In this document: positions 1 to 64,000 of the stretch, in pieces
How the letters are laid out: each line of letters opens with the position of its first letter
Numbering within the stretch: position 1 is the first letter of the stretch
Source: Cristatella mucedo
Taxonomy: Eukaryota; Bryozoa; Phylactolaemata; Cristatellidae
Length of the DNA: 64,000 bases
Direction of reading: 5' to 3'
Assembly (NCBI GenBank): GCA_009760855.2
Contig: WPIO01000072.1
Span: 852,501 to 916,500 of the forward strand
Position numbers and translations under genes: made by a program
Notes under the pieces: model-generated
Databases searched by the model: none
The model's input: only the letters and a program-made list of their open reading frames with translations
Told to the model about the DNA's origin: nothing

Positions 1-843
1 ATAGCCCTAAGGTAGACGCTTAAAGTCACCTTTCAATAACAATTATAAGACTTCTTCGGTAGTTTATATAATGCCTAGAGGGTACGTAATCATTCAAATT
101 GCCACTAGGTTTTTCCGTCTGACGATCTTGATTCCAAATTTGGTTTATTTTTGAAAGTTTCTTAGCTTTTTAAGATACTTTAAGATATAAGATACTAGAT
201 TTAAGATACTTTACCAGACCAAACTTTGCCAGCAATTTCTAGATCTTTGAGTCTTCTATTGTTCAGACGTTGAATGAACAAAGATATAGAACAAAATAGC
301 TTACTGTAAAATGTTTTTCTTATTCTCACCGTAGCTGTATCGATCGCCAGTTTTGGAAGTTTCTTTAGCAAACTGAAGAAAATCCTTTATTATCCGAGAG
401 CATCAATTGGGCAAGATCGACTCTCTGATTAGGCCTTGTTAAGCATAGAGAAAAAACACTGGAAAATATTGACTTTAAAATTCTTAATAGACCAGTTGGA
501 CACGTTCGAGGCCACGAAAACTCCCATGAGTTAAAGCTGCTTTAGCTACCTTGTACTTGTACTACAACTAATAAAAATTTCTCGACTTGATATGCCTGCT
601 AGCTTGTGTTTTTTGCATATCTTCTGTCGTGGAGTTATTTTGAAGTAATTTTTACAAGGGTAGGGGCGCCATTTGTAGCTTTGTCTCTGGACGCCCGAAA
701 GGTCTCACTGCATTTATGTCTGGTCAGAACAAGTTGAAAGAAGTTAGCGTCGAGCTTGACATGATAACGTACGTATTTCAGCTTTAGAAGTTGTCTGTCT
801 GAGTATGCTCCTTCCATCGCTATAGACTGTTAGAAACAGTCCA
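1..843. other. No gene seen
   Basis: AT-rich sequence with only short open frames full of stops. I recognise no repeat family, splice-bounded exon or RNA gene here. Confidence 0.5.
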
Positions 844-1495
844 CAGTCGTACCTCGTTTATCGCGATTAATCAGTTCCAGACTCAACCGCGATAAGTGAA
901 TTTCCGCGAAGTAGAATTCTGTATTCATAAATTAAATATTTTCGGATTAGAGAATAGAAAACCAGTTCATGACCCTCTAAATACGGTTTTTTAAATTATT
1001 AGAGCCTTCTGGAAATGTAATAACAAGCCTTTATTTACCATTACACTCTCATTACCCAATATATTTGACAAATACGAGAAAATAAGACACGTTAGACGTT
1101 AGAAATGTGAGAGAAATTAACTTGAGCGACGCTGAGCCAATGAGTGGCCAGGATAAGAAGAGGATAGGATAGCCAATCGGTGAACAGCACGCTCTGATAG
1201 GCTTGGTTTCACCACTGCAGATTTTCTGGAAAACATTTCTTGCCCACACACAAGGAGCGGTCGAGCGGCTGCATCTGGCGTTGAAGCTTGTCGGGGGTGC
1301 TCGATTACATAGGCCTGCAGTCCCTACGTACAGTAATTTTACTTTTAATTGTAATACAGGGGTGTATGGTTGACTCAGACAACCGAGAGCGAGCTATATC
1401 ATTTTCACTATCTCGATTGCCTTTTTAATGAATATGAAAAACCGTAATAGCGTGAAGCCGCTAAATTCGAAGTGCAAAGTGGCGAGGGACGACTG
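844..1495. mobile_element. Mariner-like MITE, copy 1
   Basis: A 652 bp element whose ends are imperfect inverted repeats: the left end reads CAGTCGTACCTCG and the right end reads CGAGGGACGACTG, its near reverse complement. The right end is followed by TA, the target used by Tc1/mariner elements; the left flank has lost the TA. A second copy lies at 38675-39308, with alignable interior throughout. No transposase frame survives, so it is non-autonomous. The left end resembles the widespread CAGT..TCCCTCGTTTATCGCG mariner/pogo-type termini, which is recalled family knowledge and not a search result. Confidence 0.75.
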
Positions 1496-3487
1496 TATTT
1501 CAAATATTAAAGTCACCGCACCAAAATTTACTGATACGAAGCCGTTCGTATTTTAGCACAGGATCCAACATGCGGGCACAGTGCTGCATCTCTACATAGC
1601 AAAGAAAAACTACCGCAATTACCACCGTAATATTTGCAAATGACCTTGCTACACTGTTTGTAAAACATTTAAATTATATTTATGTAACTTAGACAATCAT
1701 TAATAATCTATAATTTTATAATATAGAACAATTGTATAATAGAAGATGATTCGTGATTTTTAAAACAAGAGCGTACTTATAAATAGAAAAAATTACCAGT
1801 GCCTACTAACTTGAATATCTTGTGCAGCATCAAACTTTCGGTACGTCCAAGCTTACCTTTATGCTGTTCAGACATTCCCCAACATCCTTTGCATGAGCTA
1901 TTGTCTAACATAGCCCTTGTGAGCCCACTAATTTCTTATGTAGGTGGTGTACAGAATTATGCAAGGACGATTGCACATATTCTTTTTGCTTAGACGTGAT
2001 AGAATGCAGAGATATTTGGATATAGGAAACTTTAGAAATTGCTGGCAATTGCACAAGACTCTTACTTATGGCGTCTAAAGGAAAATTAAAGAAGTAAATA
2101 CGGTCAAACTTTCTAATGAATCTAATGAATAAGAAAGAGGGTTACCAACCGGATCTCCAAATCAATAGAAGAGCTATCTTTTCCTCGATTTCATTTTGCC
2201 CTGACCTACCCCACATATCGCCTGCTAAAATTTATTAGCACTCGGAAAAGTGTGCATTTTGACAAATGGAGTGAGACAAAGAATAGGTGAGCTGTCAGCT
2301 TGATTTCAGCATTGTAAGTCGGAACAAGTTGCAATGTCAGTATGTATATACTGCATTTGCTGGAGATGCTTCGGCACTCAATGAAAGCAGTACCTAGTGT
2401 TAGGTGAGCGTTAGAGGCACTCCAAAACGGTCAGAGTCAGAGGAATGCTCACTGCCGATGTATACCCGAAAAGTGAGAGTGGGGAGGGGGAAGCTAAGTC
2501 AGAAAGGACTGTTCAATAATATATCGTGGACGCTCACTTAAATCGAGCCTTGTTGCTAAAGTTTGACAGATCTGCATCTCATTACTGAGGCAGGAAGACT
2601 GAAAAGTGTAGATAATGACTTGCATCTGCCAATTGACAGGGCAAAATGCTCTTTAGCAAAAGAGACGCATACTTGAATTTCGTAAATCTAAAGACCAGCC
2701 TTGCGTGCTAATTTATAACTAACGCTGAGGGCCTACTAGCTTTTCTTATCAAACCTAGCGACACTCTCTAATGCATGCTGAAAGCCGCTTATATTTTTCA
2801 GAGCGCTATAGAAGACTCTTCAGAATAACATCCGCCAAGTCATCGCAGCTTTGGGAGTTACACATTGAGATGCAGTGCATTGCAGAGGTTGATAGACAAG
2901 TCTAGTACGAGTTCGCAACGCAGTAGAATATATAGCCTACCAGTGCATTAAGTAGGCCGTAACTCTAGGCAGGAATGCAACCCGGTGACAAGCTGTGAAG
3001 GCTACCTAGTCGCAGTTACAGATGACGCCCAAATTACAGATGTCCTGGACAGTGTCTCATTACCCGTTGTTCGTTATCGTCGATATCACAAATGCAAGTG
3101 CAATCGACATAAAACTGTAAACAGCGAAAACGAGGCACATTCGATTGATTGTTGCTTTGAAGTCATGCAGTGCGAGTTCTTTAAATTTACGTTGTGTGTG
3201 AGTAAGCGAACCCAACATTTAAATGGCGAAAAGCAAATTAACTCGACACTAAACTAGACGAGCACAGCAGGTTAAATCTATCTTGCCGTTTCTGCAAGAG
3301 CGCTCTTGCCCGAGCGTCCTGCTTGTCGTTTGACGCCTCGACAGCAAGCAAGCGACGTTACGGAAACGCCTTCGCATCCGAGAACAGCTGTGTGGGTCTC
3401 AAAACGTGACGGCTCACGGCCGTCCTCTCCTGCGCCCGCATTCCCATTGTCCGCCCCTCCCGCTCTGCAGGCAGAGACTCATCCCTA
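1496..3487. other. No gene seen
   Basis: No splice-bounded coding exon or recognisable repeat. Open frames at 2985-3257 and 3306-3488 show no domain and have no convincing start context. Confidence 0.45.
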
Positions 3488-3650
3488 GGTAAGGTGGTTG
3501 CTTTCATGACCTCGTTCCCGAGGTCGTGGGTTCGATTTCTGTGGTGGGCGATCCTATATCGCCACTGCAAGCGGTGGTGATAGCCGTAGAGGCTCTTCTG
3601 TCGTTATACAAAAAGAAGTTGTTTAAGCAGCTAGGATTTTATTAAATTTT
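3488..3650 (+). mobile_element. SINE-2 copy
   Basis: The tRNA-like head has an A-box-like stretch (TAGGTAAGGTGG) and a B-box (GGTTCGATTTC). The body has a self-complementary segment (CACTGCAAGCGGTGGTGATAG) and then AGCCGTAGAGGCTCTTCTGTCG, and the tail is CAGCTAGGATTTT. It aligns almost end to end with the copy at 60512-60690. Internal RNA polymerase III promoter boxes are expected for this class. Confidence 0.75.
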
Positions 3651-5450
3651 ATTTATTTATTTATTATCCCGTAAAACATCAAATCAGTAAATAATAACCC
3701 CAATGTAAACCATAAATTGATATAGCCATAAAATCCGCAATAAACCATACAACCGCAATGCTCCTGCTATGGAATGCGGACTTAACGAGCTGTTCAGTGG
3801 CTCTTTTGCTGTCGCCTATTTGCTTGCCCTGGATCGCCCGCCATTCGCGTTCAGCTGATTTTGGCCTCCGCTTACAGGTGCAGCAAATCTGCGACAGAAC
3901 CAGTCAATTGTAATGTGCCTGCATATTCAGAGCTCGGAATGGCTAGTGTGAACTGGAGACAAAGATGTATCTCAGCTAGGTGGACGCGGGTTTCACTACA
4001 GCCCAGTCCGTTTCCTGCGAAGGACAGAAGAGAGCCCATATTATGTCTGCTTCTGCTTATCTCACGTCAGGCTGCATGCAAGCAAATGCCGTGATAAAGT
4101 GAGCCTAACACCAACGTTGTAGTAAAGTGAAACTCTCTCATTTTTTAGATCATTTAATCCCATCTAGCTAAACAAAAGACCACCAGCAAGTACAAAGAAT
4201 ACAAAGAGGCTTTATTCGAAGATCGACCGTACTTATTACGAGCTCTTTACGCTAATATTGTTTTAATTTAAGCGTGAAAATAAAACTCAAAGGAGCGCTG
4301 TCTTTTATGTGCGCATGTAGTCGGCTTGCATATCGACAAAACATTTCAGTAGTAGCCAATTCGTGTCAAGCGAAGTAAAACCTATTGGGTGCTTCCCAAC
4401 CGGAAGAATGCTTAAAACCTCAATACAGACGCAAACGTTCAGTCATACTATGCGGCCTCAGCAGTGCAGGTATCTGCTGATATAATTAGATATAAGGAAA
4501 CCGTGTGAACAAGCTCAGGAATACTCGTGTCTTTATATTCCCTAAATAGGGCTGTATCTAGCGCGGTTCGTCAACGCAATTGATATCCAACGGCTTTGTG
4601 TTCTTGAAGCTCATCATAGGACATCCCGAGGACGAGGAACGCATGCAAAATTCCGGGTTAAGTCTCGGACAGTCCTCTGTGACAATCGCCAGTCTGTCAT
4701 GAGGTATTGTCCTGACGAAATGCACTCTTTTTTGGCTTATCGTGGCCACTACAGTAATTGCAGTGCATGAATGATGTTTGTATATTTTCTTACTTGCAGA
4801 TGCCACCAGAGTGTAATGCTATGCCGGTACGAGAGGCTGCCTCAACCAAAAATTACACTGACCATTGGAATGACCAATCACGTTGCAGCAGCACTGCGAT
4901 CTGGCACTATCATTTCCTGGCGTCACGTACTAACATCTCTCCCAAAAATCTCTCTGGATAGCAATACAGACCACGATACCTTTTATTTATGCGATCGTAA
5001 GAAGTTGTTCCACATCAGAAAACGCTTTCGCACCAATTACCCACGTAGCAGAAAGGTTGCACGCATAAAACGCAAAACATGAATTTTGATCGGCAGCGGA
5101 AAATAAAGAAAAACAACCTAAGGAAATACAATAATTATCAATTAAAATAGAGAGCTCGCATGAGCCGCGATTGAGTTATTTGTCAGAATCCTTTTTTAAC
5201 ATTTGTTTTGTCTTTCACTTGTATATTGCAGTGGTGAACTTCAAATCCCAAGCGCTCCTAGTTCGCATTGGAATGCACTTGTCATGCCTTTAGTTGAATG
5301 TGATAGGTTTTTATGGCCGGCTAAACGAAACCCACAGAATTCTACCATCAAGCTATTGATGTCATGAGGTGATATAAATAAATACAAAAGTGAGTCTGGC
5401 AATCTCTCTTCACACAAATCAAGCAACACCCGCATGATAGTGGCGAGCCT
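3651..5450. other. No gene seen
   Basis: Mixed AT-rich sequence with no domain-bearing frame. The two overlapping open frames at 4758-5082 show no recognisable protein family. Confidence 0.4.
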
Positions 5451-5549
5451 CTCACAGACTACCTGCAGATGCAGGTGTGCATCCACAGACTACCTGCCGA
5501 TGCAGGTGCGTCTCTCACAGACTATCCGTAAATGCAGGTGCGCGTCTAC
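5451..5549. repeat. Short minisatellite, about 3 units of ~31 bp
   Basis: Three tandem units share CACAGACTACCTGC, ATGCAGGTG and CGTCT blocks and differ by point changes. The last unit is the most diverged. Confidence 0.75.
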
Positions 5550-8164
5550 TGATGAGGTGGGATGGGCGGCATCAGAAAACTAGCTAGATCCTGCTAGGAA
5601 CGGTATCACTAATTTCCGCTCGGTGAATTTGCAACTTTGGCAAAAGAGATTGTTTAGATAAGTCTATTGTCATGCGATCAAGATTCTCAATGCATTAGTA
5701 TTAAGCTCATCGGCCTGGAAGTGGTGTACATGCCTCCTCTCAAAAAGCCAGGACAGATCCCAGACGACTTCTGGCGTTAGAAGACAGCTAGCCGCTGTGC
5801 TGGTAATTAAGTAGGTATGCGAAAGTTGAGTTTTAATAGATTTGCATCAGCTGTGATAGACCCGCTGCTGTGACGATATTAAAACCAAGACGCTAAAATT
5901 CAGAAGCTTTGCAGAGTGACTCTATTAAACAGGTCTTGCCGTTACCTTGTTGCTCAGGGCCGCAACATTACAATTAAAGATTTTTGTGCCGCCTACTGGA
6001 AAGTTTAGGTGACAGCTACATTTTAATAGATACCCTATGTGCCGACGCTATGTCTCTATGCTGAGCCTTCTGATAACTTTAATAAAGCAAGCCGTTTTCC
6101 TTAAGGTCTAACGACGCCGATCTAAGGAGCTAAAATCCATCGCCGAGTAATCCATGAAGAAACTCGACTGAAGCCAGCAGGTATCGTACTTCTTCGAATT
6201 TAAGATGCAACTGGAAAATAAGCCCAAGTTTAACTTTTCAGGATGCTCTTTATATACGCCCTACGCTACAAATAAGCCCCCGTCAAAGGAAAATATTGGT
6301 GAGCCTGGGTTCGAATCCTGCGGTGGGTGATCCTTTATCACCACTATAAGCTGTGTGTATAGCCGTAAAGGCTTTTCTGTCGCTAAAAAGAGGTTTTTAA
6401 ATTAGCTAGTATTTTTTCAATGTTAGCAATCCAGATTATTTCCATTGGCATTTGTATATAGACGTGCGCAGGTATCAATTTAATGAAGCATTCAGGGTAG
6501 TTCTGGTCTCAAGTCACAGTGGCATCACGAACAACAAAAGATTTGATGCACTTGATTGAAACTTCATATTAGTGCTCAAGACTTACTACCTATCTCGAAA
6601 ATATTGATATTTCAATAGATGTAAGATAGATATCCACTATTGATCCAATATGTATCTATCCAATATTCATATTTCATTAAATATATCCATTCAATATTAT
6701 TATTTCACTAAAGTAGTATTTCTCATGGCTATCAATGACTACGTTTAACATTAAATAGAAAAAAATCATCGTAGAAACTGTTTGAAGCCTTGCCTGCATG
6801 AGGTCTTGACTTGGGTATTGAATTTACGGGATAAAGTCACTGACAGCTGTATTTCTGATACTCTACGAGCAAGCTACATTGACAAGAAAGGCTCATTTGA
6901 GGAGAGCTCCATTGTGGGGCGTGAGCGATTGAGGCCAATGATTCTACGGGATATGGATTCACAATAAATTAAGGCCATAATTAGGGGTTTCAAGATTTGT
7001 GGTGTGAATGATGCTCCAGAAGAAAATGGCATGACTTTATTTGAACTAAATACTCTTTTTTACACGAAAAAATAAGGCATCCCTTAAAAATAAGCTCTGA
7101 TGCGTCTTGTGGAGCAAAACTTAGTATAAGACCCGCTCTTTTTGGAGGATAAATACTCTACGGCAGTCATAGGTAAACCACATAAGTCATTAAAATTAAA
7201 AATACATGCCAGAATGAAGCTCGGGTAAGCAAATAAATCAAGGCTGGTGGCTGGATGCTTTCACCTTAAGATATATTCATTGCTCACGGCAATTTATTGC
7301 TAACCGGTGAAACGAGCAACGCATGCAGCTTCAGGTACTAAGGCACTTTCGAGGAAACTAAAGCACGCCCACGTTTACTCCATTCTTCGCGATTGCAATC
7401 TCAAAGGCTGCACTCCTAGCTCTCGCATGAGATTGTGAAGCCAAATACTGTGAACTCACTGTTGTAATCAAAAAAATGTCGTGAATAAATTGTTTGGGTG
7501 GTACCGCTAGTTCAAAATGGCCTAGGCTCGGCAGTAGACGCATCTGCTGGGGTAATAACAATAATAATGAACGGACATTTACGTAAAGCTATAAGAGAAC
7601 GAAACAAATAAATATAATATATTCTAGGAAAACCCTTTACAGCTGCGCTTCCTTGATAAAGAAGGGAAAAAGAAATTGATGTCTGCGTTGATGACTGGCG
7701 ACTGCGGACGCTGAGAGGAACACCTTCCGACAAGACTAGCTAGACCCTGACTGTGCTGTGCACGCTCCGCATGCTGCCATCTACCCGTTACAGGCCTCCT
7801 CCTCCCGCCAGTAAGAACGCTGCTGTCGCTGCTAGCCGACCGGCCATCGTGGAATTTGACAAACAGAGTATACCAGTTCTGCTTCTTCAGCTCTTTCTCT
7901 GTAAGAAAGTAGCTGTCAACGACTACTAGATGAAAAGAACCCCCGAGTCTGGAGTTACTTTAGAGGCTTGCGGCAATGCAAGCAGCAGCGGTCGATTGCT
8001 TGTCGTTCACATTAGCCGACCAGGGTTAATGGCACCAAATGTTATGCAGAGGCAGTTCTTACAGGTGTTCTCAAGGTACTTAACGGAAAAAGTCAATAAA
8101 ATACCTATAAAATTTGTCCGACAATCGAATATATGTTTATGGTATCTTTCGAAAGGCTTGTTAT
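5550..8164. other. No gene seen; AT-rich, one SINE-2
   Basis: Apart from the SINE-2 at 6300-6420 I see no feature. 6590-6720 is a run of imperfect AATATT/ATATCC repeats without a clean period. 7358-7733 holds unsupported minus-strand frames. Confidence 0.4.
6300..6420 (+). mobile_element. SINE-2 copy, 5'-truncated
   Basis: It starts near the B-box (GGTTCGAATCC) and continues with the family body (GGTGATCCTTTATCACCACT, AGCCGTAAAGGCTTTTCTGT) and the AGCTAGTATTTTTT tail. The tRNA-like 5' half is missing or decayed. Confidence 0.7.
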
Positions 8165-8189
8165 AATGTTATAACTGGGATCGGAAGTG

Positions 8190-8231
<42 letters not shown>

Positions 8232-8234
8232 ATA

Positions 8235-8269
<35 letters not shown>

Positions 8270-8299
8270 TATCGAAATGTTATAACTGGGATCGGAAGT
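8165..8299. repeat. TA/TG microsatellite flanked by 24-bp direct repeats
   Basis: The array (TA)n(TG)n(TA)n is bracketed by two identical 24-base copies, 8165-8188 and 8276-8299, containing the core GTTATAACTGGGATCGG. The right copy lies just upstream of the start of LINE-B. Confidence 0.85.
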
Positions 8300-8325
8300 T
8301 CTGAAGACTTCCACAAGTAAGAAAA

Positions 8326-9962
8326 ATTGGTCTTGCAAACCACGCAGCCCTGCCATAACCAAGATTTTTAATGCTTCTTTGGGAAATGGGGTCGTCCCCA
8401 AGTCCTTCAAATCGGCAATCGCTAGACCTATTCTTAAAAAGCCTGGATTAGACACAGAGGTCCTAGCAAACTATCGTCCAGTTTCCCTTCTTCCGTTCTT
8501 ATCGAAGATTCTTGAAAAAATTGTTGCTAAGCAGCTAGTTGAACATATTGAAAATAATGGAATGTCAGAAACATTTCAATCAGGGTTCAAGAGGCAGCAC
8601 TCTACTGAAACTGCTCTCCGTGTTAACAATGACATTCTACGTGGCAACGACGACGGGAATTTCACTGCCTTAGCTCTGCTAGATCTGTCTGCTGCCTTCG
8701 ACACCATTGATCACGAAGTTCTGCTTGAACGATTGAGAACAACGATCGGTCTGGCAGACGAAGCACTGGCGTGGTTTAAATCATACTTGTCTGATCGTGT
8801 TCAATCCGTGTCATGTGGGGGTCAGGTCTCAGACATGAGAAGGGTCACCTGTGGAGTCCCTCAAAGGTCTGTACTCGGTCCCTTACTGTTCTCCATGTAT
8901 ACACAACCTCTGGGAAAAGTGATTAAGGCCCATGGAATAAGATATAACTTCTATGCTGACGATACTCAGCTGTATTTGTCATTTAAACCGTCGGAATCTG
9001 CTGTAGCAACTGAGAAACTGAATGCTTGCCTTGCCGATATTCGATCCTGGATGTCGGAAAACTTCCTCAAACTAAATGACGATAAAACCAAACTGCTGCT
9101 CATAGGACACCCTAAGCGTGTGGCTGGATTAAAAGGCTTTGCTGTTCTAATAGGTGATGCTATTGTGCGACCTTCACCACGTGCTCGTAATCTACGTGTC
9201 GTGTTCGACAGCTGCTTCAATTTCAAAAGCTTCATTCAGAAGACTGCCTCTACAGCCAGCCATCACATCCAATCCCTATCCAAGATTAGAAGCTGTCTCC
9301 CACAGTGGCTTGTAAAAAATTTAACTAGCTCTTTAGTTTTGTCTCGGCTTGATTATTGTAATTCCCTTTTGGCTGGGCTGCCAAGGAAAGCTATTATGCC
9401 ACTATAGTGGACTATGAATATGGCTGCAAGGCTGCTCTTTAAGTCCCAGCGGTTTGAGCACGTGTCATCTCTGCTGAAAGACCTAGGATGGTTGCCGGTT
9501 GAGCAAAGGATACAGAGCAAAGTTCTTACGCTGACCCACAAGGCCCGCCACGGCTTAGCTCCTTCGTACCTAGCTGAACTGCTGCATCAGTTTCAGCCTG
9601 TTCGCTCCCTCAGGTCCTGTGTGGACAATAAATTAGCTGCCCCATTCCTCCGCTTAAAGACAGTTGGCGACAGAAGCTTTAGCTCTGCAGGTCCTAGACT
9701 GTGGAACTTGCTTCCACAATTCTTAAGCAACGACAACTACTCTCCAACTGCCGACTATGGCACATCTTTTTCAGCGGTCCTGAACTGCTACTTCTATGCT
9801 ACTCACTACCTCAACTGCTCTCCTGACTCTGCTATGCTTCCCACTTTCTCTTTGTTGCGTGAGACGAAGTCTGTTGGCTACCGAATGCGTACCGAAAGCC
9901 GCTTAGGCTGTGAGTGCGCTATACAAAATCTCTCCTGCGTAACACCCACATGGTCTTTATGA
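8326..9962 (+). pseudogene. LINE-B ORF2: reverse transcriptase plus C-terminal domain, frameshifted
   Basis: The first frame (8379-9407) carries the RT signature blocks: [13 protein letters not shown], the catalytic-Asp block [25 protein letters not shown] and [12 protein letters not shown] (FYADD at about residues 191-195 counting from 8379), then the thumb [14 protein letters not shown]. The usual GVPQGS block has Arg in place of Gly. A stop at 9405-9407 and a frame change interrupt the sequence where relatives read VQNSAARLL. The second frame (9414-9962) carries LKDLGWLPVEQRI, LAPSYLAELL and GPRLWNLLP. The frame also continues upstream of 8379 toward 8326. This copy is very probably dead. 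Confidence 0.85.
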
Positions 9963-10002
9963 CTTTGTGGAGTTACTGACGGAGATACATTACAATACAT
10001 TA
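8326..10002 (+). mobile_element. LINE-B, 5'-truncated CR1/L2-group retrotransposon
   Basis: It holds the reverse transcriptase and C-terminal domain of a CR1/L2-group ORF2, followed by a short 3' UTR ending near GAGATACATTACA. The endonuclease is absent (5' truncation, usual for these elements). A second 3' fragment at 30175-30458 shares the sequence up to the same terminal ACATTACA, which fixes the 3' end. Its C-terminal and 3' UTR sequences differ clearly from LINE-A. Confidence 0.85.
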
Positions 10003-10359
10003 CGTCCAACCCGAATGCAAACCGGAAGCAACAAATAAAAAATTTACCGATCTCTGCATCATATGCGGCTTGTATCCCAATTTGTCGAATCCTGGTAGAT
10101 CGTTAGAGATACTTGAAGCTTGTTAAGGTGCATTTTTGTGACATTTATACCGCTTCATTTCCAGGGTTAGTTGGTGCCTTGGAAATTTCATAACTCGGCT
10201 GATACTTCACGCATCGGAATGAAATTTGAAACGCGAGTTCAGCTCTGCTTGCTTGACCCTAGTCTGGAATATTTTTTTTTATTTCGGTTGGATATATTTG
10301 GCTGTATACGTCATCAAACGTCCTGGAGCTTTATTTTCCGTAATCGTGGACATATAGAA

Positions 10360-11535
10360 CCAAATAATAATAATAATATTAATGCACTTGATAAAGCGCC
10401 CTCAGAGAACTCAATCTCTCTCTCTAGGCACTTTACATTTGCTGCAAAGAGAAATGCACTTGAATGGTGAGTAAAATCATGCTTGATAAACACACAAAAT
10501 GAATAACATGGTTAGGGTGACATGCAAAGGGTCAGCATGCAATGTGGTTAGTGGCAGCATGCACAGTGTCAGCGCGCATAAGCACATCAAGGACGAATCC
10601 CAGGGACCCACTAAATGCTGTCCTAAATAGGTGTTTTTAAATTCTTTTTAAATGTGGTCAGGTCAGGGGATGTTCTGACGCAGGTCGAGAGAGAGTTCCA
10701 GGCTTTGGGAGCATACGAACTAAATGCACGGTCTCAAAAGGATTTGAGGGTTGTACGGGGTATTTGTAGACTGTTGGATTCCGAAAAGCGGGTGGTACGG
10801 TGCTTGGCCTGGTGGGGGAGTTTATCTGAGAGATAGGCTGGAGCCAAAAATAAAAGTGAGCGACAAAACCTTGAAGTCAATCCGTTGCTTGACTGGTAGC
10901 CAGTGCAGGTCGGCGAGAAGTGGAGTGAGTATGTAGCATGTATGTAATGTAATATAATGTAGCAACTGCGACGCTCACGACAGACAAGCCTAGCTGAGGA
11001 ATTTTGCACCAGCTGCAATCGCCTGATAGCACATGCCGGTAGGCCAGCGAGCAGTGAGTTGCAGAAGTCGAGACGGGATGTCACGAATGCATGGACCAAC
11101 TTAGATGTGGTATCCTTATCTAAACAAGCCCGAATTTTAGCAATGTTATGAAGCTGAAAATGGGCAGATTTGACTGTGGAGCTGATATGGTCATCTAACG
11201 AGAGATTGCTTTGGAATATGACACCTAGATTTTGAGCTGATTCAACAGGAGATATGCTGGCAGAGCTAATTTTAAGTTTCAGCCTTTCCAATTTTTGAAT
11301 CATACTGGGTTTGCCCATAACTAGTAAGTTAGTTTTATTGTCATTTAGTTTTAGAAAATTTGCTGCCATCCATGTGCGGATGTCATCAATACATGCAGCA
11401 AGTGAGTTGAGAGAATATGAGGTGCTCGAAGGCTGGGAGGGATCAAAGCAAAGTTACAACTGAGTGTCATCCGCATAGAAGTGAAAGCCTAGATTGTGCT
11501 TGGCAATCACATCAGCAAGAGGGAGAGTATGAAGC
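10360..11535 (-). mobile_element. LINE-A, 5'-truncated copy
   Basis: Reading the minus strand, it begins inside the RT fingers/palm after FYADD, passes through [35 protein letters not shown] and the C-terminal domain, then the hairpin-bearing 3' UTR and an (ATT)n tail at about 10360-10382. Frames are broken in the C-terminal half. It lies upstream of gene 1, opposite to it. Confidence 0.85.
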
Positions 11536-11539
11536 AAAT

Positions 11540-13080
11540 GTATGAACCAGATGTTCATCGACAAGCTACTGCTTAACTCATATGGGTGCCCATTCGCGTG
11601 AGGTAGTTGTGGGGCACCGTTGAGAACTCTGACTCTGGGTTTAGTGATACTGTAGGGTGCTTTCTCTCATTTCATATGAAAGGGCTAGATACGTAGGCAA
11701 GCTTGAGTTGACAGCGTGTTGCACAACTCTTTACCTTCCTATCAATACTTCCTATCGATACGATAAAAATGTTATGTCGTGCGATTGGACCTTTGAGTCC
11801 AAAGACGTTGTCACACAACAGCGGAATCCTGCCGACCAAGATGTTGATCACGCTAGGTATCCCGTGGAAAAGTTCGGTTGTTATATATGCTAATCGTCCG
11901 AAAAACTGCATGAGTGGACTGTCAGAATCTGTGCTATGCCTTTAGCTTAGGCAAATAATTTGCTTCACATCATCAATTGATGCTCTGGCGAACTCGTTGC
12001 TGGTCGTCATGCACGGCTCTGTTGACGGTCCCAGCTCATTCGAGGTCAACGTCCTTTTTGACTGCGAATTGAATGAACTGCCACGAGCATTCGGCAAAAC
12101 GTACTCCGCTGGCCTGGCAAAATGCTTAGGGTCGTTGTCTTGTTGCCAAATGAAATGACACTCAATAAAAGTATTTTAGCTTTAGAAATCCAACTTTCTT
12201 GGAGAACAATAGCTTAAGTACAGTTAATTTTTTGACGAATCCAGTGCGGTGCTGATGCAGTGGTCTATCCAGTTGCCTGATTGGAATCTTTAGAACTTCT
12301 ATGAGCCAGTATCGACAGGAGGCTGATATGGGGTGTTGGGCATGCATCAGAAGCCGACTTACTTAATCAGTAAAATGCAGGATCCGCGGAATGTGCTACA
12401 GCAGAAGAGACAACGAGCGAACCAGCTGGTGGCCGCCTGGCCGCCAGACAAGGGAAGTCACACGGAATAGTTAGCGGGACGACATCCCATTATACGCATG
12501 TATACTAGCCACGTGTGCTTGTTTCTGGAGTGTTAATAACTATTTTCTCACACTGCTCATAGCAAGGATGGCATTGTAGAAAACCCTGTGCTTACTCAAA
12601 CGAATTTGCAGTCACTGCAACTGTGGCCACACTTCAAGGATTGTTGACGCTGAGTTCGAGCATGAATATATCGACAAGCGAGTGGCAATTGCCAATTGAG
12701 CAATTGACAGCCATGGGCAAAGCCGTCCAAGTAGTCGGCAATGGTGTTGCACTGGAGCGTAAAGTGCTCGCATTCGGTCAGCAGCCGACTGTGCCTTTGC
12801 TGCGTGCCAGCGCTGAGCGCTACCGCTATAGGAGCGCGACGGACTGTAAGAGGAGAACTCCCACCCGGGAGCAGAAAAAGGCTAGCTTTCGGAGCACGTG
12901 CACACCGACTAGCCGATGTCGCGTGCACCGACTGAAAGCTCTGCAATGTTTAAAATGTTCCGGCTGCACTTTCTAGTTTCGGCTTCCATCGTGTATTGGC
13001 GGCGCCAGCTAAACCAGCCGAATTATGGCGGTTGGCTAGTATTCGCGATTATGCGACTATAGGGTAGTTTATCACCGACG
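11540..13080. other. No recognised gene
   Basis: Two ~117-codon frames overlap on opposite strands at 12596-12976. Both are short of stops because the stretch is GC-richer, and neither shows a domain or splice boundaries. Nothing else is supported. Confidence 0.4.
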
Positions 13081-13120
13081 CGGTATAAAAAGCCCGTGCC
13101 CTGTCAAGGACGGGCAGTCA
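13081..13120 (+). promoter_or_regulatory. TATA-like core promoter motif
   Basis: GGTATAAAAAGCCCG is followed about 30 bp later by a TCAGG initiator-like match. No coding sequence follows directly. It could be a remnant of an LTR element or chance. Confidence 0.25.
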
Positions 13121-13261
13121 GGTTTCGAGACTCACTCAAGGTATTGGCATTGGAGCTGATGTGAGCTCTAGGCCACACAACCATTTGTGTACGTCGCGGC
13201 AGCTATTGAAACCCTATTACCGTCCGCTGGTGTTAATAGACTCGTCTGCATTGTGGATACG

Positions 13262-13412
13262 CACTTTATATGCCTGAGGTGGGTTGGTCCAGCGGTTAAG
13301 GTGCTCGCCCTGACTAAGGTCTGGCTGAGGTCGTGGGCTCGAGCCCTGAGGCATATGTGAAGCGCCTGAATAGAGATTAAGCTCTCTTGGGGCGCTATAC
13401 AAATGAATTATA
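13262..13412 (+). mobile_element. SINE-1 copy
   Basis: The tRNA-like head has A-box TGGTCCAGCGG and B-box GGCTCGAGCCC. It is followed by CATATGTGAAGCGCCTGAAT, AGAGATTAAGCTCTCTTGGG and GCGCTATACAAATGAATTAT. The 3' half matches the hairpin at the 3' end of LINE-A. Confidence 0.8.
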
Positions 13413-13899
13413 TTTTTATATCAAGGTATGGGCACTCGCCATCGATACCGCGGTTCGGCTACTGCTGGCATGCCTGCATACATTGGTTCCGCACCAACAA
13501 GTAACTAGCCGTGCTACACGGTTAGTGTGCCAGGCTGAGACGAGTGCCGTTACGAGCACGGAGTTTGCAGCCTAGTTCTGACCAGACGCGGCAGCCGCAC
13601 ACCGCTTCTATAAAAAATTGCTCGTATCACACCTAAAACAATAAAGGGAGAGGCCTGCGAGCGTGTCAATGTTTGGCAATGCTTTCTATACAGCATCTGC
13701 TAAGTGCCTGGGAAGAGATTCAGTTCTCTGAGGACGCTATACAACGTATCAATATTATTAATATCGAGGAAGTGCGAGAATATGTCGCACGAACTGACAC
13801 TCGGGGCCCACGGCTTGAAAGCGACGGCTCCGTCAGACAGACTTAACGCTGCCACAGATTCGCGCGCTCGTTTCATCGCGGGACATTGGAAACGCGGCT

Positions 13900-15060
13900 A
13901 AGGCGATTTGAACGCTACGACGCGCAGCAATCCACACTTCGGGCGACATTCCGAGCAGGCTGCGGACGCTCAGCTGGTTCATCGCGTCCCCTCCCCCATC
14001 CAAGCCGGAAGCGCAGAGGTGCCGTTAATTTATAGTCGCAGCCACAAGCGGAACTCTCCATAATTAACCCGTTTAAACGAGGCTTTCGGTCTCAGTTTTG
14101 ACTGGCGGAAGCGGCGCAATCTTGCCGCCGCTCGAGAACCCCCGCGAAACAACGGGTCCAATTTGCAGAGAAGGCAAACGAAGAACGCTATGGAGGGGCG
14201 GCGGAACGAGGGCTAACCTATGCGAAAGGTTCCTGTGCAGCTTTTAGCATAGCCGCAGCGCCTGGAATGCTATGGGGGAAATGTGCGTTTGGGATCTGGC
14301 TTGCTCAAAGGCACTGCGACCTCCCTCGCTCTGATGTGGAGCTGTGTAATTGATGACTTGTTCATATTCGGTCGGAGCCGAAAGATTTCCCGCGGCCTTA
14401 GTCGACCCGCGACGCCCGCCTCCCGGCAGGCCGAGCATTCCGCAGCGGTGAGTGACGACGCACCGTCGCCATGTGGCGGGAAAGTCTGACGCGTGTCACG
14501 CGGCACGCCCTCTGCGGGTTTCCACTATTTGTGCCGCTGTTCCACCGAGACCGGGTCGTCCGCTATTCTACGGTAATAATCTCCGGCGCGACCTAGCCGG
14601 CCGCATCTGCTGCTGCTGCTAAGGTTACTGCCGCTGCGCTACCTTCTTGGGTGCCCACCTAATTTAGCGCACGTGCTTCTTGGGTAGTGGGCGGCTGGGC
14701 AGATCCGCCTGTGTAAGATGTTCGATTTCTGCGCGCCTTCGAAAAAGATAGCTAAACTAGCATCCGAGTGAGTGTCTATAGCTCAAGTGGCGGTTACTAC
14801 TGCGAAAGCCGCCGCGGCAGCCACTCGGGCGTCCAGATGGGGTGGGGCGGGATGTGTGGCTTGGCCGCCGGGCGGAGCTCCGCCTGTTCGGCGGGCGCCG
14901 TACGTACTCACAGTCGCGCCCCGCGCTCAGGCTTCTACTGCTGATGACTCGCTATGGAAGCTCGCGCGTGCTGCCGCGCCAAGGCCAAGGCAGAAACTCG
15001 CGCCGTGTGACCCTGCCGAACGCCGTCTCTAGTTGGCGTGCGCTGCGGATTCCCGTAAGC
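13900..15060 (+). promoter_or_regulatory. GC/CpG-rich block, candidate promoter and non-coding first exon of gene 1
   Basis: This stretch is visibly richer in GC and CpG than its surroundings and contains a GC-box-like GGGGCGGG near 14841. It ends with a good donor, TCCC|GTAAGC, at 15055. A matching acceptor (TTGCCTTGCAG) lies at 16571-16581, 30 bases before the start codon of gene 1. Open frames inside it (14772-15225) are probably a by-product of the composition. The link to gene 1 is inference. Confidence 0.35.
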
Positions 15061-15424
15061 TTGAGCATTCGAGAGCTGCCACATGCAGACGAGGCCGCCC
15101 AGATCGACTGGGTCTCGAGTGGATTCGCGGCTTACACCTTCCTCGTGTTCAACCTCGCCTCCCGACGCTGCTGTCATAAGAGGAGCCTCAGTTGCACCAA
15201 TGCTCCACCCATGCCATTTTTATGAACATATCAATTATCGGAGTCCTGTCGCTCATGCGACGATGCTGAACCAGGAGCAACCAGCTTCGATCTGATAATG
15301 AGCTCTGAGCATGCCCCGGAGAAAGTATGCATGCGACCTTTCTTGCTGGTGCCGATTAAGACCGAACTTGATTACCGCGAGCAACCGGTGCAACTTGAAT
15401 ATGGCACCTATGCTAAAAATAATA

Positions 15425-15600
15425 ATGATTAATATAATCTATTTGTATAGCGCCCTAACAAAACTTAATCACTATTCAGGCGTTTCACGTGTGCCACGGG
15501 GCTCGAGCCCACGATCTCAGTCCTCAAATACATTCACCTTGACCTTGTTTCAAGGCACTTTAAACACTGAACCAGTCAGTTTGGCAAGCTATAGCAGTAA
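15425..15600 (-). mobile_element. SINE-1 copy, diverged
   Basis: On the minus strand the B-box GGCTCGAGCCC and the GCGCC..GGGCGCTATACAAAT tail are recognisable. The A-box half is interrupted or rearranged. Confidence 0.6.
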
Positions 15601-15689
15601 TTAGATGGGCCAGCCCACTGTCTCGAAACGATAACACCATTTTCGCCTGATCTTATCCTCGGCCGCTGTCAAGTCAGTTATGGTCAATA

Positions 15690-15790
15690 ATAATGATAAT
15701 AATAATAATAATAATGCACTTGATAAAGCGAACTCAGAGAGTCCAATCTCTTTCTAAGCGTTTTACGTTTGCTGTCAATGCCCTGCGCCA
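15690..15790 (-). mobile_element. LINE-A 3' end fragment
   Basis: An (AAT)n run is followed by GCACTTGATAAAGCG, AATCTCTTTCTAAGCG and TTTACGTTTGCTG, the LINE-A terminal hairpin in reverse orientation. Only about 100 bp remain. Confidence 0.75.
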
Positions 15791-15989
15791 GCCAGTGTGA
15801 GTCTTGCCTTGTTTGGATGTGGCTATGTTCAGATAACTAAACATGAAATCTTGCCTGGTCAATCCAAGGCTTTTCGTGGATTCACCTCAAAGCTTTTTCT
15901 GCATCACATGGCATTTGATGAGTGGTTTTATGTCATGTCAGTGCTTCCTCCAACCCTTTCACTCGTGTGATGCAGATGGCAGTAATATA

Positions 15990-16165
15990 AAGTAAAAATA
16001 ATAATATAAAATGCTATTGTTATATCCCTCCCAGAGAACTTAATTTCTTTCTAGGCACTTTACATATGCTAAAAAGGAAGTGGTCGAATGGTAAGTGGTA
16101 GCATGCTCAATGACAGCAAGCATAACATGGTTAGAGGTGACATGCACGGTCAGTATGCAAATATA
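15990..16165 (-). mobile_element. LINE-A 3' UTR fragment, diverged
   Basis: It contains CTTAATTTCTTTCTAGGCAC, TTTACATATGCT, AACATGGTTAGAGGTGACAT and GCACGGTCAG, matching the LINE-A 3' UTR on the minus strand. The hairpin is partly decayed. Confidence 0.65.
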
Positions 16166-16611
16166 AAGTAAGACATGCATCTATGATTTCCATGGAGTAA
16201 AAGAAGAGCCATATGATGCCTTTAGCAGAGTATTCATTGACTATCGTATAGAATGAAGTAGGTGGCTCCAAGGCTGGCAGATTCAACTAAGTAGCTTCTT
16301 CTGTGAGAATGGAGGTGTGTGCACGCAGCCAAGACATATTGCGACCACGAGTGGTAAAATGCAATACCAAGCTCATCGAATTGATTTCTTGTCGTTGCTC
16401 CTTCTATGAATACTTGGGAAATGAGGGCGATTCCTGTCTGGGATATATCTTCCCGGTGGTTTTTTCTTCAGATCGCTGTGGCAGCTATTACTTCTCCCAT
16501 CGCAAAGCAAACTAACTATACACGTATCCAGCTTTTAGTAGATGGCCATGCAGTGGCTCCATCTATGTTGTTGCCTTGCAGCTCTAAGAAGGCGGTATTT
16601 GCCGTTGCAAC

Positions 16612-16746
16612 ATGGACGCTGGGAAGCCGCTGCCGGCGAAGCTGCACATGCTGTGCACACTGACAGGGGGACCTGATGAGACCGGCATGGACGACGTGCA
16701 GCTCGTGCCCGACTCGTCGTTCGGCAGCTTCTCGAGTGAAAACGAC
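16612..16746 (+). CDS. Gene 1 exon 1, start exon
   Basis: Codons 1-45. The ATG is the first in frame after an upstream TAA, and the exon ends GAAAACGAC|GTACGT in phase 0. The peptide starts [15 protein letters not shown] and ends [12 protein letters not shown]. The exon is GC-richer than the others. A likely acceptor at 16581 would make 16582-16611 5' UTR of the same exon. Confidence 0.65.
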
Positions 16747-19700
16747 GTACGTTGCGCTTTGCTGCCATCCCTTTTGGAGACCGTGCATTCAGCTTGTATG
16801 CTCCCAAAGCCTGGAACTCCCTCCCGACCTGCGTCAGAACATCCCCTGACCTGACCACATTTAAAAGGAACTTAAAAACATGCCTATTTAGGACAGCATT
16901 TAGTGGGTCCCTGTGATTCGTCCTTCATGTGCTTATGCGTGCTGACACTGTGCATGCTACCACTAACCACATTTGCATGCTGACCCTGTGCATGTCACCC
17001 CTAACCATATTATTCATTTTGTTTGATTTTCAAGCATGATTTTACTTACCATTCAATTGCATTTCCCTTTGCAGCAAATGTAAAGCGCCTAGAAAGAGAT
17101 TAAGTTCTCTGAGGGTGCTTTATCAAGTACATTATTATTAATATTATTATTATCCCATATCTAGTTTGCCCACGCCCTCTGGATGCTGGCCTGAGTGGCT
17201 TGCAGCGCTGTGCAGCACACCTGCCCATCCGCCCTGACTAGGGCAGATCGTCTTGTCGGGCTGGGTTCGAAGCCGTGGGTGCAGGCCCATAGTTTACGAT
17301 CAGCGCACGCTGCCTGTCCTGCCACACCGAGATGCACCTTTTGCTTCTTGGATATCGGGCTCGTGCTTTCTGGAAATTAAAGGCACGTGACAATAGTGGC
17401 ATCAGAAGTGAAAGTGACCGAAAGTGCAGATCTATGTGAGCAGCTTGGGCTGGCTCTCTACTTTACTGTGGAAACGTGATGGCAGTGAAGGACAAGGAGT
17501 AGGGGCCAGCCACGAAAGTCGCTCCTTAGCTTAAATGCTCGCCTAGGCAAAGTCTTTTGCTCTTGATCGCTAATTGGCCTTGGACATGAGCCATTTATGT
17601 TTATCACCGTGTGACTAGGTGGCTTGTTAGTCTATGCTAGGTAGTCACCTAGCCGGTCGGATTTCAGACCATCCGTGTTTTATTTACCAGCGATGTGGGG
17701 CAAAAGTGGAAGTGCGGTCGGTAGAGCCGAATCAACGGCATGTGGTCAGAGCCAGCTGACACGAAAACCATTCTCGTCCAGGCTGACTTCAGAATAGCTG
17801 TCACGGGAGATGCTGCCGCTTATTTCAACGCTACTCCGAAATTAGTTCCGCACTGTGAGTGAGCAGCAATAAAAAATGTAATTTTTTTGCATAGCCCCGT
17901 AAGAGAACAGAATCTCTATCCAGGCAGAGCTCTCGGATGTGGCCGAAGGAAGCAAGTTACTGCTGCAACTTGTCGGTGTGTCTTTCGTTCACATTCGCTG
18001 TTATAGGCCAGCAGAAGTTGGATGAGTTCGAAGCTGTAGTGCTGAATGAATGATGCAGTCCAAGCTTGGAAATGCAGAGCGAGGCAAGGACGAAAAAGTG
18101 CAAGCAGTGTCAAGGCTATCACTGCATCGCCATATCGTGACTCACTGCTCAGTCACTCGCTTCGCTTAGCAACTAGGAGGAACAGTAGCAGCCGAGCTAA
18201 GACGCCAAGAGCAATGAAGCTGCAACACATGGCCTGCCAGGGGACTGACCGTTACTGACATGCACTTGTGACTTTATCGATCTCAGGAATGTTCGTTTGC
18301 ATATATCGTATGCCCACATGTTATATTGGTGATCGAATCTTTCATGGTGAGCAGGTTTGATGTGAAGATTTAAATTACCAAGGCAGTGCATATAAAAATT
18401 GTATAGATAGATGTAGTGAGGGGAGGGAAGGAGAGTAGACGCCTGTGTGTGCTTTTCTGTCACTCGGTAGAGGTATTTTGTTGAACCGGGCAGGCAAGAT
18501 CACTGGTCCAGCGGTTAAGGTTCTCGCCCCGGCCAAAGTTTGGCTGAGGTCATGGGCTCGAGCCCCGAGGCACATGTGAAGCGCCTGAATAGAGATTAAG
18601 TTCTCTTGGGGCGCTTTATAAATGAATTATATTCTTTATCACCTGCACTAAGGCACCTGCCTCTAGCATCACTTTATGGCAATCGTATTTCGTGCTAGAC
18701 ATATCTAGATGCCTCATCAGAAAAATTGTAATCCAGAAGCTGAAAAGTTTCGATGAATGGTCATTCTTTATGGCTGACAGCACTCAATGACGAATTACTT
18801 CACTCCGTGGTCGAACTTAATCGCAGACATATTTCTTTTGTTGACTGCAGCGTGGCCTGGCTCGTTATTCTTTGGAAAAATTAAAATGTTCGATGGTTGT
18901 TAACAAGATTAGGTCGCAAACAATCAATCGTATATATATATATATATATAATTCATTTATATAGTGCCCCAAGAGAACTTAATCTCAATTAAGGCGCTTC
19001 ACATATGCCTCGGGGCTCGAGCCCACGACCTCAGTCAGACCTTGGTCCCCGGGGCGAGCACCTTAACCGCTAGACCTAACCAGCGCGGCATCTTCCAGTT
19101 TAAGACTTTCAGTCTGGTTGTTGTCAACCGCAGGATTTCTTTGCTGAGTACTCCGTGAAAGGAAGCTTACACCGGTCGCCGAAAGCTCCAAAGAAAATGA
19201 GCCGCTATTTCAAGCAGAAGCTAAAGAAGACACCAAACACGTTGAAGCGGATGACTGAGCAACACAGAATAAATGAAAGGTAAATATGTTAAGTACCCTC
19301 TATCTTCCTGCCTGCCTGCCCAATCTGCAATAATTGAAATACTTGCATAAGGTGCATGGTGGGTGCAAAAAGTACTCTTGCATTAATGAACACATAAGTT
19401 ATCTCAAAATTTTTAAGAACCCTTCCAACTTGCAATCTTAACGAGGCAGCCGTAGAAATTTGAGCTTATATTGAATTGCGATTGTTTGCAAAATGTTCCT
19501 CGAAGAGTGTTGCTGCAGAGCGTAGTCTAGCAAGAAAAAGATACGTCGGAAAAGCAACGCTCTCTAGTGCAATAGACCGCCTTAATTTGCCTCAATAGGT
19601 TCCCAATGAGCCCATAGAACGTTCTTGAGCAGCATCAATTGCCGTAGCTGAGTCTAAGCTGTGAGCTCTAACACAGCGTCCTCTCAGTCGGACATATTTC

Positions 19701-22700
19701 CTCGTGTCCTTTACGTGCTAATCAGGATGATGCATGGTTTTAGTCTAGGCAAAGTCATGTTTAATATGTATGATGAAGTGGAGGTGAAAGTCGGGTGCAT
19801 AGCTGTGTCCAAATGTTTTAGATCGCTATCTACCGTCCAGGTCAAGTTCTTACTCCAAAAAACCTGAGCCTGAAAATTATTAAATTTCAATAACTTCTGC
19901 AGAAGTGCATTTCTCGTTTTAGCATTTCAATAGCATCTGCACAAGTGCGTTTTGGGTCAGCACCCTATGAATGAATACTAACGGATTTAACAGCCTTTTT
20001 TGTATAGCGACAGAAGAGCCTTTGCGGTTATCACTACCGCTTGCAGCTGTGATAAAGTATCGCCCACCACAGCATTCGAACCCACTACCTCGTGACCGAG
20101 GTCGTCAAAAGCAACCGTCTTACCTAGTAGGCCATCACAGCTCACCAAGCAGCTCATATCCGCATTCTTCTGCTGCAAAATCAAACTGGCTGCTCGAGAC
20201 AGGGCTGTTGGGAGGCCAGGCCTGCTCGGCCTGGCATCTTGTAAAATATTCGTTTCTTACCTTTACTGAGACATTCTGAATTCACTCTCTCATCAGCCCC
20301 AGCAGTCCAATTTTAGTCGGCTACCGGTTGTATTATTCTGGTGACTCAGAAATGTATTTCACTGAGATGATATCGTCACCTTACCGACGGGGGTTTCCAA
20401 ACCCACCTCATTACAGAATCCGGTATGTGGTTTGCAGTTCGTTGGAGCATCACAAGCTTATGCTGCACCAGCCGCAAATGTTCGACTGTGTGCAGGCAGT
20501 GTATGCCAGTGGTAGCACTCTGTAATGCCTAGGTGCAAGCCGGGAAATGTGTGCGAGCAATGAAGCCACATGGCAAACGAAAATTCGAACGATGAACGGA
20601 GGAGTTACGCTACCACATTGCAACCCACCTCTATAACTTAGTAGCCTCAGTGACCATCACCTTTGTGACCATGGCGCACTTTCGATTGCTGATCGGCAAT
20701 TTTGTATTGATCTTCACAAAAAGCCTATTCATTTTGGAATATTCCATTCTGGTAGAGCCTAGTCTAAGCAATATATTAACAAAAGGCTGCTACTTGCTTG
20801 GCCCGTCACACTGGTTAGTCATTCCTGCACATGAATTCGCTTTCCATTCGAAAGCACGTGTGCCCATTCTCGCCAGCTGTACATCGATTTTTCTTCACTA
20901 TGTCGACATGATGTATTGGAACCAGATGGCTTGGGGAGCTAAAACGTCACCGTGTTTTGGGATCAAAATCAAAAGCAGTAGCAGCTATTTTTCGAAAGTG
21001 TAAATAAAGATGGCTTAGCAAATGTGAGATGTTATTCGGAAGCACTTTGTACATCTCTTCCAACATAAGGTGAAGGCCTCAAAAGAGCCCTTCAAATAGA
21101 CAAGTGGCTTGCGAAAAGGGTGGATTTAAATGAGCTAGTGCAAGACTTTGAATGGCTTGAACTTTGGGTTCATTGGGTTCAACCAGCATTCTGATGGCAA
21201 TAACGGATGTCATGAGAGTGTGAAAGGGTAGAACTACTGTCATAGTATGTTGCAATACCAAAGGTTCTGGGTGGCAGATGCTATTGCTCCAAAAGGTCGA
21301 AGACTGTTGAACATACGTTCTTTTATTCTTGGGAGTAATGGCACGGACACCTAAGCTTTGTTGCTAATGATCATGCCATTTTCTAATTGCTCGTCGCTTG
21401 GCTCCCCCATCACCACTTTCTTCCTCTACTGACCTCATGCAGCGACCAAACTTGCTACGTGTGTAGGAGTCCGAACTTCGAAAACCTTTCAGGCCGACGA
21501 CTTTTTTGACGGTCTGACAACATTCTTTTTGTGCCTTTGTGGAAAAGTGATAGCTGCTTATAATTAATGTTTTACTGCTTTCCCACTCAGTATTGTGAGC
21601 CGCTTATGTTTGCAGAAGACGTCATAATTCCCTGAACAGTTCCATCGAAAGCTTGGCAAGGCTTATACCTGGTCATTTCAACTCACAGGATACGAAGGTA
21701 AGAGTACAGTTCGCTGCCTGAGTAGCAGCAAACTTGGCGGCATTTGAATAAGTGTGTCAGCGACTAGTGACAAAGAGCTGGCTATCGATTACCCAGCATT
21801 CTCCGTGTACCAGGATTTTGGGTGACGGCATAATCAATGGCGATGCAGACAGTTTCATGTGAACCTCAGCATAGATGCCAGCCTGCGATTTTGAGCTCTG
21901 CCACACGTGTGCATGTGGGTGAGCGATTAGGCAGCTCCTCTGAGCCAGGTTTGGCCCTGGCCAGTGAACGAGAGAGCTTCCTTACGTTCCTTGTGACTTA
22001 TGCTTAGATAGTAAGAGACTGCAGCTGCCAAAGAGCATCGCATACAAGGAAATAATTAATCCACTATACTACGAGCAGTAATATACTGTATATATTTGCA
22101 TGGGCATGTATATCTATATTTAGTTATTTATACTAATGCTTGCAGGTAGATTTGTATGCACAATCGTGGCTACACGTATGCATTTTGTAATATCCTCGAT
22201 GTCTCCCAATGAGGTACAGGTAGATTGTCTTATGTGAGCGGCCAATGTCTAGTGGCTGGGCTAGCTGCAGATTTCGCACCTCTTTCTTCGTTCATCGCTA
22301 CGCCCACATTAGAGTTAAAAAAAATATCACCATTGGCAGTGACAGGGAACTCGTGCAGGAGCTGTGAGTACTAACCTGTGGCCCTCTCGAGCCATCATGA
22401 CTCCGAAGCGTGGATGCTGACAGGCAGGCAGACATGCTTGATCAGGCACGCCACTCATAGCGCTAGCCATGCAAGCTCTGCGTTCAGCCCCTCACTAAAG
22501 GATTTCTGCATACGACTGCAGTAAATTTCGGTTAAGGCACTTGTAGCTGCTGCACCATTGGCTAGCTTCTCAGTTGGCATCAGCCCTGGCTAGCGAACTT
22601 TACTGCTACCTCGCTTCACATGCTTCGCATAGGAACTAGCGAAAAGTATGGTTGAACTCATTCTGGAAATGCCAGCCTCTACTATCTACCGGCCGAAGTC

Positions 22701-24240
22701 GTCAGCTAAACCTTGTTTCAAAGCAAGTGTACAGGATTGTCAGTAGCTCGCATACACCAGCCATGAGGTGGCTGCAGTTTTTGGCAATTTCTTTTGTAGC
22801 GATCGAATTAGGACATCCAAATATTATCCATACTAACGTGTGTGTGAGATTTATTTGGTTGCTACACGACAACCGTCTCCATGATCGTAACCTGGAAAGA
22901 ATACATGATTCGAACTGCACTTCAGTTTGTGGTATCTGAATGCTAATGTATTTGCTGGACTGTAATTTAAAAAATATTTAACCCATCCATCGGTGCAAAG
23001 GATTTAATAGGCTTGTCTGTCGTGAGCGTCGCAGTTGCCACATTACTCCACTTCTCGCCGACCTGCACTGGTTACCAGTCAAGCAACGGATTGACTTTAA
23101 GGTTTTGTCGCTCACTTTTAGGTCTCTTCATTCTATGGCTCCAGCCTATCTTTCAGATATACTACCCCATCAGGCAAAGCATCGTACCACTCGCTTTTCG
23201 GAATCCAACAGTCTAGAAATACCTCGTACAAACCTTAAATCCTTTGGAGACCGTGCATTTAGCTCGTATGCTCCCACAGCCTGGAACTCCCTCCCGACCT
23301 GCATCAGAACATCCCCTGACCTGACCACATTTAAAAGAAACTTAAAAACATACCTATTTAGGACAGCATTTAGTGGGTCTTTGTGATTCGTCCTCGATGT
23401 GCTTATGCGTGCTGACACTGTTCATGCTGCCACTAACCACATTTGCATGCTGACCCAGTGCATGTAACCCCTAACCATGTTATTCATTTTGTTTGTTTTT
23501 CAAGCATGATTTTACTTACTATTCTATTGCGTATCACTTTGCAGCAAATGTAAAGCGCCTAGAAAGAGATTGAGTTCTCTGAGGCTGCTTTATCAAGTGC
23601 AATATTATTATTATTATTATTAATAGGGATACTATTTTAAAACATGTATAGTACCCTAATGGAAGTGAATTATTTCTAGGCATTTTTTATGTATTTTTGG
23701 AAAGAAAACGTCTATTAAGTTATAACGATGCACAATTGCAGTGACCGAGTAAATTCTGTAAGCAACCGGTAGTTTGTTGGTTTCCTTTCAAATTTCATCA
23801 ATCCAGGGTGCATCTTGACTTTAACAGGTAGCTACTTTAAGGGTTTGAGAGCATCGGATCAGCAGGCACGTTTCTAAATAGATCAGAGTTTGGCTATGGG
23901 CAGAGCTAAGCAACTTTAGTCAGCCTAGCAGATGATATCATGCCTAGCCTGATTAACTATTATTTCAGTTAGTTTAGCTGAAGCAAGAGAACAAAGAGAC
24001 TTTAAATTGAGTTATAGAACCTTCAAATGGATGAGGTGCTTGATGGGAAGCTAGTGCATGGCAGTGAGCAGGAGTTTAATGTGGCACTTGCGATATTTGC
24101 GACATGAATACCCAAACTTGATTCCTCTCCTGTTACCACTCTAAAAATCAAGGTAGCGAAAGAGAAGGGGAGATTTGACCTTGCCCTCTCTCTCTCTCTC
24201 TCTCACTCACTTGCACGCTAATTCATTTATTCTGAATCGC

Positions 24241-24319
<79 letters not shown>

Positions 24320-27300
24320 AAATTGTGACTATCATTGCCGGTACAATTTCTTTTCCAATTAGCGTAGGAAAACGTGCATTAACCGGACTGATGGGATGTG
24401 CAGGAAAGAAAAGAGGAGAGAATTAGTAGTGTCGAATACGAAACGAGAGGTCTCTAAGTCTATGAGCTGTGATGAAAGATCCTTGGTGCTCGACCTGTAG
24501 TAGACTAACAGGAACTAGCTCCTTTTTGAAAATCATGTAGGTGAAAGTTTGCTCTCCTGCAAAGCTGAGGAGAAGTAATGAAAGCATATTGCCCTGACTA
24601 TGCCTTCCCTACATCGTTAAGAAATTAACCTTTTTTCAAATGTTGTCGGTGTAGGCTCAGAAATATCTAAACAAAGTAGCTAACCTGCCCAATGAGCTGC
24701 CCGATCTGTTCGCAAAAGGGATGGGGAGAGAGAAGTTCTTGAAAACCAAGCAGGGGTAGCTTGCCTCTTGCCTCCATTGCAGCGCTAAGTGGGCTTTGCG
24801 TGTCCAACTGCACCACAATTGGCGGTGCATAAATACCGGTATGTGGGAGAGTAGTCAGTAATCAACGGACAACCGGACGCAAACGAACTATGCGTGGCGC
24901 GGCTGAGGTGCTGGTCTAGTCCACCGTGCTTTATCTAGTTGCATTGGTCAACAATTCGCACAAAGACGTGAAAAATCTCTACTGTTGTAGTTAGTGTCCT
25001 TGGTATCTAGCCACTTTATGTTTATCAAGAAACCGTGTGCTCAAATGGATGACTTTTGTTGCTTATGCATGCATCATCGAGTTGTAATGCCAGTGCTTGC
25101 ATTTGTGACAGCCTAGTGCACTGCTGTTAATGCACCCGTCAACTGTTTTTTTGGGATAGGCTGTGGATACAGTGCTATTTTAAACGGCAAACCCAGTTAG
25201 CCTAACTTATTGCAGGTGTCTATTCTGCAGAAGCTCCTAGCGTACATATGCTTCCTTGAGCAAAAAGTTCTTCATTATAGTAAAGCACTGGGCATCGAAC
25301 CCCAGTATAAAAGGCGGTACCTGTCTGACTATATGGTTACCATGAAAGGTGAGTTGTCATTGCGAGTTTGGCAGGGTGCTGCATCAAAAGAAAACTGGTG
25401 AGCTAGACCTTACTCGGCTGCTTTCACCGTTATCAGCTCTGGACGACTTGCCGGATGACGAGCCACAGCCAGGCCTCGGCGCCTCTACCGCCTTAATGCG
25501 TCAGGATGCAGAGGACGATTTGTCAAACATGAATGAAGACAGTCTAGCCAGCTATGTGGGGCCCAGCGAGGTAAGCTGGTGAAAATTTTGCTCCCGGTGC
25601 TAAGAATCTTATGGTGAGCTTTTTCGGGTGATGTTGCTTAGATTTAGTTTTTGCCTTTTAGTTTTCGATTTCTTCGACTTTACCAGTGGCCGTGGAAAGG
25701 GTTTGTTTTGCTGTAACATCCTTAGCATCCTTTGAGGCATCTAAGAATTGGTCCGTGATTGAACGTCACTTGCATATTATTGGACCTCCATAAAACTCAG
25801 TAAAGTAACCGTTGGAAATAAATGCATTTGTGTTAAGTTGAGTTTAAATGATTTGCATTCTAAAAAATGTGCTCACGCATTCTACCTCTTCAACTGGATG
25901 TGTTGACATTTTGGCTCATCCACCTATTCGAAAAGTTATTTTGCAAACCCTGATTGTAGGAAGCTGCGAAAGCGACCCTAATCTTGGTAGAAAATGGCTA
26001 CTTCTCGGTAGGCAGCAACCAGGCCAGTATTGAATATTTTCATGGCGATGAATTAATGGTAAGACCAGCTTTGATTCGCATCTGAATTCTTAGTCAATAT
26101 CAGTTGCCACCAGCGCTGAAGCTCAGTCCTTCTGCCACTCGGACAAGCGCTGCCATCGGAATTTAGTAAGCAGCTGCAAGTGGTCGCACATACTACTAAG
26201 CTTTTATTCGCAGCCAGATATCATGCAGACGGCTGCCTTAGCTACGCTGGCGGCTAGTAACCTGCATGTTAGTTATGATCGTCAGCAGCTGTTATCGCTT
26301 CGTCGTCGTAGATCAAGTACATTCCTAGATATTATTGTTGTTGCTAAGATTCGTGAACTATGCATTAACAAAAGCAAAGCACTTCAGAACTGCCGAGGTG
26401 GCCGGAACCGCCAGCGGCCACTCGTTGGGCAGGAACTGCGAGCTGAGTACCTGCTCGTTTGGTATTCCTAGCATTGTCTAGAACCGCTCAGCACGCTCCA
26501 CCACAAGCGCTCCACCACAAGCGTCACTGTGAATCTCTCTAACTTAGTGGTCATCAGGCCTGTGATAACTCCATCTGCCTGACTTAACGCTTGCCTTTGG
26601 AATGCTCGCTCAATGTGCAATAAATCTCTGGTAGTAAGCGACCCTATTTCTGAAAATGACCTCGACCTGCTTGCCCTAACTGAAACTTGGCTAAATTCGG
26701 TAAACTGTCTGACAATTAAAGACGCTAACCAGACTGGTTTCTTATTCTTTCACACCCCTAGATTAATCAAAACTGGAGGTGGAGTTGTTCTTATCGTTCA
26801 CTCGAAATTCAGCTTCAAGTCATTTGCAGTACCCTCGAAGCAGTCTTTTGAATAGATTGTCTTGGTCTCACCCAAAAACAAGCTACCGCTGGTGGCAGTA
26901 GTCTATAGCCCACCAGGTACCAAATCCTCCTTTATCTCAGATTTATCCGATCTCTTTTTGATTCTGTGTGCAAGAAATCGATCCTTCTTCGTTATGGGTT
27001 ATTTCAAGATTAACTTTGATAACTTATCTGACGCCGTCAGCACTGAATTTCGTGCATTGACTGACTCATTGTCTCTTGTGGCTCATGTGCATGGCCCTAC
27101 TCACATCAAGGGTCACACAATCGACCAACTTTTCTCATACAACTGCACTTTGTCATCATCAATTATTACCAAATCCTGCTTATCTGACCACATGCAGATC
27201 TCATTCAGTCTACAGTATGTGCCTGCCTCCTCCTTATCTAAAATAACCTGTGAATCTCGAAACCTCAAGATCCTTGACATCGATGCGATCCACTCGAAAA

Positions 27301-30300
27301 TATCTGCCTTACCTCTGCTGCTCAGTCCGCCCTCCAATCTGTCATCATTATTAGATTGCTAGAACACAACACTAGCTGACAAGCTCGACGAATTTGCAGC
27401 TCTGACTAAGTGCACTGTGCGCCCTCACCCAGACGGCCTATGGTTTACCACAGACATTAGCCTAGCTAGGTCTACTAAGCACAAGCTTAAAAAAGCAAAC
27501 AAAAGATCAGGACTCACTGTCCATCGACAGGTATACCAGGACTACTATAGGTCGTACCAATCGATTTTAGCAAAGACTAAGTCTAGCTTCTATAAAAACA
27601 CTATTGAATCACAGATGCACAATCCAGAAATGCTGATGTCGACAATCAACCATCTCCTCAACCACTCCCAGATTAGCTCCTTACCTGATGATCCTTGTGA
27701 TGATCTAGCCGGTCGCTTCTTTCGATTCTTTGTGCAGAAGATAGACAAGATCAGGGAGTCCATCCCTGCGATGGCAACATCCCCCCCTTAGAATGCTGTC
27801 CTCGATTCCTAGCTGCACCTTAATTTCTACGTTTAAGCAGGTTTCTACTGATCTTGTCTTGAAGTTCATATCCCAATTAAGAATGTTTTGTCGCTCACTT
27901 TTAGGTCTCTTCATTCTATGGCTCCAGCCTATCTTTCAGAGATACTACCCCATCAGGCAAAGCATCGTACCACTCGCTTTTCGGAATCCAACAGTCTAGA
28001 AATACCTCGTACAAACCTTAAATCCTTTGGAGACCGTGCATTTAGCTCGTATGCTCCCATAGCCTGGAACTCCCTCCCGACCTGCATCAGAACATCCCCT
28101 GACCTGACCACATTTAAAAGAAACTTAAAAACATACCTATTTAGGACAGCATTTAGTGGGTCCTTGTGATTCGTCCTCGATGTGCTTATGCGTGCTGACA
28201 CTGTTCATGCTGCCACTAACCACATTTGCATGCTGACCCAGTGCATGTAACCCCTAACCATGTTATTCATTTTGTTTGTTTTTCAAGCATGATTTTACTT
28301 ACTATTCTATTGCGTATCACTTTGCAGCAAATGTAAAGCGCCTAGAAAGAGATTAAGTTCTCTGAGGGCGCTTTATCAAGTGCAATATTATTATTATTAT
28401 TATTATAATGCAATAAGTCTTTTGGACCTATTCCCACTGTCCTGCTCCTATGTTGCGTTGATCTGCTGCTTCTAGGCATAACTAACATCATTAATATGTC
28501 ATTAGCCTCAGGTCATGTCCCAGCACCTTTCAGAAAAGCTGTAGTCAGGCCACTTATCAAGAAAACGACACTGAACCAAGAGAACTTGAGCAACTACCGC
28601 CCAGTCTCCCTTCTACCATACCTATCAAAGACATGAACGAGTCGAGGTGGACCAGCTGAACTCATATATTGAAACTTCAAACCTTGCTAGTAAGTTCCCG
28701 TCTGGCTTCAGAGCTAATCACTCCACAGAATCAGGATTGCTTAGGGTGTACACGACGACCTACTTAGGAATGCAGACATGGGTAGAGTATCTCTGCTTGT
28801 TTTGCTCGATCTTTCGGCGGCTTTTGATACTATCAATCACAAAGTTCTTCTAGAGCACCTCTCATCTCGCCTGGGCATCACTGGCACTGCTCTGCAATGG
28901 TTAAGATCGTATCTCCGTGGGAGACTCCAGATATTGACTTGAATGGACAAAGATCATCAGAGGTACCTCTGAAATATGGGGTACCTCAGGGCTCCATGCT
29001 AGGTCCGGTTCTTTTCACGGTTTATACTCACCCTCTTGCCGATGGGATTGCTAAACACAATCTAGGCTTTCACTTCTATGCAGATGACACTCAGTTGTAC
29101 CTTTGCTTTTATCCCTCCCAGCCTTCGAGCACCTCAAATTCTGTCAACTCCCTTGCTGCATGTATTGATGAAATTCACACATGGATGGCAGCAAATCTTC
29201 TAAAACAAAACGATGATAAAACTAACTTACTAGTTATGGGCAAACCCAGTGTGCGACAGAAATTAGAAAGGCTGACGTTGAAAACTGGCTCAGGTAGCAT
29301 ATCTCCTGTTGAATCAGCTCGAAATCTATGTGTTATGTTCCAAAGTGACCTCTCGTTAGACGGCCACATCAGCTCCGCAGTCAAATCTGCCTATTTTCAG
29401 CTACATAACATTGCTAAAATTCGGGCTTGTTAAGATAAGGATACCACGTCCAAGTTGGTCCATGCATTCGTGACATCCCGTCTCGACTTCTGCAACTCAC
29501 TGCTTGCTGACCTACCGGCATGTGCAATCAGAAGCTTACAGCTGGTGCAAAACTCTGCAGCTAGGCTTGTCTGTCGTGAGCCTCGCAGTTGCCACATTAA
29601 ACGACTTCTCGCCGAACTGCACTCACTACCAGTCAAGCAACGGATCGACTTCAAGGTTTTGTCGCTCACTTTTAGGTCACTTCATTCTTTGGCTCCAGCC
29701 TATTTTTCAGATCTACTCCCCCACCAGGCCAAGCATCGTACCATCCGCTTTTCGGAATCCAACAGTTTACCAATACCTCGTACAAAGCTCAAATCCTTTG
29801 GAGACCGTGCATTTAGTTCGTATGCTCCCAAAGCCTGGAACTCCCTCCCGACTTGCGTCAGAACATCCACTGACTTGACCACATTTAAAAAGAACTTAAA
29901 AACACACCTATTTAGAACAGCATTTAGTGGGTCCCTGTGATTCGTCCTTCATGTGCTTATGCATGCTGACACTGTGTATGCTGCCACTAACCACACTTGC
30001 ATGTTGACCTTGTGCATGTCACCCCTAACCATGTTATTCATGTTGTTATCAAGCATGATATTATTCACCATTCAATCGCGTTTCCCTTTTCAGCAAATGT
30101 GAAGTGCCTAGAAAGAGATTTGAGTTCTGTGATGGCACTTTATCAAGTGTATTATTATTTTTATCTATAACATTTGAAAAATGTAATGTATCTCCATCAG
30201 TAACTCCACGAAGTCATAAAGACAATGTGGGTGTTACGCAGGAGAGTTTTGTATAGCGCACTCACAGCCTAAGCGGCTTTCGGCACGCATTCGGTAGCCA

Positions 30301-33300
30301 ACAGACTTCGTCTCACGCAACAACGAGAAAGTGGGAAGCATAGCAGAGTTAGGAGAGCAGTTGAGGTAGTGAGTAGCATAGAAGTAGCAGTTCAGGACCG
30401 CTGAAAAAGATATGCCATAGTCGGCAGTTGGAGAGTAGATGTCGTTGCGTAAGAACATGTCACTTCGTATATTCCAGACCGTTGAATTTTTTTACTCAGC
30501 CACCAATGAAGCATACAGCTAATAGTATTCACTAAAGTTTGAAGCCGATCCTACCCGCAAGCTAAGCCAGCAAAAACCCAGAGATCTGCTGGGTTATTTA
30601 CTAGATAAGCCCTGTATGAGTTCATGCAAATTCAGTTCCTGTTCCCAGATGTGTTTGTCGTTGGTTCCCTTCCGAGTAATGAGTTTTGAATGCAGATTTG
30701 AGAATCGATGTCTTCCTATAAAGTGTTGACAATCACTTAAAGAGCTCTGATCATTTTAACACATTAACTGAGCGATGGTGGGAGAGCCAGCCATTATATA
30801 CATGCGAATTCAAGCACCTACACATATGAAAGGCTACGCCATTGACCATGTGTTCTCTATGGATATGTATTGTCACTACTTTTTGCACATTTGATCGTAT
30901 GCAGATTTTTATTCTCTCTGGAATGTGTTTCTGTCGGGGTATCTAAAATTACGCATGAATCAAGAAACCTTAGGTCTCTTGACATTGATGCCATTTACCA
31001 TTCGGGACCGTGAGAGCCCAGAAAGTTGGCTCTTCACGGCCGAGGCTGTGGGTTCGAATCCTGCCGTAGACAATCCTTCATGGCCACCTGCAAGCGGCGG
31101 TGATTGGCGTTAAGGCTCTTTTACCGCTACATGAGCACACTGCCTGTGCACTTGCTTCACTGAGTCATAGTAGTTCCATCACGGACATCAATGCAGCACC
31201 ATCTTGCCTCGTAATAGAAGTGTACCGTCTTGCCCAGTGACGGAAAGACTTTCTCACTTTAATTAGTAGAGATGTAAATGAGGCTGTTAAAGCAGCTGGT
31301 ATTTTTGGATGACCGTCCTACCGACGTTACGTCCTTGTTGCAATGGTACAGCACAATCCTAGCCAGCATGGAGATTAATTAGCACATCTGACTTAGCGAC
31401 AGATCCGTCCCGTCCAGACACCGTTTGATTTACAGCTAGCAGTAAAAGGCAAGGAGTACTAAACGTAGACTTGAAAATTTCTCAAAAATGTGTGACTCTG
31501 CCTACCGCTTGGTATTAGTGGATTATTTTGAGCTGTATTAATAATAATAATGCACTTGATAAAGCGCCCTCAGAGAACTTAATCTCTCTCTAGGCGCTTT
31601 ACATTTGCTGGAAAGGGAAATGCAATTGAATGATGAGTAAAATCATGCTTGATAAACCAGTTTGATAATTCAAAGTCCAATTTTTTTTATCCAATTAATT
31701 TTATAGAGAAATAGTCATTTCATAGAGAAATCAGTTCAACAATAAATAAATAGAATGTTATGGTCGACTATCGACCATCTACCTAAACACCCACAAAAAG
31801 TACGCTGCCCTCTGATTCCAGTGACGCTTGGTAGAGCATTTCTACATATTTTTAATAAGATGGAATGGATTAGGGACTAGATTCTCCCTTACCGTCCCCA
31901 GGCACTATAACCCCACATCTCTCTTCTCTTCTTATTTCACTTCATTTACACCTGTCTATATTGAATTCAATAAAGGCTTAAAACCAGTACTAATCCTGTT
32001 GAAATAGATTGCCTTATGAAGTAATTCGACCCGGTGCTTCCAACCTTAACAGTATATGTAAGGTTAGGTATAGGTATGTCAATGGTTACTCCGTGATCTG
32101 TTCTATCTGGAGACGCTGTTCGGGCTACTTATTAAACAGCCGAGCCCAGATCACAAGAACCTGGTTAAATTTCGTCCAGGCTCCCTCTCTCGTATGTGTA
32201 TGCATTGAGAGAAATAAAGATTGAGTCTCGTTTACCGCTCACGTCTGCCCTCGTGTCTTCGTGAGACTCCACACGAACAGCCGCCGCCCACTGTTGACAC
32301 AACATCCCTTCTACCCTTCTTATCCAAGACACTTGAACCGTGGTTGCCTAGCGGCTGAACGATTATATCTCTTCATCAGGTCTTGGTTGCAAGTTTCAAT
32401 TCGGATATAGATCTGACCACTCCACAGAGACTGCTCTGCTCTGTTTTACAATTACCTTAGCAGCACTCATCACGTAGAGGCCTTTCGGCTAGTTTTGCTT
32501 GATAGCTCAGCAGCATTTGACACAGTCGACCACCAGATCATTCTAAAGAGCCTCTCGACACACCTGAGTAGAGCTACAGTGTGTTAAGTCTTACCTCGGC
32601 GAGGATTCAGAGTCCGGTGTCAATTGCTGCCATCATCCGAAGAGCCCCAACTACGGGGTACCTCAGAGGTTGGTCTTAGGCTCCCTTCTTTTCACAGTCT
32701 ATGCCCTTCATCTAGCTATTGTCATCATTAAAACGTGGCTGCCATTTCTATGCCGACAACCCCCAGCTCTGCCTGTCCTTTAACCCTTCAAAGCCTTGCT
32801 CCGAATCCGACTCACCCAATTCCTTTGCAGCCTTTATCTATGATATTTGCATTTGGATGTCACTAATTTCCTGAGCTTAACGGCAACAAGAGTAAAATAA
32901 TGGTTATTCTTGTAGCTTAGCATCGCCCTCGGGATTGGTTGATCTAGCTTTGTTCCAGAAACCTCTGCTGGTAGTCAAGGCAGGCGTGCTGTTCTGTAAT
33001 GACAGCATTAGATGATCACATCGCCTCCTGTCACATCACCACTGTCAAGTCGGCCCATAGTCAGGTGAAGAAGATAGCAAAGATCAGGCCTGGTTAGACA
33101 AGAGTGTGAAAAAGAGTGCGACAGCAAAACCAGGTCATGCGTTTTCGACATAGCGTCTAGATTGATGCAATTTGCTTTATTCGGGGCTCCTGGTCTGAGT
33201 CCTTAATAAAGTGTAACTAGCGAGGGTCTGTCATCAATGGGTAGCTGCCTCATCACACCATTTTTGTCTGAGCTTTGCTTGCTTCATATCAAGCATAGAA

Positions 33301-36300
33301 TCGACTGCAAAATCCTCTCATTTGTTTACAGGCTGCTTCACTTGCCTTTACCAGTCTACGTACCCACCTCCTTGCCATTCTAGCGTGCTCTTGCATCACC
33401 CACCCCTCGGCAGTTGTTTCGTTGTTCCTCGAGAAAAGTTAAAATTTTCTGGTGAGCATGCCTTCTATTCGTATGTATCAAAAGTCTGGAACTTGCTTTC
33501 GACTTCGGTCACTATCTGCAATCACTTTGCATCAATAAATTATCAGATAAAGACGTATCTGTTCTGCTTAGCTTTTCCAGCGTCTCGATGAACATGTCTT
33601 TTTGTTTTGTGTACTTTGCAAGCTTACCTGTGCATAATCCAGCGAACGTTACTAACCAGGCGGCCCTATTAACCGTTGGCCATGAGGATCTTCTTGGGTG
33701 CTTTTGCATGCTTGTCTAAGCACGATACTTTGCATATCATTAAACCTTGGTTGCCACTTCTCGTGCAGTGAGTTGTGAAGTGCCTGGATAGAGATTTGTT
33801 TCTCCGAGGCTGCTCTGCAAACGACTTATAATCTCTCTTAATAATAATAATTATTTTTATCTGAGCACTCACTTCGCCCAATCGCGTTATGCAGACAGGT
33901 TTCCTGCCACGACTGCCTGTACAGCTATGTGCAAGAGCTGCATGCCTGTATCCCCGATGGTCAATTTCTCCTGGCTTTGCAGTGAGGCAAACTAGTTTCC
34001 CAATGTATTCCAGCATACTTTGTTGGCTGAATCTGCTTCACAGCCATTGTGCCGGACGATTTCACCTTGACCTGCAGTGCATCACTGACTGACTCAGGAC
34101 ACTAGCTATTCTTGGAGCTGCAGACCACAGCTGATTGGCTGTACCTAGGCCAATAGACCCCTGCCAGGGCCACACCAGCTACGGCTGATCAGGGCTGATC
34201 AGAGCGTTATCAGGAAGAAAAGCCAGTAGTCTTAAGATTAATATGCATGATGGCTTGCTCAGCCAATAGTAATCATTTAAGACTACTATATATTGGACCT
34301 GTTTGTCGCTTGTTCTTTGTCCGTATTTGGATACGGTCCACGTATTAAACTACGGTAATTTTCTCGACCATTGACTGGTGAATGGCTTCACGGCAGCACT
34401 GCATCTCACATACCTTTCTTAGCTTCAACTTAACTTCTTTATCGAGCAACAATCCTAGTAAGTAGCACAGGACTCTTACGTCTTCGACTGGCCAAACTTT
34501 TGAAGTTGCCACTGGCGTCGCTAGCAAAGTGCTCGTTTAATTTAAAGCAGCAAACGTAGGATGCTCTTGCAGTAAACAGTGCTCAACATACTCATGTACG
34601 TGCCGAGAGTTTCGAGATCATTCCTCAGGAATGCACGTCGTTCTGCTCCGATCCGTAGGCTGCATCGCCAAGCATCGACGTCTCGCACCGTTTGACCGAG
34701 ATGGTGCTTTCTCGCTGTTGCCGGTTACCTAGTTCTGTTTCTAGTTGTCTGGCGCTGTTGCCAGATGCTTTAAGGGACTCTGGATACTCAGCGATTCGCG
34801 AACCCTGGCGCCCAGCTAGTGGTGCCCTGCTACTTTTGCAGGACACCAAGTACGAGCTGGTGTATGCAGATGCTGCTGCTGGCAAGACAGACGTTTCGAA
34901 TGTCACAAATGAAGAGGGCCAAATGCACATGGAGGTGGTGAAGCATGACGGCGACAGCTACGGATTCGGAAACCCGCTATCCGCCACCTTCGATCTGATC
35001 CACGGTAGGAATGAAAGGATGATAATAATAAGAATAATAATAATACTAAAAATAAAAATGATAATAATAACACACTTGATAAAGCACCCTCAGAGAACTC
35101 AATCTCTTTCTAGGTGCTTTACATATGCTTCAATGGAGACGTGATTGAATGGTTAGTAGTAGCGTGCTCAATAAACAACAAGAATAACACGGTTAGGGGT
35201 GACATGCACACGGTCAGCATGCAAGTGTGGTTAGTGGCACCATGCACAGTCCAATAAATATTAATAATAATAGTGCATTTGATATAGCGCCCTAAGAGAA
35301 CTCAGTCTCTTTCTTGGCACTTTACATCTGCTGCAAAGGAGGCACCATCATTAATGCATGAATGAGCGTTTATAGCATGTATTGTATCAAGCCATCTGCA
35401 AGCTGTGCGTGAGTGCACACAATCCATCCGCAGGCTGTGGAGCAGCCCTCTGCGAACAGGCTGGGTGAGGTAACCTCGACATCAGAGAGCCACCTCAAGG
35501 ATCTAGAGATCTCTTTCCGGCTGCTTGACCTATTGCACTCACTGACTTAAACTACCTCGAGCTGTGAGATTCTCGTGTTCTGAAGTAGCCCATGCTGACA
35601 TGCTTGGTTTTGTACTACACTTTTCTTTAGCAATTTCCATCTGCTTCACTCAGATAAAAGTGCTGGCATAGATATGCCTCTTGGACGAGTCTGTTTATGG
35701 AGAGCTGGACGAGTCTGTTTGCCCTTTTTTCAGCTGTCAAGCAAGAACCGCTGTCTGGTAGAGCTGCCGAGCTAGACTTGGGCACTGCTAGTGGAGCTCA
35801 GGTTAACACTTCGTCGGTGCTAAGAGCTGTGCCTGATAGCACGGCGATCTCAGAGGAGAAGCCTGTTCTGGTACTGAGAGATGGTCGCTGTCCATCCTGG
35901 ATGAATGGTCTCATGATGTTCACTCAGATGAGAAGAAGCGACCTCATCAAGTAAGTAAATTCAACGAAACCACTGCTGCACAGCGCTGCTCGGAGCTTGG
36001 ATGCACGGCTAGGCAGACGAGAGGCAGCACCGGGTGAGAAACGGGGAATATCGGAATATCGGAGATGCAAAGAGAAATTGAGATAATATTAGATGTGTAT
36101 ATATACTAGATATTCATATATTCACATTCGTGTAAATGCAAAAGTCGGTGTGCATAGCTGCTTCGGTACCTATAGATAAATATACGATGGCACTCAGCGG
36201 GGCAAGGGGCTAGAATGATTAAGCGAGACTAATTCTCAATGAACTTCTCCTCCCTCTCTGCTCGACTCACCTCTACCCACCACTAAGTATAATAAGCAAG

Positions 36301-39300
36301 CTCTCTCCTCACACCCACCCGAACATGAATATGGAATCGACGATCCTATCTTGTAAAGCATCAATCTTTAGAGGTACTGTTGACCCATGGAATAAAATAG
36401 TGATAATGTATGTGTATATATTATCAATAAAAAATTAATCCTCTTTTTAGGTGTTTTGCAGTGGCTGGAAAGGAACAATAAGATGCACGGTATCAGCACC
36501 GGTTGTAGAACATTTCCCCCTGGACGTTCCCCCCCCCGACATTTCCCCTCCTGGTGGACTCTAGGACATTCCCCCATTATAATAATAATAATAATAATAA
36601 TAATAATGCACTTGATAAAGCGCCCTCAGAGAACTCAATCTCTTCCTAGGCGCTTTACATTTGCTGCAAAGGGAAACGCGATTGAATCGTGAGTAATATC
36701 ATGCTTGATAAACAACATGAATAACATGGTTAGGGGTGACATGCACAGGGTAGGCATGCAAATGTGGTTAGTGGCAGCATGCACAGTGTCAGCACGCATA
36801 AGCACATTAAGGAAGAATCACAGGGATCCACTAAATGCTGTCCTAAATAGGTGTGTTTTAAAGTTCTTTTTAAATGTGGTCAAGTCAGGGATTTTCTGAC
36901 GCAAGTCGGGAGGGAGTTCCAGGCTTTGGGAGCATACGAACCAAATAAACGGTCTCCAATGGATACGTGTGTCTGCATTCCCAAGTAGTTCGTTGTACAC
37001 CATAAGCAATGCTGACTCTGTGGCGTGATTAGCTCTAAAGCCAGACTGGAACTTACTAGCAAGGTTTGAGGTTTCAATATATGAGTTCAACTGGTCTGCC
37101 ACGACCCATTCCAATGTCTTTAATAGAAATGGTAGAAGGGAGACGTAGTTGCTCAAGTTCTCTTAGTCCAGTGTCGCTTTCTTGAGAAGTGGCCTGACTA
37201 CAGCTTTTTTGAAAGGTGCTGGGACATGACCTGAGGCTAATGACATATTAATGATGTTAGTTATGCATGGCAGTAGCAGATCAATGCAACGTAGGAGCAG
37301 GACAGTGGGATTAGTATCCAGAGGACTTGTTGTCTTCTTTGATTGGAATAAGAACTTCAGGACGAGATCACTAGGAACCTGCTTAAATGTAGACATTTAG
37401 GAGCAGCCAAGAATCGGGGAACAGCATTCGAGGGGGGTGTTGTCATCGCAGGGATGGACTCCCTGATCTTGTCTATCTTCTGCACAAAGAATCGAGAGAA
37501 GCGATCGGCTAGATCATCACAAGGATCAACAGGTAAAGGAGCTAATCTGGTAGCGGTTGAGGAGATGGTTGATCGTCGACATCAGCATTTTTGGATTGCG
37601 CATCTGTGATTCAACAATATTTTTATAGAAGCTAGACTTGGCCTTTGCTAGGATCGATTGGTACGACCTACAGTAGTCTTCATATGCCTGTCGATGGACA
37701 GTCAATCCTGATCGTTTGTATGCTTTTTTTCAAGCTTGTGCTTAGTAGACCTGGCTAGTTTAATGTCTGTGGTAAACCATAGGCCGGCTGGGCGATGGCG
37801 CACAGTGCGCTTAGTCAGAGGTGCAAATTTGTCGAGCGTGTCAGCTAGTGTCGTGTTGTAGCTCTCTCCCAATTATGACAGATCGGAGGGAGGACTGAGC
37901 AGCAGAGGCGAAGCAGATATTCTTGCACGGACAGCATCGATGTCAAGGGTCTTGAGGTTTTGCGATTCACGGGTTATTTCAGAGGAGGTGGGCACACCTG
38001 TAGATTGAATGAGATCTGCATGTGGTCAGATAAGCAGGATTTGTTAATAATTGGTGATGACAAAGTGCAGTTGTCTGAGAAAATCTGGTCCCGTGTGTAA
38101 CCCTTGATGTGAGTAAGGCCATGCACATGAGCCACAAGAGACAATGAGTCAGTCAATGCACGAAGTTCAGTGCTGAAGGTGTCAGATAAGTTATCAAAGT
38201 GAACGTTGAAATCCCCCATAACGGGGAAGGATCGATTTCTTGCATACAGAATAGAAACGAGATCGCACAAATCTGAGATAAAGGAGGGTTTGGTACCTGG
38301 TGGGTGATAAACTACTGCCACTGTCGGTAGCTTGTCTTCGGGTGAGACCATGTCATTTTATTCAAAAGACTGCTTCGAGGGTACTGAAAATGGCTTGAAG
38401 TTGAATTTCGAGCGCACGATAACAGCAACTCCACCTCCAGCTTTGATTGATCTAGGGGTGGGAAAGAATGAGAAACCGGTTGGAGTAGCTTCTTTAATTG
38501 TCGGGCAGTTTATCGATTTTAGCCAAGTTTCAGTTAGGGCAAGCAGGTCGATACCATTTTCAGAAATAAGGTTGCTTATTACCAGAGGTAATTAGCATCG
38601 TACCCCCACATTCCCCCCTGTAGGACATTTCCTCCCCCTATGTTGATGAATGTATAACTAAGAATACAGATATAAAGTCGTCCCTCGTTTATTGCAGTTA
38701 GTCGGTTCTAGACTCTGCCGTGATAAGTGAATTTCCGAGATTTCCGTACGATTCTTTATTTATACATCGAATATTTTTGTAACTAGAACATAGAAAACCT
38801 GTTCACGACCCTCTAATTTGGTTTTAACATTATTAAACCCCTCTGGACATGAAATAACACCCTTTTAGTCACCATTACACCCGTATCACCCAATATATTA
38901 GACAAAGTAAGGGATAATAAGACGTATTTGACGTTACAAATGTATTATTATTGGTGTACATTTAATTACACCCATGCAGTTTTTACACGCAACCCTAACT
39001 TATGAAAATAGTGCAATTTGTTCGATGAGGATTAAGAGGTGTACTGCGTGGCAAAGAACGTGAAGGTTACTGCTCTTTATGAGGTTGCACCTGACGTTGA
39101 ATTATTTGTGGAGGTGCTCGAATAAATAGACCAACAGCCCATAGGTATAGCAATTTTAATTGTGATTCAGGGGTGTGTAATTGACTCAGACAACCGAGCG
39201 CTGTATCATTTTCACCATCTTGGTCAACTTTTGTAATGAAGATATTTGAAAAAACTTCGATAGACTGAAGCCTCGAAAGTCGAAGCGCGAAGTGGCCAGG

Positions 39301-39850
39301 AACGACTGTATATATACAAGATCAGATGAAGTTCACGCACTATTGAAATAAAACAACTCAGTATAAGTGGCGAATCGATAGCACGACCGACGGAGGCAGT
39401 ACGGCCAGCGCGGTGTCGGTAGAGGTCGACACGCGACGCCCAGTGCAGCAGCGGCTGTAGCCGGCGGTGCCGACGTCGGGAGGGGCGGCAGCTGATGATA
39501 CTACTAGGCGCTCACGCCTGCTGCCGAGTGTGTCTGCTGCTGGCCGCCTGGGGCAGAGCTTTGACCTTGTAATTGATAGTCTGCCGAAAATCGACCGCAT
39601 TTCTAATGACTATAATTTAAGAATATGTCATATATTATATACTATATAATATTTTTACAAGATATGTAAACAAGACAGTTTATATCCTGATATTTCCATA
39701 CAGGAGGGGAGGAAATGCCCTACGGGGGAGGGGGAATGTCCTACCTTAGGGGGAAGTCATGGGGAGGAATATCCATACCCCACCAGCACCCATATACCTA
39801 TAAAAGTAACTCGTGTAGACAGCAAATGATGTGAGGCATAAAGTGGCTTC

Positions 39851-39895
<45 letters not shown>

Positions 39896-42800
39896 GTAAT
39901 TATAAGACACTTGATAAAGCACCCTCTCAATCTCTTCTTGGCACTTTACATTTGCTGCAAAAGAAGCATGATCGAATGTCTGATTAGTGGTAGCAAGCTC
40001 AATAAACAAAAATAACATGGTAAGGGGTGACATGCACAGGATCAGCATGTAAGTATGGTTAGTGGCAGCATGCACAGTGTCAGTATGCATAAGCACATAA
40101 AGGTCGAATCACAGGGACCCACTAAATGCTGTGATAAACAGGTGTGTTTTTAGTTTCTTTTTAAACGTGGTCAAGTCAGGGGATGTCGTGACGAAATTCG
40201 GTAGTGAGTTCCAGGCTTTGGGGGCATGCGAACGAAAGGCACGGTCTTCAAATGATTTGAGGTTTGTACGAGGTAGTGGTAAACAGTTGGATTCCGGAAA
40301 GTGGGTGGGACGATGGTGCCTGGTGGAGCAGTAGATCTGATAGGTAGGCTGGAGCTAAAGAATGAAGGGACCTTAAAGTGAGCAACAAAACCTTGAAGTC
40401 GGTGCTTTGCTTGACTGGGAGCCAGTGCAGGTCGGCAAGAAGTGGTGTGATGTGGCAACTTCGACACTCACGGACCGACAAGCCTATCTGTGGATTTTTG
40501 CACCATCTGTAATTGCCTGATTGCACATGCCGGTAGGCCAGCAAGCAGCGAGTTACAGAAGTTAAGTCGGGATGTCACAAATGCATGGACCAACTTAAAC
40601 GTGGTATCCTTATCTAAACAAGCCCAAATTTTAGCAATTTAAGTAAGCTGAAAGTAGGCAGATTTGACTGTGGAGCTGATGCTGTCGTCTAACGAAAGGT
40701 CACTTTGGAACATGACACCTAGATTTCGAGCTGATTCAAGAGGAGGTATGCTGGCAGAGCCAATTTTGAGTGTCAGCCTTTCCAATTTCTGAATCACATT
40801 GGGTTTGCCCATAACTAGTAAGTTAATTTTTTATCATCGTTTAGTTTTAGAAAATTTGCTGCCATCCATGTGTGAATGTCATCAATACATGCAGCAAGTG
40901 AGTTGAGAGAATTCGAGGTGCTCGAAGGTTGGGAGGGATCAAAGCAAAGGTACAACTGAGTGTCATCCGCATAAAAGTGAAAGCCTAGATTGTGCGTGGC
41001 AATCACATCAGCAAAAGAGAGAGTATAAACCGGGAAAAGAACCGGACCCAGCACGGAGCCCTGAGGTACCCCATATTTCAGAGGTACCTCTGATGATCTT
41101 TGTCCATTCAAGTCAATATCTGGAGTCTCCCACGGAGATACGATCTTAACCATTGCAGAGCAGTGCCAGTGATGCCCAGGCGAGATGAGAGGTGCTCTAG
41201 AAGAACTTTGTGATTGATAGTATCAAAAGCCGCCGAAAGATTGAGCAAAACAAGCAGAGATACTCTCTCTACCCGTGTTTGCATTCCTAAGTAGGTCGTC
41301 GTGTACACCCGAAGCAATGCTGACTCTGTGGACTGATTAGCTCTAAAACCAAACTGGAACTTACTAGCAAGGTTTGAAGTTTCAATATATGACTTCAGCT
41401 GGTCTGCCACGACTTGTTCCAGTGTCTTTGATAAGAACGATAGAAGGGAGACTAGGGGAAAGTCGCTTAAGTTCTCTTGGTCCATTGTTGGTCACAGGTT
41501 CGTTCTAAATGTCAAGTCGGAGCCACGTCGTGATATCAGAGGCTAGGAAGTTTCAATCTGTGTGTGCAAAGGAACTGAAGGCACTGTCTTCGAAGGGTTT
41601 GAGATTGACTAGAAGAACAGCTTGGAAGACCAGAGTCAGGTAGGCACGTGGTACGATGGGAAGCCTGAGGAGTGAGCATTTAAGATTGGCAAGTCGGAGT
41701 AAAGACGCTAGAAGTCCTAGCCTTTGAAGGTTGGCAATAAAGGATCGCCACTTGCAGGATTCGAACCCACGACATCGGTCGTGTAGAACGGCCGCCTTAC
41801 CTCCTGTGCTGTGGCTGGAGATTTGAGTTTTCATAGGGTGCTATACTTAGTAATTTTATTTAATTTTTTTATCAAGTGAGTGAGACAACCATGAAATTGA
41901 TTGGCTGGTTGATGGATATTCAATGCAGGTCAGACAGGAGTGGTGCAGTACTTGGGAGGTTGTGACTCGAACGACAAACAAGACTAGCTGTATGGGTGTG
42001 CACCATCTGAAGGCTTCCTTATGCTCGAGTTGGATACCTGAGGAGAGAGATAGGGATAGATGTGCAGAACGTCTTAACGGCTGACAAGGAAGCATATTAG
42101 TGAGTTAGGAGCAATAAAAATAATTATACTTAAACAATCTCTGGCGGTTTAATATCAAAGAGTCTCTTGCATTTTGACAAAAAGGAACGATACCTGGAAA
42201 AAAGCCTTTACTAATGCATAGGTCTTTGAAAAGGTAGCGGTCAGCTGATTCAATAGTCATACTTACATAATGGCAATAGACCTTTGGCAGCCATCAATTC
42301 CACTTATTTCGATACCCGGCTGGCCTAACCCGTTTCTAAGCTGGGCAATTCAATTGCCGCATGCTTTTCACTAACCATTTTTGTCCAATGTAAATTGAAT
42401 GCGTTTGAGGCATTGAATCATCATAAAATCCGAAAACTAACTTTGACATTTGACGTCATCCTCGCTGAACTAGATCGCCGAACCAGATTGCAAAGCAGCT
42501 GATTTATTGGTGCTCTCATTTCAGTGTCAATCCTGGAGTGCATACCATGGATATGAACAGACTGATGGGCAAAGAATGGCGGTGCTTGGGGCCGAAAGAG
42601 ATAGGAGAACACGAGTAAGTAACGGCGGCGCCTTCTTATCTCTGTGCTTGATTGGACCAAGCTAGTGTTTTGTCTAGATGGAGGTGGAAATTATGTGGGA
42701 GCACAATCTCGACTTGTTAGCATCCTTCCACACAAAGTAAAGTAATTACTGAAGGCTTAAATCAGGTTGTTGCATAAAATTGTGCAGAAATAATAGTAAT

Positions 42801-45800
42801 GTAATTAGTAGTAATGTATGTACAATTATTGACTGATAATGTGATTAGAGATCGGGAGACTGACAGCAGGTATTAAAAAGATTTTGTGCTGCACCGCCCT
42901 GTTGAGTCCCGAGGTTAAGGTGCTTGCCTTTAACGACCAAAGCAAGATGAATACATTTGATGACCGAGATCGTGGGGTCGAGCCCTGTGGCATATGTGAA
43001 GTGCTTGGATGCAGATTAAGTTATCTTAGGGCTCTAAAACTGAATAATATTTTATATACATTATGTGGTTGCCATAAGCTCTGATATTCCTATAATAATA
43101 ATATAATCATGAATTAGCTGATTTAGCAGCCTTATTTTTATACTGGCTGGAGAACTTGTACAGCTATCACCACTGCTTGCTATGGGCAATAAAGAATCGC
43201 CCCTTTTGCAAGATTTGAACCCACGACTTGGATCGTGAAGAGCAAGAACCTCACCTCCTGGGTTAAGAATATTTCCTTCTTGACTGCTATGATGAGGGTA
43301 GAGAAATGTCATAGTCTGCTAATTCTAGATATTCCAAATACTTGAGTCCGAAAAAACGAGCCTTGATGCTTATGGCTGACCTAAGGAAGCAGTCACGTTC
43401 TATAGAGGTATTTATTGCATCGCATTCTCCAACTTCGCAATGTGAAGCTAAACAGTCTTCATTGCTTTGTAGGCATGAATCCTCTGAAAAATTGTAAAGC
43501 ATTGCAGAGTTAAGGAGATAGTTAAGGATATAAGTAGTTTACAGGTAGCGGTTAAGGATGAAAGAATCGGCACCTGCAGCAAAGATATCATCCTTGCATA
43601 AGAATTGGTTTCGGAAGTTAACCTTCAGTGCCTTATACACTAGGTCGCTCATAACAATGATCATTCTTTGTTACTTCAGACTGATAGCGAACATTCTTAA
43701 ACTATTGAGCTCTATTACCCAGATGTTTTGCTTTTCCTATCTGCAATGTGTATTTTGATGAATTTTTGAACCATTAACCTTAACCATTTTTTAACCATTA
43801 ACAAGCATTTGGGCTTTCAAGGCTGCTAATAACTGCCGGTTTGCCCCTACAAATGGACGTTGACTGTTTCGAAAAAACTTCCCACGATAGAATTTATGAG
43901 TAAATGGCCTAAGCATTCGTCCTTCCATGCGGATTTTCCTCGGGCTCCATTCTTCTGCAAGAGATCAACGAATGCACCTGTCGTTGTATAGGGCCAGTGT
44001 CATTACATTTCATTCGCGGCTGTGCAGTCTTTGCTTAGTGTTTGAATGTCAGCCGGCTAAGACCAACGGCTCCAGCCAACCAGTTTGAGATGCGCCCACT
44101 TTCTGAAAATGGCATGCCCAAGAATGCAGCATCTGAACTTCTGGTCACCATGATGTGTAATCTCCTTGACTGTCCACTTGCCGCCAACCTGCCTGCTTGG
44201 CTTGCTCCTTTATGTCAACGAGAAATGGTCAGTAGTGCGAGAATCAGTCGTTGCGAATGAGAATCTGACTAAATTGCCTGTAGTCGGACCATTGAATTCC
44301 CTACGGTTATTGTGGAGCACATTTTGCAATGCTCAGGCTGTCATGTGGAACATAATCATTTCTATGTTGAACCGATTGGTCGACCGTTTTTTCAGGAACC
44401 CAGCAAGTGGGTATTCAGGTGGTGTCAAGCAACCGCAGGCAAATGAGAATGCAGTCCTTTGGAGTTTTGAGGACTAAACATAGCAACGATGTATTTAGAC
44501 TGCTCGCTCAACAGCGAGTTCTTGCAGTCACCATTGTTATCGGCTTTGTACTACCACACTGATGAATTGCTGGTTGCTGTTTAATCTCGACTATGATCAA
44601 ATTACATTCCACTCTTGGCAATGTTGGAGCAGTTACTGCTTTTGTTTTGGTAGTGTACTTACCAAATATCTGCTATCTTCCATTTCTGAAGTTATTCGTG
44701 TATAGTGTTAGTAATGCAGTTGTAAAAAATGGTTTCTGTATCGTGAATATCGAGTAATCAACTCCATTATCCGGTAATGACAACAATTTGACTCTGTTTG
44801 AGCTTGCTCGTCGTATGTTGATTGTTTCAAAATTACTCCTAAACCGAAACATTTTGATTCTGGCAAATCTTCTGTCCTGGCAGTGATCTCTCTTACAAGT
44901 GTTGACATATGTGGCCGTTCGTTTATAGAATGGGCAGGGTGGAGAAGGGAAGATCCTCAAGTACCTGCTTGAAGGAGCTATTGGGGCAGGTCGCTGCCGC
45001 CATATCAGCTACTGATGATTAGGGCAGAACAGCGAGCTAGTAGTTGTGCTATCATCCAAGGGCCTTTGAGGGGGACTTGAAATCAGTAGGCCACCACATC
45101 CAAGAGTTACTGCCAGAAGTTGGAAAGAAAGCTGTCGTTTCTGGAAAAACAGTAAGAATCTCACATCTCAGATTTTTCCTATCGAGTGGAGGCGGCACTG
45201 CAAGGGCACAGTGTAGCAACTAGTCCTGGTATTAGATAAAGTTAGACTCACTCTTCTTGAAACTGAAGGCTTTTTAGATGTCCCATGAGCTTGGCGGGTC
45301 AGGATTGAATATAGGCTGATGTTCATAGAATCAGGATCAGATCACAGAATCCTCGGGAGCCAGACCAAACCAGCCAAGCCCACTCAGAAGATAGTCCTGG
45401 GGGAATTGTGGGTGCCAAGTTTGGCTAAGCATCGTTAATTTCGATACCGCACCCGAACAAGAAATAGATATGAAATAAATACCTGCTTTAGCGTCTGTAG
45501 GTGGATTTTTGTTTGGTTGGTTCTCCTAGCATTCGATTTTCTTGCCTTCTCAGGTCATCCAATCCATTTGATTACAGATAACTGGCAAAGAACAGACATC
45601 CGTCAAGCCTGATGCATCTGTAAGGTTATTTGTTAATTGCTGCATAATCTTTGTTTTTCTACAATTTACCCAGTGATTCAGTAGGGATATCAGTGGAGAT
45701 AATAATAATTATAATACATTTAATATGGCACCCTTAAAGAACTCAATCTCTTTCTAGGCATTTTATATTTGCTGCAAAGGAAGCACGATTGAATGGTTAG

Positions 45801-48800
45801 CTGTAGCATGATCAATAAACAACAAGAATAACACGGTTAGGGATGACATGCACACGGTCAGCATGCAAGTATGGTTAGTAGCAGCATGCATAGTGTCAGC
45901 ACCCATAGGCACATAAAGGACGAATCACAGGCACCCACTAAATGCCATGCTATTATTATTGTAAGCTGCCGATTGTAATTACTTTAGTATCCCAAGAGCA
46001 AACTCAACCACAAGAATGTCTCATTTCCAGCCCTGCTAGTATGTGTCAGTCTTATTTTACAGCTAATCACTCCACAAGAGTCAGCATGGCTTCGGATGTA
46101 CAACGGCCTACTTAGGAATGCAGACTTAAATAGAGTATCTCTGCTTGTTTTGCTCGATGTTTCTGCAGCTTCTAATACTATCTATCGATCACCAAGGCCT
46201 TCTTGAGCACCTCTTATCTCGCCTGGGCATCACTGGCACTGCATTGCAATGGTTCTGGTTCTATCTCATTGGGAGAGTATTGATGTGAATGGCAAAGATC
46301 ATTCTAGAAACCTCAGAAATATGTGGTTCCTCAGGGATCCGTGCTTGGTCTGGTTCTTTTCACTGTTTATACTCTACCTCTTGCCGAAGTGATTGCCAAG
46401 CATAATCTATGCTTTCACATGCAGATGACACTCAGTTTTACCTTTGCTTTGATCAGTCCAAGCCCTTCAGCACGTCGAATTCTCCCAACTCCCTTGCTGC
46501 ATGTAAGGATGGCATGCGAGGATGGCACTGATTCGGATGCACCCGGATGGCAGCAAATTTTCTTACATTGAATGATGATAAAGAACTTACTAGTTGTGGG
46601 CTAACCAAGTGTGATTCAGATATTGGAAAGTTTGAAGCTCAAAATCGTCCCTGCCCGCATACGTCCTCTTGAATCAACACAAAACCTAGGTGTCATGTTC
46701 CAAAAAAAGCCTTTCATTAGACGACCAAATCAGCTCCGCAATCAAGTCTGCCTACATTCAGCTACATAACATTGCTAAAATTCGGGCTTATTTAGATTAG
46801 GATACCACGTCTAGATCTTTCGGCAGCTTTTGATACCATCGATCACAAAGTTCTTCTAGAGCGCCTCTCATCTCGCCTGGGCATCACTGGCACTGCTCTG
46901 CAGTGGTTCAGGTCCTATCTCAGTGGGAGACTCCAGAGTATTGACGTGAATGGACAAAGATCATCTAAAGTACCTCTGAAATATGGAGTACCTCAGGGCT
47001 CCGTGCTAGGTCCGGTTCTTTTCACGGTTTATACTCGGCCTCTTGCTGATGTGATTGCCAAGCACAATCTAGGCTTTCACTTCTATGCAGATGACACTCA
47101 GTTGTACCTTTGCTTTGATCCCTCACAGCCTTCGAGCACCTCAAATTCTCTAAACTCACTAGCTGCATGCATTGATGACATCCGCACATGGATGGCAGCA
47201 AATTTTCTAAAACTTAACGATGATAAAACTAACTTACTAGTTATGGGCAAACCCAGTGTGATCCAGAGATTGGAAAGGCTGACTCTCAAAATTGGCTCTG
47301 CCAGCATATTTTCAGTTGAATCAGCTCGAAATCTAGGTGTCATTTTCCAAAGCGACCTCTCGTTAGACAACCACATCAGCTCCACAGTCAAATCCGCCTA
47401 TTTTCAGCTTCATAACATTGCTAAAATTCGGGCCTGTTTAGATAAAAAATACCACGTCCAAGTTGGTCCATGCATTCGTGACATCTCGTCTCGACTTCTG
47501 CAACTCACTGCTCACTGGCCTACCAGCATGTGCGATCAGGCAATTGCAGCTGGTGCAAAACTCTGCAGCTAGGCTTGTCTGTCGTGAGCGTCGCAGTTGC
47601 CACATTACTCCACTTCTCGCCGACCTGCACTGGCTACCAGTCAAGCAACGGATTGGTTCAAGGTTCTGTCGCTCACTTTTAGGTCCCTTCATTCTATGGC
47701 TCCAGCCTATCTGTCAGATATACTACCCCATCAGGCTAAGCATCGTACCACCCGCTTTTCGGAATCCAACAGTCTGGAAATACCTCATACAAACCTTAAA
47801 TCCTTTGGAGACCGTGCATTTAGTTCATATGCTCCCAAAGCCTGGAACTCTCTCCCGACCTGCGTCAGAACATCCCCTGACCTGACCACATTTAAAAGGA
47901 ACCTAAAAACACACCTATTTAGGACAGCATTCAGTGGGTCCCTGTGATTCGTCCTTGATGTGCTTATGCATGCTGACACTGTGCATGCTGCCACTAACCA
48001 CATTTGCATGCTGACCCTGTGCATGTCACCCCTAACCATATTATTCATTTCGTTTATTTTTTTCAAGCATGATTTTACTTACCTTTCAATTGCATTTCAC
48101 TTTACAGCAAATGTAAAGCGCCTAGAGAGAGATTAAGTTCTCTGAGGGCGCTTTATCAAGTGAATTATTATTATTATTATTATAAGTTGGTCCATGTATT
48201 TGTGACATCCCGTTTTGACTTTTTAACTCACTGCTTGCTTGTCTACCGGCACATGCAATCAGGCGATTACAGCTGGTGCAAAACTCAACAGCTTGGTTTG
48301 TCTGTTGTGAGGGTCGCAGTTGCCACATCACACCACTTCTCGCCGACCTGCACTGGCTCCCAGTCAAGCAACGTATCGACTTCAAGATTACGTCACTCAC
48401 TTTTAGTTCTCTTCATTCTTTGGCTCCAGCATACCTATCAGATTTACTCCCACACCAGGCTAAGTGTCATACCACCTGCTTTTCGGAATCTACCTATGAC
48501 TCACAAACCTCAAATCCTTTGGAAACCATGCATTTAGGTCGTATGCTCCCAAAGCCTTGAACTCTCCCGACTTGCGTCACGACATCACCTGACTTGTCCA
48601 CATTTAAAAAGAAACTAAAGACCCATCTAATTATCACAGCATTTATTGAGTCCCTGTGATTCGTCCTTCATGTGTTTATGGGTGCTGACACTGTGCATGC
48701 TGCCACTAACCATACTTGCATGCTGACCCTGTCCATGTCACCCCTAACCATGTTCTTGTTGTTTATTGAGCTTGCTGCCACTAATCAATCATTCGATCGT

Positions 48801-51013
48801 GCTTCCTTTGCTGCAAATGTAAAATGCCTAGAAAGAGATTGAGTTCGCTGAAGGAGCTTTATCAAATGTATTATTTTTATTATTAAAGCAAAAATTAAGA
48901 CAGCTGCTGTAAAGCACAGTAATTTGGAGTTAAATCGGCTCAAATCAGTTTCTACAACACTTTCGTATTTATTGAATGTCTCCTATGCCTGGGCCTGGCA
49001 TTGCCTGGCTATATTTGTGCATGAGCTGAGCAGAACCAACTCGATGGTTGGCATCTGTGCTGATACACATAGCATGATGGAAACACGTTCATATACGATG
49101 TATATTTCTGGAATTCAGTTCAGCTAAGCTCAAATTCAGGTATACTAATTGTATGCATTTATGTATACCCTGTTTGCCCCTGGATCTTAGCCCAGGAGGT
49201 AAGCTGCTAGCTCTTCACGACCCGGCCGTGGGTTTAGAGTCCTGCAGTGGGGCCAACCTTTATTGTTCACTGCAAGCGGTTGCTATAGTCGTTGAGGCTA
49301 TTCTGTCGTTATAAATGAGAGTATTAAATCAGCTAGTCGTATTCATATTTGCATCTGCATATATCGGTACCTTGTGTATACAGGTATATAAATACCTGTG
49401 AATCCGAGTATCTACACGTATAGGTTCGTGTATAAGTTCATCTACCCTGTACATCCTGAAATCGGAGCCTACCCATAAGCAACCTAGTATGGACGAGTAA
49501 ACATTCGCTGGAATGTCATCCTGGTATTGGCTCATTGTAATGAGTAGAGAAGTCACTGTACACACGGCTCTTTCTCCTAAATTGCTACAGTTTCAGCTAT
49601 GTGGTCTTAATGATTTAAAGCGATCTGCCCAGTCTAGTTTGTGGTCTGGCATCTCCTCTTAATTATACATGTTATCTAAAACTAAACGATGATAAAACTA
49701 ACTTACTAGTTATGGGCAAACCCAGTGTGATTCAGAGATTGGAAAGGCTGACTTTCAAAATTGGCTCTGCCAGCATATCTCCAGTTGAATCAGCTCGAAA
49801 TCTAGGTGTCATATTCCAAAGCGACCTCTCGTTAGACGACCACATCAGCTCCACAGTCAAATCTGCCTATTTTAAGCTTCATAACATTGCTAAAATTAGG
49901 GCTTGTTTAGATAAGGATACCACGTCTAAGTTGGTCCATGCATTCGTGACATCCCGTCTCGACTTCTGCAACTCACTGCTTACTGGCCTACCAGCATGTG
50001 CGATCAGGCGATTGCAGCTGGTGCAAAACTCTGCAGCTAGGCTTGTCTGTCGTGAGCTTCGCAGTTGCCACATTACTCCACTTATCGCCGACCTGCACTG
50101 GCTACCAGTGAGGCAACGGATTGACTTCAAGGTTTTGTCGCTCACTTTTAGGTCTCTTCATTCTATGGCTCCAGCCTATCTGTCAGATATACTACCCCAT
50201 CAGGCCAAGCATCGTACCACCCGCTTTTCGGAATCCAACAGTCTGGAAATACCTCATACAAACCTTAAATCCTTTGGAGACCGTGCATTCAGCTCGTATG
50301 CTCCCAAAGCCTGGAACTCCCTCCCGACCTGCGTCAGAACATCCCATGACCTGACCACATTTAAAAGAAACTTAAAAACACCTATTTAGGACAGCATTTA
50401 GTGGGTCCCTGGGATTCGTCCTTCATGTGCTTATGCGTGCTGACACTGTGCATGCTGCCACTAACCACATTTGCATGCTGACCCTTTGCATGTCACCCCT
50501 AACCATATTATTCATTTTGTTTGTTTTTCAAGCATGATTTCACTTACTATTCAATTGCATATCACTTTGCAGCAAATGTAAAGCGCCTAGAAAGAGATTG
50601 AGTTCTCTGAGGGCGCTTTATCAAGTGCAATATTATTATTATTATTATTACCGTGGTCATTCAAGATCGGATGGGCAAGGATACAGCAAACGTTTATAAA
50701 TAAGTTGCTTACTCAATAATAAATCGTGGCTATTGAAAGCTAGGACTGGACTCACTCTGAACTCGAAGCTGTGAAGCCATTGTCTTTATGCATAGACCAC
50801 GTGCATCCCGATTTCAAAGACAATCCCTACCTGTCATTGCCAGGATAGTAACTACAAAAATACCATCGTGTTTTCCTGCACCACTCATTTCATGGCAACT
50901 CTTTTTATAAATAACAGAGGTTTTTTCTGCATGAAACAAATTTGATTTGGAAAACCTTCACAGACAGTGCCTACAGTCACATCCTGGAGGGCAGACTAGT
51001 TTCTAGCACTTAA
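16612..51013 (+). CDS. Gene 1: bHLH-HMG-box transcription factor, MEIOSIN (BHMG1)-like architecture; 11 coding exons
   Basis: Joined exons: 16612-16746, 19134-19279, 21616-21697, 25216-25348, 25437-25570, 34842-35004, 35734-35950, 42525-42614, 45061-45151, 45578-45619, 50918-51013. All have AG/GT borders and matching phases, giving 442 codons plus stop. Residues 83-139 form a bHLH: basic region with H89, E93, R94 and R96 (the ERxR E-box contact set), helix 1 [14 protein letters not shown], a short loop, helix 2 [18 protein letters not shown]. Residues 166-210 are acidic. Residues 266-269 are VKQE, a sumoylation consensus. Residues ~318-385 resemble an HMG box ([15 protein letters not shown], then [11 protein letters not shown]). 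bHLH plus HMG in one protein is known from vertebrate MEIOSIN, which with STRA8 switches on meiotic genes. A nuclear DNA-binding role is inferred; orthology is not proven. The last three exons are the least certain, and small exons may be missing. Confidence 0.75.
16757..17155 (+). mobile_element. LINE-A, 400-bp 3' copy in intron 1
   Basis: It begins in the C-terminal domain (TTTGGAGACCGTGCATTCAG) just 10 bases after the exon 1 donor and runs through [18 protein letters not shown] and TAFSGSL to the 3' UTR hairpin and (ATT)n tail. Same strand as the gene. Confidence 0.85.
17190..17290 (+). mobile_element. Possible third tRNA-like SINE
   Basis: An A-box-like TGGCCTGAGTGG and a B-box-like GGGTTCGAAGCC are separated by about 75 bp, as in a tRNA-derived SINE head. 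I see no second copy in the window. Confidence 0.3.
17880..17935 (-). mobile_element. Decayed LINE/SINE 3' hairpin
   Basis: GCATAGCCCCGTAAGAGAAC, AGAATCTCTATCCAGGC is a recognisable reverse copy of the shared LINE-A/SINE-1 terminal hairpin. Flanks are unrecognisable. Confidence 0.4.
18488..18640 (+). mobile_element. SINE-1 copy in intron 1
   Basis: Near full length: CTGGTCCAGCGGTTAAGG, B-box GGCTCGAGCCC, then GTGAAGCGCCTGAATAGAGA, TTAAGTTCTCTTGGGGCGCT and TTATAAATGAATTATATT. It is very similar to the 13262 copy. Confidence 0.85.
18947..19075 (-). mobile_element. SINE-1 copy ending ~60 bp before exon 2
   Basis: Minus-strand copy with tail ATTCATTTATATAGTGCCCC, B-box GGCTCGAGCCC and the reversed A-box CCGCTAGACC. 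A (TA)n run flanks the tail at 18930-18950. It sits close to the exon 2 acceptor. Confidence 0.8.
19134..19279 (+). CDS. Gene 1 exon 2, start of basic region
   Basis: Acceptor TTGTCAACCGCAG, phase 0 start, donor GAAAG|GTAAAT in phase 2. Codons 46-93 plus two bases. The C-terminal part is strongly basic ([19 protein letters not shown]) and supplies H89, N92 and E93 of the DNA-binding basic region. Confidence 0.85.
19280..21615. other. Gene 1 intron 2
   Basis: Contains the SINE-2 at 19990-20150. A 117-codon frame at 20650-21003 has no domain, no splice support and an arbitrary start, so I do not treat it as a gene. Nothing else is recognised. Confidence 0.5.
19990..20150 (-). mobile_element. 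SINE-2 copy
   Basis: Minus-strand copy: AGCGACAGAAGAGCCTTTGC, GTGATAAAGTATCGCCCACC, B-box region GCATTCGAACCCAC and the A-box half TTACCTAGTAGGCC. Close to full length. Confidence 0.75.
21616..21697 (+). CDS. Gene 1 exon 3, bHLH helix 1 and loop
   Basis: Acceptor TATGTTTGCAG, donor ACGAAG|GTAAGA. One base completes R94, then codons 95-121. It encodes [19 protein letters not shown] followed by the loop. The spacing of I104, L107, L110 and I111 fits the hydrophobic face of helix 1. The exon joins exons 2 and 4 in phase and completes the bHLH, which is the strongest single argument for the model. Confidence 0.9.
23008..23628 (+). mobile_element. LINE-A, 620-bp 3' copy
   Basis: It starts at [21 protein letters not shown] and runs through [36 protein letters not shown] and TAFSGSL to the hairpin and (ATT)n. 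It shares private variants with the inner copy at 27886-28406 (CCTCGATGTGC, CTGTTCATGCTG, ACCCAGTGCATGTAACCCC), so the two are recent sisters. Confidence 0.9.
24186..24317. repeat. (TC)n microsatellite
   Basis: A short TC run at 24186-24204 and a pure TC run of more than 70 bases up to 24317. The Ser/Leu-repeat frame read through it is not a gene. Confidence 0.95.
24829..24860 (+). promoter_or_regulatory. TATA-like motif with downstream TCAGT
   Basis: GCATAAATACCGG is followed about 25 bp later by GTCAGTAATC, an initiator-like match. It lies 390 bp before gene 1 exon 4. An alternative promoter there would give a protein lacking the basic region. This may be chance. Confidence 0.2.
25216..25348 (+). 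CDS. Gene 1 exon 4, bHLH helix 2
   Basis: Acceptor CTTATTGCAG, donor ATGAAAG|GTGAGT. Codons 122-165 plus one base. [18 protein letters not shown] is a standard bHLH helix 2 (compare the usual IL.KA..YI..L). Helix 2 seems to continue as a short coiled coil (VLHYSKALG) and is followed by a Tyr/Arg-rich stretch ([10 protein letters not shown]). Confidence 0.9.
25437..25570 (+). CDS. Gene 1 exon 5, acidic segment
   Basis: Acceptor CTTTCACCGTTATCAG, donor GCGAG|GTAAGC. Two bases complete codon 166, then codons 167-210. The segment is acidic ([24 protein letters not shown]), which is common in activation regions. The upstream intron is only 88 bp, the shortest in the gene; phase rules out the nearer AG at 25374. 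Confidence 0.85.
25960..25986 (+). CDS. Possible 27-nt microexon of gene 1
   Basis: CTGATTGTAG|GAAGCTGCG...ATCTTG|GTAGAA is bounded by AG and GT and would add nine codons (EAAKATLIL) in phase 0 between exons 5 and 6, both phase 0 there. The signals are weak and it may be chance. Confidence 0.2.
26223..29940 (+). pseudogene. LINE-A ORF2 (endonuclease-RT), broken
   Basis: Endonuclease blocks: [17 protein letters not shown] (catalytic Glu), [26 protein letters not shown] (GDFN in the 38.0-kb copy, so the active-site Asp-Phe-Asn is mutated here), [11 protein letters not shown] and CLSDH. RT blocks after the insertion: [44 protein letters not shown] and [12 protein letters not shown]. Stops after SKQSFE, at 27360 and near 28634, and a 2-base deletion at 28929 relative to the 46.9-kb copy, destroy the frame. 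The thumb and C-terminal domain (29455-29940) remain open. Confidence 0.85.
27886..28406 (+). mobile_element. LINE-A, inner nested copy
   Basis: A 521-bp 5'-truncated copy starts at TTTTGTCGCTCACTTTTAGG and ends with the (ATT)n tail. It is flanked by AATG on both sides (27882-27885 and 28407-28410), a probable 4-bp target site duplication. Removing it restores LINE-A reading from [10 protein letters not shown] into [13 protein letters not shown]. Near-identical to the copy at 23008-23628. Confidence 0.9.
30175..30458 (-). mobile_element. LINE-B 3' fragment
   Basis: Minus-strand copy of the last ~280 bp of LINE-B ([43 protein letters not shown]) with the ACATTACA end at 30175. It abuts the LINE-A tail at 30157, so the two elements lie tail to tail. 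Confidence 0.9.
30460..31004. other. Unrecognised intron sequence
   Basis: No exon or clear repeat. A peptide near 30810 ([10 protein letters not shown]) recalls the HIKGYTIDQLFS block of the LINE endonuclease and may be a very old LINE remnant. Confidence 0.35.
31005..31135 (+). mobile_element. SINE-2 copy, diverged
   Basis: B-box GGTTCGAATCC, then ACCTGCAAGCGGCGGTGATT and TTAAGGCTCTTTTACCGCTA. The tail is lost. Confidence 0.65.
31540..31655 (-). mobile_element. LINE-A 3' end fragment
   Basis: AATAATAATAATGCACTTGA, GCGCCCTCAGAGAACTTAAT and CTCTAGGCGCTTTACATTTG mark the intact terminal hairpin on the minus strand. The copy stops after AAATCATGCTTGATAAA. Confidence 0.85.
31660..32289. other. 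Unrecognised intron sequence with two AATAAA motifs
   Basis: AATAAAGG near 31970 and AATAAAGA near 32214 are polyadenylation-signal-like. The second is followed by TTGAGTCTCG and a sequence ending CTGTTGACACA, which could be the remains of an LTR, but no paired copy is seen. Confidence 0.3.
32290..33860 (+). mobile_element. LINE-C, decayed CR1/L2-group element
   Basis: Recognisable in pieces: [11 protein letters not shown] at the start, a decayed [11 protein letters not shown] block near 32510, [14 protein letters not shown] near 32740 (FYADD changed to FYADN), and a C-terminal block ([20 protein letters not shown]) at 33440-33510. The 3' end has GAAGTGCCTGGATAGAGATT and TAATAATAATAATT. Many stops and indels; much older than the LINE-A copies. 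Confidence 0.7.
33861..34841. other. End of gene 1 intron 5, nothing recognised
   Basis: No repeat family or exon recognised before the exon 6 acceptor. Open frames at 34625-34930 (minus) lie opposite exon 6 and are its shadow. Confidence 0.4.
34842..35004 (+). CDS. Gene 1 exon 6
   Basis: Acceptor GCTACTTTTGCAG, donor ATCCACG|GTAGGA. Codons 211-264 plus one base. The peptide [20 protein letters not shown], through [15 protein letters not shown] to SATFDLIH, matches no domain I know. Uniform open reading between good splice sites and correct phase on both sides support it. Confidence 0.85.
35020..35245 (-). mobile_element. LINE-A 3' UTR copy directly after exon 6
   Basis: An impure AAT/AAAAT tail begins 16 bases after the exon 6 donor, followed by CACTTGATAAAGCACCCTCA, CTTTCTAGGTGCTTTACATA and the 3' UTR blocks ACACGGTTAGGGGTGACATG and GTGGTTAGTGGCACCATGC. 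Confidence 0.8.
35247..35345 (-). mobile_element. LINE-A 3' end fragment
   Basis: A second tail (ATTAATAATAATAGTGCATT) and hairpin (GCGCCCTAAGAGAACTCAGT, TTTCTTGGCACTTTACATCT) follow immediately in the same orientation. The two copies are head-to-tail neighbours or one copy inserted in the other's UTR. Confidence 0.75.
35734..35950 (+). CDS. Gene 1 exon 7, VKQE motif and start of HMG box
   Basis: Acceptor GCCCTTTTTTCAG, donor ATCAA|GTAAGT, both excellent. Two bases complete A265, then codons 266-336 plus two bases. It opens with VKQEP, a match to the psi-K-x-E sumoylation consensus, continues through a Ser/Ala-rich linker, and ends with [20 protein letters not shown], which resembles HMG-box helix 1 (compare the usual P-M-N-A-F-M-x-F). 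Confidence 0.9.
35951..36504. other. Intron 7, left part
   Basis: Simple AT- and CT-rich sequence without recognised repeats or exons. Confidence 0.4.
36505..36575 (+). repeat. C-rich arm, left
   Basis: Repeated ACATTTCCCC / GGACATTCCCCC units. The same motif continues at 38608-38636 on the far side of a LINE-A insertion and appears inverted at 39702-39765. Confidence 0.7.
36576..38597 (-). mobile_element. LINE-A with internal deletion, inserted in the C-rich repeat
   Basis: On the minus strand it has an endonuclease domain ([37 protein letters not shown]), the linker, the RT start ([20 protein letters not shown]), then a jump from the RT fingers near 36960 straight to the C-terminal end ([20 protein letters not shown]), hairpin and (ATT)n. 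The RT palm including FYADD is deleted. Flanks carry ACATTCCCCC on both sides, possibly a target site duplication, though the host repeat itself contains this motif. Confidence 0.85.
38608..38636 (+). repeat. C-rich arm, continuation
   Basis: ACATTCCCCCCTGTAGGACA followed by TTTCCTCCCCC, the same motif and orientation as 36505-36575. Confidence 0.7.
38675..39308. mobile_element. Mariner-like MITE, copy 2
   Basis: A 634 bp copy in the same orientation as 844-1495. Left end AAGTCGTCCCTCGTTTATTG is preceded by TA; right end CCAGGAACGACTG is followed by TA. The interior aligns with copy 1 throughout (for example ACCCAATATATT and GACTCAGACAACCGAG). No transposase. Confidence 0.8.
39702..39765 (-). 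repeat. C-rich arm, inverted copy
   Basis: GAGGAAATGCCCTACGGGGG and GGGGGAATGTCCTACCTTAG are the reverse complement of the motif at 36505-36575. Confidence 0.7.
39850..41487 (-). mobile_element. LINE-A, 1.6-kb copy with long (AAT)n tail
   Basis: A tail of about 14 AAT units is followed on the minus strand by the 3' UTR, C-terminal domain, thumb, [25 protein letters not shown], the [12 protein letters not shown] block, [19 protein letters not shown] and DQENLSDF. Truncated inside the RT fingers near 41487. It shares a 2-base deletion and surrounding variants with the 26165-30157 copy. Confidence 0.9.
41550..41720 (-). mobile_element. Degraded LINE C-terminal fragment
   Basis: Minus-strand peptide [20 protein letters not shown] followed by [11 protein letters not shown] resembles the [12 protein letters not shown] region of CR1/L2 ORF2 but is not LINE-A or LINE-B. 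Confidence 0.45.
41725..41850 (-). mobile_element. SINE-2 copy, diverged
   Basis: TTGGCAATAAAGGATCGCCA, B-box GGATTCGAACCCACGAC and GCCGCCTTACCTCCTGTGC match the family in reverse orientation. Confidence 0.6.
41880..42110 (-). mobile_element. Degraded LINE thumb/C-terminal fragment
   Basis: TGCAGGTCAGACAGGAGTGG, ACAAACAAGACTAGCTGTAT and GTGCACCATCTGAAGG correspond to the LHWLPV..RI / RLVC / LQ.VQN region of CR1/L2 elements on the minus strand. Confidence 0.5.
42525..42614 (+). CDS. Gene 1 exon 8, HMG-box helices 1-2
   Basis: Acceptor GCTCTCATTTCAG, donor CACGA|GTAAGT. One base completes N337, then codons 338-366 plus two bases. [25 protein letters not shown] fits the HMG-box pattern (P at the helix 1-2 turn, L-G-x-x-W in helix 2, then L-x-x-x-E) and follows exon 7 in phase. 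Confidence 0.9.
42893..43052 (+). mobile_element. SINE-1 copy, diverged
   Basis: GAGGTTAAGGTGCTTGCC, B-box GGGTCGAGCCC, then CATATGTGAAGTGCTTGGAT and GATTAAGTTATCTTAGGGCT. Confidence 0.7.
43125..43270 (-). mobile_element. SINE-2 copy, diverged
   Basis: CTATCACCACTGCTTGCTAT, GGCAATAAAGAATCGCCCCT, B-box region GATTTGAACCCACGAC and CTCACCTCCTGGG in reverse orientation. Confidence 0.65.
43290..44395. other. Intron 8, possible alternative exon
   Basis: 43290-43600 may be an old minus-strand LINE remnant. 44053-44260 is an open frame starting after ATGTCAG with the phase exon 8 needs and ending in TGA ([20 protein letters not shown]); it would be an alternative last exon but has a weak acceptor. 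Confidence 0.3.
44396..44477 (+). CDS. Alternative terminal exon of gene 1
   Basis: Acceptor CGACCGTTTTTTCAG is strong. The one-base start phase fits exon 8. The 27-codon frame ([26 protein letters not shown], then TAA) ends cleanly. Use of this exon would give a ~393-residue protein ending shortly after HMG helix 2. Whether it is used cannot be told from sequence. Confidence 0.35.
44478..45060. other. Intron 8, right part
   Basis: No repeat family recognised. Minus-strand frames at 44673-44960 show no domain or splice pattern. Confidence 0.4.
45061..45151 (+). CDS. Gene 1 exon 9
   Basis: Acceptor GTGCTATCATCCAAG, donor AAAACA|GTAAGA. One base completes codon 367, then codons 368-397 ([30 protein letters not shown]). 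Helix-forming and basic at the end, as HMG helix 3 and its tail would be, but similarity is weak. Phase fits both neighbours. Confidence 0.6.
45578..45619 (+). CDS. Gene 1 exon 10
   Basis: Acceptor CATTTGATTACAG, donor GCATCT|GTAAGG, phase 0 on both sides, 14 codons ([14 protein letters not shown]). Short, so the evidence is only splice signals and phase. Confidence 0.55.
45702..45950 (-). mobile_element. LINE-A 3' UTR copy
   Basis: Tail ATAATAATTATAATACATTT, hairpin remnants GAACTCAATCTCTTTCTAGG and GCATTTTATATTTGC, then the UTR blocks ACACGGTTAGGGATGACATG and CACCCACTAAATGCC. Moderately diverged. Confidence 0.8.
46050..48885 (+). mobile_element. LINE-A, old outer copy, interrupted
   Basis: The left half (46050-46813) carries decayed RT ([16 protein letters not shown] at 46338, ADDTQFYL near 46425, the [11 protein letters not shown] region near 46670) and stops inside the ACCACGTCTA of the thumb. 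The right half resumes at 48185 with AGTTGGTCCATGTATTTGTG and runs through the C-terminal domain to a hairpin and tail near 48885. Many frameshifts. Confidence 0.85.
46814..48184 (+). mobile_element. LINE-A, young inner nested copy
   Basis: A 1.37-kb 5'-truncated copy starting at the [19 protein letters not shown] block and ending in (ATT)n. Intact blocks: [51 protein letters not shown]. Small indels near 47450 and 47650 break the frame. It sits exactly inside the codon string DTTSK of the outer copy; at most 2 bp (TA) are duplicated. Confidence 0.9.
48890..49189. other. Intron 10 sequence, nothing recognised
   Basis: An open frame at 48924-49127 has no domain and no splice context. Confidence 0.4.
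49190..49345 (+). mobile_element. SINE-2 copy, diverged
   Basis: AGGAGGTAAGCTGCTAGCTC, CACTGCAAGCGGTTGCTATA, GTTGAGGCTATTCTGTCGTT and ATCAGCTAGTCG match the family along its length; the B-box is mutated. Confidence 0.7.
49672..50650 (+). mobile_element. LINE-A, young 980-bp copy
   Basis: It starts at [20 protein letters not shown] and stays open for 225 codons (49712-50389) through [42 protein letters not shown]-like and [13 protein letters not shown] small deletion near the end changes the last residues. Hairpin GCGCCTAGAAAGAGATTGAG and (ATT)n close it. Among the best-preserved copies. Confidence 0.9.
50918..51013 (+). CDS. Gene 1 exon 11, terminal
   Basis: Acceptor CTTTTTATAAATAACAG, phase 0, 31 codons then TAA. 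The peptide [20 protein letters not shown] continues [11 protein letters not shown]. It fits exon 10 in phase. No AATAAA was found close downstream, so the 3' end is open; another downstream or intervening exon is possible. Confidence 0.55.
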   Translation, partial: RFFLHETNLIWKTFTDSAYSHILEGRLVSST

Positions 51014-51869
51014 CCATGTATTCACTCGCTTGCGTTCACTATGCGAAGAACAAATCACAAGCTACCTCTAAGTGAGCGCTCCAAAAAAAAGTATGCTTAG
51101 AATCAGATGGATGCGACTTGAGTATAATTTCAGACCGGTCTAGAAAATTCGCCGACAGACAAGAGACGTACTTTATGCTTAACGCTTTCAAAGTTCAAAT
51201 GCGCCTTACGTCCGCCCTGTTTGAGAGGCATCCAGCTGATTTACCAATATTTCGGTGAAGCGGCAGTAAAGTGAGAAACTTCGGTCGGAGTGGGGCAACG
51301 ACATTGCTTATTCATCTCAGCAACAGCGAGCTAGTTGTGTTTATCCCAGCGATCGGTCCAGTCTCCTACGTCGGAGTTGCTGGGTTCAACTTCGGAGGCT
51401 GACGAGACGTCCGCTGTTTCTTGTTTTGCTCGTGACAATTCGGAAGCGCTCTTTTGAGTGTAGTCATTCGCTCGTAAAGCCATCTACGATGAGTCCCTAA
51501 AAAAGAACCGAGTATCACCCATCCTTATGAGCTAACGCTCCCAGTCAAGGCAGACAGCAGCGATGCGTCAAGTGGTGACAGCCTGTCGGCGTGCAGCTCT
51601 TCAGTTCACGCTACATCACTGCTCTCGCTTAAGTCACGTTTCCGAAGCGCGTCTTGTTTGTATTATGGTAATCTACGATAGCCTCTGCTTGAGGATGTAT
51701 CCTAAAACCAGTGTGACATCAAGAATATGCACAGTCTAATTTTCGCTGAGAACTCCGCCGAAGAGCCCAAAGCCAAACCGCGGGCCACTCATCCTGATCA
51801 AGATCGTGGTCAATGGCAGGCTTGGCCACCCAGCTGGGTGACACCCAGCTGACCGTATCATACACAATT

Positions 51870-51930
51870 CGTAGTTTGCAGAGCGCCCTAAGAAAACGTA
51901 TCCAGGCGCTTTACTACGGGCCGCAAGTGA
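51870..51930 (-). mobile_element. LINE/SINE 3' hairpin remnant
   Basis: GCAGAGCGCCCTAAGAAAAC and TATCCAGGCGCTTTAC are a reverse, decayed version of the shared terminal hairpin. Confidence 0.45.
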
Positions 51931-52195
51931 ATCCATACCTAAAGACTCATGATATGCACGATATCTAGCATATAAAGGCGAACATGTATCATGCTTAGGC
52001 CAGTATGCTAAAGCAAAACACTCACAGCCACCACTTAGTAAGATCTCTAGCTAATAATGTGCACTGAATCATGCAAAGGTACGCACGGTAATCACCGGAA
52101 CCAACAAAAAGCAGACAAGTCCACTGGGGGCGAAGGAAAAGCTGATCAGAACCATGCCTCTTTACATGGGTCATGCTTCCCTTGCAGCATATATA

Positions 52196-52290
52196 AAATA
52201 CCTGCAATATACCTATAATATACCTATATAATATACCTATATAATATACCTATATAATATACCTATAAAATACCTATATATATGATATAT
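52196..52290. repeat. AT-rich tandem array, 13-bp unit
   Basis: About five imperfect copies of AATATACCTATAT lead into a TATATG run. Confidence 0.85.
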
Positions 52291-52294
52291 ATGA

Positions 52295-52625
52295 GATATA
52301 GTCCTCTAATTGAGGCCGCTATACGAAGGCATTATTATTACTTTTGGCTGATATTGCAAAGATTTGAGGTCGCTTCAGGTAATGGCCGCTGCTGGAAGTG
52401 AGTTCTAGACTTTCGGTGCATCCGAGCGTGGGGAGGGCATCAAAAGATTTCCTTTAGGTACGAGAGCAAGATTAATAGATACTGAGGAGCAGGTGGTGCG
52501 ACAGCATTCTGGAGGAGCAAGGAAGTCTGGAATAGGTAAGCCTGTGTAAGTAGGTCAAGGCCGGTGCAGCAATTGAAGTGACCCGTAAGCCAGACAGGAT
52601 CTTGAAATCGATCGTCAGCTGTTAA
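52295..52625 (-). mobile_element. Degraded LINE 3' fragment
   Basis: Reading in reverse: tail and hairpin remnant CTCTAATTGAGGCCGCTATA with ATTATTATTAC, then AAGTGAGTTCTAGACTTTCG and CAAGATTAATAGATACTGAG, corresponding to the AWNSLP / TRFS.SN region of CR1/L2 ORF2. Distinct from LINE-A. Confidence 0.55.
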
Positions 52626-53059
52626 TTACACCCTGCCGGACCCTTCCGGATGCAATTGTATATCGGATGTAAGTGCTCGGCTTCAGTGAGTACCAATTAC
52701 GGTCGAAAGCCACAGCAGCACAAGTTCGATACAACGAGCAGGTGCAGGCTGTACTAACTTTCTGTCAAATTACCCTCGCCGGGGCACACATGGTACAGCG
52801 ATGGGGGCATTGAGGCAGGAGACTGGTGTACGCGGCTGCCAGGAATGAGGCTGCTTCGCTGCTATCGTAATAATCGGAGCACTCGTTTCGCCGCCCATAA
52901 CCTGTGGCATTCCGTAGGCAGCAACCAGGTGTAATCCTTTCATTCATCTTGTCCACCTGAACCGGAAACGAGAATGACCGGACGCACCGAATAACTCGGT
53001 TGGCCCCCAAGGCGAAGTCGACACTGGAGAATGCATGCCAAGGTAGATGACTGAGCTGC

Positions 53060-53118
53060 CGAGAGAGATTGAGTTCTCTGAGGGCGCTATATCAAGTGTA
53101 TTATTATTATTATTATTG
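53060..53118 (+). mobile_element. LINE-A terminal 60 bp
   Basis: AGAGAGATTGAGTTCTCTGA, GGGCGCTATATCAAGTGTAT and (ATT)n: only the hairpin and tail, an extreme 5' truncation. Confidence 0.75.
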
Positions 53119-54767
53119 TAGACTAGTCTATTATACAGCAGCGGAGCTTGCACCGTGCAACATCCATAGCAAGCAACCACTCTCGTTCGATACCAGAGTG
53201 TGCTGAAGTACCTGATTTGAGGTTTAAGGTGCCACTCACTGGGCAATGCATGACCGGCTTTTACGCCGAATAACCGTAGACTAAAACACAACCTGTTCTG
53301 AGCCACTATAATTTATTTAGGAACCGCAAATAATATTGGGACAGTCATAATCTGGTTGAACATTCTCGCCGACCGTTTCATAAACTACCGAGGTAGCACA
53401 CAACTTTGCACATTGCAATTAACGGTCAAGTGGAGGCACGGCAATGTGCTGGAAGGACATGATTGCAACCAGGCAGGTTTCGCTATGCATCGGTGCAGTT
53501 CGGAAAAGGCTACTCGAGGAATCCTGTGCATGAATAGCCCTTGCTTAGATGCTTTGCGTGACAGCTAACGCCTCAGCTTTTCGAGTTCAAGGCCGTTTAA
53601 TCCGCCTCTCGTTCGAACAGTAGTGACCGGTTGCTGTCACTCCCCAGGCCTCTAACTATAATTATACACAGCTATAACTGCCCTCTGTGGCGTCGAAATT
53701 CTCTCATAACATAACGCAGAGCAATAATAAAATCACGGTCGCCACCGGCCGAAAATATTCCTAAAAAATGTGTCTCTGTTTCATCTATTCTCTTATTGTA
53801 AAAGTATCCGTATTAGCGACGCATGCGGTTTCTGATCTCCATGTAAGACGATTGTAACTGCACTTAGAGTAAAAGTCATGCCTAAAGCATCACCACCAAC
53901 ATTCAATGATGGTGGAATGCGTTATAGGATAACGAAGTATTAAACAGGTAAGTAACAGATCAAGCAAGTAGATTTATTAAGATGGCAATTGAAAATCCAT
54001 CTGCTTAATCATTTGGGCAAGGGCTGTCTTTTTTCACTTAGAATGCTTATAGAACGGGGTGGTGGTTTCCTGAAGCCATTTGATCTCTTTCAGGGCTTTA
54101 GTAGCTAAAGGGGTCGAGTGATTGATTGCCTGCCAGGGAGATTTTTTTTATACAGGTGTTAGAAATATATGAGTATCAAACAGAATGTGTTGGTTTTTAT
54201 AAAACTCAAGCAAGTCTATAACAAAAACTAATCCTCGCAGATCGCGATCCATCAAGGTAAACTCGAAGAAAGTCAAGTTTAGAAAACGAAACTGGTCAGA
54301 AAATAGCTACATTTGTTGTAAAAAATTAAAAACGCACCTCATAAAGTTATTCACTGGAGATATTAAATTTGACCAAACTTATAAATATTAGCACGAGTTC
54401 ATGTCTAAGAACCAGGCTAACATTATTTGCAATACAACTCAGTTTGTAAGTCAATAACTTATTGACCACCAGAAAACGCGAAGGACATAACCTAATCTCT
54501 GTAGTAGATTATGCCTAGCAGTCCTAGACCTCCAAAAGCATAAGCACGGTAAAAGTAAAACGGTATCGTCGAAATGAGTAGCAACAGCCGAGGGGCTGAG
54601 CGCAGGAAAGGGCGGATGCTGCTGCCGCTTACCGAAAAACGCGCGCAGATCACTTCCGCTGACGTCAGTGCCACCAAACGAGGTCGGCGGAGGCCGGCTC
54701 CGTGCTTCACGTTTCAAATCACATCTACTTCCCTTGCCTAGTGCTTGTCGGGAGAAATACATTAGCG

Positions 54768-61748
<6,981 letters not shown>

Positions 61749-62994
61749 GTACGTGCCAGGCATCCACTGCATCTATGCGACGTTCACATTGCCTCCCGTC
61801 TGTTCGCTCCTCCCTGTTTCTGCCATGGCGACGTGTGTTTCCGAGCCAAGGTGCAAGCCATCTTGCAGAACGGGTCTCTTTCCGAACGGGGAGAAGATCC
61901 GCGTGGTGGGAGCTCATCTTCCGCCCCACCCTCCCTCGGCAGATGCTAGTGAGATTTTCATGCCAGCAGCATTCGAGTACTCTTCCTAGTGGGTCCTAGT
62001 TAACTAGCTAGTAGTCCGATCTGGCTGTGTGTGCTGGAGTTGATGGAAGAGGCTCACAACCTTAGCCCACACGATTACCTCGAACTACCTGGCTGTGCGT
62101 TGGTTCAGTCTTTCGGGGACGGATAGCAAAGGAAACATTCGGGAGCAATATGACGAGCATCAGTAAATTGGAGGCCAGATACATTCGGCTGGGATTCGTG
62201 TATGTATGCTGCCATTGCATTTGGGCATGCTAGTAGAATGCAATGTGCAGTCATGCGTGGCACGCCTAAATCACTCCCAAAGCTGGTGTTGTCCAGCTGG
62301 TGCTGTCTAGCTAGAAGAGCTGTCTCTTGAGGCTTTTTCCGGTTTGATGCAGTTTGACTGGATGGGGGGGAGGTGGTCAAAGTGAATTATGCTACTGGAA
62401 TTACACCCAAACGCAAGGAAGCATCTCGACTGCTGGGGCGGTCACTGTGACAGTTCCCTACTCACGTGCATTTTGTGTAAGTATTGAACATTGCTGTCAC
62501 CAAAAGTAAGCACCGTGGTTTCAGTGAGACAAAGAAGCATGTTCCAGCAATTATCATGCATCGTGCCTAATTTATCAAGTTAATTGGACCTTCCTGACCA
62601 ATTGGACCAGCTGACCAAACACTCCTAAACATCGGCCGATACGCTATATGCTATGCTACGCCATGCTCGGTGTTAAAAGAGGTCACAGGAGACGTGAGAC
62701 GGACAGCCGGTTGCCTACATGAGAATGCAAACCAGTCTTATCTAATCACTGTCTGATCATATCGCAGCCTACTTGCTTCCTAGTCAATGCTTGTAGACTT
62801 TGAGTTTGAGCTTTTGCCAAAGCAAAACGGTCCTTTAACACCATCTGTAGGATGGTGTTTTCCTGCTTAGTGGTAGGCTGGGTCGGCCCGACTGAGAAGC
62901 ATTTTCATGGCTTCCAGTTTTTGCTACCTTGCTCACTACCGAACTCTTCGGTATTGGTAGAGCTATTCATATAGCAATATATTTGACCGTACAA

Positions 62995-63571
62995 TTATCC
63001 TGCTGCATACAATGCCAAAAGTTTACCCTTCACGAAGCTTGACAATTTAGTGACCTTTGGCATGGCTTTTCGGCCATTTCCGATGAATAAATAAGCATCA
63101 ATGGGTTTGCTGTACAATTCCGGGTCGTGTACAGCCTTAGTTACGATTTTGGCACAATCCGATGAAGGGTCGTTTCTAGATGTCATTTTCTGCGCAAAAT
63201 CTGCAATTTTTAAAAGAAACTGTGGCTAATTTTAGGCTTATTGTCTGCAACTTGCAGCACATTGCAATTCGTACTTTGGTATCCAATAATTCGTAGACAC
63301 AGCCTACATCCTGGCTCCAGGTCAGCCGGGGTCCCAGAAAAAAAGCTGCTAATAGAGCTAATCTTGACCGTCCAAATGCTTTTGCGTTTTCATGTACATT
63401 GCAAATGCAGCCTTCCTCGTTTTTAGCCTGGCCATTCACCCTGACAAGAAGACGATAGCTACCGGGCAAGTTGCGGGTCACGACAGCAAGTGGTCTGCAG
63501 GCAAGGTAGGGGGACATCTGTAAAGCATGCTTGTTCTCTACTCTTTCAAATGGTATCGTTGTGCTCAACAT
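62995..63571 (-). other. Unrecognised minus-strand coding-like stretch
   Basis: Two overlapping minus-strand frames (63571-63176 and 63186-62995) read like ordinary protein: SYRLLVRVNGQAKNEEGCIC in the first and DCAKIVTKAVHDPELYSKPI in the second, ending in a stop. They differ by one frame and overlap by 11 bases, so this may be a frameshifted gene, an unspliced pair of exons or a decayed transposon gene. No family recognised. Confidence 0.25.
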
Positions 63572-63732
63572 TTGTCAAGAGTGCTGTGCACCAGTGCCTA
63601 ACTGGAAACTTCTCAAGACTCAGCATTAGGTCTGCATTTGGCAAAAAACCAAAGACTGTTCGAGTATGCTCACTTGTCTGTTGGTCAGAGCAGACTTCGT
63701 ACGTCATGGTCATGTAGCCAGCATTGCGGAGG

Positions 63733-63854
63733 GATGCTGCCCCACCCCCCCCCCCCCCCCCCCGTCGGTCGAAGCTCTCTGTCTTGAGTGATGCTGCCCC
63801 ACCCTCCCCTCCCCCCCCCCCCCCCCCCGTCGGTCGAAGCTCTCTGTCTTGAGT
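63733..63854. repeat. Tandem duplication containing poly-C tracts
   Basis: Two units, 63733-63789 and 63790-63854, have identical flanks GATGCTGCCCCACC and GTCGGTCGAAGCTCTCTGTC TTGAGT around C runs of different length. Gly/Pro-repeat frames read across it are artefacts. Confidence 0.9.
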
Positions 63855-64000
63855 GCGCCCTATCTTGCATCCCATTACTTTAGGGTCATTCTTGTCATTC
63901 ATTATTCATGCTTTTGTACGCTGAGCTCTCATTGCAAGGCTGAAATCGTTCTCTTTCACTGAGCCGTGCTTAATGGGACCCGGTTGCCGTTGGTGACGTC

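Follow-up and report, generated by a model that had tools for sequence, protein, structure and literature searches.

Gene structure and genomic setting

The window analysed here is a 64,000-nucleotide stretch of the genome of the bryozoan Cristatella mucedo (C657:852501-916500; the genome searched comprises 572 Mb in 688 contigs). Its plus strand carries a real spliced gene, probably for a two-domain protein, with a basic helix-loop-helix (bHLH) domain followed by an HMG-like part. Nine exons with AG/GT borders, beginning with an ATG at 16612 and ending at 42614, can be spliced in one consistent phase to give 399 codons and 2 further bases, with no internal stop:

16612..16746, plus strand: exon 1, 45 codons with the start codon and the N-terminus; codon bias p 0.0055, donor in the top 11.8%
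19134..19279, plus strand: exon 2, a basic linker leading into the first half of the basic region (...TEQHRINER); donor in the top 0.5%, 25.9 bits bHLH with exon 3
21616..21697, plus strand: exon 3, remaining basic region, helix 1 and loop; 34.2 bits bHLH with exon 4
25216..25348, plus strand: exon 4, helix 2 and subsequent residues; donor in the top 0.1%, Pfam HLH 34.6 bits across exons 2-4
25437..25570, plus strand: exon 5, acidic linker; donor in the top 0.2%, codon bias p 0.04
25960..26058, plus strand: exon 6, linker, the least certain of the nine; acceptor in the top 12.7%, donor in the top 0.5%, codon bias p 0.22
34842..35004, plus strand: exon 7, linker; acceptor in the top 1.4%, donor in the top 3.7%, codon bias p 0.03
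35734..35950, plus strand: exon 8, linker and HMG helix 1; best acceptor class, donor in the top 0.4%, 23.5 bits HMG with exon 9
42525..42614, plus strand: exon 9, HMG helix 2; acceptor in the top 2.4%, donor in the top 2.3%, matches SOX-17 together with exon 8 (E 7.7e-4)

The donors of exons 2-9 rank within the top 0.1-3.7% of the 3,642 GT sites in the window, that of exon 1 being weaker on the same scale, and the acceptors of exons 2-9 fall within the top 0.0-12.7% of its 4,201 AG sites. Codon usage, judged against 1,619 codons from other genes of the same genome (some of them picked by eye), is coding-like for exons 1-9 as a set (Stouffer p 1.9e-4), with three of the nine below 0.05 individually. 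Skipping exon 6, whose 99 bases are flanked by phase-0 borders, would leave the frame intact.

Downstream, on the same strand and 12 kb 3' of exon 9, starts a gene for an EML-family microtubule-associated protein, which occupies 54768-64000 and a further 11 kb beyond the window, with coiled-coil, HELP and WD-repeat exons. When its pieces are put together, the product matches human EML1 (4ci8) with an E value of 4.2e-167.

54768..54780, plus strand: first coding EML exon (MAET...), placed by its phase with the next exon
55216..55371, plus strand: EML coiled-coil exon
61600..61746, plus strand: EML HELP-motif exon, from the joined pieces against human EML1; the WD-repeat exons lie beyond the window end

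This neighbour bears on the identity of the gene. The human chromosome 19 locus is described in PMC5897035 as holding EML2, FBXO46, SIX5 and DMPK around QPCTL, and human BHMG1 (also called MEIOSIN) is listed between FBXO46 and SIX5 in PMC6888582. We give this EML synteny moderate weight, since EML was considered only after it had been seen. A tblastn search with fragments of SNRPD2 and SIX, further neighbours of human BHMG1/MEIOSIN, turned up no relatives in the 264 kb surrounding the gene. Other flanking genes include a TLC-domain gene (32.6 bits) and NIF phosphatase matches (58.8 and 24.0 bits), all over their Pfam cut-offs, together with RCE1-like and UBR-like genes recognised by eye. An Argonaute-like Piwi-domain exon (25.0 bits, cut-off 28.9) lies upstream of the gene on the minus strand, at window minus 19.1 to 18.3 kb (L016-L017). 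None of the NIF phosphatase, TLC, Piwi-like, RCE1-like and UBR-like genes is known as a neighbour of MEIOSIN.

The window is also rich in repeats. Many reverse-transcriptase-like frames occur on both strands, at 8286-9962, 10734-11453, 26856-29940, 37974-41491 and 46796-50389, along with their recurring 3' tails, which close with runs of ATT; they resemble L2/CR1 LINEs. Long simple repeats, pure (TC)n and near-pure TC/CTCT, occupy 24243-24317 and 59745-59918.

The bHLH domain and the HMG-like part

The bHLH domain is rebuilt from exons 2, 3 and 4 exactly as had been proposed. With a 426-residue query that includes a doubtful tenth exon, Pfam HLH matches residues 87-135 at 34.6 bits (E 1.7e-8), over its cut-off of 20.7, placing the domain near the N-terminus of the predicted protein, as in MEIOSIN/BHMG1. 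In the basic region, HRINERRRH, the E and R residues of the ERxR core typical of E-box binding are preserved. Matches of the same 426-residue model in the PDB (45 sequences at E values of up to 10, with alignments shown for four) are weak and all of the bHLH kind, with HMS1 best (E 0.0016) and a Max/E2-alpha chimera and Myc next.

The HMG-like part is recognised as helices 1-2 only, lies C-terminal in the model and is united with the bHLH domain by splice phase. Across these helices, phmmer aligns 39 residues to SOX-17 with no gap (E 7.7e-4), and the match ends past helix 2. Pfam profile searches, which had been suggested as a check, returned a mixed answer: HLH is above its cut-off, whereas HMG_box stays under its cut-off of 25.4, at 14.5 bits for the whole 426-residue model and 19.3 bits for exons 8-9 alone. 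NCBIfam and Rfam searches gave no matches. The two helices had been expected on exons 7-8; they are indeed there to be rebuilt, but on exons 8-9 in the present numbering, so the original prediction seems to have omitted one of exons 5-7.

Chance resemblance was gauged by enumerating exon pairs at fixed splice thresholds and scoring each pair with a bHLH and an HMG profile assembled from provisional family sequences. Among 1,015 splice-compatible pairs on the plus strand of the window, the best bHLH pairs were exons 3+4 (34.2 bits) and 2+3 (25.9 bits), and the best HMG pair was exons 8+9 (23.5 bits). On five control strands (the minus strand of the window and both strands of the 100 kb on each side), 0 of 9,120 pairs reached 10 bits with either profile, at splice thresholds that were fixed after the exons' own splice scores were known. 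Exon 9 joined to other partners already gives 15.5-17.3 bits, indicating that this exon carries most of the HMG signal.

Downstream of exon 9 the model is not firm, and a verified 3' end was not found. Before 51 kb, none of 301 continuations and 178 splice-scored exons makes a good HMG helix 3. Of the 301, the three with the best profile scores fall within recurring retroelement tails and were discounted as chance matches; the one at 48126 scores 25.1 bits with Pfam. With a retroelement tail as the top scorer, a score means little in this region. Three other candidates are listed here:

43329..43407, plus strand: candidate exon 10, doubtful; with it the HMG score in Pfam drops from 19.3 to 18.4 bits, codon bias p 0.33
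45105..45151, plus strand: alternative helix 3 candidate, doubtful; with it the HMG score in Pfam rises from 19.3 to just 19.9 bits, acceptor poor (top 68.9%)
50964..51013, plus strand: candidate for the presumed last exon, with a TAA stop at 51011-51013; acceptor only in the top 25%

Five partly overlapping candidates after exon 9 show, in combination, no bias in codon usage (p 0.19, against 1.9e-4 for exons 1-9). The gene had originally been drawn as eleven exons and 442 codons. The nine in-phase exons listed above are confirmed; those drawn past HMG helix 2, and with them the total of 442, are not confirmed. Nor can the gene be said to end at 51013: the stop codon is present, but the candidate exons that lead to it have weaker splice signals and lack codon bias.

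Placement among bHLH and HMG families

Searching the genome with the predicted protein, with the best candidates scored, we found that all nine exons match this locus alone below E 2 (E 3.1e-40 to 1.7e-9); five further matches, including a SOX gene and a MyoD-like gene, range from E 2.26 to 8.8. Of 64 HLH matches in the genome at E 0.1, 43 were covered by 41 pieces that we typed against 21 families. Separate loci were found for AP-4, MYC, MAX (two), MLX (two), SREBF, MITF, MNT and MXD among others, and likewise for ARNT-like, CLOCK-like, TCF3 (two), MYOD, TWIST, HES and other types. Identity as AP-4, MYC, MAX or another of the typed families was accordingly rejected, as orthodox copies of these lie elsewhere in the genome (within the 43 of 64 matches typed). 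The existence of these separate copies means that the gene in the window is none of AP-4, MYC, MAX, MLX, SREBF, ARNT and CLOCK. SOX genes also lie at loci other than the window.

MEIOSIN/BHMG1 had been named as the only well-known family with both domains. It is not the only one: STRA8 is likewise described as having a putative bHLH and a putative HMG box, in the same order (PMC9604137; PMC6392498, Appendix 1), and a Stra8 ortholog has been reported from amphioxus (PMC3769385). The mouse STRA8 sequence used for comparison (length 393, HLH 28-79, glutamate stretch 143-193, HMG 216-268) agrees with the coordinates published in PMC6392498. The MEIOSIN sequences that we compared are provisional fragments, and the comparisons and trees below that involve MEIOSIN are leads and not tests.

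For the HMG-like part, similarity to the MEIOSIN fragment (z 12.0) is below that to SOX2 (z 13.4). By score, the MEIOSIN fragment ranks sixth of 12 from the side of the window gene, the window gene ties for third of 12 from the side of MEIOSIN, and SOX17 outscores MEIOSIN in both directions (raw score). Unlike SOX proteins, with which it shares the ungapped alignment over helices 1-2, the window gene has MNG in place of MNA and a linked bHLH, and helix 3 was not found. In a tree of 13 HMG rows, the MEIOSIN fragment is the sister of the HMG-like part of the window gene (support 73/79). Neither the HLH nor the HMG-like region of mouse STRA8 resembles the window protein (z 0.2 and -0.6); a search of the C. 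mucedo genome with the same STRA8 sequence gave nothing at E 10, which is uninformative in itself, the search having had no positive control.

For the bHLH domain, the MEIOSIN HLH fragment matches the window gene with a score of 44 (z 4.2), and the best pairwise match is AP-4, with a score of 90 (z 13.8) over 47 ungapped residues. Trees of this domain had been suggested as a check on the assignment, and their answers are unstable. When provisional fragments of both MEIOSIN and STRA8 are included, the domain of the window gene joins MEIOSIN (95/86, bootstrap unsettled). When STRA8 is left out, the two are apart, and neither forcing them together (p 0.325) nor joining the domain to AP-4 (p 0.155) is rejected. 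In a tree of 43 rows, in which nine human-host pairs carry starred support, the domain sits on a long branch, paired with no family; here too, neither MEIOSIN (p 0.264) nor AP-4 (p 0.37) is rejected as its partner. The best 43-row tree places it outside the MYC/MAX/MXD/MNT group, a grouping that is itself not rejected (p 0.129).

Interpretation and alternative readings

On this evidence, we lean towards reading the locus as a spliced, single-copy protein-coding gene for a nuclear bHLH and HMG-like transcription factor, most likely the MEIOSIN ortholog of C. mucedo. MEIOSIN is the best single label because the domains come in the same order and an EML gene is adjacent, as near human BHMG1/MEIOSIN. 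The gene also resembles MEIOSIN/BHMG1 in having no clear likeness to STRA8. Of the MEIOSIN-like architecture that was originally proposed, the gene model shows a bHLH and, C-terminal to it, an HMG-like domain recognised as helices 1-2. Two differences stand out: HMG helix 3 was not found between exon 9 and 51 kb, and the window gene has an intact ERxR basic region that is absent from the mammalian HLH fragment compared. Among the matches listed in our search for literature on MEIOSIN/BHMG1, which ran over sources other than subscription journals, no title or abstract names an invertebrate MEIOSIN.

The closeness of the bHLH domain to AP-4 lends itself to another reading, in which the gene descends from an AP-4-like bHLH, either as a fusion confined to its lineage or as an ancient bHLH-HMG protein of independent origin, and has neither MEIOSIN orthology nor a meiotic role. 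AP-4 shares with the window gene the NERRR basic core as well as the highest score, the AP-4 gene of C. mucedo has a phase-0 intron at the same place before helix 2 (MAX may share it), and AP-4 was not rejected as partner in two of the trees. We nevertheless consider this reading unlikely. AP-4 has no HMG box, C. mucedo has its own orthodox AP-4 at a different locus (L055, contig C98), and past helix 2 the sequence departs from the AP-4 zipper; the matching domain pair, its order and the adjacent EML gene would moreover have to be coincidental. The gene could also encode a STRA8-type protein or stem from an ancestor common to STRA8 and MEIOSIN, before the two split. In favour are the putative bHLH and HMG box of STRA8 and the Stra8 ortholog reported from amphioxus. 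We regard this reading as rather improbable, given that neither domain resembles mouse STRA8 and that the long glutamate-rich stretch of the mouse protein is absent between the two domains.

Two further readings concern the gene model itself. The bHLH part (exons 1-6) and the HMG-like piece (exons 7-9) could be two genes or pieces misjoined across an 8.8 kb intron rich in retroelements: exons 6 and 7 are joined by phase alone, for which there is one chance in three, and retroelement-like frames lie between the parts at 26.8-29.9 kb. Both parts, however, lie on one strand with strong splice sites in each, the HMG part has neither a start of its own nor a full box, and the domain order is that of MEIOSIN, so we hold a misjoin, too, to be a fairly improbable explanation. 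That the exons are an artefact or the remains of a decayed gene, chance open frames that happen to resemble domains, is already very unlikely. The shortness of the exons and the missing helix 3 would suit it; the empty pair control, nine exons free of internal stops and the codon bias over exons 1-9 argue against it.

If the gene is a MEIOSIN ortholog, a mode of action can be proposed by analogy with the mammalian proteins. The HLH would dimerise with a partner, which in mammals is STRA8; the HRINERRRH basic region would contact E-box-like DNA, the HMG part would bind or bend DNA, and the complex would turn on genes of meiotic entry in germ cells. The mammalian MEIOSIN HLH fragment presumably has no ERxR-type basic region. 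The intact basic region would then be the most interesting feature of the bryozoan gene should orthology hold, both because the mammalian fragment lacks one and because mouse STRA8 is described as binding CNCCTCAG and not an E-box (PMC9604137, PMC6392498). We tentatively suggest, as a possibility on which we would not yet rely, that this is an invertebrate MEIOSIN with a complete E-box-reading basic region, in which case the factor would predate vertebrates, would have begun as a conventional E-box bHLH with an HMG box, and would have lost the DNA-reading part of the bHLH later in mammals.

The age of the STRA8-MEIOSIN switch is in question, as Stra8 is reported missing in several fishes (PMC3769385, PMC9178102) and yet present in amphioxus, and the regulation of meiotic initiation is described in PMC6392498 as little conserved. 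The present gene may be an old relative of this mammalian meiosis-starting switch. Were it orthologous and expressed in the germ line, a non-vertebrate bHLH-HMG gene would make the age of the switch testable outside the mammalian retinoic acid setting, and its intact basic region, if orthology is true, would tell what DNA the ancestor read.

The genome-wide survey yielded further observations on bHLH and HMG genes. MAX (L056/L058), MLX (L052/L054) and a TCF3-like gene (L059/L060) are each present in two copies, and among eight HMG loci, SoxB1-like and SoxC-like genes each have more than one copy (several SoxB1/B2-like and three SoxC-like loci, L001-L007); these duplicated bHLH and Sox loci may reflect large-scale duplication. 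Between one SoxC box and SOX-4, 58 of 77 residues are shared by a count in the printed alignment; this is far from vertebrate SoxC and points to a probable invertebrate. Six near-identical partial HLH matches, at a regular spacing of about 8.7 kb on two contigs (C103:428307-454413 and C371:16693-25472), may be a tandem array or a repeat.
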